From a virus, in the IMG/VR virus record IMGVR_UViG_3300029985_000091, positions 1-37,957 of that record: 37,957 nt of DNA, one strand, 5' to 3'. The position numbers were made by a program, and so were the translations under genes. The notes under the pieces are model-generated. The model was not told where the DNA came from. It made no database searches and saw only the letters and a list, made by a program, of their open reading frames with translations. This document shows positions 1-37,957 of this stretch, in pieces (within the stretch, counting starts at the first letter, position 1; every line of letters begins with the position of its first letter).

Positions 1-56
1 CCACGGGGTTTAAATCCGTATGCTGTGCCGTTCGCAATAAGGTCACTCGTTGTAAA

Positions 57-203
57 TCATTCCCATCCTTCTGGGAGTTCCTTGCCAGTTTCCTCTTTGA
101 ACTGGCGATTCATGTCATCAATTACATCTTGGTCGGCGGGGCCGAAATCGGCGTTACAGCGGAACCACGACAAATATTCAAGTTCTGTTGCTGTTTCTTT
201 CAT
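57..203 (-). CDS. Small conserved phage protein (NADFGPAD type), 48 aa
   Basis: A 48-residue acidic protein. Its centre reads WFRCNADFGPADQDV and its end reads EETGKELPEGWE. I recognise this pattern (aromatic residue, NADFGPAD, then a C-terminal LPEG) from small proteins of unknown function in many tailed phages; no biochemical role can be named. The start is chosen because a consensus promoter (TTGACA, 17 bp, TACTAT) ends 6 bases before this ATG, so the mRNA should be leaderless. It is the last minus-strand gene in view. A short open minus-strand stretch continues to the window edge without a clear start codon. Confidence 0.8.
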   Translation of the reverse strand: MKETATELEYLSWFRCNADFGPADQDVIDDMNRQFKEETGKELPEGWE

Positions 204-209
204 AATTCA

Positions 210-238
210 ATAGTAAAGGAGTTTTCGGGATTTGTCAA
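210..238 (-). promoter_or_regulatory. Sigma-70 promoter for the 48-aa gene, leaderless type
   Basis: On the minus strand TTGACA lies at 238-233, followed by a 17-bp spacer and TACTAT at 215-210. Only six bases separate the -10 box from the ATG at 203, so the expected start point coincides with the start codon. Confidence 0.8.
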
Positions 239-255
239 GGAGAAATTGGTGCAAA

Positions 256-331
256 TGGTGGACCTATCTGGAATTAAACCAGAAACTCAAGGGTAGAAAC
301 CTAGCGCGATATTCATTTTCACCATAAGTCC
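256..331 (-). tRNA. tRNA-Arg (anticodon TCT), CCA encoded
   Basis: Read on the minus strand, the acceptor GGACTTA pairs with TAGGTCC (one G-U), followed by discriminator A and an encoded CCA (258-256). The D stem is GTGA/TCGC. The anticodon stem CTAGG/CCTTG has one T-T mismatch, with loop TTTCTAC giving anticodon TCT. The T stem TCTGG/CCAGA is perfect, with loop TTTAATT. The body is 73 nt. It would read AGA/AGG codons. It lies 4 bases downstream of tRNA-Gln. Confidence 0.75.
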
Positions 332-335
332 GAAA

Positions 336-411
336 TGGAAGATGCTTTTGGGGTCGAGCCAAAACGTGTTCTTTCAAAGAGAACCATGCAGAGCCGCTAC
401 ATCAAGCATCT
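336..411 (-). tRNA. tRNA-Gln (anticodon TTG), CCA encoded
   Basis: On the minus strand the acceptor AGATGCT/AGCATCT is a perfect 7-bp helix followed by T73 and CCA. The D arm is ATGT/GCAT with a GG in the loop. The anticodon stem GTTCT/AGAAC is perfect with loop CTTTGAA (anticodon TTG). The T stem is TTTGG/CCAAA with loop CTCGACC, where position 54 is C rather than T. It sits 7 bases after the stop of the zinc-ribbon gene and 4 bases before tRNA-Arg, so it is probably cotranscribed with both. Confidence 0.85.
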
Positions 412-418
412 ATAAAAA

Positions 419-808
419 TTATCGAGGATTAGTTTCCAATGCCGTTGCTTGCGTTACGGGATTGCCGCATTTTTCGCACTTGACCGCGCCCATGCAAATT
501 TCTGGTTGGGTGGCGATGTTGGCAATAGTTCCACATCTGGAACATTTTGCGAGTGAGGCTGTAGCTTTTAATTTTGCGGGAATATCGAACTCTATTTCAA
601 TAATAGAGGCGCGGGAACGATTTCTTTTCGCGCGAGCATTAAGATGAGTCCGTAAACATTCCTCATCACAGTAGAAATAATCCTGATTCTTTCCGCGACC
701 ATTTTCGAGAGTGGCTTTGATAAACTTATCTTGGTCGCCGTCGTCTTTTTTCAAAGTCGCCTTACATGAATCACACTGACAGATTATTTTCGCGGTTGAG
801 ATTTCCAT
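419..808 (-). CDS. Double zinc-ribbon hypothetical protein, 129 aa
   Basis: Eight cysteines fall into two apparent zinc sites. C12/C15 goes with C47/C51 in the N-terminal half, and C89/C92 goes with C111/C114 in the C-terminal half, which has the classic CSRCG...CEKCG ribbon spacing. A basic stretch (ARAKRNRSRAS, ~58-68) joins the halves and may bind nucleic acid. I do not recognise a named family. The start is supported by TAATAT placed six bases before the ATG within a GTGTAATAT motif that recurs in this genome. The tRNA-Gln gene follows 7 bases after the stop, suggesting one transcript. Function unknown. Confidence 0.75.
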   Translation of the reverse strand: MEISTAKIICQCDSCKATLKKDDGDQDKFIKATLENGRGKNQDYFYCDEECLRTHLNARAKRNRSRASIIEIEFDIPAKLKATASLAKCSRCGTIANIATQPEICMGAVKCEKCGNPVTQATALETNPR

Positions 809-823
809 ACGATTATATTACAC

Positions 824-1261
824 TTATTTTCTTAATTTCAAATATTTTCTTCCAGCCCTATCCGGCGGGGAGTAGAGAAGAGAGCTTACAGAAAACTTCT
901 TCCCCGCGAAGGCCGAATGCCCATCTAATTCTGGGTGTGCGCCTTTTTTAACGTAACCAAGCGTACAATGTGGGTGATAAATCGGAAAACTGGTCGCTAT
1001 CGAATCGCGGAAATTATTTTTTAAATTATAATGTAACTGCTGCGCGGCGTCACAATTTGACTCGATTTTCAAAACGTCGTAATCAGGACATTCAAAACGG
1101 CTAACTACTCCCAGCGTGAAGTTTAAACTCTCCTGATTCTCTAAAAAACTTTCGAGCGGTTGTGTTTTAAAGTCGGCCATTAAAAACCCGTAAACTAAAT
1201 CACCCCATTTCCAATCGTCATCGGAGCCAGCATGTATCAGCCGAGTTTTCTCAGCCCTCAT
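824..1261 (-). CDS. Acb1-like 2H phosphoesterase (anti-CBASS family), first HxT motif missing
   Basis: 145 aa. From about residue 50 it follows the layout I know for Acb1, the phage enzyme that hydrolyses cyclic oligonucleotides made by CBASS defence: a TLG.VSRFE strand, YDVLKIE, then YHPHCTLGYVKKG with the second catalytic H98-x-T100, and finally a GKKFSV...LYSPPD strand pair. The length is close to T4 Acb1. The expected first HxT just before the LVYGF segment (~22-26) reads W-G-D, so one half of the active site is absent as read. It overlaps the upstream 46-aa gene by 4 bases (ATGA). It could be an inactive homologue, a divergent enzyme, or another 2H subfamily. Confidence 0.6.
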   Translation of the reverse strand: MRAEKTRLIHAGSDDDWKWGDLVYGFLMADFKTQPLESFLENQESLNFTLGVVSRFECPDYDVLKIESNCDAAQQLHYNLKNNFRDSIATSFPIYHPHCTLGYVKKGAHPELDGHSAFAGKKFSVSSLLYSPPDRAGRKYLKLRK

Positions 1262-1398
1262 TCTGCGTAGTGTGGTTCAGTTTCCTGAATCCCATCGGGG
1301 GAGTAGTCGTTTAATCCGGCCAATTTCTGCCATGTCTTATGGTCTTGGCTTTCAAAATATTCCGCGTTTTGTTCGGGGGTATTGGGCGTATATTCCAT
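1258..1398 (-). CDS. Small hypothetical protein, 46 aa, coupled to the 2H gene
   Basis: A 46-residue acidic protein starting MEYTPNTPEQNAEYFESQ and ending EPHYAE. Its stop codon overlaps the ATG of the Acb1-like gene (ATGA), a common translational coupling in this genome and the main reason for calling it. No domain, signal peptide or metal-binding motif is visible. It ends in P-H-Y, just before where the first HxT of the downstream enzyme would be expected, so a frameshifted N-terminal extension of that gene was considered; the sequence does not otherwise resemble the Acb1 N-terminus. Confidence 0.5.
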   Translation of the reverse strand: MEYTPNTPEQNAEYFESQDHKTWQKLAGLNDYSPDGIQETEPHYAE

Positions 1399-1513
1399 AG
1401 GAAGAATTACACCGGAAATCGCTGATTTTTCTGGGACTAAACCAGTAAACCTCTCACCGCGACTAACTTACTTCTCCGCTTTGTCGTACCGCAACCATGC
1501 GACAAATTTTAAA

Positions 1514-1589
1514 TGGTCAGGTGGCCGAGTGCCGACCTCGGTTAGTCAGTTTCACAAACTGAGAAATTAGCCGTTATTATACGCACCTG
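1514..1589 (-). tRNA. tRNA-like gene, anticodon GTG (His), degenerate
   Basis: On the minus strand the anticodon stem TCAGT/ACTGA (perfect, loop TTGTGAA, anticodon GTG), the T stem CCGAG/CTCGG (perfect) and an encoded CCA after CCACCTG-A indicate a tRNA of 73 nt plus CCA. The acceptor CAGGTGC/CCACCTG has a C-C mismatch at its inner pair. The T loop reads GTCGGCA, lacking T54 and A58, and the D stem pairs poorly. The expected G-1:C73 pair of tRNA-His is T-1:A73 here. It may be a decayed gene or an unusual but working one. Confidence 0.5.
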
Positions 1590-1617
1590 ATAAAAGAGAG
1601 ACGCAATTCCTTGCGTC
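1590..1617 (-). terminator. Hairpin with T-rich tail between tRNA-Tyr and the His-like tRNA
   Basis: On the minus strand GACGCAA-GGAA-TTGCGTC forms a 7-bp hairpin (1617-1600) with a GNRA-like loop, followed by TCTCTTTTAT. It may end transcription downstream of tRNA-Tyr, or serve as a processing element, since another tRNA-like gene starts right after it. Confidence 0.4.
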
Positions 1618-1647
1618 GGGCAAGCGATTCTATCCTCTTGCGAAAAG

Positions 1648-1732
1648 TGGTCGTAGTTACTCGACTCGAACGAGTGAAGCCCGAAGGCGGTACGTTTACA
1701 GCGTACTAGAATTGCCGCTATCTCAAACTACG
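1648..1732 (-). tRNA. tRNA-Tyr (anticodon GTA), CCA encoded
   Basis: On the minus strand every stem is perfect: acceptor CGTAGTT/AACTACG, anticodon stem GTACG/CGTAC with loop CTGTAAA (anticodon GTA), and T stem ACTCG/CGAGT with loop TTCGAGT. A long variable arm around CGCCTTCGGGC fits the class II shape of bacterial tRNA-Tyr. Discriminator A is followed by an encoded CCA at 1650-1648. Only one base (1733) separates its 5' end from the CCA of tRNA-Ala, so the two are processed from one transcript. Confidence 0.93.
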
Positions 1733-1733
1733 A

Positions 1734-1812
1734 TGGTGGAGAATACGAGCGTCGAACTCGTCTGTATTCGCATTGCAAGTGCGGCGACCACGCCAAGGCA
1801 ATCCCATTCCCC
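1734..1812 (-). tRNA. tRNA-Ala (anticodon TGC) with G3:U70, CCA encoded
   Basis: On the minus strand the acceptor GGGGAAT pairs with ATTCTCC, with a G-T pair exactly at 3:70, the alanine identity element. The D stem is GATT/GGTC. The anticodon stem has four pairs plus a C-A mismatch at the outer position, with loop CTTGCAA (anticodon TGC). The T stem ACGAG/CTCGT is perfect, with loop TTCGACG. A73 and CCA follow. Confidence 0.85.
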
Positions 1813-1894
1813 AAATTCAAGAAAAAGTTTGATAAGCGGAATTTCTCTTCACTCATTAACAATGATAACTTACCCTTATTTTTCAGATATAAAA

Positions 1895-1971
1895 TGGCGC
1901 GGAGACAGGCTTGGGAGTCCTGATAGGAAAGTTTGGAATTTTCTATGTTTACCCATTTACATCATCTCCGC
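1895..1971 (-). tRNA. tRNA-Trp (anticodon CCA), CCA end encoded
   Basis: On the minus strand the acceptor GCGGAGA/TCTCCGC is perfect, followed by G73 and CCA. The D stem ATGT/ACAT is perfect with GGG in the loop. The anticodon stem GAAAA/CTTTC has one A-C mismatch, with loop TTCCAAA (anticodon CCA, Trp). The T arm is unusual: CAGGA/GCCTG lacks the usual G53:C61 pair, and the loop is CTCCCAA. An 82-base AT-rich gap separates it from tRNA-Ala. Confidence 0.75.
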
Positions 1972-2023
1972 AAAATTAAAAATTAAATTCAAAAACAACA
2001 AGTCTTTCAACCCATCATAATGA

Positions 2024-2095
2024 CCTCTCGTTGGTGATAGTCAGTGCTGCTTCGAGAGTCCGACTGCTACCGGCTCTGTGATTTGACACTCTGCC
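2024..2095 (-). ncRNA. Possible structured RNA upstream of the tRNA genes
   Basis: This 72-base stretch has no credible ORF but several helices. 2072-2095 forms GGC-AGA-GTG-TCAAAT-CAC-AGA-GCC, a symmetric hairpin with an AGA/AGA internal loop. 2037-2070 forms CAGT/ACTG plus GTAG/CTAT, which pairs fully only on the minus strand because of a G-U. CTCTCG (2058-2053) can alternatively pair with CGAGAG (2030-2025). I could not fold it into a tRNA although an ACCA follows it. The rest of 1972-2418 shows a terminator and an AT-rich stretch but nothing else I recognise. Confidence 0.35.
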
Positions 2096-2159
2096 TCTAC
2101 GTCCGAATTTCACGGATTTTATTCCATCTTGCAGCTTTTATCAGAAAAAACTACCCAAA

Positions 2160-2192
2160 AACTAAAAATCCCCGAAAACTTCTTTTCGAGGG
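2160..2192 (-). terminator. Rho-independent terminator after the 63-aa gene
   Basis: On the minus strand CCC, a one-base bulge, then CGAAAA-GAAG-TTTTCG and GGG form a strong hairpin (2192-2170), followed by a run ATTTTTAG. It would end transcription of the minus-strand gene at 2419-2610 before the tRNA region. Confidence 0.65.
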
Positions 2193-2418
2193 CGACTATT
2201 ACTTATTTTCTCTAAATCCTAGTCACCCATTTATTTTCTATCCCCCGCCCAACAATTATGTTGTAATGACGGCGAATAACCCTTTATGAGGGGTTCGCGC
2301 TGCATACTAATTGTCGTACTAAATTTCATTTAACTGTTATATCTTACACTGAACTTCACAAAATAACAAGCAAATAATTCAAATATTTCAATTTTCTCAT
2401 TTTCCTTAACAAATTCAA

Positions 2419-2610
2419 TCATTTCAACCACAAAAATCCCTTTATTCCTTCTCTTATCTCCTCCGGCCATTGTGCGAAATCCTCGCGAGCGATGTTGATG
2501 GGATAACACGCAACCACTTTTTGGAGGGTAAAGGAGTAAAATTGTATCTTGCCATTTTCTAGAAACTCAATAAAATATTCTATTTGGTTGAGGGTAAATG
2601 AGAGGGACAT
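2419..2610 (-). CDS. Hypothetical protein, 63 aa
   Basis: A 63-residue protein rich in F, I and E, with no recognisable domain. The centre (FIEFLENGKIQFYSFTLQK) looks like two beta strands around a turn, and the end (WPEEIREGIKGFLWLK) like an amphipathic helix. The start follows a TAAATAT box by several bases; no Shine-Dalgarno sequence is seen. A terminator hairpin follows about 225 bases downstream, and in between is an AT-rich stretch with no other gene. Function unknown. Confidence 0.55.
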   Translation of the reverse strand: MSLSFTLNQIEYFIEFLENGKIQFYSFTLQKVVACYPINIAREDFAQWPEEIREGIKGFLWLK

Positions 2611-2691
2611 TTCTCATATTTACACGATACTATTGCTCTTCTATTTTAAAATTATTTAAATAAATTAATTTACATTGAGTATTTGTAAAAA

Positions 2692-2859
2692 TCACTTCTT
2701 TGCCATAAGTTCCACCCTGTCCTCCTCTTTTACCAAATGCCGGACTGCATTATAAAAATCCCAAGGTAAATTTACTTGGTTGTGGCTATTGGCGTTTTCA
2801 AGTTCGTCGCGGATATCATCGAGAATTTCCGAAATTTGTTCGTCTTGTTGGGTTCTCAT
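2692..2859 (-). CDS. Hypothetical protein, 55 aa
   Basis: A 55-residue, acidic, probably helical protein. The N-terminal half (EQISEILDDIRDELENA) looks like an amphipathic helix or short coiled coil. The C-terminal half (DFYNAVRHLVKEEDRVELMAKK) contains a second helix. No cysteine, signal peptide or catalytic motif is seen. It starts 3 bases after the stop of the coiled-coil gene at 2863-3120, so it is the last gene of a tightly packed set with the HNH and coiled-coil genes. Function unknown. Confidence 0.65.
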   Translation of the reverse strand: MRTQQDEQISEILDDIRDELENANSHNQVNLPWDFYNAVRHLVKEEDRVELMAKK

Positions 2860-2862
2860 AAA

Positions 2863-3120
2863 TTATTTGTCAAAACCATTCTCTAAGTCAGCCTCGCGGG
2901 ATTGTAAATATTTGTTATTAATATCAACTGAATTTTGGGCGCGGGTGACTTCTTCCTTGAGTCGCGTATATTCGCGTTCTGCATCGGACTTAGCCTGTTC
3001 AACTTGTGCTTGGGACTTTTTATACCCCTCTTCCAAATTTTTCTTAGCTTCGCGAAGGCGTGATTCCGCGTTTTTGACGTTATCTTTCGCGTATTCGACG
3101 GCGTATTCTTTATCACTCAT
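2863..3120 (-). CDS. Coiled-coil protein, 85 aa
   Basis: Starts MSDKEYAVEYAK, and its ATG overlaps the stop of the HNH gene (ATGA). That supports this start over an upstream in-frame start that would extend nine codons into the HNH gene. Almost the whole chain is charged helix with heptad-like spacing (NVKNAESRLREAKKNLEEG, then QVEQAKSDAEREYTRLKEEV), so it should form a coiled coil and probably an oligomer. No signal peptide or enzymatic motif is present. Role unknown; a scaffold or regulatory partner is possible but not shown. Confidence 0.7.
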   Translation of the reverse strand: MSDKEYAVEYAKDNVKNAESRLREAKKNLEEGYKKSQAQVEQAKSDAEREYTRLKEEVTRAQNSVDINNKYLQSREADLENGFDK

Positions 3121-3377
3121 ATTCCAGCCTCTTCTTCCGCGTGGCAATTTGCACAGAGTAAATTACATTTTTTAAACTCCTCTTTCAGAATCTCAAAATT
3201 ATGACACAGCCATTCGCCTAGGCCGAATTTCTTTTTCGCGGGGTCTTTGTGGTGGAATTGTAAAGCTCCCAAATATTTTTTGTAGCCACACTCTTGACAG
3301 GCCCCGCCGTGGAATTCCACTAGGCGGCGTTTTAGTTCCGCGCGTTTCGCTGCTCGACCGGGATTGTATTTGTCCAT
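3117..3377 (-). CDS. Small HNH endonuclease-like protein, 86 aa
   Basis: A minimal HNH domain. C27/C30 and C75/C78 form a zinc site, and the beta-beta-alpha metal motif carries FHHKD (H42-H43-x-D45) and NLLCANCHAE at the end. In this family the conserved H and the final H/N bind Mg2+ and cut DNA. The basic N-terminus (GRAAKRAELKRR) could contact DNA. Proteins of this size and layout are common as free-standing phage HNH nucleases, either homing or packaging-associated; with no terminase nearby, homing is the simpler reading. The stop overlaps the next start. Confidence 0.8.
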   Translation of the reverse strand: MDKYNPGRAAKRAELKRRLVEFHGGACQECGYKKYLGALQFHHKDPAKKKFGLGEWLCHNFEILKEEFKKCNLLCANCHAEEEAGI

Positions 3378-3379
3378 AA

Positions 3380-3646
3380 TTATTGAAACCTTTTATCGAC
3401 TTCTCTTGCGGGAAGACCACGCATTGCTCGACACTTTACGTTCCCGCCCGAACAAATCCCGCCGAATTTAAAACATCTCAATAAAGTCACGCCCTGCCAT
3501 TTGTTTGATTTTATCAGTTGGAACATTTTGGGAGAAGGAATCGCAGGGAGTAAATCGGGGTTCTTTTTAAAAGAGAAAAATTTGGTCTTTTTATTTAGAC
3601 ACTTGGCGCGACACTCTGAAAACTGGGTAAAAAACGACTTTGGCAT
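3380..3646 (-). CDS. Cysteine-containing hypothetical protein, 88 aa
   Basis: A basic protein beginning MPKSFFTQFSE. Cysteines lie at about 12 and 16 in the N-terminal part and form a looser group in the C-terminal part (LLRCFKFGGICSGGNVKCRAMRG), so a zinc site is possible but the spacing is not a standard ribbon. The ATG at 3646 is preferred because a promoter with TTGACT, 17 bp and TACTAT ends 5 bases before it; an upstream TTG would lie inside the -10 box. It ends 2 bases before the HNH gene start. Function unknown. Confidence 0.6.
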   Translation of the reverse strand: MPKSFFTQFSECRAKCLNKKTKFFSFKKNPDLLPAIPSPKMFQLIKSNKWQGVTLLRCFKFGGICSGGNVKCRAMRGLPAREVDKRFQ

Positions 3647-3651
3647 ACCCA

Positions 3652-3680
3652 ATAGTAGGGTATTTTTCGGGAAAAGTCAA
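3652..3680 (-). promoter_or_regulatory. Sigma-70 promoter, leaderless type
   Basis: TTGACT (3680-3675), a 17-bp spacer and TACTAT (3657-3652) end five bases before the ATG at 3646. The -35 box overlaps the stop codon of the PAS gene. Confidence 0.75.
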
Positions 3681-4492
3681 GAATTATTTGCTTTTTTTAA
3701 CGATTCGGCGTTCGTTTTCAACAATTCAGCAGCAATCTGGGCGCGTTTAGAAAGTGTTTCTATTGCTTCGTTGGCGTGTTTCGTAAGTATTTTCGAAGCG
3801 GTATCTGCCGCTATCTCAATATCTTTAGAAGCCTTTTCGCTGGCAGTAGTAATTAATTGAGCCGCGTCTTTAATCGCGTATTTAATCGCGTCAGTTGAGT
3901 TAATCAACCTAATAGAAGCAATGTACCCTGTTTTTTCGGTTTTACAGGCCGCGCAAAATACTTTTATTATCTTCCCCTCTCCATCTACGATATTATAAGT
4001 GTCTTCGGCGTTAATTCCGTCTTTTACCGAAGCAATCCAATTATGTATCACGCGCTCCCTATCATTGCTTTCTACAATATTTTTCCATCCATCTCCCAAC
4101 ACAAATGCCAAATCCCTCTTAACCAAGGCAAGATACGCGGTATTAGCCCAAACACATTTTCCTTCGGCGTCACTCTCGAAAATGGCGACATCTTGGTTAT
4201 CTAACATCCATCTTTGGCGGTAGAAGATTTTTTCTGTCAATTCTGTATTCTTGGCTAACTGTTCAAAAGATTTGTTGATTTTGTCCTTGATTGAAGTTCC
4301 GTGATTTGGAGTGACTTCGAGGAAGATTTTTTCAATTTTAGATTGCATTTCTTCGTAATAGAGGAATTTAGATTTGATAGCCCGTATAAGTTTCATAAAT
4401 TTATGAAATACAAGTGGTATAAATGTCACGGCGGCGGTAATAATCCCCACGATGTAATACACTGGCTCGGCGGACGATATAGGTATAATCAT
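3677..4492 (-). CDS. Membrane-anchored PAS-domain protein with helical C-terminus, 271 aa
   Basis: Three parts are visible. An N-terminal hydrophobic segment (about 11-31) should anchor it in the inner membrane and is followed by a basic stretch. A PAS domain (about 92-200) begins RQRWMLDNQDVAIFESDAEG and includes the VWANTAYLALV and GWKNIV...DRERV segments typical of S-box PAS folds. An Ala-rich, charged helical tail (about 205-268) could form a coiled coil. No histidine kinase, GGDEF or methyl-accepting signature is present, so it may sense a ligand or redox state and signal through oligomerisation. Such PAS proteins occur in environmental phages, but their role is unknown. It lies upstream of a promoter for the next gene. 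Confidence 0.75.
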   Translation of the reverse strand: MIIPISSAEPVYYIVGIITAAVTFIPLVFHKFMKLIRAIKSKFLYYEEMQSKIEKIFLEVTPNHGTSIKDKINKSFEQLAKNTELTEKIFYRQRWMLDNQDVAIFESDAEGKCVWANTAYLALVKRDLAFVLGDGWKNIVESNDRERVIHNWIASVKDGINAEDTYNIVDGEGKIIKVFCAACKTEKTGYIASIRLINSTDAIKYAIKDAAQLITTASEKASKDIEIAADTASKILTKHANEAIETLSKRAQIAAELLKTNAESLKKANNS

Positions 4493-4559
4493 CCTTTATT
4501 TACACAAAAATTAGGTTAAGACCTGATTAGGTGTTGTACTATTAGTAGAAGTACGGGGA

Positions 4560-5447
4560 TTATTTTAAATTGAGAAACTCTTCTATCTGCCAGAAGTGGT
4601 TTTTGACCCATTCGCGGCCAAGTTCGTCGCGTTGTTGAAGTGCTTTAGGAGAAGTGTCATCAAGTCCCAGAGGATTTTTTACTTTTGGGTTAATGGAAAG
4701 ATAGTTGTCTCCGAGGATTTGTTTGCATTGATAATCTGAATCTTCTGTTCCGCCCGTAAAGAGAATTGAGAATACTTTAATTAAATTTTTTAAAGCACCG
4801 CAGTTGATATACTGCTCTGGATTATCTTTTGCGGGGACATCGCCGCATCCTAGAGAAAGAATTTTAATGTCTTTTAAATCCCAACCCAACTTAACAGCTT
4901 CGGCCAAAGCGCAAACTTCAGGGTTGTTCGCGAACAATCCACCATCAAAAAATACATGACCGTCGTGTTTGAACGCAGGAAAATATAGTGGGGCGCTGCT
5001 GCTGGCACGAGTCGCTACCCAAAGAGGATAATCTTTGCCGTCAAAACTCTTAAAAAAGAAAGGGTCTTCTGAAACGAGGTCAAAAGTCGGGATAAGTAAT
5101 TTTGTTTTGCAATCTTTGAGGGTTTTGTTCCCGAATTTTCCTTTAAGAATTCCTTCTATAATACCAGCTTTATACTTTGGAGAAAACAAGCCGAAATCAT
5201 ACCATTCTCTATGAAAAATTACAGGAGCATTATCAGAAAAGAATTGGAGGCAGTCTTGACTAGGAATTCCAATAGATAAAAGCCCTCCGACAATCGCCCC
5301 GATGCTAGTGCCGCTAATCATCGAAAATATATCACAACATTTTTTACCGCTAACCCGTTCAATTTCTTTGATTAGGTGTGTTGGTAACTCGCCATTGCAG
5401 CCACCTCCCGAAATTATTAGAATGTATTTAGTTTTCGACTTCTTCAC
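4560..5447 (-). CDS. Patatin-like phospholipase, ~295 aa
   Basis: A patatin/FabD-type acyl hydrolase. It has the oxyanion loop SGGGCNGE (about 13-20), the nucleophile elbow GTSIG (Ser about 48) and the catalytic DGG (Asp about 168) followed by LFANNP, so the Ser-Asp dyad is complete. Members cleave acyl chains from phospholipids; bacterial relatives include toxins and CapV-type CBASS effectors. I place the start at the GTG at 5447, before KKSKTKYILIISGGG. This removes a 37-base overlap with the beta-barrel gene and puts a GTGTAAT box a few bases upstream; an in-frame ATG at 5501 would add 18 residues. Role inferred: membrane attack in lysis, or a defence-type effector. Confidence 0.8.
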   Translation of the reverse strand: MKKSKTKYILIISGGGCNGELPTHLIKEIERVSGKKCCDIFSMISGTSIGAIVGGLLSIGIPSQDCLQFFSDNAPVIFHREWYDFGLFSPKYKAGIIEGILKGKFGNKTLKDCKTKLLIPTFDLVSEDPFFFKSFDGKDYPLWVATRASSSAPLYFPAFKHDGHVFFDGGLFANNPEVCALAEAVKLGWDLKDIKILSLGCGDVPAKDNPEQYINCGALKNLIKVFSILFTGGTEDSDYQCKQILGDNYLSINPKVKNPLGLDDTSPKALQQRDELGREWVKNHFWQIEEFLNLK

Positions 5448-5464
5448 CCAACTAATTACACTAA

Positions 5465-5956
5465 CTAAAAAGTCCAACTCGCGCCAAATGCCAAAATCCA
5501 TCCATTATAATTAGAAATTTTCCCAATAGCCACGCCCCCCGTGAGTATTCTTTTGGTGAATTGTTTTTTATATATAAGTCCAGCGAAGTCTTGGTTAATA
5601 AGTGTAGAAGTTTTTAAATCCAAGCCCCCGCCTGATTCAACATAAGCATAAAGGCTCGTTCGCGGAATCTCTACACCGATTTTGCCGTTGATATTGGCGT
5701 TGTAAAAACTACCCATGTAGGCTATAGAAGTACCGATTCCAAACGCGGAATTTGTCGCACCAATAGGTGTATATAAATCTACAAAACCGCCGACTTGTCT
5801 AGTGGAGAAACCATACAGACCCCCGACTTCCACTGTATATTCACGATTCGTAAAGGGCTGCTCTAATTTGAGTTCGAGATTAGAAAAGGCGTTGGTTTGA
5901 GCAAAGCAGGAAAAACCCATCAATAGAATTAAAATAATCAAATTAAAGAGTTTCAT
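5465..5956 (-). CDS. Secreted outer-membrane beta-barrel-like protein, 163 aa
   Basis: The N-terminus MKLFNLIILILLMGFSCFAQ is a clear signal peptide with probable cleavage after FAQ. The rest is made of short Gly-rich alternating strands (YTVEVGGLYGF, GIGTSIAYMGSF, LYAYVESGGG, LTGGVAIGKI). It ends ILAFGASWTF with a C-terminal Phe, the usual insertion signal of Gram-negative outer-membrane barrels; about eight strands would fit the length. A phage-coded outer-membrane protein may alter the receptor surface, block superinfection or aid lysis; none is shown. The promoter TATAAT lies five bases before the ATG, right after a terminator. Confidence 0.65.
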   Translation of the reverse strand: MKLFNLIILILLMGFSCFAQTNAFSNLELKLEQPFTNREYTVEVGGLYGFSTRQVGGFVDLYTPIGATNSAFGIGTSIAYMGSFYNANINGKIGVEIPRTSLYAYVESGGGLDLKTSTLINQDFAGLIYKKQFTKRILTGGVAIGKISNYNGWILAFGASWTF

Positions 5957-5961
5957 TGTTT

Positions 5962-5967
5962 ATTATA
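5962..5967 (-). promoter_or_regulatory. -10 box (TATAAT) of the beta-barrel gene
   Basis: A perfect TATAAT on the minus strand, five bases before the ATG at 5956, just downstream of the terminator hairpin at 5970-6000. No clear TTGACA is seen at the expected distance, which falls in the hairpin. Confidence 0.6.
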
Positions 5968-5969
5968 CG

Positions 5970-6000
5970 AAAAAACTCCAAATAAATTAATACTTGGAGT
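5970..6000 (-). terminator. Rho-independent terminator after the 95-aa gene
   Basis: On the minus strand ACTCCAA (6000-5994) pairs perfectly with TTGGAGT (5981-5975) across an AT-rich loop and is followed by a run of T. It separates the 6024-6311 gene from the beta-barrel gene, whose -10 box follows at once. Confidence 0.8.
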
Positions 6001-6023
6001 CTCTATGAACACTAAAGTTTAAA

Positions 6024-6311
6024 TTATGTTTGAACGACCCACTCTTTTCCAGCCAATTCCGAGCCGGAAAGAATCGTATAAATCTGAGCGAGCAAAGCGC
6101 TCTGTTGGGCCACACTAATAGTCCCAGTAGAAATTGGCAAATTAGCAATCAGTGTAGCCAAACTCGTTAGTGCAGATGTACCTAACGTAACTAATTGGGC
6201 ATTCGAAGCAACCGCCGGAATATATGCGGATAAAACGGGTAGCAGCGCGTTGACTGCTGCACTGAGGTCATTAGCTCCGACCGCGATTGTTGTTTGTGTA
6301 GTTGTTGCCAT
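6024..6311 (-). CDS. Ala/Thr-rich hydrophobic hypothetical protein, 95 aa
   Basis: A low-charge protein rich in A, L, T and S. The stretch SAAVNALLPVLSAYIPAV and the later ALTSLATLIANLP and QQSALLAQIYTIL look like amphipathic or membrane-active helices. It has no typical N-terminal signal sequence and no cysteine, and ends GKEWVVQT. It lies 4 bases after the lipoprotein stop and is followed by a terminator, so it is probably cotranscribed with the lipoprotein. A holin-like, secreted or virion role is conceivable, but nothing identifies a family. Confidence 0.6.
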   Translation of the reverse strand: MATTTQTTIAVGANDLSAAVNALLPVLSAYIPAVASNAQLVTLGTSALTSLATLIANLPISTGTISVAQQSALLAQIYTILSGSELAGKEWVVQT

Positions 6312-6315
6312 AAAT

Positions 6316-6756
6316 TTATTGGGTAATGTTTGTTGAAACGGTTGATGTGCTAGTCGCCTCAGATGTAATCTCTGTTAAAGCGGAAGATAGCGTGTTACTA
6401 GCTGACTGCAAATCTGCAAACGATGCATTCGTTTCTGAAAAGTATTTGACATAAGCGGTTCTGGCAATATTAATATCAGAGAGGATTTTTGGAGTCTTAG
6501 CACGAATCGTATTGGCCAAAGCAAATGTTGCGGGAGAATTCGTTTTGAAATAATTTTCATTCGCAGTCTCAAAAACCAAAAACGCATCGATGGACGAATA
6601 TGAGGAAATTACTACAGAATCTACGTTGTAGAGGAAGGCGTCATTCGAATAAGCGCCGTTAGGAGCCAAATTAGCATTCGTCGCACACCCCGCGATTCCA
6701 AAACCAACAGCCGCCAGCATCAGGGCAAACGAGAGAGAAATGAGGATTTTTTTCAT
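6316..6756 (-). CDS. Secreted lipoprotein, 146 aa
   Basis: From the ATG at 6756 the N-terminus MKKILISLSFALMLAAV leads to a lipobox (GIAGC) with the lipidated Cys at about residue 24, so this should be a lipoprotein exported and acylated by the host. The mature part is Ala/Ser/Thr-rich and helical (TIRAKTPKILSDINIARTAYV), without a known enzymatic motif. An earlier in-frame start would put the promoter inside the gene, so the later ATG is preferred: TTGACA-17-AATAAT ends seven bases before it. Phage lipoproteins often block superinfection or act as outer spanins; no inner-spanin partner is visible. Confidence 0.7.
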   Translation of the reverse strand: MKKILISLSFALMLAAVGFGIAGCATNANLAPNGAYSNDAFLYNVDSVVISSYSSIDAFLVFETANENYFKTNSPATFALANTIRAKTPKILSDINIARTAYVKYFSETNASFADLQSASNTLSSALTEITSEATSTSTVSTNITQ

Positions 6757-6763
6757 ATAACTA

Positions 6764-6792
6764 ATTATTGCATACTTTTCGGAAAATGTCAA
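6764..6792 (-). promoter_or_regulatory. Sigma-70 promoter of the lipoprotein gene
   Basis: TTGACA (6792-6787), a 17-bp spacer and AATAAT (6769-6764), with seven bases to the ATG at 6756: again a leaderless arrangement. Confidence 0.75.
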
Positions 6793-6808
6793 GTATTATT
6801 TTCTAAAA

Positions 6809-7135
6809 TTACACTTTATTTGCGGGAACTGTAATCGGGTCAACCGCGACATGAGCCACTAACTTGCCTAAAGTGCTGTTTTGAGCCTTCGGATTGCGTT
6901 TGAGATAGTAGTTGTTAATACCTTGAGCCAAAAGATTGACGCTCAAAATTAGAGCCGCAAGATTCTTCCAGCCAACATTCGGCGCGATATCAGAGACCAA
7001 CTGGATGGCGTCAGATTCGACGTTATGCGTCACTACAGGCGCGTTTGTTCCTGCGGGGACGGTATTGGTCTGGGCAATCGCAGATACCGCGAAAACTGAC
7101 AAAACGATAGCAGACAAGATTAGGATTTTTTTCAT
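6809..7135 (-). CDS. Exported small membrane protein, 108 aa
   Basis: Begins MKKILILSAIVLSVFAVSAIAQ, a signal peptide with probable cleavage after AIA, followed by a Thr/Asn/Pro-rich linker (QTNTVPAGTNAPVVTH). A second hydrophobic helix (WKNLAALILSVNLLAQGINNYYL, about 55-78) precedes a basic NNYYLKRNP segment, so the mature protein is probably membrane-anchored. It has no cysteine or catalytic motif. With the lipoprotein and beta-barrel it forms an envelope-directed gene group. Its start is supported by TATAAT five bases upstream. A holin or spanin-like role is possible but unproven. Confidence 0.65.
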   Translation of the reverse strand: MKKILILSAIVLSVFAVSAIAQTNTVPAGTNAPVVTHNVESDAIQLVSDIAPNVGWKNLAALILSVNLLAQGINNYYLKRNPKAQNSTLGKLVAHVAVDPITVPANKV

Positions 7136-7140
7136 TGAGT

Positions 7141-7188
7141 ATTATAGTAGAAATAAGAGAAAGTATAAAGGACAATTTTGTGTAATAT
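7141..7188. promoter_or_regulatory. Divergent promoter pair between 7135 (minus) and 7195 (plus)
   Basis: On the minus strand TATAAT (7146-7141) stands five bases before the ATG at 7135. On the plus strand TAATAT (7183-7188), within GTGTAATAT, stands six bases before the ATG at 7195. The 59-base gap thus drives both gene blocks, and both transcripts should be leaderless. Confidence 0.65.
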
Positions 7189-7194
7189 AACAAT

Positions 7195-7917
7195 ATGGGA
7201 TTTTCACGAGAGCCACTTGACCTTTTTGCAGACGGGCAACCCGGTGATTTTACCCGTCAATATTGGAAACAGCGTTTAGCCAACCCCGACGTTGTTGACA
7301 AAATTTCACAAGAAATCAACTCCGCGAGTGTAAGTGGTTCTGTTAAAACGATTCTCAAACCCCGCGATTTACACGAAGAAAGTAAAGATTTTTTTAAAGC
7401 AACACAGGATATGACGCGCGATTTTCTACCGAAAGAGACACTTGCTCAAAGTGGGGCTACAGTTGACAATGACAGGATTCGAGTCGATATTTTCGACCAA
7501 AGTTACCACCGAAACGCAGATTTTGCTTCGGAGAAAATGGCAGTCGACCCCAATAGTGCGTTCCTCATAGAATTTCCGAGTGGACGTAGCAGCCCGATTT
7601 CAATGGCACAAAACCCTACCTCTATTTTATCCGGCGACCACAAAGGCGGTTTTCGTTATGACGGCGGGGTTGTTGACTCTCTACAATTAGAAGAGAAGGC
7701 TGGAGCAAAAATTAATCCTGTCGGGGACAATTACTTATCAAAGGAAAGCTTCGATTCCGGTTTTACGCCGCCCCCCTTCCAACTTTCGGCATGGGACGGT
7801 CAACGCTACGATGATGGCGGGATGCAACCCGGACTTGGCGCGAAGAAACCCCTGAATAATCTCGGCGACTTGCTCCAGAAGCATTTGGAAGAAAAAGCCT
7901 CCAAGTCGCAAAAATAG
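7195..7917 (+). CDS. Hypothetical protein, 240 aa
   Basis: A soluble, acidic protein without signal peptide, membrane segment or cysteines. The N-terminal part (QPGDFTRQYWKQRLANPDVVDKI) is helical, the middle (DNDRIRVDIFDQSYHRN) beta-rich, and the end contains a Gly-rich region (PPPFQLSAWDGQRYDDGGMQ) before a helical, lysine-rich tail. I recognise no family. It is the first gene of a two-gene plus-strand island between minus-strand blocks. A small structural or host-modifying protein is possible, but the sequence does not decide. Confidence 0.65.
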   Translation: MGFSREPLDLFADGQPGDFTRQYWKQRLANPDVVDKISQEINSASVSGSVKTILKPRDLHEESKDFFKATQDMTRDFLPKETLAQSGATVDNDRIRVDIFDQSYHRNADFASEKMAVDPNSAFLIEFPSGRSSPISMAQNPTSILSGDHKGGFRYDGGVVDSLQLEEKAGAKINPVGDNYLSKESFDSGFTPPPFQLSAWDGQRYDDGGMQPGLGAKKPLNNLGDLLQKHLEEKASKSQK

Positions 7918-7934
7918 GTGTAATTATCCATATT

Positions 7935-8438
7935 ATGAATATCACCGTCGACTTTTCACAGAGTATCGCTAAAGCCAAGAAGGATAAATTTCTTCACCGC
8001 CCGTTTAAATCCAAGGGGCCGAAAGCCTTTGCAGTCTACGCGGAGGCTGCGGACGGCAGCGTGGTGAGAGTTGATTTTGATAGCAACGCCACCGACTTAA
8101 ACAATCCCGGCCCAAAATATTTGCCTAACCACTGGGCGTCTAAAGTTTCAAAAGCCAACACTGATGGTCACGACGAAACCCCGCTTCTAAAACTAAACAC
8201 ACTTTCCGATTTTTATCTGAATGATAATGTGGCTCCAGAAAACCGCGACACATCACTTGATGAATGGGACGGCAAAGGCTGGTTTAGCGAAGAGGAAATT
8301 CTTAAAAATTGGCCAGAACTGAAAAATGTCCCGCCCGCTTTCCAACATAATCTTCCCCTGAATAAAACCGCGAACGAGGCTTCTAGCGTCAAGCCGAACT
8401 CCGAGCCTCTAGCGGAGCAGAAGAAAACTACCGACTAA
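7935..8438 (+). CDS. Hypothetical protein, 167 aa
   Basis: Residues about 14-50 (KAKKDKFLHRPFKSKGPKAF, then AVYAEAADGSVVRVDFDSN) resemble the short phage domain that often reads KKF.VYV...GNVVKVNFGDPNM, but the histidine/cysteine-rich end of that family is missing. The middle is acidic (DEWDGKGWFSEEEILKNWPEL), and the end is a disordered, Lys/Ser-rich tail. It follows the 240-aa gene by 17 bases, with a GTGTAATTAT box in the gap that may be its own promoter. It ends in an 11-base overlap with the convergent 59-aa gene. Function unknown. Confidence 0.65.
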   Translation: MNITVDFSQSIAKAKKDKFLHRPFKSKGPKAFAVYAEAADGSVVRVDFDSNATDLNNPGPKYLPNHWASKVSKANTDGHDETPLLKLNTLSDFYLNDNVAPENRDTSLDEWDGKGWFSEEEILKNWPELKNVPPAFQHNLPLNKTANEASSVKPNSEPLAEQKKTTD

Positions 8439-8607
8439 GTGTTTCGGACGAGGACTTACAACCTTCTCCCGCAACGCAGTCAAGATGAGTTTTCATTTGC
8501 CGCTCAATCTCTATTAAATCCCTTCTCCATAAATCTTGGAGAGCTTGAACAACTATTTTATTGATTTTCGCGTCTCGGCGGGATTGTTTTTTCGTCTTAG
8601 CTTGCAT
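8428..8607 (-). CDS. Small basic helical protein, 59 aa
   Basis: Starts MQAKTKKQSRRDAK, then an amphipathic helix (INKIVVQALQDLWRRDLIEIERQMK) and a short tail with two cysteines (DCVAGEGC). It has no known fold, and the basic N-terminus could bind nucleic acid. It begins one base after the stop of the zinc-ribbon gene at 8609-8830, and its end overlaps the convergent plus-strand gene by 11 bases. Its coding nature is inferred from this packing and the uninterrupted reading frame. Confidence 0.55.
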   Translation of the reverse strand: MQAKTKKQSRRDAKINKIVVQALQDLWRRDLIEIERQMKTHLDCVAGEGCKSSSETLSR

Positions 8608-8608
8608 A

Positions 8609-8830
8609 TTAGGAAATAATCTTATTCTGTTCTGACTTTTCCCCGCATTTTTGGCAAAGTAATATTTCCGCTAGGAGAACTTCTGGCTTGCCTGTACCGC
8701 TCAAAACGGCAGAGACTTCCTTTTGAATCGTGGCTCGGATAAAGTATTCATGCCCACATCCCGCGCATTTCTTATTGGGCGATTCTGCGATGATTTTATT
8801 GATTAGGGCTTGTTGGTTTTCTGTTTGCAT
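8609..8830 (-). CDS. Zinc-ribbon protein, 73 aa
   Basis: C22/C25 (KKCAGCGHEYF) and C59/C62 (LLCQKCGEK) form a zinc ribbon around a beta-rich middle (TIQKEVSAVLSGTGKPEVL). This pattern, with KEVSxxLSGTGK between the cysteine pairs, is one I know from small zinc proteins of T4-like and other large phages, whose function has not been settled. It is 3 bases downstream of the 94-aa gene and is followed at once by the 59-aa gene, so the three form one operon. Confidence 0.75.
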   Translation of the reverse strand: MQTENQQALINKIIAESPNKKCAGCGHEYFIRATIQKEVSAVLSGTGKPEVLLAEILLCQKCGEKSEQNKIIS

Positions 8831-8833
8831 AAA

Positions 8834-9118
8834 TTAATTTCCGCCGATACTTAAAGATTTACCATACCACTTTTCCCGCGCGATACTGGCTTTTTCAAAA
8901 GCGTCAAGTGCGGCCATTATGTATTCCGCTAGGATAAAATCTGGGGTATTAGATACATTTTCTCGACAGGCTTTATTGCAAGCATCAGTAATATCAACTT
9001 TTAACTGTATATTCCTGACTATACCCATGTCAATATGTTTTGAATCTTCGGGTTCGGGAGCGTCCCATAAATAGGTAGCTGTAGACCCATCTCCGTAATT
9101 TAGTGGTGCTGGTGACAT
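8834..9118 (-). CDS. Conserved phage hypothetical protein, 94 aa
   Basis: The C-terminal half (NTPDFILAEYIMAALDAF, then REKWYG) matches a pattern I recall from small proteins of many tailed phages, with the ILAEY helix and terminal EKWYG as hallmarks. The N-terminal half (NYGDGSTATYLWDAP) is beta-rich, and the middle carries DACNKACREN with two cysteines. No activity is known. A TATAAT box lies five bases before the ATG, so it is the promoter-proximal gene of the three-gene run 9118-8428, probably leaderless. Confidence 0.7.
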   Translation of the reverse strand: MSPAPLNYGDGSTATYLWDAPEPEDSKHIDMGIVRNIQLKVDITDACNKACRENVSNTPDFILAEYIMAALDAFEKASIAREKWYGKSLSIGGN

Positions 9119-9123
9119 AGAGT

Positions 9124-9129
9124 ATTATA
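9124..9129 (-). promoter_or_regulatory. -10 box (TATAAT) of the 94-aa gene
   Basis: Perfect TATAAT on the minus strand, five bases before the ATG at 9118; it lies in the only gap (27 bases) between this gene and the SLOG gene. No strong -35 box is seen. Confidence 0.55.
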
Positions 9130-9145
9130 TTAAAATTAAGAAAAT

Positions 9146-9496
9146 TCAACTAAATAAATGAGTTATTACTTTCTTTCCCTGTTTCGTTGCTATGTCTATT
9201 GAGTTTGAAGTCCCCTTGGATTTCCCATCCCAAAATGCCAGCACTATATCAGCGTAGTCAATAATAAGTTGATTACGTCTAAAACCCGCGCTTCTACCAT
9301 ATTTTTGCCAGTCGGGGATAAATTCTTTATATTTTAATTTAAAATTAACTGCTATATCTTTGCCTATTAAATCTGCTCCAACAGCCCCGCCGCTGACTAT
9401 TTCTGTTATGTCTTGACCTTGAAATTCTTTAAGAAAAACTTGTTCGGCGGCATAATAGTCATTAAAAGTCCGAGAGCCTATGATTGCTAATTTCAT
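9146..9496 (-). CDS. SLOG-superfamily DUF2493 protein, 116 aa
   Basis: A compact Rossmann-like SLOG domain of the DUF2493 (YAcAr) group: GSRTFND near the start, SGGAVGAD (about 35-42) as the nucleotide-binding glycine loop, then PDWQKYGRSAGFRRN, and AFWDGKSKGTSNSI before a final KKV strand. The family binds nucleotides or nucleotide-derived signals and is common in phages; its substrate is not known. The start overlaps the stop of the upstream zinc-ribbon gene (ATGA), so the two are coupled. Confidence 0.85.
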   Translation of the reverse strand: MKLAIIGSRTFNDYYAAEQVFLKEFQGQDITEIVSGGAVGADLIGKDIAVNFKLKYKEFIPDWQKYGRSAGFRRNQLIIDYADIVLAFWDGKSKGTSNSIDIATKQGKKVITHLFS

Positions 9497-9750
9497 GGTT
9501 TAAAGGGCTTTCTTTCACTCAATTTCTTGCCACACCAAGGACAGTAAACAAATTTATCAAATTTAGTAGGAGTTCCATTCATTGCTGCCATTTTTAAACC
9601 CCAATGTATTGCTTCTATATTGGGATTCCACTGTAGACAACAACGCTCAAATTCTTCATTCATATCTTTATCGGCAACAACAAATCTACAATCCAACAAA
9701 ATACCCTCAATATAAATTCCACAACAAAAACAACCCCCACAGATATCCAT
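9493..9750 (-). CDS. Zinc-ribbon-like protein, 85 aa
   Basis: The N-terminal cysteines (MDICGGCFCCGIYIEG) and a C-terminal CPWCGKKL pair suggest a zinc ribbon with a long insertion between the pairs. I start it at the ATG at 9750; a GTG at 9783 would add eleven residues without obvious homology. Its 5' part overlaps the end of the 187-aa gene in another frame by at least 91 bases, which is long for a phage. The stop overlaps the start of the SLOG gene (ATGA). It could be a restriction-alleviation-type zinc protein, but nothing confirms that. Confidence 0.6.
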   Translation of the reverse strand: MDICGGCFCCGIYIEGILLDCRFVVADKDMNEEFERCCLQWNPNIEAIHWGLKMAAMNGTPTKFDKFVYCPWCGKKLSERKPFKP

Positions 9751-10223
9751 TTCAGAAGGTAAAAGTACGGCAGATATAACCACTTAAAATACCACGAATT
9801 GCGGAGTTTTATGCTCTTGGCGAGTTTGGTTTGGAACTTTACCAGACCCGTATCGTAATCTACTTTGGGTTGAGTCTTGAATTCTTTGAGGGTCGCCGCA
9901 CTTAAAGTTCCGTGGCAAAATGTAAGTTCAAATGTTAAAAAATAAACCTCCCCGCAGTTGTTGGGATTCGGGATTACGCAACTGGCTAAAATTTGACCAC
10001 TCCAATCTTCTTTCCGCAGAGCCATGTTATCGTCGGCGTCTTTTTCAAAATATAATTGGTCGCCGGTGATAGTAAAGGTACTATGAAATGCCGGAAGTCC
10101 AAAAGTATTCCAAGTATGATTAGACCAGTCATATCCCGCGAGATTGTCTTTTATCTGTGAGGGGAATGGAATCTTATCTACGTTTTCTATTCGTAGGAAG
10201 TTATATGTGTCGTTAGAGAACAA
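9660..10223 (-). CDS. Hypothetical protein with C-terminal membrane segment, 187 aa
   Basis: The first ~145 residues look like a soluble beta-rich domain (FTITGDQLYFEKDADDN, GEVYFLTFELTFCHG). The last ~40 are strongly hydrophobic and aromatic (WLYLPYFYLLKWISVGVVFV, then FILRVFCWIVDLLL), forming one or two membrane helices, so it may be a tail-anchored membrane protein. The start is a TTG at 10223 overlapping the HNH stop by 11 bases; no better start is visible. The hydrophobic tail is coded where the zinc-ribbon gene begins in another frame, so one of the two ends could be misjudged. Function unknown. Confidence 0.6.
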   Translation of the reverse strand: MFSNDTYNFLRIENVDKIPFPSQIKDNLAGYDWSNHTWNTFGLPAFHSTFTITGDQLYFEKDADDNMALRKEDWSGQILASCVIPNPNNCGEVYFLTFELTFCHGTLSAATLKEFKTQPKVDYDTGLVKFQTKLAKSIKLRNSWYFKWLYLPYFYLLKWISVGVVFVVEFILRVFCWIVDLLLPIKI

Positions 10224-10896
10224 TTTTTGCCCCTTTCTTTTGATTATCCTCTTCCCATAGCGGTTGTGTATTAGTATGATAAAAACAGATTTTTTGTTGT
10301 TCTGGGTCTGTTAAATCAAACGATGATAAGGGCTTTATGTGGTCGATGTCCCATTCACCATAATTTTCCCAAGCCATCCCCTTTATAAACTTATCTTTAA
10401 TATACTCTCTGTATTCCATAATAGGAATACCTAAAAGAGCTTCTGCATAATTCTTGTTTTTCTCCCCAGTCTGCCCCTTAATAGCTTCTCTAATTTTACA
10501 AGAAATTAACATTCCCATACAAAAACTGGGATTTTTTCTCAGTGCATCACGCCGATTGCGATTTAACCTTTCTCTATTTGCTGGAATTTTTAGATATTCT
10601 CTCGTACATTCTGTACAACACTTACGGCAACGAGCAGATATTTTACCTTTTTTAGAATCCCTCATTGGAAAATCTTTAGGTTTTTTATATTTCTTGCAAT
10701 GTCCGCAAATCTTCCTACCCTTTTCGTCAAACCAAATCTTTTTTAACCCAAGAAGATGCGCCCTCGTACAGATTTGTTGTGGAGTAAAACCTAATTGTGT
10801 AGCACAAAAAAGAGAACCCTTATGAGTATAATGCTCTTCTATAAATGCCGACTGCTCTTGTGAAAAAATTCCTCCTTTATTTTTAATAATATACAT
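10213..10896 (-). CDS. HNH homing endonuclease, 227 aa
   Basis: Domain order: an N-terminal helix-turn-helix-like region (SLFCATQLGFTPQQICTRAH), a zinc ribbon (CGHCKKYK ... CRKCCTEC), a basic repeat-like linker (ANRERLNRNRRDALRKNP), and a C-terminal HNH nuclease with WDIDHIKPLSSFDL and CFYHTNTQPLWEEDNQKKG. The D-H and N residues are the expected metal/catalytic positions. It is a free-standing phage homing endonuclease. The ATG at 10896 (MYIIKNKGG) is preferred to one at 10923. Its ends overlap the sigma-factor gene and the 187-aa gene, so it looks inserted at the sigma-gene junction with little disruption. Confidence 0.9.
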   Translation of the reverse strand: MYIIKNKGGIFSQEQSAFIEEHYTHKGSLFCATQLGFTPQQICTRAHLLGLKKIWFDEKGRKICGHCKKYKKPKDFPMRDSKKGKISARCRKCCTECTREYLKIPANRERLNRNRRDALRKNPSFCMGMLISCKIREAIKGQTGEKNKNYAEALLGIPIMEYREYIKDKFIKGMAWENYGEWDIDHIKPLSSFDLTDPEQQKICFYHTNTQPLWEEDNQKKGAKIVL

Positions 10897-11401
10897 AATC
10901 AGGAATGTTGTTCTCGCGCTCAATAATATTTCGCAAGTGTTTTTTGGCGTAAAAAAGGCGGGTTTTTGCGGAGTTAATTGGAATATGAAGAACGTCGGCG
11001 ATTTCTTTATAGGAGGATGAATTCTCCAAGACGATTTTGATAATAGCGTGATGCTTCTCGCTCAGGGATTTCATCGCGTTATGAATGAGTTTAACGCAGT
11101 CGTCGGTATGTATTTTTTGAAATACTTCTGGTTCATGTCCGCCGAAATCCACGTTTTCCATCCCCGAAAATCGGGCATTATTCCTCAACATTTTTGAGGT
11201 TTCGTGCTTGCAGATGGAGAGGAACCATGTATCAAAATGGCTTTTCCCCGAAAACGCGGGGAGATTTTTAAGGGCGTTCATTGTGGATTGCTGGATAATA
11301 TCGTCAAGGTCATTATCATTGATTTTGAAGTGGGAGACGAGGTAGGCGCGGGCTTTTTGCGAAGCCCCTTCTATTTTTATCGTAAATTCCGTATTTTCCA
11401 C
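10883..11401 (-). CDS. ECF-like RNA polymerase sigma factor, 172 aa
   Basis: Region 2 (about 15-85) includes DLDDIIQQSTMNALKNL and the HFDTWFLSICKHETSKMLR core/-10 binding helix. Region 4 (about 115-165) includes the helix-turn-helix SYKEIADVLHIPINSAKTRL. It lacks regions 1 and 3, as in ECF sigma factors, so it should redirect host RNA polymerase to phage promoters. I start at the GTG at 11401: it follows TTGACA-17-TATACT by six bases, and a start further upstream would put the promoter inside the gene. It overlaps the HNH gene by 14 bases. Confidence 0.85.
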   Translation of the reverse strand: MENTEFTIKIEGASQKARAYLVSHFKINDNDLDDIIQQSTMNALKNLPAFSGKSHFDTWFLSICKHETSKMLRNNARFSGMENVDFGGHEPEVFQKIHTDDCVKLIHNAMKSLSEKHHAIIKIVLENSSSYKEIADVLHIPINSAKTRLFYAKKHLRNIIERENNIPDYVYY

Positions 11402-11407
11402 ATAACC

Positions 11408-11436
11408 AGTATAAGAGATTCTTCTTAAAATGTCAA
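11408..11436 (-). promoter_or_regulatory. Sigma-70 promoter of the ECF sigma gene
   Basis: TTGACA (11436-11431), a 17-bp spacer and TATACT (11413-11408), ending six bases before the GTG at 11401. The strong consensus suggests early transcription by the host sigma factor. Confidence 0.8.
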
Positions 11437-11443
11437 GCAAAAA

Positions 11444-11728
11444 CTAAACCTCAAATCTACACCGAGACTTCCATTGCATATCCCCCGCGTCTATCATCGA
11501 TACAATCCTCGCGATTTCGCTGCAAGTTTCAACGCCAAAAAAGTTTGGCTCCGCGACGAGTGACTCCCGCCAGATTTTATAATCGTTATAAAAAATTTCT
11601 AAGACGCCATCCTTGATTTCTGTGTCGATTTTGTATTTAAAAAGGGAGCAATGAATGGACGCTGTAATAGGGACTTTAAGCGACTGATGAATAAAAAATA
11701 AGGATTTTATATAGGAAACGTTAATCAT
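11444..11728 (-). CDS. Hypothetical protein, 94 aa
   Basis: A mixed alpha/beta protein (MINVSYIKSLFFIHQ, then ASIHCSLFKYKIDTEI and LEIFYNDYKIWRE), ending basic (QWKSRCRFEV). It has no signal peptide or known motif. Its start overlaps the stop of the 67-aa gene by the ATGA junction, placing it last in a coupled run (12539 to 11444) of five small genes. Its stop lies a few bases before the sigma-factor promoter. Function unknown. Confidence 0.6.
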   Translation of the reverse strand: MINVSYIKSLFFIHQSLKVPITASIHCSLFKYKIDTEIKDGVLEIFYNDYKIWRESLVAEPNFFGVETCSEIARIVSMIDAGDMQWKSRCRFEV

Positions 11729-11928
11729 ATTTTCTCCACTAACTCCTTCAAACTCTTTAAATGAAACTCCACCGGCGAGATTCCGGCGGGTAATACATTA
11801 TTATTGTTTCCCTGCCTCTTTAAGTCGCGGAAGGCTTTGTCTTCAATCTGGGCAAGGATGATAATTTGGTTAATCAACTCCAAGGCTGCTTTCTTTTGGG
11901 GGTTTTCGGGGTTACAGGAGCAACTCAT
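11725..11928 (-). CDS. Hypothetical protein, 67 aa
   Basis: Starts MSCSCNPENPQKKAALELIN; the first two cysteines (C-S-C) might bind a metal, but no second pair exists. The rest is helical and charged (IIILAQIEDKAFRDLKRQG ... FHLKSLKELVEKI). It is joined to both neighbours by ATGA overlaps, which is the best evidence that it is translated. Function unknown. Confidence 0.6.
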   Translation of the reverse strand: MSCSCNPENPQKKAALELINQIIILAQIEDKAFRDLKRQGNNNNVLPAGISPVEFHLKSLKELVEKI

Positions 11929-12140
11929 ACTGGGTCTGTGATAACGCTAATAACCTTCGGGTCTCCAATGATTTTGGCGGTAGGAATTTGTTTTCGTATT
12001 ACACCCATCAGTTTCTCTACCGCTTCCTTACTCGCTTGGTCATACAATTGACCTATAACCGATGTCGCTCCCCAAGGGGACTCTGAATCTATCTCCACGG
12101 TAATTTGTATCCGGGCACGGGCTTTGACGTTGTGGTTCAT
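11925..12140 (-). CDS. Hypothetical protein, 71 aa
   Basis: A small alpha/beta protein: strand ARARIQITVEIDSESPWG, helix QLYDQASKEAVEKLMGVI, strand KIIGDPKVISVITDP. This beta-alpha-beta layout resembles a small ferredoxin-like or nucleic-acid-associated fold, but the family is not recognised. It is linked by ATGA overlaps to the genes on both sides, so translation is coupled across the set. Confidence 0.65.
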   Translation of the reverse strand: MNHNVKARARIQITVEIDSESPWGATSVIGQLYDQASKEAVEKLMGVIRKQIPTAKIIGDPKVISVITDPV

Positions 12141-12289
12141 TTTATTACGAGTTTTAAACTTTTATTTTTCTTCTTAAGTTCGTCCTTATACGCTACTGCC
12201 GCCGTTTTACCGTCCTTGGTGCGGGGGAATGAGCCATACAAAAATGAATTATGCGCGTTCACTATGATATACCAATTTTTCTTTTTCAT
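12137..12289 (-). CDS. Small basic protein, 50 aa
   Basis: Fifty residues starting MKKKNWYIIVNAHNSFLYGS and ending KKKNKSLKLVIK. The pattern of an N-terminal strand pair (WYIIVNAHNSFLYGSF) followed by a helix (GKTAAVAYKDELKKKN) is self-consistent. Its stop overlaps the start of the 71-aa gene (ATGA), and its start lies inside the end of the 96-aa gene in another frame (a 41-base overlap). It is highly basic. Function unknown. Confidence 0.6.
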   Translation of the reverse strand: MKKKNWYIIVNAHNSFLYGSFPRTKDGKTAAVAYKDELKKKNKSLKLVIK

Positions 12290-12539
12290 GCACTATAGTA
12301 GTGTATTTTAGCATAAAGATGTCCATATTAATGTTTTCCCGCCCGATTTTCTTCACTAGGGCGCGGATTTGACGTTCGAGGATTTCGGCTTCTTTATATA
12401 ATTTATTATTAATTGCCTCATCAAGAAGACTGAATTTGTCATTGATTTGTTTCTCTAGGAAACCGACAGAATTTAGAATTAGTAAAGCCTCCTCTACCAT
12501 TTGATTTTTTAGGTCGGCGTCTTGAGTAGTTTTAGTCAT
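12249..12539 (-). CDS. Helical hypothetical protein, 96 aa
   Basis: Largely alpha-helical with a coiled-coil-like centre (LEKQINDKFSLLDEAINNKLYKEAEILERQIRALV, about 28-62, described by position). The C-terminal tail includes YTTIVHEKEKLVYH. It is the first gene of the coupled run toward 11444. A TATAAT box overlaps its ATG (TATAATG), so the true transcription start is unclear. Upstream (12540-12768) I see a tRNA-like fragment but no other gene. Confidence 0.6.
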   Translation of the reverse strand: MTKTTQDADLKNQMVEEALLILNSVGFLEKQINDKFSLLDEAINNKLYKEAEILERQIRALVKKIGRENINMDIFMLKYTTIVHEKEKLVYHSERA

Positions 12540-12583
12540 TATACATTAGAGTCGCCAGCAACGATAAAGTTCAAAAGAAAAGA

Positions 12584-12633
12584 TGATGGAGCCGCCCGCA
12601 TCGAAGCGGGGTGCAGACCTTATCCTAAATACG
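12584..12633 (-). pseudogene. Degenerate tRNA-like 3' half
   Basis: On the minus strand an anticodon-arm-like CCGTA-TTTAGGA-TAAGG (one mismatch, anticodon position TAG) is followed by a strong T-arm-like hairpin CCCGC-TTCGAT-GCGGG (loop six instead of seven) and CGGCTCC-A-TCA, in the register of an acceptor strand and CCA-like end. No complementary 5' acceptor strand (GGAGCCG) and no D arm are present, so it is at best a tRNA remnant or mimic. Confidence 0.3.
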
Positions 12634-12768
12634 GCAACTACAAGTTTATCAACTTTTTATTTCGGATGGATATACTAATTGAAAAATTCACCACCCATAA
12701 TCCATTATTTTTTAACATTTCAACGGATAATAATGTTTTTTGTCCAATGATTACGCTCTATTTCTTTA

Positions 12769-12960
12769 TCAGACTTCCAGAGTAGAACGGACGGCGTAGT
12801 TTACGCCATGACTTCTTGCCGGTCGAAGCTCATACAAGCGACGAAGGCCAGACTCTTGATTGCGTTGGCAATTAAGTTTTTTGTTGGTTTTTACTGAGCC
12901 ACCAACACTCAGACTTGCTCCATATTTCAAATAACGAATGTCGAAACCTTTCGGCCCCAT
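12769..12960 (-). CDS. Small basic hypothetical protein, 63 aa
   Basis: Starts MGPKGFDIRYLKYGASLSVG and continues with SVKTNKKLNCQRN and SGLRRLYELRPARSHG. The repeated basic Arg/Lys patches suggest nucleic-acid binding, but the family is unknown. Two promoter-like elements precede it: TTGACA-17-TAATAT at 13004-12976 and a GTGTAAT box ending seven bases before the ATG. It lies downstream of the 55-aa gene on the same strand. Confidence 0.55.
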   Translation of the reverse strand: MGPKGFDIRYLKYGASLSVGGSVKTNKKLNCQRNQESGLRRLYELRPARSHGVNYAVRSTLEV

Positions 12961-12975
12961 AAATTCTATTACACT

Positions 12976-13004
12976 ATATTAAACTAAATTTCCCTATTTG
13001 TCAA
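12976..13004 (-). promoter_or_regulatory. Sigma-70 promoter before the 63-aa gene
   Basis: TTGACA (13004-12999), a 17-bp spacer and TAATAT (12981-12976), with 15 bases to the ATG at 12960, giving a very short 5' leader. The -35 box overlaps the 3' end of the preceding 55-aa gene. Confidence 0.7.
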
Positions 13005-13161
13005 GCCCAAATTCTCCCCTGAAAGTCCGAACGACCATATCATAGAACCATTCTTTCATAATATCATCCCGATGCCGACACCATTCAATCAAAGGTAAAT
13101 GCAAACATTCAAATTCCAATTGATTAACGTCTTTGAACTTAAATTGGAGTTGTTTATACAT
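12994..13161 (-). CDS. Hypothetical protein downstream of the ribonucleotide reductase, 55 aa
   Basis: Starts MYKQLQFKFKDVNQLEFECL and ends VVRTFRGEFGLDK. It is acidic/aromatic (EWCRHRDDIMKEWFYD) with no thioredoxin or glutaredoxin CxxC, so it is not an obvious reductase partner. It begins one base after the ribonucleotide reductase stop and is probably cotranscribed with it. Function unknown. Confidence 0.65.
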   Translation of the reverse strand: MYKQLQFKFKDVNQLEFECLHLPLIEWCRHRDDIMKEWFYDMVVRTFRGEFGLDK

Positions 13162-13162
13162 A

Positions 13163-16099
13163 TCAAATCTTGGTTAATTCACACGCTCCATTTTGACATG
13201 ATGCCTCTGCCAAATGTAATGTCGCATCGTCTTCCTCCTGCAATTTTTTATAATCCACACGAGTCCAATTTTTGATTAATTCATTAAATTTAATTTCATC
13301 TTCTGGGGTCGATACTTCTTCCATTGGTGCTTGTTTATAAATCTTATCGCCAGAATAAGGTAATAATGAAACGGCTGTAAAGTCTTTTTGGTTTTCGAAA
13401 AGATACTTGGTTACTTCTTCCCATTCATTATCTTTTACCATTACAGTACAAGATACGCTATGATGAAGTGGTTTTTTATTCGCTTCTGTCGTCCCAGTCT
13501 GAACCCAGTTTTCTTGGGTAAGTTTTATTAATTTGAGATGTTCGATGGCGGTCAAATCTTTTTTGACCTTAAAAGTTGCGGGGACTTCAATAGGAAAAGT
13601 AATTACTTCGTCGGTTTTATTTGCGCTCCACTGACTTTCTTCGCAAGCGTGCGGATTGTATAGTTTAAAAAATTTAAAAATATTATCATCTTTATTAACT
13701 TGTATCCGGCGGAAATATTTCTTAGCGTGATGGGCATGAATTCCAGAAGAGGCCGACAATACTATGCTATTTGTTCCCTCTGGTTTAACGCACGTTACTC
13801 TAGCGGCTTGATTGACGCCGATTTTTTTAGCCCAAGTTTTATTTGTATCAACCGCTACTTTAGCGGCTTCTTTTTGATGTTTTTCATTAAAAAGTATTTC
13901 CGGCGAGTCAAACATTCCTGTTATACTCACTCCCAAAAGGCTTTCTTCACGAGACAGTTCTTCAGAGGTGTGTCCTAGATATGGGAATGAAGTATAAGCG
14001 GCTTGCAGAGTTCCTATTAAAGAAGCCGCCCAAGAAGCGTCTTTAAAATCTTGTAGGGATGTTATTTTAGTTCCATTAATAGAAGTCAGGTTACAAAACT
14101 GGTATCCAGTTCTTCCGTCTGATGTTACTGGAATGAATGAAATTTCGTAGCAGTTTGATACATTGCAACCCTGCGTCCAATAAGTATGAGATGGATTATC
14201 TACGGTGATATCGAAAACTTCCTCTTCCGAGACCAAATTAATAGAAACAACATCATAATTATTTTTTACTTTATTTTTTAGAGTAGTCGAATTGATGATT
14301 TTCGACAATTTTTCGTTTTTATATCCCTGTATAAAACCTATATTTTGTTGAAACTTCGCTCGGTCAGTCGAAATATTTAAATCGTAACTCTGTTTGCACT
14401 CATAAATACCATTTGAAAATTCAACTTGGGTTGGTCTATTAGTCGTATAATATGATTTGATTCCAAGAGAAGATAACATTGTTTGAACCTGTTCAATAAC
14501 TTTAAAAGACGATGCCTTGAGTGTAACTCTATTTCCACAAATGCTCCCATTGGCAGAATAAAGCCCTCGTAAAAATGAACACCTTTTGGTATAACTACCA
14601 TAAAAAAATCTATCTGGGATACTACGATTATAGGTTTTTGGAATTTCATCGTGAGTAATGGTAGTTTTGACTTGATAAGCAAAATCGTGTAATCCCGGTC
14701 TGTGTTTTATGATAAAATCCGCCACCTCACTTTTAAAGTAGTCGTGGTCATTTTCTCCCAAGCACAAATGAACTAAATTATTACTTGCCTCATGCACCGA
14801 CCCATCTCCAAAAACCAGTCCGTCCATAATATCTTGAGTATCTAAAACACAGATTGACTTATATTCTCCACTTAAAATATCAATAGATTCGCAATCTTTG
14901 GCTTCAATCTTTTGTCCATTAGAAATTAATTTATGATTTTCGGTTCCATAAAAAACTCCCGCTGTCGTTCTATACTCGTAGACCTTTTTAACACCAGTTG
15001 ACCATTTTTTGACAATTTTAGTCCAACCCTCAGAAGACCAAATTTCATCTCCAATATTAACATCTTTTAATTCTTTGATACCATTTTGGGTCAAAAGTTT
15101 TGCCCATTTTGGCTGACATGGATTTAATAATTGCTGCTCGTTTTCCACATAAATAAATCCCGGTTCTCCAAATTCTTTTGTTTTTCCTATAAGCGTTTTA
15201 AATTCTTTAAGGGTTGTTTTGCCACGAATGATAATTGCAGAGTTATTACTTCTGGCTCGTTGAGGATTATCCTTAAACCAATTACCAGTTTTGGCGTTCA
15301 TCATATCCTCATCTCCAGCATCAAAAATAACAGAACAAGCAGAACGTCTGATACCGCCCGATAAAACTGCATCACTCATATGCATTAAAATATCATAAGC
15401 ATCAATGGTTTTAAGGCGGGTTTGATGTTTATCCTCTATAATAGCGTCCAAAAGTATTTTGATTTTCTTGTGAGCATTTTTCAAACCCTTATATCCGGGG
15501 GCTTTCCCACCGCCAGTTTTAAGCGGTGCGCCGCGCGGACGGATTTTGCTATAATCAAAAACGATTTTCCTTCCAGAATAGGCTGTGTTTTTAAAATAAC
15601 AATTTAATAAAGCCTCTAAAGAATCAGCCCATCCTTCTATTGAGTCTTGGACGGGATAAGTAAGAACAGAGCCAGTTTTGTCATTTTCATTTACTAGGTC
15701 GGGGAGACGACCAAGAAAATATTTATTCAAACCAAATCCAATTCCAGTTCCACATAGAAGAATATAAAATGATTCAGCAAAAGAACGTATAGAGTCAATA
15801 TGTCTAACCCCACAATTGTAGATTCTGGCGTTATGTTGCTCAATGGCTTTACCACCAAATTGGGCCGAACGCATTGAGGGGCTTACCTTTTTTTCTCTAA
15901 CAAAATCAAAAGCCTTAATTATTTCTTGTTTGTCTGGTTCTGATAAAAACTTAAATTTCTTGAGGTGCATCTTCTCAACGCGGCTAATTGTTTCTTCCCA
16001 TGTCTCCCGACGGAGTTTTTTTTCATCATATCTTGCATATTTTGAGGTAAAGGTAAAGTTCGCCATTTCTTCCAAGGCGTTAAATTTCATTTTATCCAT
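13163..16099 (-). CDS. Class II (B12-dependent) ribonucleotide reductase with intein, 978-aa precursor
   Basis: The extein matches the monomeric adenosylcobalamin-dependent ribonucleoside-triphosphate reductase: NCGVRH with the first redox Cys at 96, LLCGTGIGFGL (115-124), the catalytic CYEI (Cys650 in the precursor) and YQFCNLTS with the partner Cys669, then VKPEGTNS, and a C-terminal C968-x4-C973 pair (SCQNGACEL) that recycles the active site. It makes deoxynucleotides without oxygen or a small subunit but needs vitamin B12 from the host. An intein (residues 328-649) splits NP|CYEI; the spliced enzyme would be about 656 aa. The 55-aa gene follows immediately. Confidence 0.93.
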   Translation of the reverse strand: MDKMKFNALEEMANFTFTSKYARYDEKKLRRETWEETISRVEKMHLKKFKFLSEPDKQEIIKAFDFVREKKVSPSMRSAQFGGKAIEQHNARIYNCGVRHIDSIRSFAESFYILLCGTGIGFGLNKYFLGRLPDLVNENDKTGSVLTYPVQDSIEGWADSLEALLNCYFKNTAYSGRKIVFDYSKIRPRGAPLKTGGGKAPGYKGLKNAHKKIKILLDAIIEDKHQTRLKTIDAYDILMHMSDAVLSGGIRRSACSVIFDAGDEDMMNAKTGNWFKDNPQRARSNNSAIIIRGKTTLKEFKTLIGKTKEFGEPGFIYVENEQQLLNPCQPKWAKLLTQNGIKELKDVNIGDEIWSSEGWTKIVKKWSTGVKKVYEYRTTAGVFYGTENHKLISNGQKIEAKDCESIDILSGEYKSICVLDTQDIMDGLVFGDGSVHEASNNLVHLCLGENDHDYFKSEVADFIIKHRPGLHDFAYQVKTTITHDEIPKTYNRSIPDRFFYGSYTKRCSFLRGLYSANGSICGNRVTLKASSFKVIEQVQTMLSSLGIKSYYTTNRPTQVEFSNGIYECKQSYDLNISTDRAKFQQNIGFIQGYKNEKLSKIINSTTLKNKVKNNYDVVSINLVSEEEVFDITVDNPSHTYWTQGCNVSNCYEISFIPVTSDGRTGYQFCNLTSINGTKITSLQDFKDASWAASLIGTLQAAYTSFPYLGHTSEELSREESLLGVSITGMFDSPEILFNEKHQKEAAKVAVDTNKTWAKKIGVNQAARVTCVKPEGTNSIVLSASSGIHAHHAKKYFRRIQVNKDDNIFKFFKLYNPHACEESQWSANKTDEVITFPIEVPATFKVKKDLTAIEHLKLIKLTQENWVQTGTTEANKKPLHHSVSCTVMVKDNEWEEVTKYLFENQKDFTAVSLLPYSGDKIYKQAPMEEVSTPEDEIKFNELIKNWTRVDYKKLQEEDDATLHLAEASCQNGACELTKI
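14153..15118 (-). mobile_element. Class 1 LAGLIDADG intein in the reductase, ~322 aa
   Basis: Residues 328-649 of the precursor. It begins with Cys (CQPKWAKLLTQNG), has a block-B GTENHKLI, two LAGLIDADG-type endonuclease motifs (IMDGLVFGDGS, about 424-434, and LRGLYSANGS, about 510-519), and ends VFDITVDNPSHTYW...CNVSN before the +1 Cys650. The penultimate residue is Ser rather than the usual His. Insertion precisely before the catalytic cysteine means that only spliced protein is active. Confidence 0.9.
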
Positions 16100-16171
16100 A
16101 ATTATTCAATTAAATTCTACCCTATTTTTCCCAAAATAGCAAGAAGATTCTACAAGTATAATTACAACTAA

Positions 16172-16648
16172 TTAAGCGGGGAAACTAAAAAAATCACCAA
16201 ACAGAACTTTTTTTGCATTGAGGACTTTTAAAAGTGTAGCAGGAAGGTCGGTTGCCTTGTTATTACTCCAAAATTTGCGGAAATAATCCTCGGCGATGAA
16301 TCTTCGCTTCTCTCGGTCACAATTACAGCCGCCGATTGTGAGGTTTTTTGCCTCGATTAAAGTGTCGAGGGGTTTTTGTTGCAGTTCTGAAAATTTAGCC
16401 TTGTTTTCGCTATACCAGTGCGCGAATTCAAAAAGTGTGGCAAAATGGACTACTTCAATTTCAGATTTTAAATTGGGATTTTGGATAATCTTCGGCTTGG
16501 GGTTGAGTTTTTCAAGGAGTTTCTCTTTTAAAATATGTGGCGGGATTACCGGCGATTCAATGACGGGCTGAGAAATCGGCGCGGGGATTGGGGGATGAGA
16601 CATCCTTTGCTGGTTTTCTTTTAAAATGCGCTGTTCCACGAAGTTCAT
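16172..16648 (-). CDS. Hypothetical protein with CNC motif, 158 aa
   Basis: The N-terminal third is Pro/Ile-rich and probably disordered (HPPIPAPISQPVIESPVIPP). The C-terminal two thirds form a helical domain that includes ATLFEFAHWYSENKAKF, a GGCNCDREKRR motif, and EDYFRKFWSNN...DLPATLLK. The C-N-C next to a basic run could be a metal- or nucleic-acid-contacting spot. A start at the internal ATG (MSHPPIP) is also possible. It lies between the reductase and the membrane protein. Function unknown. Confidence 0.6.
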   Translation of the reverse strand: MNFVEQRILKENQQRMSHPPIPAPISQPVIESPVIPPHILKEKLLEKLNPKPKIIQNPNLKSEIEVVHFATLFEFAHWYSENKAKFSELQQKPLDTLIEAKNLTIGGCNCDREKRRFIAEDYFRKFWSNNKATDLPATLLKVLNAKKVLFGDFFSFPA

Positions 16649-16665
16649 ACGGGTTTAGCCAAACT

Positions 16666-17013
16666 TTAATTATAAAATTTATTTAATACCCACTTCAAAA
16701 ACGCACTCCCTATTAGAGAAAATACTGCCACCAGACCAAAACATCCCCACCCGCCGACTACCGCAAAAAACACGATATTCGCCCAGACGATTAAACACTC
16801 CTTACACGTCAACATCTTTCCCAGAAAATTCGGATACTCCCCGCGAATGAAGGTGGGATAATTAATATTTCCAAAAATTTCCTGCTTTCGGTCAAATTCT
16901 TCATACTTAAAAAACTTTATCCGCAAAAGTCGCATATACTCAATAAAAGCCGTTGTTTCAAAGAGGATGTAGGACGCCAAAATGAGCCAAAAAACAAATA
17001 AAAGATATGTCAT
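16666..17013 (-). CDS. Small membrane protein with CxxC loop, 115 aa
   Basis: Three hydrophobic segments are visible: about 1-25 (LLFVFWLILASYILF), 73-92 (IVWANIVFFAVVGGWG) and 93-110 (CFGLVAVFSLIGSAFL). Between the first and second lies KMLTCKECLIVW, a CxxC next to the membrane, as in DUF1360-type phage membrane proteins whose function is unknown. TATAAT lies five bases before the ATG, so it is the first gene of the minus-strand block, facing the plus-strand promoter at 17037. Confidence 0.65.
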   Translation of the reverse strand: MTYLLFVFWLILASYILFETTAFIEYMRLLRIKFFKYEEFDRKQEIFGNINYPTFIRGEYPNFLGKMLTCKECLIVWANIVFFAVVGGWGCFGLVAVFSLIGSAFLKWVLNKFYN

Positions 17014-17018
17014 GGGTT

Positions 17019-17024
17019 ATTATA
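17019..17024 (-). promoter_or_regulatory. -10 box (TATAAT) of the 115-aa gene
   Basis: Perfect TATAAT on the minus strand, ending five bases before the ATG at 17013. Together with the plus-strand promoter at 17037-17066 it forms a divergent pair. Confidence 0.6.
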
Positions 17025-17036
17025 TGAAAATTTACC

Positions 17037-17066
17037 TTGACAAATTAAGAAAAATGATGTTATAAT
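17037..17066 (+). promoter_or_regulatory. Strong sigma-70 promoter for the 17.1-17.4 kb transcript
   Basis: TTGACA (17037-17042), an 18-bp spacer and a perfect TATAAT (17061-17066). The start point should be near 17073. It is one of the strongest-looking promoters in the window and leads into a region without a large gene. Confidence 0.85.
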
Positions 17067-17153
17067 AGGACAATACAAAAGGTAGGAGTGCCTTAAGCCT
17101 GTCGAGAATAATCGAATAAGGTCGCCAAGTTACCCCATCGCGGGAGATTCCGT

Positions 17154-17207
17154 ATGCCGAACGGAACAAGTAATAAGGAAAAGGGCTACAGTAATAGCTG
17201 TAAATAA
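17154..17207 (+). CDS. Possible 17-aa leader peptide
   Basis: ATG with one of the few good Shine-Dalgarno sites in the window (GGGAG, seven bases upstream), coding MPNGTSNKEKGYSNSCK. The ATG lies in the loop of a perfect 6-bp hairpin. It is very short and could be chance. Confidence 0.25.
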   Translation: MPNGTSNKEKGYSNSCK

Positions 17208-17224
17208 AAAGAGTTTGCAATAAA

Positions 17225-17386
17225 ATGCGAGTTGACCCGACGTTAGTGTTCGGCGGCGTAAATGAGTTTCAGGAACCTCTCTCATCACCAGCAATGGTAG
17301 TCGTCAGGCGTGTGATTCGCCTCTATTTTTTCTTCGTGTGGCTTGCGAGTATTAAACAACTAAATGCCCCTCCGAAAAGATTCTAG
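17225..17386 (+). CDS. Possible small membrane protein, 53 aa
   Basis: Starts MRVDPTLVFGGVNEFQEP, then a hydrophobic helix (VIRLYFFFVWLASI, about 30-43), and ends in a basic tail (NAPPKRF). The frame is open from promoter-proximal sequence to four bases before the strong terminator, which fits a real gene. Against it, a terminator-like hairpin with a T run lies inside the frame and no ribosome-binding site is visible. No family is recognised. Confidence 0.35.
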   Translation: MRVDPTLVFGGVNEFQEPLSSPAMVVVRRVIRLYFFFVWLASIKQLNAPPKRF

Positions 17387-17389
17387 TTA

Positions 17390-17432
17390 CCCCTAAAGCT
17401 AAGAAATTAGTTTTTAGGGGGTTCTTTTTCTT
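17390..17432 (+). terminator. Strong Rho-independent terminator
   Basis: CCCCTAAA (17390-17397) pairs with TTTAGGGG (17413-17420), and CTAA with TTAG around a GAAA tetraloop, followed by TTCTTTTTCTT. It ends the transcript from the 17037 promoter. Confidence 0.9.
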
Positions 17433-17556
17433 ATTTTTCCCTGAAAATATATCTAGTAGCAGTAGTCCGAAGGACGACGCGGAGCGTCCTAAACGAAGTT
17501 TTAATAAATTTTATAAGTAATTTTGAACTTTTTCCCGCCTAGTTACTCTAATCTAT

Positions 17557-18145
17557 ATGGGCGAAGGATTATTGAATACTAAAATTTGTACGAAATGTGG
17601 AGAAGATAAGTCTCTTACAGATTATCATAAAGACAAACGGCAATCTAGCGGTCTTTCTTGTCGTTGTAAAACTTGTAGGATTCCCCAAAGCCGCCAGTAT
17701 TTTTTAAATAATAAAGAGAAGATTTTGACAAATAACAAAAACTATAGAAAGAAAAATAAAATCAAAATAGACGCCAATTATCAAATTTACAAGGAGGCTA
17801 ACAAAGATAAATTATCTGCTTACCGTAAACAGTTTTATTCTAATAATAAAGAAAGGCTTAAGAAGAAGAGTAATGATTATTACCGTCAAAATACTGAATC
17901 AATAGCAGTTAGAAATAAAGAATATACCTCTAAGAACCAAATTAAAATAAGAATTAATCAGAAGAAATATAGAGAAAGCCATCGTAAACAGCATTCAGAA
18001 TATAGTAAAAATAGAAGAAAATTTAGAGGCCGCTTTTTATACTAACCAACAGCCGCTATGGATTACGACGGAAATAGCCAAAGAGCATGGTGATATGACT
18101 ACAATTGGAAATATAAATAAAAGCAATAAAATATTCCATGAATAA
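17557..18145 (+). pseudogene. Decayed HNH homing endonuclease (HNH core deleted)
   Basis: An intact-looking 162-codon frame (17557-18045) carries the N-terminal zinc ribbon typical of phage HNH genes (KICTKCGEDKSLTDYH ... CRCKTC) and a long Lys/Asn/Tyr-rich array of short basic repeats, but ends without an HNH motif. Directly after, in another frame (18044-18145), comes NQQPLWITTEIAKEHGD followed by NINKSNK, which is the familiar C-terminal tail of such nucleases (N.QPLW...N..K). The catalytic DHI part is missing, so an internal deletion plus frameshift has probably killed the gene. The remnant overlaps the sigma-factor start. Confidence 0.75.
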
Positions 18146-18761
18146 TAACTCTAACATCACAAAATGGTCGGATAAACAACTTATTTCAGCGGTAAAGAAT
18201 GAAGGGAGCAGTGAAGCTTTTAGCGAAATTTGTCGGAAGTATGAAAATCTTTTTTATCACACTATTCATAAATATACATCAAGATTAACTAACGCGGGTA
18301 TTTGCCCGAAAGACATTTTTGATGAGAGAGATACTTTAATTTTACATTGTGTTAATACTTTTAAGCTCTCTAAGAAAACCAAACTTTCCTCTTGGATTGG
18401 GAATTACGCGCGTTATCTTTGTCTTAACAGCATTGCGGCCAGAAAACTTATAGTCCCCTCTTCAAGCGAAGAACTCCACGGTCACATCGAAGACAAGCAA
18501 ACTCACCACAATTATTTTGAGTCTCACAGAAATCTGGAAGGTAGCAAGGACTACATTTTTAATATATTATCTAAAATCCCCGATAAGAGAATTAAGAGGG
18601 TTTTTAAACTGCGCTATAGTGGCCGAAGCAAGATGATTTGGCAGGACGTGGCTGACAAATTAAAAACTACACCACAAACCGCAATGCTTTTACATAAAAA
18701 GGGACTTACTCTTCTCAGAGACGAGCTTAAAAGTTGTGAACATTTGGAAAATTTGGTTTAA
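18138..18761 (+). CDS. Second sigma-70-family sigma factor, 207 aa
   Basis: Region 2 (about 12-100) has SEAFSEICRKYENLFYHTI and an SSWIGNYARYLCLNSIA core-binding helix. Region 4 (about 140-200) has RVFKLRYSGRSKMIWQDVA followed by a helix-turn-helix KLKTTPQTAMLLHKKGLTLL. The linker is long and Ser/Glu/His-rich. It should recruit host RNA polymerase to phage promoters, perhaps a later class than the ECF factor at 10883-11401. The start overlaps the tail of the decayed HNH gene. Confidence 0.8.
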   Translation: MNNNSNITKWSDKQLISAVKNEGSSEAFSEICRKYENLFYHTIHKYTSRLTNAGICPKDIFDERDTLILHCVNTFKLSKKTKLSSWIGNYARYLCLNSIAARKLIVPSSSEELHGHIEDKQTHHNYFESHRNLEGSKDYIFNILSKIPDKRIKRVFKLRYSGRSKMIWQDVADKLKTTPQTAMLLHKKGLTLLRDELKSCEHLENLV

Positions 18762-18825
18762 AATTAGGCTATTCATTGGAGAAATCCTTAATTTTCTATC
18801 TAGGATTGGAATCTAAAAATAGTTC

Positions 18826-18854
18826 TTGACAAAATTTGAAAAGTAGGTTATGAT
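18826..18854 (+). promoter_or_regulatory. Sigma-70 promoter of the 103-aa gene
   Basis: TTGACA (18826-18831), a 17-bp spacer and TATGAT (18849-18854). Unlike most promoters here it leaves a leader of about 41 bases, A-rich and without a Shine-Dalgarno site, before the ATG at 18902. It probably also serves the glycan island downstream. Confidence 0.75.
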
Positions 18855-18901
18855 TGAATATCCTTAATTGGAACAAACATTAACTAAAATACCAAAAAAC
18901 T

Positions 18902-19213
18902 ATGAGTGAAACCACAACCGCCCCCGCGACCACGAAGCCCAAGTCAGACCAAATTGAGATTGGAGCCTTATGGTCGAAAAAAAGTGCAACCCAAAAATAT
19001 CTAACGGGTGTTCTAAATTTAGTGCCGCTCGGCATTAATAAGCAAATTAACGTCGTAATTTTTACGAATAAATTTAAGAAGTCAGAGAATCATCCAGACC
19101 TTCGCGTTTATCTTTCTAAACCTAAAGAACCTGTTGTAGCTACAAAACCGGTCGCTCCAACGAAAGTTGCAGAAGTCCAGCAAGAAATCGTTGCAGATGA
19201 CGAAATCATCTAA
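18902..19213 (+). CDS. DUF736-like phage protein, 103 aa
   Basis: The core IEIGALWSKKSATQKYLTGV, followed by KQINVVIFTNKFKKSENHPD and RVYLSKP, has the layout of the DUF736 family (strand, YLTG turn, strand, NVVIF..NK...N.PD.RVY), small single-domain proteins common in phages and plasmids and sometimes near recombination genes; the activity is unknown. The N-terminus (ETTTAPATTKPKS) and C-terminus (VATKPVAPTKVAEVQQE) are Thr/Ala/Pro-rich linkers, as in proteins that need flexible tails. It is the first gene after the promoter. Confidence 0.65.
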   Translation: MSETTTAPATTKPKSDQIEIGALWSKKSATQKYLTGVLNLVPLGINKQINVVIFTNKFKKSENHPDLRVYLSKPKEPVVATKPVAPTKVAEVQQEIVADDEII

Positions 19214-19227
19214 TTTTTAGCTGAAAC

Positions 19228-19509
19228 GTGACAATACCAAGAGCGGGGCGAGAAATCGCTCCGCAACTTTTTATGAAAACTGAATTAAAAGCAAGATTGG
19301 AATTAGCAATTGTAGGAGTTCTTGAACAAGCCGCCGAGGAAGAGGGATTTTGGGATGGCTGGATTTCTGAGGATTTGGCGGTGAATATGACTAACGCCGC
19401 CGAATCGGTTTTTGACGCGAACTTTAATAAAACCCGTGGGAAGAATTACGGCTTGGGACAACTCTGGGACATGAGCGCAGTCCAAAAGTTTATAAAAGAA
19501 AATACATAA
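19228..19509 (+). CDS. Hypothetical protein with TRGKNYGLGQLW motif, 93 aa
   Basis: A helical protein (KTELKARLELAIVGVLEQAA), then an acidic middle (EEEGFWDGWISEDLAVN) and a tail NKTRGKNYGLGQLWDMS. The tail shares TRGKNY-x-LG-x-LW-x-x-S with the FmdB-like protein at 22.0-22.4 kb, so the motif may be a common interaction or recognition element. The start is GTG at 19228; an ATG at 19276 would drop 16 residues. It sits directly before the first glycosyltransferase. Function unknown. Confidence 0.6.
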   Translation: MTIPRAGREIAPQLFMKTELKARLELAIVGVLEQAAEEEGFWDGWISEDLAVNMTNAAESVFDANFNKTRGKNYGLGQLWDMSAVQKFIKENT

Positions 19510-19510
19510 G

Positions 19511-20608
19511 ATGCAAAAAATCGCATTTGAACTAGCTCTAAATAACTTATCCTTCGGCAATATTGGATATCTTCTTCTCCGTACTATTTTCGAGCAAGAA
19601 AAGGCAAATGGTCAAAAATACGATATCTTCTTTTTCCCCATCGGCAACGTTGACCTATCCAACCAAGTTCCCAACGAAGAATTTAATAAATGGATTCAAT
19701 CCAAGATTCAAAACGGACTAGAGAATTATTCCCGCGAAATTCCATGTCTAAAGCTCTGGCATCTTTCGGGCGGTGTTCAATCGTTTTCTAAAAATCAGAC
19801 ATTGCTTTCATTCTATGAATTGGATAGCCCCACACTTCCAGAGAGGAACGCGGCTAGGAATAACAAAACTTACTTTACTTCAAAATATACTTGTGATGTT
19901 TTTAAATCAGTGGAAGTAGATACGCAATTTTTGCAGTTAGGTTTCGACAACTACTCTTATAAAACCATTAATAAAAAGTATCACAATGACGACCGAATAG
20001 TAACCTGTTTCGCGGGAAAATGGGAGAAAAGGAAGGGATTTCCGAAGGCGATTCCGGCATGGATTCGTAAATACGGCAATAATCCTAAGTATGCTCTGCA
20101 ATGCGCGATATATAACCCTTTTTTAAACGAACAGCAGAACCAACAGTTAATTGGTCAAATGTTACAAGGACAACCAAAGCCCTTCAACGTCAACTTCTAT
20201 CCTCCCCTCGCCCAGAATCAATTATATAATGAATTTTTAAATTCTTGTAATATTATTGTGAGCCTTGGTACGGAATCGTGGAGCCTTCCAGCTTTCCATG
20301 CAGTAGGCATGGGGAAACACGCAGTTATTCTAAATTGCAACGGTCACAAAGAATGGGCAACCCCCGAAAATTCGGTATTAGTCGAACCTTCTGGTATGGA
20401 GTCAGCGGTTGATGGTATGTTTTTTCAGCCTACTGGAAATTATAATCTTGGTAATATTTTCTCGTTCACCGAAGACGCCTTCATCGCTGGTTGCGAATCA
20501 GCCATTCAACGAGTCCAAAAAGACCGTATCAACCACGCCGGATTAAAGTTACAAACCGACTTCTCAAAGGAAAAATTTGTGGATGCAGTATTGGCGACGT
20601 TTAACTAA
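19511..20608 (+). CDS. GT-B glycosyltransferase (GT4-like), 365 aa
   Basis: A two-Rossmann glycosyltransferase. The C-terminal part has GTESWSLPAFHAVGMGKHAV, followed by NGHKEWATPENSVLVEPSG, the usual nucleotide-sugar site with its conserved E. The central FAGKWEKRKGFPKAI is the GT4-type loop after the first domain. It transfers a sugar from an NDP donor to an unknown acceptor in the cytosol. It opens the glycan island; the next gene starts one base after its stop. Donor and acceptor cannot be read from sequence. Confidence 0.8.
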   Translation: MQKIAFELALNNLSFGNIGYLLLRTIFEQEKANGQKYDIFFFPIGNVDLSNQVPNEEFNKWIQSKIQNGLENYSREIPCLKLWHLSGGVQSFSKNQTLLSFYELDSPTLPERNAARNNKTYFTSKYTCDVFKSVEVDTQFLQLGFDNYSYKTINKKYHNDDRIVTCFAGKWEKRKGFPKAIPAWIRKYGNNPKYALQCAIYNPFLNEQQNQQLIGQMLQGQPKPFNVNFYPPLAQNQLYNEFLNSCNIIVSLGTESWSLPAFHAVGMGKHAVILNCNGHKEWATPENSVLVEPSGMESAVDGMFFQPTGNYNLGNIFSFTEDAFIAGCESAIQRVQKDRINHAGLKLQTDFSKEKFVDAVLATFN

Positions 20609-20609
20609 T

Positions 20610-20795
20610 ATGGGACTCTTCGGTAAAATACTTAAAACTGGCCTTGATATAGCAACTTCACCCATCTCCTTAGTCAAGGATGCGATTCCGGGCGCAGGCG
20701 GTTATATTGATGGAAACCGCAGTCATACTTCGCGTAAGTTTGAAGAGTTGTCTGACGATAAAGACGAAATCAGAGACGCTCTTGATGATATATGA
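20610..20795 (+). CDS. Small conserved phage protein (MGLFGKILKTGLD type), 61 aa
   Basis: Starts MGLFGKILKTGLDIATSPIS and ends in an acidic helix (KFEELSDDKDEIRDALDDI). The pattern of a Gly-rich amphipathic N-terminus, TSP, then VKD and a charged C-terminal helix is one I know from short proteins of many Gram-negative phages, of unknown function, perhaps membrane- or virion-associated. Its stop overlaps the FkbM start (ATGA). Confidence 0.7.
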   Translation: MGLFGKILKTGLDIATSPISLVKDAIPGAGGYIDGNRSHTSRKFEELSDDKDEIRDALDDI

Positions 20796-21520
20796 CCCCC
20801 GAAATCATAACTAGAAGTTTTTCTAACGATTCCAAAGTCTTCGAAGACGTATTCTTCAATAATCGCTATAATCTCAAAGGCCACAAAGAAACCCACCCCA
20901 TAGTTGTAGACATCGGTTCCCATGCTGGCTACTTCGTTTTTACCGCGCTTTCTCTTGGGGCGAGAAAAGTATATTGTCTGGAGCCATTTATAGATAACTT
21001 TGCCGTTCTCCTCAAAAACGTCTATACCCCGAATTTTGCGGGCAAAGTCACGCCTTACCAAATCGGCGTTTATACTCACTCAATTTTGGGAGAATTCGCC
21101 CCTCCGCAATTGTTTGACGGGTTGTATTTTGACCACGCGAATATTGGCCTTTCTACTGTTAAAGACGGCAATTTTTATCCTTGTCAATGCCAAACCCTTG
21201 ATACAATCCTCCAAAACTACTGTTTTAACGAGCAGATTGACATTTTAAAGCTCGCGATTGGATATGCCGAGCGGGAGATACTTTTAGCATCAAAGTCGCT
21301 AGAAACGAACGTGGAGGCTTGCTGCGGCGAGATTACGGTGACTGACGAACAATTATTGGATTTCAAGAAACAAATGAGTTTAAAAGGTTTCTCGAATTTT
21401 AAATCAGCCCCGCCGACCAAGGTTTGGAATCAAGACATTCCCGGCAGCGTTCCTAGTAACCAAGACAGGGTACTTTTCTGGGCTTCAAAGAAGAGTCTAT
21501 CAGATAATTTTGTAGAATAA
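20792..21520 (+). CDS. FkbM-family methyltransferase, 242 aa
   Basis: The SAM-binding motif VVDIGSHAGYFVFTAL (about 38-53) is followed by VYCLEPFIDNF (motif II) and a C-terminal QTLDTIL ... IDILKLAIGYAE segment typical of FkbM proteins, although the usual K-x-D-x-E-G is altered to KLAIGYAE. Members methylate hydroxyls, often on sugars, so it probably finishes a glycan made by the neighbouring transferases. It is coupled to the 61-aa gene by ATGA. A second FkbM gene lies at 28351-28965. Confidence 0.75.
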   Translation: MTPEIITRSFSNDSKVFEDVFFNNRYNLKGHKETHPIVVDIGSHAGYFVFTALSLGARKVYCLEPFIDNFAVLLKNVYTPNFAGKVTPYQIGVYTHSILGEFAPPQLFDGLYFDHANIGLSTVKDGNFYPCQCQTLDTILQNYCFNEQIDILKLAIGYAEREILLASKSLETNVEACCGEITVTDEQLLDFKKQMSLKGFSNFKSAPPTKVWNQDIPGSVPSNQDRVLFWASKKSLSDNFVE

Positions 21521-21523
21521 ACG

Positions 21524-21529
21524 TATAAT
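21524..21529 (+). promoter_or_regulatory. -10 box (TATAAT) of the 72-aa gene
   Basis: Perfect TATAAT ending four bases before the ATG at 21534; no clear -35 box. Leaderless arrangement. Confidence 0.55.
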
Positions 21530-21533
21530 AAGT

Positions 21534-21752
21534 ATGGGTAACATTCACGTAATTCCAAGGGCGAAGATTAAGACTAAAAAGAAAATTTTATTCAGGAAGA
21601 TATCAAAATCTATTAAGCGTTTTCTAGCAAATAACCCCGGACTTTGGGATAAACCGGGTTCTGGTAATTTATGCTCATGCCATATTAAAGTAAACTCTGG
21701 AGAACCTGAGACCGTTAAACCCGAAGAATTTCCCGACATGAATAATCCTTGA
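21534..21752 (+). CDS. Basic hypothetical protein, 72 aa
   Basis: Starts MGNIHVIPRAKIKTKKKILF with a dense basic region (KISKSIKRF) that could bind nucleic acid, then a Pro/Gly-rich part (NPGLWDKPGSGNLCSCHIK) with a C-x-C, and an acidic end. No domain is recognised. It lies in the glycan island with its own -10 box four bases upstream. Function unknown. Confidence 0.55.
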   Translation: MGNIHVIPRAKIKTKKKILFRKISKSIKRFLANNPGLWDKPGSGNLCSCHIKVNSGEPETVKPEEFPDMNNP

Positions 21753-21821
21753 TGATATTAGAGAGCCAAGGATAGAAAAAATGTATTTTCAAATCAAAAA
21801 AGACACAAAAACAAAACATAT

Positions 21822-22001
21822 ATGCAAATCAAGATAAATGCTGAACAACTAGGAACAGAGACCGTCGACCTTATCGTCGCCGCCCTCAAGGTAGAAAACA
21901 TCACCGCGACACCCGCCGATATCAAAACAGAAGTTTTAAATAAGGACAATAAGTGGGTTCCATTTGACCCCGCCAAGATTCGTTTTAGTTACTCCAAGTA
22001 A
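21822..22001 (+). CDS. Hypothetical protein, 59 aa
   Basis: Starts MQIKINAEQLGTETVDLIVA and ends VPFDPAKIRFSYSK. A short beta-alpha-beta pattern without known motif. Its stop lies just upstream of the FmdB-like reading frame, and a longer start of that frame would overlap this gene by 38 bases. Small but well-formed; function unknown. Confidence 0.55.
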   Translation: MQIKINAEQLGTETVDLIVAALKVENITATPADIKTEVLNKDNKWVPFDPAKIRFSYSK

Positions 22002-22005
22002 TATT

Positions 22006-22368
22006 ATCCCACTCTACACGTTCCAACACCCAGTTACCAAAGAGGTAAAGGAAGTCGTTCAGAGGATGAGCGAAGAGCATATCTTTACTGATGAAAAGGG
22101 AGTTGTATGGGAGAGACAATTTGTAAACCCCCAAGTAGCAATTAATTCCGTCATAGACCCAAACGATAAAAAGTCATTCGTCGATAAAACGCGCGGCAAA
22201 AATTACAATTTAGGAGAACTTTGGTCACTTAGTCAGGAGTGTTCCGAGAAACGAGAGGGAATGTCCGGCGTAGATGAAGTCCGCGTCAAGGCTGAACAAA
22301 AGTATTCTGAAAAAACTAAGGGCGCGAAACATCCCCATCGTAAGAAGCAAGAAAAATTCCTCATTTAA
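22006..22368 (+). CDS. FmdB-like small protein without Cys ribbon; possible ATC start
   Basis: The frame reads PLYTFQHPVTKEVKEVVQRM ... WERQFVNPQVAINSV ... DKTRGKNYNLGELWSLSQEC and ends in a basic, His-rich tail. It resembles the phage version of FmdB-like zinc-ribbon proteins (M-P-x-Y-x-F...; E-x-x-x-x-x-M), but the ribbon cysteines are absent. By homology translation should begin at the codon before PLYTF, which is ATC at 22006; no ATG or GTG is available, and the only standard start is a TTG at 21964. It precedes the promoter of the 64-aa gene. Role unknown, possibly regulatory. Confidence 0.55.
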   Translation: MPLYTFQHPVTKEVKEVVQRMSEEHIFTDEKGVVWERQFVNPQVAINSVIDPNDKKSFVDKTRGKNYNLGELWSLSQECSEKREGMSGVDEVRVKAEQKYSEKTKGAKHPHRKKQEKFLI

Positions 22369-22371
22369 TCC

Positions 22372-22400
22372 TTGACATTTTACGAAATGTAGGCTAATAT
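22372..22400 (+). promoter_or_regulatory. Sigma-70 promoter, leaderless type
   Basis: TTGACA (22372-22377), a 17-bp spacer and TAATAT (22395-22400), six bases before the ATG at 22407. Confidence 0.8.
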
Positions 22401-22406
22401 TATCTT

Positions 22407-22601
22407 ATGTATGCCTTTAGTAAAACTCAAAAGGGTCAGGATTTGTTTGAGATAATCAAACTTATTCAAAAAATAAACAAATTAAAATCCATTAAATCTC
22501 GCGGCCAGTATTCCATGGGTCTTCTTACCTTGACCAAAAAATTTCAAAAGAAATATAATCAATGCCCCTTTGAATTAATAGATGATGTTTTCGGAGAATA
22601 A
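22407..22601 (+). CDS. Hypothetical protein, 64 aa
   Basis: A basic helical protein starting MYAFSKTQKGQDLFEIIKLI, then QKINKLKSIKSRGQYSMGLL and TKKFQKKYNQCPFELIDDVF. No family is recognised. It is placed directly after a leaderless promoter and is followed after 2 bases by a glycosyltransferase, whose start has a weak GGAG seven bases upstream inside the end of this gene. Function unknown. Confidence 0.6.
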   Translation: MYAFSKTQKGQDLFEIIKLIQKINKLKSIKSRGQYSMGLLTLTKKFQKKYNQCPFELIDDVFGE

Positions 22602-22603
22602 TT

Positions 22604-23347
22604 ATGTCATCAGTTATTCTTACCACATATTTCAGCAAACGCCAACACCCCCAAATGGGAGACCCTGATTTGAAGGGAATGGCAGAAGATGGGCGCGTAA
22701 AACAAAACGATATTTCTTACATCGGCGGTTTTTACGAATCAGTTAAAAATCTCAATTTACAAGTTCGCATTTTCTACGACAACCTTACCCCTGAATTTGT
22801 TGTAAAATATACCACGCCCGGTATTCAATTTATTTATGTAGAAGACTCGCCCTACTCATATAACGACGGACGTTTTTTCTATTACCGCAATTATCTCGAA
22901 AACAATAAATTTGATTCAGTCTTTATGACGGACTCCTCGGACGTTACAGTAGTAAAAGACCCCTCCCAAATCCTACAAGATTTCCCCGAAATGGATTACT
23001 TCATCTGCAAGGACAGCATTAAACTTTTCCAATTTCCATATTTACAATTCCATCAAAAGGTCGGATGGGAGAATTACATGTCATTTTTCGTCAACCAATA
23101 CGAATGGGAGTTGATAAACATGGGCGTAATCGGCGGTAATTACGAAAATACTATGCTTTTTCTTAATACCCTCTGTCGAGAACGTATCAAAATTGGTACA
23201 CCTACGTTTAATTCTGACATTTGGACGGGTAATTATACATTCCGCCATTTACTAGCTGATAAAAAACTGCTTATCGGGGAACCTTTTACGAGCCGCTTCA
23301 AAAACTACGAACTAGAAAGGAAAGATGTCTACTTCATACACAAGTAA
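22604..23347 (+). CDS. GT-A-like glycosyltransferase (DxD-like), 247 aa
   Basis: The N-terminal strand ILTTYFSKRQHPQ and the later KFDSVFMTDSSDVTVVKDP give a GT-A-like nucleotide-sugar fold with a DSSD metal site in place of the classic DxD. Residues YEWELINMGVIGGNYENTML resemble the acceptor side of galactosyltransferase-like enzymes. It should transfer a hexose using a metal ion; the sugar is not identifiable. It starts 2 bases after the 64-aa gene and overlaps the GT90 gene by 23 bases. Confidence 0.6.
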   Translation: MSSVILTTYFSKRQHPQMGDPDLKGMAEDGRVKQNDISYIGGFYESVKNLNLQVRIFYDNLTPEFVVKYTTPGIQFIYVEDSPYSYNDGRFFYYRNYLENNKFDSVFMTDSSDVTVVKDPSQILQDFPEMDYFICKDSIKLFQFPYLQFHQKVGWENYMSFFVNQYEWELINMGVIGGNYENTMLFLNTLCRERIKIGTPTFNSDIWTGNYTFRHLLADKKLLIGEPFTSRFKNYELERKDVYFIHK

Positions 23348-24299
23348 AGAACTCATAGATTTTTGCCTCGAAAAGAATTTCGAACATAATTGTATCCGGC
23401 ATTTACGTTGCCGCGAAAATTGGCCTCTCCGCGACTTGGAATTTGCTTTGGAAATAAAGGGTCAGACGATGAAAATAATCGGGGCTAGTAATTCTCAAGA
23501 TAAATTAAGGGTAGGCTTCGTTTGGGGATTATTCACCGAAGTCATTAAGAAACATAATTTAAATCTGGACTGCAAGATTATAATTTCCGCCGGGGATGGA
23601 GTCGCTCCTGATGAAAAATATACGCGCCTTTGCTTCTCTGCCGCGCCCGATTCAAATCACATACAAATTCCTGACCCTCACATTTTTAGATATATTAACA
23701 ACCCCGAAATTGTTGATACCTTGTCCTTTAAAAACAAACAAGATAAATTAATCTTTGTAGGCTCTGACACGGGGGCTATTAACGATAATCTAACCAATCA
23801 ACGCATAGATTTTTGCCACGCCCCAGACCTTCACCCCCGAATCTACGCCAAGGTTACAAATTTTGTTCACTTTAACAAAGAAATGTTAGGCAATCGCGGA
23901 ATTGATATGGATTTAATTGGGAGTCATTATTGCAGCATCCAAGAGCAACTTAAATATAAATACATTTTAAATATTGACGGAAATACAAATTCTTTCGACC
24001 GAATCCCTTGGGCTATGAACTCCAATAGTCTACTAATACATTTACAGTCAAGCCTATGCAATCAAGTAAGCTGGTATCATCCATTTATCCTAAAAGAAAG
24101 AATCCTACCTACCCTTTGTAAAGATAGTATAATCCAACATTTTAATAATTTTGATGAATTGGCTATGTATTTTGAATTTTCTGCCGCCGAACTAATAGAG
24201 AAACAGAAGAATTTTGCCGGTCTTATATTGGATGTAGAAAATCAAATGGAATATCTTAAGAGGGTATTGGAGAAATATAATGGACTCTATAATTCCTAA
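23325..24299 (+). CDS. GT90-family glycosyltransferase (CAP10-like), 324 aa
   Basis: The C-terminal half has QEQLKYKYILNIDGNTNSF, RIPWAMNSNSLLIHLQS and WYHPFILKERILP, the nearly invariant core of GT90/CAP10 enzymes (KYxLxxDG...R..W...S..VL). In bacteria these modify lipopolysaccharide, and in eukaryotes they add glucose or xylose. The N-terminal half carries an acceptor/donor-facing Rossmann-like region (DKLIFVGSDTGAIN). It overlaps the upstream transferase by 23 bases and the next small gene by 20 bases, so the operon is translated continuously. Confidence 0.8.
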   Translation: MSTSYTSKELIDFCLEKNFEHNCIRHLRCRENWPLRDLEFALEIKGQTMKIIGASNSQDKLRVGFVWGLFTEVIKKHNLNLDCKIIISAGDGVAPDEKYTRLCFSAAPDSNHIQIPDPHIFRYINNPEIVDTLSFKNKQDKLIFVGSDTGAINDNLTNQRIDFCHAPDLHPRIYAKVTNFVHFNKEMLGNRGIDMDLIGSHYCSIQEQLKYKYILNIDGNTNSFDRIPWAMNSNSLLIHLQSSLCNQVSWYHPFILKERILPTLCKDSIIQHFNNFDELAMYFEFSAAELIEKQKNFAGLILDVENQMEYLKRVLEKYNGLYNS

Positions 24300-24501
24300 T
24301 TTTTTAGGCATAAAGATTATCCAATCCGACCTTTGTATGGAACGAAGACAGAATCGTTTTCCAAGGACAAAAAAGAAGCGCATCCGCAATAAGTGGGCCA
24401 AACAAGAAAAGAACTTTGTTTATAATCCTACAGCATATTATATAGGCAACGATTCACTGATTTGTCATCCGTCTTTTTATTATAAACTAACATTAATTTA
24501 A
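24280..24501 (+). CDS. Small basic phage protein, 73 aa
   Basis: The section ERRQNRFPRTKKKRIRNKWA is a strongly basic, Arg/Lys-rich motif (xxFPRxKxxRIxxKWAK) I know from short phage proteins of unknown function. The rest (NFVYNPTAYYIGNDSLICHP) is aromatic. Its start overlaps the GT90 end by 20 bases. It is probably a stand-alone DNA- or RNA-binding factor rather than part of the glycan pathway. Confidence 0.65.
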   Translation: MDSIIPNFLGIKIIQSDLCMERRQNRFPRTKKKRIRNKWAKQEKNFVYNPTAYYIGNDSLICHPSFYYKLTLI

Positions 24502-25455
24502 GTGAAAATCTGTTTTATAGCACCGGGTCAAATCGAAATTCCTCCTCGTTCATGGGGAGCTTTGGAAACCGTGGTTTATAATCAAAGCGAGCAATTAAAA
24601 ACACTCGGTCACGAAACGATTATCATTAATGAAAAGACTGCTGCGGCCACTTATGATAAAGTTGAGTCGGTGAATCCTGACGTAATCCACCTCCACTATG
24701 GCTGTCATTATGAAATTTTACCACATTTTGGATGCAGGAAAATTGTCACGTGTCACGACGGAAGCTATAAACACTCGATTAGACTTCACGAAATGGTAGT
24801 TAGAAAATACCTCTATGATTGCGAATTTTTTAGTCTCACCAAGTTCGAGAAAGATTTCCTAATTAAACTCGGTATATCACCTAATAGAATCAAAATACTC
24901 CCCAACGGTGTCAGTATATCAGATTTTAAACCTTGGATAAACCTTACAAAAAAAACCGGCGGGAATGACTTTATATTCGGCAACAGTATCTGTTTAGGGA
25001 AAATAGACGCCCGGAAAAGACAAGCCCAACTCCAAAAAGCAAAAATACCTCAATTATTCTTCGCTGGGAAAAACGAATCTCCTGATTTTGACATCAAAGA
25101 TAGGAATTATCTTGGGGAATGGTCAAGGGAAGATGTTTATAATAAACTCCCCCATTTTACTAATTTAATTCTTTTGTCTGAATCTGAATTACAACCTTTA
25201 GTATGTCTCGAAGCCTTGGCATCTAGCCTTGGTTTAGTTATCTCAGAGGCTTGCATTGAAAACCTTGATTTATCGAAGAAGTTCATATCCGTTATACCGG
25301 ATAGTCAATTAAACAATTATGATTTTATACAATATACCATACATGAAAATGGGCTTTATTCAGTCAGTCATCGGCAAGAAATAGTAGATTATGCCGCCGA
25401 ATTTGATTGGAAAAATATCGCCGCGAAGTATAATAGCTACCTGAATGAAAAATAA
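24502..25455 (+). CDS. GT4-type glycosyltransferase, 317 aa
   Basis: Starts at GTG (MKICFIAPGQIEIPPRSWGA), the classic N-terminal GT4 loop (PP.SWGALETVV). Later come PDVIHLHYGCHYEI, SLTKFEKDFLIKLGI, NRIKILPNGV, and the sugar-nucleotide site LSESELQPLVCLEALASSLG with the conserved E-x7-E. It is a retaining GT-B enzyme that adds a sugar in the cytosol. It overlaps the next gene by 11 bases. Confidence 0.85.
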   Translation: MKICFIAPGQIEIPPRSWGALETVVYNQSEQLKTLGHETIIINEKTAAATYDKVESVNPDVIHLHYGCHYEILPHFGCRKIVTCHDGSYKHSIRLHEMVVRKYLYDCEFFSLTKFEKDFLIKLGISPNRIKILPNGVSISDFKPWINLTKKTGGNDFIFGNSICLGKIDARKRQAQLQKAKIPQLFFAGKNESPDFDIKDRNYLGEWSREDVYNKLPHFTNLILLSESELQPLVCLEALASSLGLVISEACIENLDLSKKFISVIPDSQLNNYDFIQYTIHENGLYSVSHRQEIVDYAAEFDWKNIAAKYNSYLNEK

Positions 25456-26197
25456 ACTAGGAGTCTACTTTACATGTTTTGACGAACTTGAAGCCACGCG
25501 AGTTTCAATCTTCTATTTAAAACGGGTCTACCCCGGAATTCCAATTCGGTTATTCTACGAAGGAAATATAAATTTCAAATTCTTAGAGACAGAGACAATG
25601 AATCTCTTAGCAACTAAAGAAGAAGACCATTTAAGCGTAGCCCTTAAAGGCAAAGTAGATGCTTTTCACCCCGGAGCAGTTAAAAGAGCAACATTGGACG
25701 TAATTAATCGGCTGAATTCTGCTATTCCCTTCTTAAATTCTGACTATATTCTTATGTTAGACCCTGATGCTTTAGTTCGCGGACAATTGACGATTCCTGA
25801 CGGAGTGGCGTTGCTTGGCTCGCGAATAAATGTTAATCAAGGGCAATTAGATAAACTTAATCAAGTTTTATTAAAGTACGGCGGAAAACCGATTGACAAG
25901 TGGGGAGCAACGCCCTGCGTTTTCAATGCGTTTAAGTTTTTGCAAGCGATGGAAATCTTAAACAAATACCCTACTATTCTTGACGAAATGTGCGCGGCAT
26001 TTTATGCTATGTTCGCGCATGATGTTTTACTTCCCTCCATATTTTCTTTAATAGGAGAATCTGAAACTTTTAACCCCGACATCGTAGAATGTAATCGTAA
26101 TCCTAATTGGGTTAATACGAATTGTCCCCTCGTTCATCAATTTACAGAATATTATCCTAAGAGAAAAACTAAATATGGGAGTGGAAATTTAGCATGA
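25445..26197 (+). CDS. GT-A-fold glycosyltransferase-like protein, 250 aa
   Basis: Starts MKNKLGVYFTCFDELEATRV. The key segment SDYILMLDPDALVRGQL holds a D-P-D-A metal site of GT-A type, preceded by the helical NRLNSAIPFLN. Residues WGATPCVFNAFKFL and AHDVLLPSIF look like acceptor-side loops with a D that may serve as base. It overlaps both neighbours (11 bases upstream, ATGA downstream), so it belongs to the same unit. The family cannot be named precisely. Confidence 0.6.
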   Translation: MKNKLGVYFTCFDELEATRVSIFYLKRVYPGIPIRLFYEGNINFKFLETETMNLLATKEEDHLSVALKGKVDAFHPGAVKRATLDVINRLNSAIPFLNSDYILMLDPDALVRGQLTIPDGVALLGSRINVNQGQLDKLNQVLLKYGGKPIDKWGATPCVFNAFKFLQAMEILNKYPTILDEMCAAFYAMFAHDVLLPSIFSLIGESETFNPDIVECNRNPNWVNTNCPLVHQFTEYYPKRKTKYGSGNLA

Positions 26198-27120
26198 AAA
26201 CAGTACTTTTTATTAACCATCGCGAAAAAGCGTGTGGAGTGTATCAATTCGGAAAAAGGGTAGGAAATATTTTTGCCAAAACCTCAGTCAATTATCGCGG
26301 ATTCTATTATGAGCCATACGACAAACTCAACTTTCGAACTCAAGTTAATGAACTCAAACCCGACATTATAATCTACAATTATCTCCCTGATACTATGCCT
26401 TGGTTCGGGGCTTATGAGTTAAACTACTGCCGCGCGAAAGGTATTAAGCAAGGACTATTAGTTCACAATGTAGGATACGCTCACGTCTTCGATTTTTACT
26501 TACATCAAATCCCCGAATACCCGGAAAATGGAAATAATTACGCGCTCCCGCGACCTTTATTTAAGTGGGATAAAACTCTCCCGCCGAATGGCAAATTAAC
26601 CATAGGAACCTTCGGTTTCGGATTTAAGGTGAAGCGTTTTCAGGATATTTGTAAATTAGTAAACGCGCAAATTTATGAACCCGTGGATTTGAAAATGCAT
26701 ATGACTCTTTCGCATTTTATTCCCAATAAGAACGAACTGGAAGAGATTAAAGCCGAGTGTCGCAGCCTCATCACTAGACCCTATATCAATCTCGTTTTCA
26801 GTGAAGAATTTTTGGATGACGATGGGCTTTTGACGTTTTTGGCGGGGAATGATTTAAATATTTACCTCTACCAGTATTACGATAATTACAACGGAATTTC
26901 CGGTGTGACGGATTACTTTTTATCAGTAAGAAAGCCAATCGCCATCTGTAAAAGCAGCATGTTTTCCCATATAAATCGCGTAAAACCCTCGATTTGTGTG
27001 GAAGAAACACCCCTTAAGGAAATAATTAAAAATGGTTTCGCGCCGCTTCAACCGCTCTACGACGCTTGGAGCCATGAAAATTTCACAAAACATATTGAAA
27101 ATGTCCTTGAAAGAATATAA
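26194..27120 (+). CDS. GT-B-like glycosyltransferase-like protein, 308 aa
   Basis: Starts MKTVLFINHREKACGVYQFG, an opening that fits a GT-B Rossmann half (a GVYQFG loop where GT4 enzymes have GG). It continues with KPDIIIYNYLPDTMPWFG, then NGKLTIGTFGFGFKVKRF at the start of the second half, and GNDLNIYLYQYYDNYNGISG with VRKPIAICKSSMF near the nucleotide site. Glycosyltransferase function is inferred from layout and context, not from a clear catalytic motif. ATGA overlap with the upstream gene. Confidence 0.5.
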   Translation: MKTVLFINHREKACGVYQFGKRVGNIFAKTSVNYRGFYYEPYDKLNFRTQVNELKPDIIIYNYLPDTMPWFGAYELNYCRAKGIKQGLLVHNVGYAHVFDFYLHQIPEYPENGNNYALPRPLFKWDKTLPPNGKLTIGTFGFGFKVKRFQDICKLVNAQIYEPVDLKMHMTLSHFIPNKNELEEIKAECRSLITRPYINLVFSEEFLDDDGLLTFLAGNDLNIYLYQYYDNYNGISGVTDYFLSVRKPIAICKSSMFSHINRVKPSICVEETPLKEIIKNGFAPLQPLYDAWSHENFTKHIENVLERI

Positions 27121-27121
27121 T
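27116..27121 (+). promoter_or_regulatory. -10 box (TATAAT) of the C-methyltransferase gene
   Basis: Perfect TATAAT that overlaps the stop of the preceding gene and ends six bases before the ATG at 27128. Confidence 0.5.
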
Positions 27122-27127
27122 AATAGC

Positions 27128-28354
27128 ATGAAAAAACTTCTTGAACTCGGCAAATTTTACAACTCTGGCTTCGTAAAGAGCAAAGCGGATTATATCAACT
27201 GGCCGAAATACTCTTACGACTTGGTATTGGACGAAGAAATAGGAGCCGCGCATCTTACAGAACAGCCGCCAGCCAGCGAAATGTGGGGAGAATATTGGTA
27301 TAGGTCCGGTATTAATCAGACAATGAGAGACGCCCTTAAGAATATTGTCGATGAAATTTGCAGTAGGATTAAATATAAGAAAGGCGATATATGGCTGGAT
27401 ATTGCTTGCAACGATGGAACGATGTTTAAATTTATTCCAAGTGAATTTATTAAAATTGGTGTCGACCCCGCCGATGACACCTATCTGGCAGAGTCTTCAA
27501 AAGTAGCAGATAAAGTTATTCAAGATTATTTTAGTGCAGATATCTACGCCAAAGCAGGATATAGTCAAAAAGCAAAGGTTATTACTTGTATTGCTATGTT
27601 TTATGATTTGCAAAAGCCGGGTGACTTTATTGAAGAAATTAAGAAAATTTTGGAAGATGATGGCGTTTTTATTATACAATTATCGTATTCTCCGCTAATG
27701 CTTCAACAAATGGCCTATGACAATATTGGAATGGAGCATTATTATTACTATTCTTTAAATAGTTTAAAAAAATTATTCGAAAAACACGGAATGGTCATTG
27801 TTGATGCGAACTTAAATGACGTTAATGGCGGCAGTGTTCGAGTTTATTTTCAAAGAAAAGAACGTAATGTTACCTCGTTTTCTACCGCGCCCGCACGAGC
27901 AGTTTATGATTATCGCATTGATTCCCTCATTACTTACGAAAATACCCATGCTGACATGACTAATCTTGACTCATGGAAGAAGTTTGGAGACCAAATCCAA
28001 AAATTAAAACATGAAACAGTTTCATTTATTAAAGCCGAAAGAGCCAAGGGGAAAATTGTTGGCGCGTATGCAGCAAGTACAAAGGGTAACACCATGTTAC
28101 AAGTTTACGGCTTGGATGAAACTTTGATTGATTTCATCGCTGAACGTTCTCCTTATAAATATGGCTTGGTTACAGTCGGGTCAAACATTCCGATTATCTC
28201 CGAAGATGAAGCTCGCGCGAGAAAGCCGGACTATCTTTTAATGATTGCTTGGCCGTTCGTCAAGGAATTCGTCGAACGAGAAAAGGAGTTCTTAGATAGG
28301 GGTGGCAAGTTTATCATACCTTGTCCCGAATTTCAGATTATTGGAAAGCAATGA
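27128..28354 (+). CDS. Sugar C-methyltransferase, 408 aa
   Basis: Matches the class of SAM-dependent NDP-4-keto-6-deoxy-sugar C-3 methyltransferases: a SAM fold with GDIWLDIACNDGTMFKFIPS (about 94-113), a middle region with LNDVNGGSVRVYF, and a C-terminal domain with KIVGAYAASTKGNTMLQVYG and DYLLMIAWPF. The usual N-terminal zinc-binding cysteines are not present. Known members methylate sugars made by dehydratases such as the Gmd-type enzyme encoded 0.6 kb downstream, so the two may make a branched-chain sugar. The start at 27128 is preferred to one further upstream inside the previous gene. ATGA overlap with the next gene. Confidence 0.8.
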   Translation: MKKLLELGKFYNSGFVKSKADYINWPKYSYDLVLDEEIGAAHLTEQPPASEMWGEYWYRSGINQTMRDALKNIVDEICSRIKYKKGDIWLDIACNDGTMFKFIPSEFIKIGVDPADDTYLAESSKVADKVIQDYFSADIYAKAGYSQKAKVITCIAMFYDLQKPGDFIEEIKKILEDDGVFIIQLSYSPLMLQQMAYDNIGMEHYYYYSLNSLKKLFEKHGMVIVDANLNDVNGGSVRVYFQRKERNVTSFSTAPARAVYDYRIDSLITYENTHADMTNLDSWKKFGDQIQKLKHETVSFIKAERAKGKIVGAYAASTKGNTMLQVYGLDETLIDFIAERSPYKYGLVTVGSNIPIISEDEARARKPDYLLMIAWPFVKEFVEREKEFLDRGGKFIIPCPEFQIIGKQ

Positions 28355-28965
28355 CACAATACTACTCACAGGCCGAACAAGATAAGTGGGTATGCGAAAT
28401 TCTTGACTTTAAGAAAGACGGATACTTCGTTGAAATCGGCGCGTATGACGGAATAGAATCCAGCAACACTTACTTCGTCGAAAAAGAACTCGGATGGAAG
28501 GGTATCTGCATCGAACCCGCGCCTCACATCTTTGACAAACTCGCCGCCAACCGCAAAAGCGTCAATCTTAAAGTCGCGGTGATGGATTATAAGGGAACGA
28601 TTTACTTCGGGGAAGACACCGTTTCTGAAACTCCTAACCGTCATCTCGTAGATTGCGATACCTTGGATAACCTTCTGACGGCCAATAACGCGCCCCTAAA
28701 TATTGATTATATGTCCGTGGATATCGAGGGTTGTGAATACCGAGCCTTGAAAGATTTTCCGTTTAATAAGTGGAACGTAACCCTGCTTACGATTGAGCAC
28801 AACTCTTACAAAGACGGCCCCGAAAAGAAGAACCAGCTTTTCGAACTACTAACTAACAGGGGATTTATGAGAATTGTTGATGATGCAAAAGACCCGCGAG
28901 GACTTCCGTTTGAGGATTGGTATGTAAATAAAAGTTTTTTGGATAAAATCCCTCTAATCGTCTAA
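28351..28965 (+). CDS. FkbM-family methyltransferase, 204 aa
   Basis: Contains YFVEIGAYDGIESSNTYFVE and KELGWKGICIEPAPHIFDKL, the standard FkbM opening, then the DCDTLDNLL and IDYMSVDIEGCEYRALK core, in which VDIEGxE is intact (unlike the first FkbM gene). It should methylate a hydroxyl on a sugar or other small acceptor. It is coupled to the C-methyltransferase by ATGA. It is distinct from the 20792 gene, so the glycan may carry more than one methyl group. Confidence 0.85.
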   Translation: MTQYYSQAEQDKWVCEILDFKKDGYFVEIGAYDGIESSNTYFVEKELGWKGICIEPAPHIFDKLAANRKSVNLKVAVMDYKGTIYFGEDTVSETPNRHLVDCDTLDNLLTANNAPLNIDYMSVDIEGCEYRALKDFPFNKWNVTLLTIEHNSYKDGPEKKNQLFELLTNRGFMRIVDDAKDPRGLPFEDWYVNKSFLDKIPLIV

Positions 28966-28971
28966 TATAAT
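28966..28971 (+). promoter_or_regulatory. -10 box (TATAAT) of the Gmd-type gene
   Basis: Perfect TATAAT five bases before the ATG at 28977. No distinct TTGACA is seen. Confidence 0.6.
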
Positions 28972-28976
28972 GATAC

Positions 28977-30038
28977 ATGAAAATGAATAATATAGCCCTT
29001 ATAACTGGTGCAAATGGTATGGACGCGAAAGCTTTAACAAGACTTTTGTTAAGTAAAGATTATAAAGTTATTTTAACCTATAGGCGTAGCACATATTGGG
29101 ATATCAGTAAAATGAAATCTCTTTTTCAAGATGAGTTGACTAAATATCCAAATTCCGAACTATATTTTGAGCCATGTGACATCTCTGACCAGAATAGCGT
29201 CAATGAATGTCTTAAGTCAACACTTAAAAGACACAGTAGGATTGATGAGTTATATCTTCTTGCAGCCAATTCACACGTCGGAGAGTCTTTCAAAAATAAA
29301 GAATTATGTATTTTAGTTAATGGTCAGAGCGTATATTTTTTTCTTGAATGTCTTAAGAATTTTAGCCCCAGCACTCGAACGTATTTCGCGGGAACCAGCG
29401 AACTAATTGGCGGGATAGAAAGCGGGTCATTTAATGAAAATACCCCTTGGAATCCTAGAAGTGCATATTCAATTGGGAAAGAGTTAGGGGCAAGATGGAT
29501 GAATTTCTATCGCGATTCTACCGATATAGGTATGTTTTGTTGTGTGGGTATTTTGGGGAATCACTCCAATTGTGAAAGAACTCTGGACTTTGCTGTCAAA
29601 AAAATTACCAATACAGCAGCTAGAATTGCGCTCGGAAAGCAGGATAAACTAAAACTAGGACATTTAGAGTGGGCTAGAGACGAAAGTTGGGCGGACTTTT
29701 CTTGTGAGGGTATGTGGCAAATGTTACAGCAAGAGAAACCAGAAAATTACGTCCTAGGCAATGGAATCGCGAATTGGGGAACCAGTTATGTAGATTTGGC
29801 ATTTAAACATTTTAATCTTGATTGGCATGACTATGTTGAATTTGATAAAACGCTGCTTCGGCCAAATGAAGTGGTTCGTCTTGTCGCGGATTCAACCAAA
29901 GCCCAACAAAAACTCGGCTGGATTCCCGAAAGAATCTCGTTCAAACAGCACATTGACCTCATGTGTGATTTTGACTATCAGCTTGAACAAGGGTTAAATC
30001 CCAAACGCCCCGACGTTTTTAACTTGACAAAATCTTAA
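28977..30038 (+). CDS. gmd: GDP-mannose 4,6-dehydratase-like (Gmd family), 353 aa
   Basis: A short-chain dehydratase of the Gmd family: TGANGMDAKAL (NAD(P)-binding GxxG loop, about 10-20), LLAANSHVGESF, GTSELIGG, the active-site YSIGK, NHSNCERTLDFAVKKIT, and ARDESWADF at the positions used for GDP-mannose. The reaction is GDP-mannose to GDP-4-keto-6-deoxymannose, precursor of GDP-fucose, GDP-rhamnose and perosamine. No fucose synthase or aminotransferase is in view. With the C-methyltransferase upstream it could start a branched or 6-deoxy sugar path. The symbol is by family only. Confidence 0.8.
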   Translation: MKMNNIALITGANGMDAKALTRLLLSKDYKVILTYRRSTYWDISKMKSLFQDELTKYPNSELYFEPCDISDQNSVNECLKSTLKRHSRIDELYLLAANSHVGESFKNKELCILVNGQSVYFFLECLKNFSPSTRTYFAGTSELIGGIESGSFNENTPWNPRSAYSIGKELGARWMNFYRDSTDIGMFCCVGILGNHSNCERTLDFAVKKITNTAARIALGKQDKLKLGHLEWARDESWADFSCEGMWQMLQQEKPENYVLGNGIANWGTSYVDLAFKHFNLDWHDYVEFDKTLLRPNEVVRLVADSTKAQQKLGWIPERISFKQHIDLMCDFDYQLEQGLNPKRPDVFNLTKS

Positions 30039-30052
30039 AAATACCCTAATAT
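30024..30052 (+). promoter_or_regulatory. Sigma-70 promoter, near-leaderless
   Basis: TTGACA (30024-30029, inside the end of the Gmd-type gene), a 17-bp spacer and TAATAT (30047-30052), seven bases before the ATG at 30060. It opens the replication block. Confidence 0.8.
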
Positions 30053-30059
30053 TAGAGGT

Positions 30060-30449
30060 ATGTTAAGCAAATCCGGTCGCAAACTCAGCAACCCGCAAAT
30101 TCTAATCAACAAATTCGTTGATTCTGAGCGTTTTTCGGACAAGGGGTTCTGGCCTCGCGAAATGAAAATTGCTTCAAAGCTCATTAAGACTTACGATTTG
30201 CAGTTTTTATTGGCGGCGATTCCACCCTACGGCAAAAGGGTTCCGTCTCTCGCATATTTCATCGCGGATTACGGCCAGCAATACCTACAGGAAGCGTTTT
30301 ATAATTATAAAAAATCAACAAGTGATTTCTCCCCGAAAATTGAATCCATCCCCCTCGAAAACACCAAAATCGGCGAAGACGTTATAATTGAGAAAAAGCC
30401 GCGCACGTTGAAGGATTTTCTTGGCATGTATCAGACATCGGTAATGTAA
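30060..30449 (+). CDS. Hypothetical protein before RecA, 129 aa
   Basis: A basic N-terminus (SKSGRKLSNPQILINKFVD), a helical middle (EMKIASKLIKTYDLQFLLAA), then SLAYFIADYGQQYLQEAFYN and a Lys-rich end. No family is recognised; cysteines are absent. It is the first gene of the replication operon, transcribed from a consensus promoter, and lies 3 bases from the zinc-ribbon gene. It may be an accessory replication or recombination factor; that is inference from position only. Confidence 0.6.
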   Translation: MLSKSGRKLSNPQILINKFVDSERFSDKGFWPREMKIASKLIKTYDLQFLLAAIPPYGKRVPSLAYFIADYGQQYLQEAFYNYKKSTSDFSPKIESIPLENTKIGEDVIIEKKPRTLKDFLGMYQTSVM

Positions 30450-30452
30450 TTT

Positions 30453-30677
30453 ATGGCTCTAATCACAACATTGACCTGCTTGGAATGCGAAAAAGACAAA
30501 TACGAGGTTGTTGATGGAAGCGGAGTCTGTCAAGACTGTCGCTGGAAGAAATACAATAAAGCCAAGCGTCAGTTTTTGTCCGGTTTAAAGGGCCTGACTC
30601 CCGAAGAGAGACTATCGCGTATTGAAGAGTTACTTTACGAAAATCCGCCGCATAAACATACAAAGATACAATATTAA
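30453..30677 (+). CDS. Zinc-ribbon protein, 74 aa
   Basis: C9/C12 (TCLECEKDK) and C26/C29 (GVCQDCRWKK) form a short zinc ribbon, followed by a helical tail (LKGLTPEERLSRIEELLYE). This ribbon-plus-LTPEERLSRIEELL layout is one I associate with small phage proteins next to replication genes; the activity is unknown. It lies between the 129-aa gene and RecA, 3 bases before the latter. Confidence 0.7.
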   Translation: MALITTLTCLECEKDKYEVVDGSGVCQDCRWKKYNKAKRQFLSGLKGLTPEERLSRIEELLYENPPHKHTKIQY

Positions 30678-30680
30678 TTT

Positions 30681-32864
30681 ATGGCAAAAGAAAAAATACA
30701 AAAACCAGAAGAAAAAACAGATTCACAACAAGCAAGGATGCAAGCCGTTCTCGACAAAAACGGCCACTTCAACGACATTGAGCCTCAGTCATACGAAATA
30801 TCAACTGGTAGCCTTAAATTCGACCTACAACTCGGCGGGGGGTTGCATAACACCATTGTCCGTTGCGCGGGTCCAGCCGAAGCAGGTAAAGCACAGCCGA
30901 TTGATAGTAAAGTAATGACCCCCTATGGATGGAAATCAATCGGGGATTTGAAACAGAGCTGTCTTGTTATTGGTTCCGATGGGAAAGCAAAACAAGTTCT
31001 TAATATTTTCCCCCAAGGGATAAAAAAAATTAATAAGGTTATATTTGAAGACTATACAGAGGTTTATTGTTGCGATGAGCATCTGTGGCTGACCAGAAAC
31101 CAAAATGACAGAGAGCGAAATAAAAAAGGTTCAGTAAAGACGACCGGCTTTCTTAAGCAAACGTTAAAAATAGGCGACCATAAAAATCATTCCATTCCTT
31201 ATGTTAAGGCTGTCGAGTTTAAAACCCAAAATGAAAAACTACCAATAGACCCATATGTATTAGGGTTATTGCTTGGAGACGGTTCTTTTAGAAGGAAGAA
31301 TGAGGTTTCATATACTACGGCTGACCAACAATTGTTGAACGAGATAGACAAGAGACTTAAATTCTCTGATAAAAGAATTAAAAAAATAGGAAAAACAAGG
31401 AGATACGAATATTATATCTATTCCCCGAAATTAAGAAATACCCTTACCGAGATGGGATTATGGGGTAAGTTGTCTTATGATAAGTTTATTCCTGAAACTT
31501 ACTTATACTCCTCTATTCTCAACAGAAAAAAAATTCTACAGGGATTAATGGATACCGATGGCAATAATACTCGGCCAGATAAAAATAGTGGAGCGGAATT
31601 TTCTTCGACATCCATTAAATTAGCAGAACAAGTAGTCTTTTTAGTAAGAAGTTTAGGAGGGCGAGCCACTTACAAAAGCAGAATTACATCCTTTACTCAT
31701 AAAGGAATCAAAAAGAAAGGTCATATAAGTTACAGAGTTAGAATGAGTTTTTCAAATTTTTGTCCCTTTATTCTCGAACGCAAAAAAAATCTCTATCAAA
31801 ATAGAATTTTTGAATCCGAAAAACTGATAGTAGACATCCAACCCGCCGGAGAAAAAGAATGCGTCTGTATTCAAGTTGACTCACCAGATAATCTTTACCT
31901 AACCGAGGGATTTAATCTTACCCATAATACTTCATTTTCCCTAAATGTCGCTAAAATATTTCTTTCAGAAAAAAATCGGCGTGGAGTTTACTTTCTTTCA
32001 GATAAAGACCTTAGCGAAAACCTTCTTGAAAGATGTGGGGTAAAATTTGTGGATAAACTAGAGGATTGGGAAGATGGGACCTGTTATATTATTCGTACCC
32101 GCGAATATGAGACCGTTTGCAACACAATTAAAGGATTAATCGGTTCAGGCGGAAAATATTTTACAGATAAACAATACATTTTTGTTCTGGACTCGATGGA
32201 TAATTTTGCCCCTAGAGCGGCTTTCGACGTTGACTTTGGAGAGTCTTCTCAAAAAGGCGGAATTACGGCTATTACTTCACATTTTTTTAAATGTTTTAAT
32301 ATCTTATTGCCGCGACTTGGCCACACGACCATAATGATTTCTCAATTTCGAGATACAGTTCAAATTGGGAAACAGCAAGCCGCTTGGAAACAAATGAAGA
32401 CCTCCGGCGGAAGGAGTCTTGAACACGCCGCTTCTTGGGCTTTTGAATTTCTACCAGTTCAGAATGGTCAGATTGACATGTTTTGGGACGGCGAAATGTA
32501 TAAAAGCAAAAAGATTGGACATAACTGCATTATACGACTACAAAAAACGACCAACGAGACAACGGGAGAGACAGTAAGGTATCCTATTATCTATGGGCGT
32601 GAAGCCGGAAACTCAATATGGGTTGAAAAAGAATTGTATGATTTGGGTTTGTTTTATCAAATGTTAAAAAGCAAGGGTTCTTGGATTGAATTTGATTCAT
32701 CCGTTCTTAAAGAAATTCGAGAGATTAACCCCGATTTCCCCGAAAAGATACAGGGCGAAGATAAATGCGTAAAACTTTTTGAAGCCAACCCAAAAGTATC
32801 ACAGTTTCTATATACTAAAATTAAAAAATTAGTGGCCGGAGCAACTTCAAATGAGGCTCTATAA
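30681..32864 (+). CDS. RecA/UvsX-like recombinase with intein, 727-aa precursor
   Basis: The extein is a RecA-type recombinase: a YEISTGSLKFDLQLGGGL strand-loop, a Walker A (GPAEAGK|TS) split by the intein after Lys70, a Walker B region YIFVLDSMDNF, and SGGRSLEHAASWAFEFLP in the DNA-binding L2 area, ending helical and basic. It should coat single-stranded DNA and pair homologous strands for phage recombination-dependent replication. The spliced protein would be about 381 aa, near UvsX length. The ATP site exists only after splicing. Overlaps the next gene by 14 bases. Confidence 0.9.
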   Translation: MAKEKIQKPEEKTDSQQARMQAVLDKNGHFNDIEPQSYEISTGSLKFDLQLGGGLHNTIVRCAGPAEAGKAQPIDSKVMTPYGWKSIGDLKQSCLVIGSDGKAKQVLNIFPQGIKKINKVIFEDYTEVYCCDEHLWLTRNQNDRERNKKGSVKTTGFLKQTLKIGDHKNHSIPYVKAVEFKTQNEKLPIDPYVLGLLLGDGSFRRKNEVSYTTADQQLLNEIDKRLKFSDKRIKKIGKTRRYEYYIYSPKLRNTLTEMGLWGKLSYDKFIPETYLYSSILNRKKILQGLMDTDGNNTRPDKNSGAEFSSTSIKLAEQVVFLVRSLGGRATYKSRITSFTHKGIKKKGHISYRVRMSFSNFCPFILERKKNLYQNRIFESEKLIVDIQPAGEKECVCIQVDSPDNLYLTEGFNLTHNTSFSLNVAKIFLSEKNRRGVYFLSDKDLSENLLERCGVKFVDKLEDWEDGTCYIIRTREYETVCNTIKGLIGSGGKYFTDKQYIFVLDSMDNFAPRAAFDVDFGESSQKGGITAITSHFFKCFNILLPRLGHTTIMISQFRDTVQIGKQQAAWKQMKTSGGRSLEHAASWAFEFLPVQNGQIDMFWDGEMYKSKKIGHNCIIRLQKTTNETTGETVRYPIIYGREAGNSIWVEKELYDLGLFYQMLKSKGSWIEFDSSVLKEIREINPDFPEKIQGEDKCVKLFEANPKVSQFLYTKIKKLVAGATSNEAL
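30891..31928 (+). mobile_element. Ala1 (class 3-like) LAGLIDADG intein in RecA Walker A, 346 aa
   Basis: Residues 71-416 of the precursor. It starts with Ala71 (AQPIDSKVMTPYGWKSIGDL) instead of Cys/Ser and ends NLTHN before Thr417. Block B reads CDEHLWL with Trp136 two residues after His134, and block F reads ECVCIQVDSPDNLYLT with Cys396 in the place of the usual Asp. Ala1, block-B Trp and block-F Cys are marks of class 3 inteins, which use the block-F Cys as first nucleophile. Two LAGLIDADG motifs (VLGLLLGDGS, LQGLMDTDGN) mark a homing endonuclease. Confidence 0.85.
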
Positions 32865-33264
32865 TACATACGGTAAATTAGTTAATAAAAATGTCTCCCA
32901 ATATTTGATTGATTGGGACGGTAAGAGTCGGTCGAAGTTACAGTTTAATGTGAAGCAATTTCTTAAGCCATTTTGGTCTAATATGCTTTGCTACGAAGAA
33001 TTCCCTGCCTTCGGGTCTTTATTGAAGGTAGATATCGTTAATCTTACCCTAAAGATAGCAGTTGAAATTGACGGCCAGCAACATAATGAGATGGGATGGT
33101 TTCATAACAACAGCCCCTCTAAGTATCTCGCCGCAATTAAAAATGATATAAAAAAAGACGCTTGGCTTGAGAAGAACGAATTTCAGTTGGTCAGAATCAA
33201 TTATGATGAGGTAGACAAACTTTCCCCCGCCTTCTTCAAAGAAAAATTTGATATTACTTTGTAA
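32851..33264 (+). CDS. PD-(D/E)XK endonuclease (Vsr/DUF559-like), 137 aa
   Basis: The core LLKVDIVNLTLKIAVEIDGQ, followed by HNE, IKNDIKKDAWLEKN and FQLVRINYDEV, has the D-x(n)-E-I-D-G-Q-Q-H pattern of the Vsr-like/DUF559 nuclease group, where D and E bind Mg2+ and the final R/Y region completes the fold. The N-terminal third is basic and could grip DNA. It likely nicks or cuts DNA during recombination or repair, in line with its place right after recA (14-base overlap). It may also be a homing-type or host-DNA-degrading nuclease. Confidence 0.75.
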   Translation: MRLYNTYGKLVNKNVSQYLIDWDGKSRSKLQFNVKQFLKPFWSNMLCYEEFPAFGSLLKVDIVNLTLKIAVEIDGQQHNEMGWFHNNSPSKYLAAIKNDIKKDAWLEKNEFQLVRINYDEVDKLSPAFFKEKFDITL

Positions 33265-33324
33265 AGAGTAAATTACGCCATAACTTCTGAATATTTTCTG
33301 CTATAATAAAGTGTAATTATTAGT

Positions 33325-33618
33325 ATGAAAGAAGAACAACAAGCCCCGCAAAACGACGGCAGAATTCCAGAGGAAGTTCTTGACCAGTTGAACGAGCATT
33401 GTGTCGGCGGATTTATCGTTTTCTACTTTAACTCGGAGCATGGGCATCCCGAAGAGGCCGTTACTTTTGATTCCCCCGCTCATTGTTTGGCATTACAACA
33501 ACACATCGGAGCGTGGAGTAAAGCCATTTCAGACTTGGGCGTTGAAAGTCAAAAGGCCGAGTTTATGATGGGTATGGAACCGCCGGAAGACGGGGAAGAA
33601 GAATTTAAGGAAGCTTAA
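33325..33618 (+). CDS. Acidic hypothetical phage protein, 97 aa
   Basis: Starts KEEQQAPQNDGRIPEEVLDQ; the core LNEHCVGGFIVFYFNSEHGH with VTFDSPAHCLALQQHIGAWS forms a beta-sheet/helix pattern seen in small phage proteins of unknown function. It ends very acidic. A GTGTAATTAT box ends seven bases before its ATG, and a second TATAAT lies further upstream, so it may have its own promoter between the RecA and DnaB parts. Function unknown. Confidence 0.6.
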   Translation: MKEEQQAPQNDGRIPEEVLDQLNEHCVGGFIVFYFNSEHGHPEEAVTFDSPAHCLALQQHIGAWSKAISDLGVESQKAEFMMGMEPPEDGEEEFKEA

Positions 33619-33621
33619 TCC

Positions 33622-33650
33622 TTGACTTTTCCCGAAAATCCTGATATAGT
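33622..33650 (+). promoter_or_regulatory. Sigma-70 promoter of dnaB
   Basis: TTGACT (33622-33627), a 17-bp spacer and TATAGT (33645-33650), nine bases before the ATG at 33660; the leader would be only a few bases. Confidence 0.8.
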
Positions 33651-33659
33651 TATTAGGAA

Positions 33660-35141
33660 ATGTCACTATCTTCGATTCAAGTTGAACGCCACGCTCTCTC
33701 TGGACTTGTAAATAATCCCGATATCTTGGCAGAAGTCGAATCTTTCATGTCTGAGAAAGACTTCGTGGCTCAACCGCATAGTACGATTTATAGTGTCCTA
33801 AAATCTTCTTATCTCGCAAATGAGAAAATTGACAAGGTTTTACTGGCACAGAAAATTAAGAATTTGGGGATAGCGTTCAAAGGAGAAATTGATATTTTCT
33901 CTTACCTCGAAAGCATAACTTTTACACCTCTTACAAAAGACGCTACGATTAAGGCTTGTAAGGAATTAGTCAAGCTCCGCGTTTTAAGGGAAATAGATGG
34001 GACTTGCAATGAGATTCAATCCCACATTAAAAAATCAGTCAACCAAGAGCTTGAAGCTACGATAACCGAAATTGATGGAATCTACGGAGCAAAAATTAAT
34101 TCATTTGCAGTAGAAGATGGTGAAGTTGATTTGTTTGATGGGATGGAAGATTTGGTCGAGGAAAGGGGAAATAATCCCGTTGAAGAAACGGGCCTACAGA
34201 CGCCATACCCGGAATTTAATAGATTGTATGGGGGTCTACGTGCCGGAAATCTATATATTATCGCTGCAAGAGCCAAGGCTGGTAAAAGTAATTGGATTGA
34301 CGAAACAGCGAGTGAGATGAGTAAGATGCATAAATGTCCGGTCCTAATTTTAGACACCGAATTATCGACAGAAGAAGTCCAATTTAGAACGATAGCCGCA
34401 AAAAGTGGAGTTCCAATGTGGTTCATAGAAACTGGGAACTTTAGAAAGAATCCCGATTATCTTAAAAGAGTAAGAGACACCTTAAAAGGTATTAAAACAG
34501 AATATAATGTTACCCACTACGCCATTGGCAATAAAAAGATAGAACAAGTAATTTCTATAGCCCGCAGATGGTATTTAAAAAAAGTGGGTCGAGGTAATAA
34601 ATGTTTGATTTGTTTTGATTATATTAAAGCTTTGGATAAATTAGGCTACAACCAATCAGAGTTTGCCCTTATGGGCGAAAAAGTCGACGCCCTTAAGAAA
34701 CTCGCAGAAGAATTACAGTGTCCAGTCCTTTCTGCTGTGCAGTCAAACAGACAAGGAATTACGAGTAATAAAAGCGTAGAAGATTTAAACGATGATGAGA
34801 GTTCGGTGGCGGTCAGTGACAGAATCACATGGTATTCTAGCGGAGTTTGGATTTTAAGAAGGAGAGTCTCGGAAGAAATAGTTTTAGACACTATTGAATC
34901 AGGTTCACACAAATTAATTTGCTTGGTCAACAGATTCTGCGGGCGCGATGCCGCTGGCCATCAGGACAAAATTTTACGCGTCTTTCCCGATGGAAAGAAA
35001 AAGTATATAAATAACTTTGTAAATTTTGATATTAAGAATTTTAAAGTAACTGAATGTGGCTCGTTAAAAGATTCAATCGCTCGTGCTAATGCTCAGTTTT
35101 TAGTTTCGGATAAACCCGAAATAGTTGAAGAAACTTTATAA
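33660..35141 (+). CDS. dnaB: Replicative DnaB-family DNA helicase, 493 aa
   Basis: An N-terminal helical domain (about 1-140; QVERHALSGLVNNPDIL opening) and a RecA-like C-terminal motor. The latter has LYGGLRAGNLYIIAARAKAGKS (Walker A, about 203-210), a LILDTELSTEEVQFRTIAAK segment, CLICFDYIKAL as the Walker B strand, and CPVLSAVQSNRQG with the sensor Gln. It should ring the lagging strand and unwind the phage fork, loading with the primase encoded 1 kb downstream. No dnaC-like loader is in view. Length fits phage DnaB. It starts from a consensus promoter nine bases upstream. Confidence 0.92.
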   Translation: MSLSSIQVERHALSGLVNNPDILAEVESFMSEKDFVAQPHSTIYSVLKSSYLANEKIDKVLLAQKIKNLGIAFKGEIDIFSYLESITFTPLTKDATIKACKELVKLRVLREIDGTCNEIQSHIKKSVNQELEATITEIDGIYGAKINSFAVEDGEVDLFDGMEDLVEERGNNPVEETGLQTPYPEFNRLYGGLRAGNLYIIAARAKAGKSNWIDETASEMSKMHKCPVLILDTELSTEEVQFRTIAAKSGVPMWFIETGNFRKNPDYLKRVRDTLKGIKTEYNVTHYAIGNKKIEQVISIARRWYLKKVGRGNKCLICFDYIKALDKLGYNQSEFALMGEKVDALKKLAEELQCPVLSAVQSNRQGITSNKSVEDLNDDESSVAVSDRITWYSSGVWILRRRVSEEIVLDTIESGSHKLICLVNRFCGRDAAGHQDKILRVFPDGKKKYINNFVNFDIKNFKVTECGSLKDSIARANAQFLVSDKPEIVEETL

Positions 35142-35146
35142 CTTTT

Positions 35147-35260
35147 ATGAAATTAGGTGTAATATATTTTAACGCAGCAAACGGTAAGAAATTTTACTAT
35201 CCTATGTTCCCCTTAGAAGGGACTTCTAGGCTTACCCCTGACTGCGTTACCATAGGATAG
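35147..35260 (+). CDS. Possible small protein, 37 aa
   Basis: A 37-codon frame between dnaB and the GIY-YIG gene: MKLGVIYFNAANGKKFYYPM, then FPLEGTSRLTPDCVTIG. It starts 5 bases after the dnaB stop and ends 2 bases before the next ATG, so it fits the operon packing, but it is short and has no recognisable family. A GTGTAATAT box lies inside it (35158-35166) and could alternatively be a promoter for the GIY-YIG gene. Confidence 0.35.
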   Translation: MKLGVIYFNAANGKKFYYPMFPLEGTSRLTPDCVTIG

Positions 35261-35262
35261 AA

Positions 35263-36126
35263 ATGAACTTTTATACTAAAATCAAAGATACTATTCCGAA
35301 ATTACCGGGTATATATTTATTCACAAATATCATAGATAATAAAAGATATGTTGGCATGAGTACAAATTTAAAAAGACGCATTGCAGCATATTATTACAAA
35401 AATCATCCAAACAATCCAATTAATCATGCAATGATTAAATATGGTAAAGATAATTTTAAAATAGAAATCCTTCACTTCTTTGATGATAAGAACGTAGATA
35501 TTTTGGAGGTGGTTGCGTTGGAAACAGCGTTTATTGACTTCTATAAATCATTAACAGAGTTTGGACACGGATATAATGTATGTCTAATCGGTAGAAATTT
35601 TAATTTGAGAGTTTTTTCTGGAGAAGAAAAGAAAAGAATATACGCATCAAGAAGCGGGAAAAACCATAAGGGTTTCGGAAAACACCTTTCAAAAAAAATA
35701 CGTAATAAAATCTCTCATTCCCACGAGGGCAAGAAACTATCTATAGACACAAAAAATAAAATATCAAGTTCACTTAAAAATACCAGACTAGGAGAAGATA
35801 ATCCGTTTTTTGGGAAGACACACTCTAAAAAAGTTAGAGAAAGAATCTCTAAAGCTAATATGGGGAACAAATATAATGTCGGTAGAATTATGCCAGAGCA
35901 TATAAAATTAAAAATCAAAGCCACGTGCAAATCCAAATTAAGTAACAATAACAAAGACAAAAGAAAGTCTGTTAAACAAATAGATAAAAAGACTGGCCAA
36001 ATTATAAAAATATGGGATGGAATTAGAATAGCGTCAAAAGCATTAAATATAGAAGCCGGTGGAATTGTGAAGGTCTGTAAGGGAAAAGCCAAAACTTCTG
36101 GCGGTTTCAAATGGGAATACGTATGA
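35263..36126 (+). CDS. GIY-YIG homing endonuclease with NUMOD repeats, 287 aa
   Basis: An N-terminal GIY-YIG nuclease: PGIYLFTNIIDNKRYVGMST (GIY ... YVG), the NLKRRI helix with its Arg, and ALETAFIDFYKSL with the catalytic Glu. The middle and C-terminal parts hold DNA-recognition repeats of the NUMOD3 kind (the basic ISHSHEGKKLS and ISSSLKNTRLGEDNPFFGKT segments) and a final NUMOD1-like ENCR-type block (QIDKKTGQIIKIWDGIRIAS ... GGFKWEYV). It is a free-standing homing enzyme sitting between dnaB and primase, overlapping the primase start by 4 bases. Confidence 0.92.
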   Translation: MNFYTKIKDTIPKLPGIYLFTNIIDNKRYVGMSTNLKRRIAAYYYKNHPNNPINHAMIKYGKDNFKIEILHFFDDKNVDILEVVALETAFIDFYKSLTEFGHGYNVCLIGRNFNLRVFSGEEKKRIYASRSGKNHKGFGKHLSKKIRNKISHSHEGKKLSIDTKNKISSSLKNTRLGEDNPFFGKTHSKKVRERISKANMGNKYNVGRIMPEHIKLKIKATCKSKLSNNNKDKRKSVKQIDKKTGQIIKIWDGIRIASKALNIEAGGIVKVCKGKAKTSGGFKWEYV

Positions 36127-37007
36127 CCGACATTCTCTCCATCCTCCACGAAATCGGCTATACAAACCTGACGGATTGCGGCCACGAATGGTCTACTAGG
36201 GCAATTTACCGCGACGGAGATAACAATACCGCGATTTCCATAAATAAGACCACGGGTTTTTGGTTTGACTTCGTAGAGAGAAAAGGCGGGACTTTAGCCC
36301 AACTCGTGCAAATAACGCTTAAACTGCCAAGCCTGAGCGATTCCGCCGCGTATTTGAAGGACTTACCCATCTCCATTTACAACGGGGAATGCACAGAACT
36401 GACAGAAACCAAGAAATTCGATAAAACCCTACTTCTAAAGCTAATTAAAGACAATTCTTACTGGAACTCTCGCGGGGTATCAAATGCTACTTTAGATGTA
36501 TTCGGCGGCGGGGTTGCAGTCAAAAACAGGATGAATGGCCGATACGTTTTCCCAATCTGGGAGGGGGATGATTTAATAGGCTTATCAGGACGGTCAATTA
36601 CAGACGCCGACATCCGCTGGAAGCACCTCGGAGTAAAAAGCTCGTGGGTCTTTCCTCAGTTTACTCAATACATCAAGCAAAATAACTCAGTACTTTTGGT
36701 AGAATCGATTGGAGATTTTTTGCAACTTTTCGACAACGGTATAAAAAACGTCATCGTTCTCTTCGGCGTAAATCTCAGCACTAAAATTATCCAACATCTC
36801 CTCAAATTAGACGTGGGCAAAATTATCATAGCCACAAATAATGACTTCGAAAATAACTTCGTGGGAAACCGCGCTGCGGAAGATATTAAAGAGGAGTTAC
36901 TAAACTATTTTGACGAAAGCCAAGTAGTAATCGCTCTCCCGCCGAAGAATGATTTTGGAATGATGACTTCCGCCGAGATTTTAGAGTATAAGGAAAAATA
37001 TCTGTGA
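36123..37007 (+). CDS. TOPRIM DNA primase (DnaG-type), 294 aa
   Basis: The start is the ATG at 36123 (MTDILSILHEIGYTNLTDCG), coupled by ATGA to the homing gene. The N-terminal part carries NNTAISINKTTGFWFDFVER (primase fold strand pair), and the TOPRIM part has VLLVESIGDFLQLFDNGIKN with the metal-binding Glu and KIIIATNNDFENNFVGNRAA with the Asp region, then a DSQVVIALPPKNDFGM end. No N-terminal Cys4 zinc ribbon is present, so template recognition must differ from DnaG. It makes RNA primers for DnaB-driven forks. Confidence 0.85.
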   Translation: MTDILSILHEIGYTNLTDCGHEWSTRAIYRDGDNNTAISINKTTGFWFDFVERKGGTLAQLVQITLKLPSLSDSAAYLKDLPISIYNGECTELTETKKFDKTLLLKLIKDNSYWNSRGVSNATLDVFGGGVAVKNRMNGRYVFPIWEGDDLIGLSGRSITDADIRWKHLGVKSSWVFPQFTQYIKQNNSVLLVESIGDFLQLFDNGIKNVIVLFGVNLSTKIIQHLLKLDVGKIIIATNNDFENNFVGNRAAEDIKEELLNYFDESQVVIALPPKNDFGMMTSAEILEYKEKYL

Positions 37008-37957
37008 AGATAGAAACAGATGCTTCATTTTATGTTTCTGACGGAGATAACTATCAGCGTAGTTCAGCCCTAAAAACTTTAGAGTCATGTAGCTGGAGTT
37101 ACTATTGTCGATACGTTCTTGATTTACCACAGGAAGATAACAGAGGCGCATTGCAGGGTAATTGCTGTCATTCGTTCTTCGAGTGTCTACTTAATCCGCG
37201 TCACAAACACTTCTTTAAACCCATCGTCAAAGCTAAAACAGTCTGCGCCCATCCCGCTACCGAACGCTTAGTCAAGAAACTAATCAAAAAAAACCATCTC
37301 CCTCCAGATAAAGAAATTTTTGATAAGATTGATGCCATGATTCTAGTTGGATTAAATACAGACTTCTTCATTAAAGGCAGCAAAATAATCGGGCGGGAAT
37401 ATCGTTTCAAGATTAAGAACGAATCTCCTAAATACAACATTTATGGAACAGTGGACGTTATAGCCCTCAAGGACGAATTTATTATCATCCAAGACTATAA
37501 AAGTTCCAAAATGAAATTTTCGGGTTCTGACGAGCATTCTTCCATCCAAGCCCTGATGTATTCTCTCGCGGTCAAGAAGTTATACCCCGATAAGACTCCG
37601 ATTGTAAGATTTATCTTTTTGCAATTCCCGGAAAACCCAGTTCAAGAAGTCAAATTTTCTGACGATACTCTAAAGGGGTTTGAACATTATCTAGCAGCGA
37701 CACAAGAAACGGTTGATAATTTTACCGAGAAAGATGCCTACTCTAATTTCGCGGCGGATAAGGGAATGCCAAAGGAGGGCTTTTCTGGAAAATTAATGTG
37801 CGGGTTTTCAAACAAACACGGCGAATTGAAGAAGGACGGAACTCTCAAATGGAAATGCCCCTTTAAACTAGCATTTTTTTATCACGTTTTAATAAAAGAT
37901 AATAAAATCATAAAATCAGCCTTCAAAAGTGAAGAATTACATCCCGCCGATGGAGAA
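37004..37957 (+). CDS. RecB/Cas4-like PD-(D/E)XK exonuclease, partial at window edge
   Basis: Open to the last base (318 codons) and starting at GTG 37004 with a GTGA overlap onto the primase. The RecB-type motifs are all visible: an N-terminal SALKTLESCSWSYYCRYVLD, GNCCHSFFE (the G...H motif), then GTVDVIALKDEFIIIQDYKS (Asp151 and D-x-K about 164-166) and IQALMYSLAVKKL (Q...Y motif). Cysteines near the N-terminus (C29/C35) and a late MCGF...WKCPF pair could hold an iron-sulfur cluster as in AddB/Cas4. It probably degrades or trims DNA ends in recombination. The C-terminus lies outside the window. Confidence 0.85.
   Translation, partial: MKIETDASFYVSDGDNYQRSSALKTLESCSWSYYCRYVLDLPQEDNRGALQGNCCHSFFECLLNPRHKHFFKPIVKAKTVCAHPATERLVKKLIKKNHLPPDKEIFDKIDAMILVGLNTDFFIKGSKIIGREYRFKIKNESPKYNIYGTVDVIALKDEFIIIQDYKSSKMKFSGSDEHSSIQALMYSLAVKKLYPDKTPIVRFIFLQFPENPVQEVKFSDDTLKGFEHYLAATQETVDNFTEKDAYSNFAADKGMPKEGFSGKLMCGFSNKHGELKKDGTLKWKCPFKLAFFYHVLIKDNKIIKSAFKSEELHPADGE

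Follow-up and report, generated by a model that had tools for sequence, protein, structure and literature searches.

The window, that is, the whole stretch of 37,957 nt that was analyzed (IMG/VR virus record IMGVR_UViG_3300029985_000091, positions 1 to 37,957), carries promoter-like sites of two classes closely ahead of start codons and encodes two predicted sigma-like proteins (Table 1). For the statistics, the first ATG of each frame was taken as its start in a blind gene rule and 57 window genes were tested; the genes at 203 (48 aa) and 11401 (GTG start) lie outside this rule, and the tally of motifs and coupling across the window uses 64 called genes. A -35/-10 pair was counted when TTGAC(A/T) stood at 16-18 nt spacing from a box ending 2-10 nt ahead of ATG, and a -10 box alone was counted as TATAAT with at most one mismatch 3-9 nt ahead of ATG. 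The counts were compared with 200 dinucleotide shuffles and with a stricter, conservative position-specific null (200). The promoter and Shine-Dalgarno (SD) statistics for phage phiYS40 refer to its first 50 kb, and those for E. coli to a 50 kb stretch. When TTG is allowed, the frames of 3646, 6756 and 11401 have starts farther upstream, and 27128 lies 96 nt inside its longer ATG frame; as these four starts have upstream alternatives, they were picked with the promoter in view.

Table 1. Start-adjacent promoter-like sites and sigma-like genes of the window (distance, nt from the 3′ end of the site to the start codon; /17/, spacer in nt).
Feature	Position	Strand	Distance	Start	Remark
TTGACA/17/TACTAT	210..238	-	6	ATG 203	
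TTGACT/17/TACTAT	3652..3680	-	5	ATG 3646	
TTGACA/17/AATAAT	6764..6792	-	7	ATG 6756	
TTGACA/17/TATACT	11408..11436	-	6	GTG 11401	ECF sigma gene
TTGACA/17/TAATAT	22372..22400	+	6	ATG 22407	
TTGACA/17/TAATAT	30024..30052	+	7	ATG 30060	
TTGACT/17/TATAGT	33622..33650	+	9	ATG 33660	DnaB
TATAAT	5962..5967	-	5	ATG 5956	
TATAAT	7141..7146	-	5	ATG 7135	
TATAAT	9124..9129	-	5	ATG 9118	
TATAAT	17019..17024	-	5	ATG 17013	
TATAAT	21524..21529	+	4	ATG 21534	
TATAAT	27116..27121	+	6	ATG 27128	start inside longer frame from 27032
TATAAT	28966..28971	+	5	ATG 28977	
GTGTAAT	7180..7186	+	8	ATG 7195	
GTGTAAT	7918..7924	+	10	ATG 7935	
GTGTAAT	33311..33317	+	7	ATG 33325	
GTGTAAT	12968..12974	-	7	ATG 12960	directly downstream of TTGACA/17/TAATAT
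GTGTAAT	817..823	-	8	ATG 808	
GTGTAAA	4499..4505	-	6	ATG 4492	
GTGTAAA	2619..2625	-	8	ATG 2610	
ECF-type sigma factor	10883..11401	-			TIGR02937, 51.3 bits, cut-off 42.9
Second sigma-like protein	18138..18761	+			PHROG 351, 7e-9; under TIGR02937 cut-off

Class 1 includes the 14 sigma-70 promoters cited in the initial annotation, all of which were confirmed (14/14) when the 60 nt upstream of each cited start were printed, with a spacer of 17 nt in all seven cited pairs. Paired boxes precede 6 of the 57 tested starts against 0.68 expected under the position-specific null (maximum 3 in 200), an excess over even the stricter control; the six are those at 3646, 6756, 22407, 30060 and 33660, which are five of the seven cited, and that at 808. 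The -10 box alone is found at 13/57 genes compared with 4.1 ± 2.0 in dinucleotide-shuffled sequence (maximum 11 of 200), and its distance peaks at exactly 5 nt (7 genes). Independently of gene calls, 7 of the 67 TATAAT copies in the window have, 4-7 nt downstream, an ATG that starts a frame of at least 40 codons, compared with 36/1369 for 19 anagrams (P=0.003). The expectation that -10-to-start distances differ from shuffled controls stands against dinucleotide shuffles but not against the position-specific null, within which the -10 box alone remains (11 vs 7.0 ± 2.3, maximum 14; not significant), so that the case for the window is carried by the -35/-10 pairs. TTTTCC(C)GAAAA was considered as an operator common to the promoter spacers and dropped (5 copies vs 1.68 shuffled, maximum 6 of 50; not significant).

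SD-like sites occur in the window at background level (4/57 vs 2.5 ± 1.7 shuffled), in keeping with the near absence noted in the initial annotation, and the same rule gives 22/77 for T4 and 16/59 for phiYS40. In related phages, they exceed shuffles: 11/87 vs 3.1 in G006, 8/110 vs 2.8 in G001, 8/78 vs 2.3 in G002, 24/283 vs 13.8 in G011 and 7/108 vs 2.4 in G007. A start-adjacent motif of either class is present at 21 of the 64 called window genes (about a third), for which the description of a leaderless architecture as genome-wide is too strong. An upstream stop codon lies within 8 nt of the start in 1/21 motif-bearing genes versus 15/43 others (P=0.012), and many genes without a motif probably are translationally coupled; 28/64 have neither motif nor coupling.

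The architecture is also not the single sigma-70 one first proposed, since a second start-adjacent motif, GTGTAAT (class 2), is present. It is the top 7-mer upstream of starts, preceding 23/275 genes in four phages against 0.73 expected, and of the 33 copies that have a start within 45 nt, 21 end 7-11 nt ahead of it. In the window, 6/11 copies sit 5-11 nt ahead of a start, compared with 46/1370 for anagrams (P=8.5e-7). Tolerated variants follow GT[G/A/C]TAA[T/A/G] and include GTATAAT, which is a -10 box, and no -35 partner is visible upstream of the class 2 motif. GTGTAAT precedes 1/840 genes in four Verrucomicrobiota genomes, which is background level, and 0/162 genes in the phiYS40, T4 and E. 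coli stretches; G007, which shares the ribonucleotide reductase (RNR), shows no excess of it. At 808, the motif overlaps a TTGAAA/18/TATAAT promoter ending 3 nt ahead of the ATG, and an SD-like string follows the class 2 site at 76964 in G002 and the one at 96059 in G006. In G001, the virion block holds eight class 2 and no paired class 1 sites, and the rest of the genome holds five and seven (P=0.015); class 2 alone is not confined to virion genes (8/47 in the virion block, 5/66 elsewhere), and in G006 the classes are not separated by gene block (P=0.58). GTGTAAT is probably a phage-specific promoter.

Related IMG/VR phages show the start-adjacent layout as well, and several orthologous genes retain it. 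Single-protein queries of viral contigs with DnaB, the 6316-6756 lipoprotein and the 27128 methyltransferase returned no close relatives; the search of viral contigs with RNR gave 17 loci, and a DnaB alignment likewise recovered 17, of which four lie in records that had been found before. Among known phages, DnaB matches 465 records with identities of at most 30% among 20 listed, and RNR matches 1312 with identities of at most about 42% among 20 listed. Start-adjacent -10 boxes at 3-9 nt exceed all 200 shuffles in the window, G001, G002, G006, G011 and G004, and under the position-specific null the -10 box alone is within expectation in all phages except G011. Under this null, pairs are in excess in G011 (24/283 vs 2.96, maximum 10) and G007 (11/108 vs 2.35, maximum 7); taken singly, G001, G002, G006 and G004 are not above its maximum. 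At least one pair was found in 11 of 13 further loci obtained via DnaB, several of which look closely related and are therefore not independent (L072 and L076 show none).

Orthologues at about 30-66% identity keep the promoter class, namely class 1 at DnaB, 30060, the ECF sigma gene and 17013, and class 2 at 7195, 4492 and 33325. The pair is retained ahead of DnaB (8 nt in G001, 12 nt in G002 and G006), the ECF sigma gene (6 nt in G001, 11 nt in G002 and G006) and 30060 (9 nt with an 18-nt spacer in G001, G002 and G006), and TATAAT ahead of 17013 (5 nt in G001, 9 in G004, 11 in G002 and G006). As distances in relatives reach 11-12 nt, the predicted messages there are not strictly leaderless but have leaders of about 5-6 nt. 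GTGTAAT is kept ahead of 7195 in G001, G002 and G006 at 9-10 nt (the G004 start is not comparable), and GTGTAAT or GTGTAAA ahead of 4492 in 4/4 orthologues at 10-11 nt. For 33325, GTGTAAT lies at 10 nt in G001, and in G002 and G006 it lies 1 nt from the first ATG and 10 nt from the next in-frame ATG. For 7935, it lies at 15 nt in G002 and G006 and was not seen in G001.

Regarding a reader of the second motif, the protein encoded at 18138..18761 is a candidate. Its best fold matches are sigma factors, with low TM-scores, and its gene has orthologues in G001, G002, G004 and G006, as well as in G011 at 26% identity. Kinship with T4 gp55 was not found by PHROG: gp55 matches PHROG 234, 34068, 12791 and two more, and the window and G001 proteins match PHROG 351 and 36.

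Deinococcota and Actinobacteria, brought in by the initial annotation as model hosts, are not borne out; the most likely host belongs to the Verrucomicrobiota, judging from one gene of one relative. G001 carries an H-X9-DG prepilin, the best cellular matches of which are mostly from Verrucomicrobiota or Lentisphaerota (74/80 kept loci by record title); the sequences flanking these 80 loci have more SD-like sites than their shuffles do in each GC bin. An outer membrane is hinted at by a partial OmpA-like match of G001, which scores 26 bits, under its cut-off of 277. This phylum would be compatible with the proposal of efficient initiation on leaderless messages by the host, in that, among four Verrucomicrobiota genomes, SD-like sites are near the shuffle level or a little higher, and start-adjacent -10 boxes are above all shuffles in G019 (TATAAT) and G016 (TANNNT); they are raised yet within shuffles in G021, and the TATAAT test is uninformative in G015 (GC 60%; 1 vs 0.8). 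Pairs number 3, 3, 0 and 2 in these genomes against 0.90, 0.85, 0.12 and 0.25 in shuffled sequence; no genome exceeds its shuffle maximum, and the E. coli stretch has 0 vs 0.11. A clade DnaB profile matched 0/387 Verrucomicrobiota genomes at 1e-40, and clade DnaB patterns and profile found no relative in genome contigs; the 6316-6756 lipoprotein matched 0/288 Verrucomicrobiota genomes, and RNR 0/14 genomes that carry prepilin loci, of which the majority, though not every one, are Verrucomicrobiota. A PAS-like protein was set aside as a host marker, its 12/288 weak matches within long proteins reflecting only the common PAS domain.

Taken together, it appears likely that this phage and its uncultured relatives use two start-adjacent promoter classes with many leaderless starts, coupling within operons, and a Verrucomicrobiota host. 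The lineage would largely dispense with SD leaders; because the promoter abuts the gene, many transcription units are predicted to begin at or a few bases ahead of the start codon. Class 1 (TTGACA-17-TATAAT or TATAAT alone, ending about 4-12 nt ahead of the start) would depend on the primary sigma factor of the host, with the paired form mainly outside the virion-gene block. Class 2, GT(G/A/C)TAA(T/A/G) mostly at 7-11 nt with no visible -35, would serve virion and some other genes, its reader probably being RNA polymerase with a phage-encoded sigma. Many operon-internal genes have starts that overlap or adjoin the stop codon of the gene before (ATGA; TAA-TT(T)-ATG), and these would probably undergo coupled translation. 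A more far-reaching version, which we hold only tentatively and rate somewhat below even, is that a Verrucomicrobiota phage lineage abandoned SD-dependent initiation at most genes that head operons and makes its early-to-late switch between host-read TTGACA/TATAAT and phage-sigma GTGTAAT, whose G replaces the essential A of the -10 box and would hide it from host polymerase, both classes yielding leaderless or near-leaderless mRNAs and inner genes relying on stop-start coupling.

Several other explanations were weighed against the two-class model. The boxes may be an A/T-rich, unstructured translation-initiation region that resembles TATAAT by chance, as in SD-poor bacteria, rather than promoters. 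The behavior of -10-like hexamers under the position-specific null, in all phages but G011, fits this idea, but it is quite improbable, as it leaves unexplained the TTGAC(A/T) boxes 16-18 nt from the hexamers, the higher share of start-adjacent copies for TATAAT than for its anagrams in the window, and the sequence-specific GTGTAAT. For GTGTAAT itself, a translational or RNA-processing signal in leadered mRNAs would agree with the missing -35 partner, with the 7-11 nt spacing, which is also a ribosome-binding-site distance, and with the two copies preceding an SD-like string. This reading is unlikely in view of the occurrence of GTGTAAT between divergent genes (at 7195 and G001 121221), a setting that requires a promoter of the gene's own, the -10 box among its tolerated variants, and the sigma-like proteins encoded by the phages.

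Host sigma factors might instead read both classes, the primary factor class 1 and an alternative one GTGTAAT, with the phage sigma-like proteins acting otherwise. The sigma specificities assigned here are predictions, which leaves room for this arrangement, and Verrucomicrobiota have many ECF sigma factors; against it, GTGTAAT is at background in the four Verrucomicrobiota genomes, primary sigma factors need A at the second -10 position, which TGTAAT lacks, and the 18138 gene is shared among five relatives. It is accordingly given a low probability. An actinobacterial or deinococcotal host would suit the leaderless genes for which these groups are known, as far as the available parts of the sources go (PMC9581028, PMC12340547), but is very improbable given the prepilin matches and the OmpA-like hint of an outer membrane.

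Few bacterial groups have well-documented leaderless expression, Verrucomicrobiota are not usually named among them, and the only phage with reported leaderless transcripts found in the literature searched infects Thermus. If the two-class model is true, an uncultured phage lineage indicates, from sequence alone, a further phylum equipped for leaderless translation; the more far-reaching version would imply large-scale translation of leaderless mRNAs in Verrucomicrobiota. The model would also offer a testable phage-sigma promoter and make the start-adjacent -10 box a possible host-prediction signal, and tools that expect SD sites may mis-call gene starts in such genomes.

T4 late promoters (TATAAATA), which are read by gp55, resemble class 2 in being short -10-only motifs for virion genes with a phage sigma. 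T4 differs in its SD-like sites and in the PHROG of gp55, and is without the start-adjacent layout (0/77 genes with pairs). Phages phiEco32 and 7-11 have enterobacterial hosts. According to the available part of PMC4331800, they encode a sigma with its own promoters for structural genes and use host-type promoters for part of the genome, the 7-11 motif having been inferred from the genome sequence, which parallels the host-type and proposed phage-sigma promoters described here; their motifs (TAATGTATA; tgtgatgttata) differ from those of the window, and the word “leaderless” is absent from the text. In the available text of PMC10783764, SD-scarce Verrucomicrobia (Akkermansia, IMCC26134) have few SD sites despite a conserved CCUCC in 16S rRNA, like the low SD signal in the four genomes sampled here, its topic being SD pairing rather than start-adjacent promoters or phages. 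In leaderless genes of Deinococcus-Thermus, a TANNNT -10 box lies a few bp ahead of the ORF and must keep a certain spacing, as given in the available part of PMC12340547; the box likewise adjoins the ORF, but this is a cellular trait of another phylum in which the -10 alone suffices for promoter activity, whereas the window often has a 17-nt-spaced -35. Phage phiYS40 shows the layout (4/59 pairs vs 0.49, maximum 3), with a -10 peak at 6 nt (8 vs 2.8 shuffled). Its middle and late promoters consist of a single -10-like element read by host sigma-A. It differs in infecting Thermus, in having SD-like sites at some genes, and in lacking GTGTAAT (0/55). Most of its middle and late transcripts are reported as leaderless (Sevostyanova et al. 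2007, via PMC3594737, in the part available), and in phiYS40, as in the window, the -10 box is placed such that transcription would start at the start codon.

The start-adjacent promoter motifs are a real feature of the window, and a broader one than the initial annotation described. The window, a phage contig in a virus record, comprises 37,957 bases with a GC content of 39%, and named phages are only distant relatives among the matches listed. Its lineage was assembled by ribonucleotide reductase (RNR) and DnaB searches of IMG/VR. The records G001 (124 kb), G002 (82 kb), G006 (97 kb) and G004 (23 kb) have many genes in common with the window, at approximately 28–79% protein identity; G011 (209 kb) is a more remote relative, and G007 has little beyond RNR in common with it. 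The block of glycosyltransferase-like, epimerase and methyltransferase genes is partly retained across the lineage, and no tRNA genes were found in G001, G006 or the portion of G004 examined. Both inteins of the window are of the LAGLIDADG type; the RNR insert is missing in G001, G002 and G004 (656 aa), and G006 (966 aa) and G011 (1084 aa) have long RNRs. A GIY-YIG homing endonuclease with NUMOD3 (35263-36126) separates the helicase and primase genes of the window; in G001, G002 and G006 these two genes overlap slightly, by a few bases.

Features of the window and of the relative G001, with the supporting matches
Feature	Coordinates	Support
DnaB-type helicase	33660-35141	
Primase with Toprim domain	36111-37007	
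Ribonucleotide reductase, class II insertion domain and intein	13163-16099	
UvsX-kind recombinase and intein	30681-32864	
Patatin-like lipase	4560-5501	
Gene block: glycosyltransferase-like, sugar epimerase, methyltransferase	window 19511-30038; G001 95200-108742	
tRNA gene pairs Arg, Gln; Tyr, Ala (four tRNAs)	window 256-411 and 1648-1812	
ECF-type sigma factor	10883-11401	TIGR02937 51.3 bits, cut-off 42.9; Pfam regions 2 and 4
Second sigma-like protein	18138-18761	PHROG 351 'RNA polymerase sigma factor', 7e-9

Regarding class 1 promoters (a TTGACA-17-TATAAT pair, or TATAAT alone, close before the start), inspection of the upstream sequences confirmed all 14 that had been cited. Genes were then defined by a blind rule, in which every non-overlapping frame of at least 60 codons begins at its first ATG, and TATAAT with at most one mismatch was sought 3–9 nt before the start. 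The comparison with shuffled sequence proposed in the initial annotation favored its claim, as 13 of 57 window genes carry the box versus 4.1 ± 2.0 (maximum 11) in 200 dinucleotide shuffles. Counts exceeded all 200 shuffles in G001 (31/110 vs. 11.7), G002 (23/78 vs. 7.9), G004 (7/30 vs. 1.9), G006 (22/87 vs. 8.8) and G011 (43/283 vs. 14.1), and that of G007 (25/108 vs. 16.4) lay inside the shuffle range. Under a stricter null, which preserves position-specific composition and hence also part of the motif, -35/-10 pairs remained in excess in the window (6 vs. 0.68, maximum 3), G011 (24 vs. 2.96, maximum 10) and G007 (11 vs. 2.35, maximum 7). Those of G001 (7 vs. 2.04, maximum 8), G002 (3 vs. 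1.11, maximum 5), G006 (2 vs. 1.07, maximum 5) and G004 (2 vs. 0.36, maximum 2) were singly not beyond this null, and among the window and the relatives tested the -10 box alone was beyond it in G011 only. The DnaB search gave 17 loci, 4 of them in records already used; pairs occur in 11 of the 13 further loci, several of which are alike and not independent, at 19 of 242 genes versus approximately 2.7 summed over dinucleotide shuffles. A gene-call-free test of TATAAT against its anagrams gave 7/67 versus 36/1369 in the window (P = 0.003), with P values, all uncorrected, of 0.007 for G006, 0.035 for G001 and for G011, 0.052 for G002, 0.11 for G004 and 0.69 for G007.

The same statistic was applied to the first 50 kb of two control phages, with boxes counted at 4–9 nt. 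The Thermus phage phiYS40 gave 8 versus 2.8 shuffled, with a peak at 6 nt, and T4 gave 1 versus 5.5; the window scored 11 versus 3.8 (maximum 9) by this rule. The statistic thus singles out phiYS40, for which leaderless transcripts have been reported, and rejects T4, with one phage per kind in the control set and no significance for phiYS40 in the gene-call-free test (uncorrected P = 0.22; T4, 0.8). Shine-Dalgarno (SD)-like sites precede 22/77 genes of T4 and 16/59 of phiYS40. In the window they are rare, as initially noted (4/57 vs. 2.5 shuffled).

Several orthologues retain the start-adjacent promoter despite changed intervening sequence, and in many other orthologue pairs compared the motif was found in neither member. 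The -35/-10 pair of DnaB lies 9 nt from the start in the window, 8 nt in G001 and 12 nt in G002 and G006; that of gene 30060 lies at 7 nt in the window and 9 nt in G001, G002 and G006; and that of the ECF sigma gene at 6 nt in the window and in G001 (with a weak -10, GAAAAT) and 11 nt in G002 and G006. TATAAT precedes gene 17013 by 5 nt in the window and G001, 9 nt in G004 and 11 nt in G002 and G006. As transcription usually starts 6–7 nt from the -10 box, these conserved distances predict leaders of 0 to approximately 6 nt. Predicted leaderless expression is the best explanation of the start-adjacent motifs. Regarding individual sites, a perfect TTGACA/18/TATAAT is present on the + strand at 17037-17066, where the coding strand changes at 17 kb and the flanking genes diverge; there is no called start nearby, the next called + strand ATG being 17225. 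The promoters preceding 203, 3646, 6756 and 33660 resemble one another in their spacers (TTTTCC(C)GAAAA-like), and this string is not significantly enriched in the window (5 copies vs. 1.68 shuffled).

A second promoter class, as predicted from a GTGTAAT-like box without a visible -35, is the more novel part of the finding. GTGTAAT is the top enriched 7-mer in the 45 nt upstream of starts in the window, G001, G006 and G002 (tied there with TGTGTAA); it is not the top 7-mer in G004, G007 or G011, with no enrichment in G007. Pooled over the window, G001, G002 and G004, it occurs in 23 of 275 upstream regions versus 0.73, and in five close phages 21 of the 33 copies within 45 nt of starts end 7–11 nt before the ATG. 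A survey of single-base variants at 5–12 nt gave GT(G/A/C)TAA(T/A/G), the remaining changes being near background. The motif is retained in orthologues of 7195, 4492 and 33325. Upstream of genes it is absent or at background in four Verrucomicrobiota genomes (0/216, 0/190, 0/132 and 1/302), and it was not found in phiYS40 (0/55), T4 (0/62) or E. coli (0/45). The + strand block of G001 up to approximately 70 kb encodes terminase (7524), tape measure (51113) and fibre-like or virion proteins, and contains 8 class 2 and no paired class 1 sites (47 genes) versus 5 and 7 in the rest (66 genes; P = 0.015), or 7 and 0 versus 4 and 7 with the strict class 2 motif (P = 0.013); the block limits were set post hoc, after the genes were known, and the contrast owes as much to the missing paired class 1 sites as to class 2. 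The corresponding partition of G006 was not significant (6 and 1 vs. 6 and 3, P = 0.58).

The most needed position of a -10 box is an A, which is replaced by G in the hexamer TGTAAT, and the primary sigma factor is therefore expected to read TGTAAT poorly. Either sigma-like protein of the window could be the reader of GTGTAAT; our guess favors the second. This protein is under the TIGR02937 cut-off (24.6 bits), and its structure model has a mean pLDDT of 78 and a pTM of 0.52. Sigma factors or sigma-bearing complexes make up nearly all of the 50 PDB matches listed for the model (best E 0.0011), at low TM-scores over the whole chain (0.3–0.4), and 29 of 32 hits in a PDB profile search are sigma-factor sequences (best 0.0007).

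A start-adjacent motif precedes 21 of 64 called window genes; for one of these a stop codon lies no more than 8 nt upstream, versus 15 of the 43 motif-less genes (P = 0.012). These close stops include ATGA overlaps, TAA-TT(T)-ATG and similar junctions. Pooled over the window, G001, G002, G004 and G011, close stops precede 23/165 genes with the motif versus 172/422 without. As T4 genes are likewise closely spaced (27/79 without the motif), the spacing contrast indicates only that the promoters are at operon heads. We infer that the inner genes are read by coupled re-initiation. Neither motif nor close stop is found for 28 of 64 window genes, 3 of which have an SD-like string. The junction TAA-TT(T)-ATG recurs at 2859, 3377, 8830, 22604, 30453 and 30681; under the rule applied, five of these six sites lack an SD-like string.

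Regarding the host, G001 encodes at 118791-119477 (L048:18791-19477) a prepilin-like protein that is flanked by genes in common with the window and whose C-terminal domain is of the H-X9-DG type (20.7 bits, cut-off 19). By record title, 74 of the 80 cellular loci among the matches listed, some from one genome, are of Verrucomicrobiota/Lentisphaerota; the others comprise one each of Phycisphaerae, Omnitrophota, UBP3 and TA06 and two unnamed bacteria. The two lowest E-values listed belong to a Verrucomicrobiales MAG and a record labelled Pedosphaera parvula. The host examples named initially, Deinococcota and Actinobacteria, are thus probably wrong. In partial samples of four Verrucomicrobiota genomes (128–263 genes each), TATAAT at 4–9 nt was counted 14 times in G019 (6.1 shuffled, maximum 11), 9 in G021 (4.8, maximum 13), once in G015 (0.8) and 5 in G016 (1.8, maximum 5); TANNNT gave 31 (20.6, maximum 31), 23 (16.9, maximum 27), 9 (4.5, maximum 12) and 24 (10.1, maximum 22), and SD-like sites 11/230 (8.1), 8/192 (7.5), 4/128 (4.3) and 17/263 (11.2), respectively. 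In the flanks of the prepilin loci, a set that includes Lentisphaerota and others, SD-like sites are above shuffles in every GC bin (e.g., 13/87 vs. 3.8), implying that the phylum is non-uniform or that the start rule matters. Among published examples, Akkermansia and IMCC26134 are SD-scarce although their CCUCC is intact (PMC10783764).

Titles and abstract openings, mostly of non-subscription sources, on leaderless genes, Verrucomicrobia phages and GTGTAAT contain no recognisable account of this lineage. Leaderless transcription has been predicted for 21.6% of bacterial species (PMC9581028), and phage sigma promoters have been deduced from sequence (PMC4331800). Phage transcripts have been described as frequently leaderless (PMC5312081), the -10 box adjoins ORFs in Deinococcus-Thermus (PMC12340547), and leaderless middle and late transcripts are reported for phiYS40 (PMC3594737).

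Follow-up and report, generated by a model that had tools for sequence, protein, structure and literature searches.

We report an apparently mobile class 3 intein at the Lys/Thr junction of the Walker A motif of a phage UvsX-type recombinase, a reading, splicing and homing included, to which we assign a probability of about 93%. It lies in a 37,957-base virus contig (IMG/VR record IMGVR_UViG_3300029985_000091, a fragment of about 38 kb), the whole of which is referred to here as the window.

The interrupted recombinase gene

The host gene at 30681–32864 (+) is one intact open reading frame of 727 amino acids with zero internal stops, in which residues 1–70 and 417–727 form a UvsX/RecA-type recombinase and the intein splits the Walker A motif between Lys70 and Thr417 (GPAEAGK/TS; the slash marks the insertion point here and below). 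The features of this ORF are as follows:

30681–30890 (+): N-extein, UvsX/RecA-like, residues 1–70, ending in GPAEAGK (Walker A is intact in the empty-site homologue L186)
30891–31928 (+): class 3 intein, 346 aa, precursor residues 71–416, with the LAGLIDADG domain inside
30891–30893 (+): Ala1 (A:1), precursor Ala71, at the start AQPIDS; not Cys, Ser or Thr
31080–31088 (+): block B His64 (B:10)-Leu-Trp66 (B:12), precursor H134 and W136 (EHLW), as defined in PMC5222942
31230–31790 (+): LAGLIDADG homing endonuclease domain, intein residues ~114–300, with approximate limits from Pfam, a profile match to PI-SceI 186–389 and residue conservation
31866–31868 (+): block F Cys326 (F:4), precursor C396 (ECVCIQV), the class 3 branch-point cysteine
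31920–31928 (+): block G Thr344-His345-Asn346 (THN), comprising the G:5 Thr of the WCT signature, penultimate His and terminal Asn
31929–32864 (+): C-extein of UvsX, precursor residues 417–727, in which Thr417 is both the +1 nucleophile and the Walker A Thr

The host protein was matched by phrog_97 'UvsX-like recombinase' (E 1e-23) and weakly by TIGR02012 RecA, and when the joined exteins were compared with the PDB they matched RecA chains (E 9e-32). Together with the empty-site homologue, the phrog_97 and PDB matches identify a RecA-family sequence whose Walker A motif is whole once the intein is removed. Isolated phages provided weak matches only to the window UvsX, which has a large family of relatives in IMG/VR. 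The sequence data support a UvsX/RecA-like recombinase carrying an intein in its P-loop, and the original prediction, which had an intein splitting a RecA Walker A motif at 30891–31928, was exact in its coordinates and residue numbers, with the first Ala, H134 and W136 in block B, C396 in block F and Thr417 at +1 all where it had placed them.

The class 3 signature

The WCT signature of class 3 inteins consists of Trp at B:12, Cys at F:4 and Thr at G:5, with Ser or Thr at +1 (PMC5222942; PMC7891396). Alignment shows this to be complete in the window intein as W66, C326 and T344 (precursor W136, C396 and T414), and the C-terminal end reads ...NLTHN416 followed by Thr417 at +1, such that the full class 3 set is present (A1, W B:12, C F:4, T G:5 and T+1, plus His B:10 and the terminal HN). 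It had been claimed earlier that Ile replaced the Thr of the triad, but this referred to the wrong position: the Ile follows the block-F Cys, and the Thr of WCT is G:5 (PMC5222942). The intein is more canonical than was then held, because this Thr is present as T414.

The pattern is not due to chance, since matches to the intein were found in 781 phage records, and in 553 of these they cover 80% or more of it. Among the matches listed, F:4 Cys and B:10 His were found in 165/165 related inteins, and B:12 was Trp in 160 and Phe in five of the 165; it should be noted that THN was a selection criterion for this set of 165 and its invariance there is not counted as evidence.

Several variants of the signature were seen. 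Phe replaces Trp B:12 in the L036, L038, L055, L057 and L063 inteins. Full WCT is accompanied by Cys at position 1 in the L054, L056, L066 and L067 inteins, and by Ser in those of L039, L048, L073, L086, L114, L118, L135, L141 and L151, so that the first nucleophiles of both class 1 and class 3 are present together in these proteins. The RNA ligase gene of Staphylococcus phage Alsa_1 (L021, 901–1935) also contains a class 3-like intein with Cys F:4 and THN, in which block B is EHII, lacking Trp B:12.

Class assignment

We undertook a phylogenetic analysis of 35 inteins, consisting of the window intein, 26 other class 3 inteins picked as its relatives and eight class 1 inteins, one of them the NrdJ intein of the window itself. 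The window intein was placed inside the class 3 group at 100/100, apart from the class 1 inteins, and as sister to the L101 intein at 100/97. Profile searches matched two class 3 inteins of known structure, Msm DnaB1 (6bs8) and Mch DnaB1 (6rix and 6riy), and the alignment with characterised class 3 inteins that had been proposed as a check agrees with the original class 3-like call. A class 1 assignment was rejected, as the window intein has Ala1 and not the Cys, Ser or Thr required at position 1, Cys at F:4 where all of the aligned class 1 inteins have Asp, and a position in the tree apart from them.

Ala at position 1 is common to classes 2 and 3 (PMC5222942), and the intein might be imagined to belong to class 2, with the +1 residue attacking directly and the block-F Cys incidental. 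However, class 2 inteins have neither an N-terminal nucleophile nor WCT/Cys F:4, and here the WCT triad is complete, Cys F:4 is found in all 165 relatives among the matches listed, and in a tree of class 3 and class 1 rows the intein falls within class 3 at 100/100. We rejected class 2 as extremely improbable. Every sequence criterion and the phylogeny support assignment to class 3.

Predicted fold and endonuclease

The original prediction of a LAGLIDADG endonuclease within the intein was confirmed by Pfam (LAGLIDADG_3, E 2e-10; Hom_end, E 2e-7) and by fold matches. Motif 1 is LGLLLGDG (D130) and motif 2 is LQGLMDTDG (D221 and D223), Lys198 is present, and D130, D223 and Lys198 are strongly conserved among related inteins. 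The AlphaFold model made with 40 homologues (mean pLDDT 95.0, pTM 0.93) has a complete Hint and LAGLIDADG fold, and in Foldseek it matched PI-SceI over its full length (E 2e-17), followed by I-DmoI, gp41-1 and the class 3 inteins of Mch and Msm DnaB. Sequence profiles likewise matched the endonuclease region of PI-SceI as well as the DnaB mini-inteins of class 3. With both motifs, the acidic residues and the fold found by Pfam, conservation and Foldseek, the endonuclease looks intact and we infer that it is active.

The empty site

The nearest UvsX relative among the matches listed, L186 (IMGVR_UViG_3300037264_002542; 58% identical), has an uninterrupted site (GMAEAGK/TSFS). The DNA at this position is GCTGGAAAA followed directly by ACTTCGTTTTCC in L186, and GCAGGTAAA, the intein and ACTTCATTTTCC in the window. 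Because the L186 site is uninterrupted with matching DNA flanks, the insertion is seen to be exact, falling precisely between the Lys and Thr codons. The gene order of L186 is like that of the window, with an epimerase-like gene upstream and a DUF559-like gene and DnaB-type helicase downstream, and differs by one additional gene upstream.

A profile search with the UvsX exteins recovered at least 80 related UvsX loci with an intact P-loop, though such a search favours uninterrupted genes and the frequencies of occupied and empty sites are not readable from it. Single-sequence queries with the intein or extein against viral contigs returned almost nothing, and profiles were needed.

Proposed splicing and homing

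The splicing steps we propose follow established class 3 biochemistry (PMC5222942, PMC7664689). By analogy, Cys396 (F:4), with His134 and Thr414 assisting and Trp136 packing against it, would attack the Lys70–Ala71 bond to form the block-F branched thioester; the acyl group would then pass to Thr417, Asn416 would cyclise to release the intein, and an O-to-N shift would join GPAEAGK to TS, restoring an active recombinase. The P-loop of the precursor would not be able to form until the intein leaves and, with its Walker A in two parts, unspliced UvsX should lack activity. The LAGLIDADG nuclease would cut intein-less uvsX at the Walker A codons, and the intein would be copied in by recombination that itself uses a recombinase of the interrupted kind. 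As T4 homing uses UvsX (PMC2988022), the spread of the window intein would need the interrupted UvsX, host RecA or the UvsX of another allele. It is conceivable, though we consider it improbable, that this amounts to a coupled device in which class 3 splicing gates active UvsX, UvsX performs the homing of the intein, and the intein regulates its own spread in co-infection; the gating might possibly arise from thiol-dependent splicing that is redox-sensitive, as in the mycobacterial DnaB inteins.

Splicing of the window intein is predicted from its sequence, and at least one class 3 intein has been described from a pseudogene (PMC3196547). A degenerate, splicing-dead intein that leaves uvsX a pseudogene in the window phage is nonetheless highly improbable, given the intact frame and C-extein, the presence of all catalytic residues of both intein and endonuclease, the confident predicted fold and a gene order that is the same as in the intein-less L186.

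Other UvsX hosts and the probable spread of the intein

Walker A K/T is a common site of class 3 inteins in P-loop ATPases. Most of the 164 class 3 intein places listed are GK/T or GK/S in varied ATPases, and a large PhoH-like RGR/T group is also found among them. Class 3 candidates numbered 562–590 in all, and the listing covered 80 per collection. At least two further UvsX lineages have a class 3 intein at the same Walker A codon, L101 and L088/L089. L101 (RXKA01000006.1) is a short contig of 3.1 kb that was assigned to a proteobacterial MAG but has the phage gene order of the window (UvsX, DUF559-like, small ORF); its N-extein is truncated, and its UvsX forms a long branch in the tree. The window and L101 share about 50% identity in their inteins and 27% in their C-exteins.

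Each of the three intein-bearing genes is paired with empty relatives in the UvsX tree (the window with L186 at 100/100), and every bootstrap requires three changes of intein state, with one origin in 0%. The simplest reading, which these data favour, is lateral homing between the uvsX genes of divergent phages, given the three changes on the UvsX tree and the sister relationship of the window and L101 inteins. The L088 intein suggests a separate invasion, since it groups not with these two but with the L059/L105 intein in a different host (SH-aLRT 93).

The use of an identical site by three UvsX lineages might also be explained by vertical inheritance of an intein ancestral to the UvsX family and lost from most lineages, with no recent homing, and the topology alone would allow the patchy pattern to be read as an ancient gain followed by repeated loss. 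We consider this unlikely, as the nearest relative L186 is empty, empty genes accompany every intein-bearing UvsX in the tree, the inteins of the window and L101 resemble each other more than their hosts do, and the L088 intein groups with one in another host. Under lateral homing, these genes show that a single Walker A codon has been invaded repeatedly within one gene family.

We note that the related phages L214, L215 and L217 (from about 4480–4560 onward) have an intein-less uvsX and a class 3 intein in the helicase-like gene just downstream.

Comparison with known inteins

The Mycobacterium tuberculosis RecA intein (PI-MtuI) is like the window intein in having a RecA-family host and a LAGLIDADG domain, and is a class 1 intein at a different RecA site; its chains match the class 3 profile at E of about 0.02–0.13 only. 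The Pyrococcus horikoshii RadA intein uses the ordinary class 1 pathway. It interrupts a RecA-family recombinase within the P-loop, as in the window, and shows that P-loop inteins in RecA-family proteins were already known from archaeal RadA, but unlike the window intein it is a mini-intein without an endonuclease (PMC5790916).

Among class 3 inteins, mycobacteriophage TerL1-a is inserted at Walker A Lys/Thr, a classic K/T site (PMC5050341), and the window intein belongs to the same broad group of phage P-loop ATPase inteins at this same site, with a UvsX/RecA recombinase as host in place of their terminase or helicase. The class 3 inteins of jumbo-phage helicases and terminases that we compared with it also have LAGLIDADG and are 33–38% identical to the window intein over the full length. 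By profile and fold matches Mch DnaB1 (6rix/6riy) and Msm DnaB1 (6bs8) share its class 3 Hint, but these are mini-inteins of 139–146 residues in the PDB chains from bacterial DnaB, compared with 346 aa in UvsX. Closest among the matches listed is the L101 intein, at the same UvsX site and with UvsX followed by the same DUF559-like gene, for which we found no publication.

Class 3 is one of the less common types of intein. It has many members, with 1701 in nr by 2020, of which 82.5% carry LAGLIDADG (PMC7891396), and the window intein is a well-formed representative of this established family in an apparently unreported host protein. Within the open-access literature we found no class 3 intein described in UvsX/RecA, although subscription papers or database entries could hold one. 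The widening of the host-protein range anticipated in the original prediction stands to the extent that no published case was found, and is tempered by K/T being a classic P-loop site and by the other UvsX lineages (at least two) in public data that carry the intein. Class 3 inteins are thereby extended to phage UvsX, the recombinase that drives homing in T4-type systems (PMC2988022), and the window and its empty-allele relative L186, in the same gene order, provide a clean pair for the study of homing and of class 3 splicing with native exteins.

Neighbouring genes and other mobile elements

A DUF559/PD-(D/E)XK-like ORF at 32851–33264 (+) begins within the final bases of uvsX. Essentially all of the related phage loci (at least 80; L186–L265) have a homologue directly after uvsX, whether or not an intein is nearby, and in L101 it is at 1969–2403. 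PHROGs labels relatives of this ORF 'homing endonuclease', but its conservation after uvsX with or without an intein makes it look like a core partner of UvsX in recombination, and we rejected it as part of the mobile element for its conservation beside intein-less uvsX genes.

The window contains a second intein of 322 aa (14153–15118) in the ORF at 13163–16099 (-), an adenosylcobalamin-type ribonucleotide reductase (TIGR02505) cut at NP/C. This is a class 1 intein, with Cys1, Asp at F:4 and the end NVSN/C lacking the penultimate His, and its second LAGLIDADG motif is altered (LRGLYSANG). Also present are four tRNA genes and a phage tmRNA gene at 12584–12958 (-), which matches RF00023 over the full model length (98.5 bits) and was not called by ARAGORN.

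An ORF for a GIY-YIG endonuclease of the group-I-intron type is found at 35263–36126 (+), with the DnaB-type helicase on one side and a DnaG-like primase on the other; Rfam identified no group I intron near it, and none in staphylococcal uvsX. In Staphylococcus phage phiIPLA-C1C (L006, 229–1345), a non-open insertion containing a LAGLIDADG ORF breaks uvsX immediately 3' of the Walker A Lys codon, and from its sequence an intron-like element appears to use the same Walker A site; a group I intron has been reported in the recombinase gene of fRuSau02 (PMC5618024).
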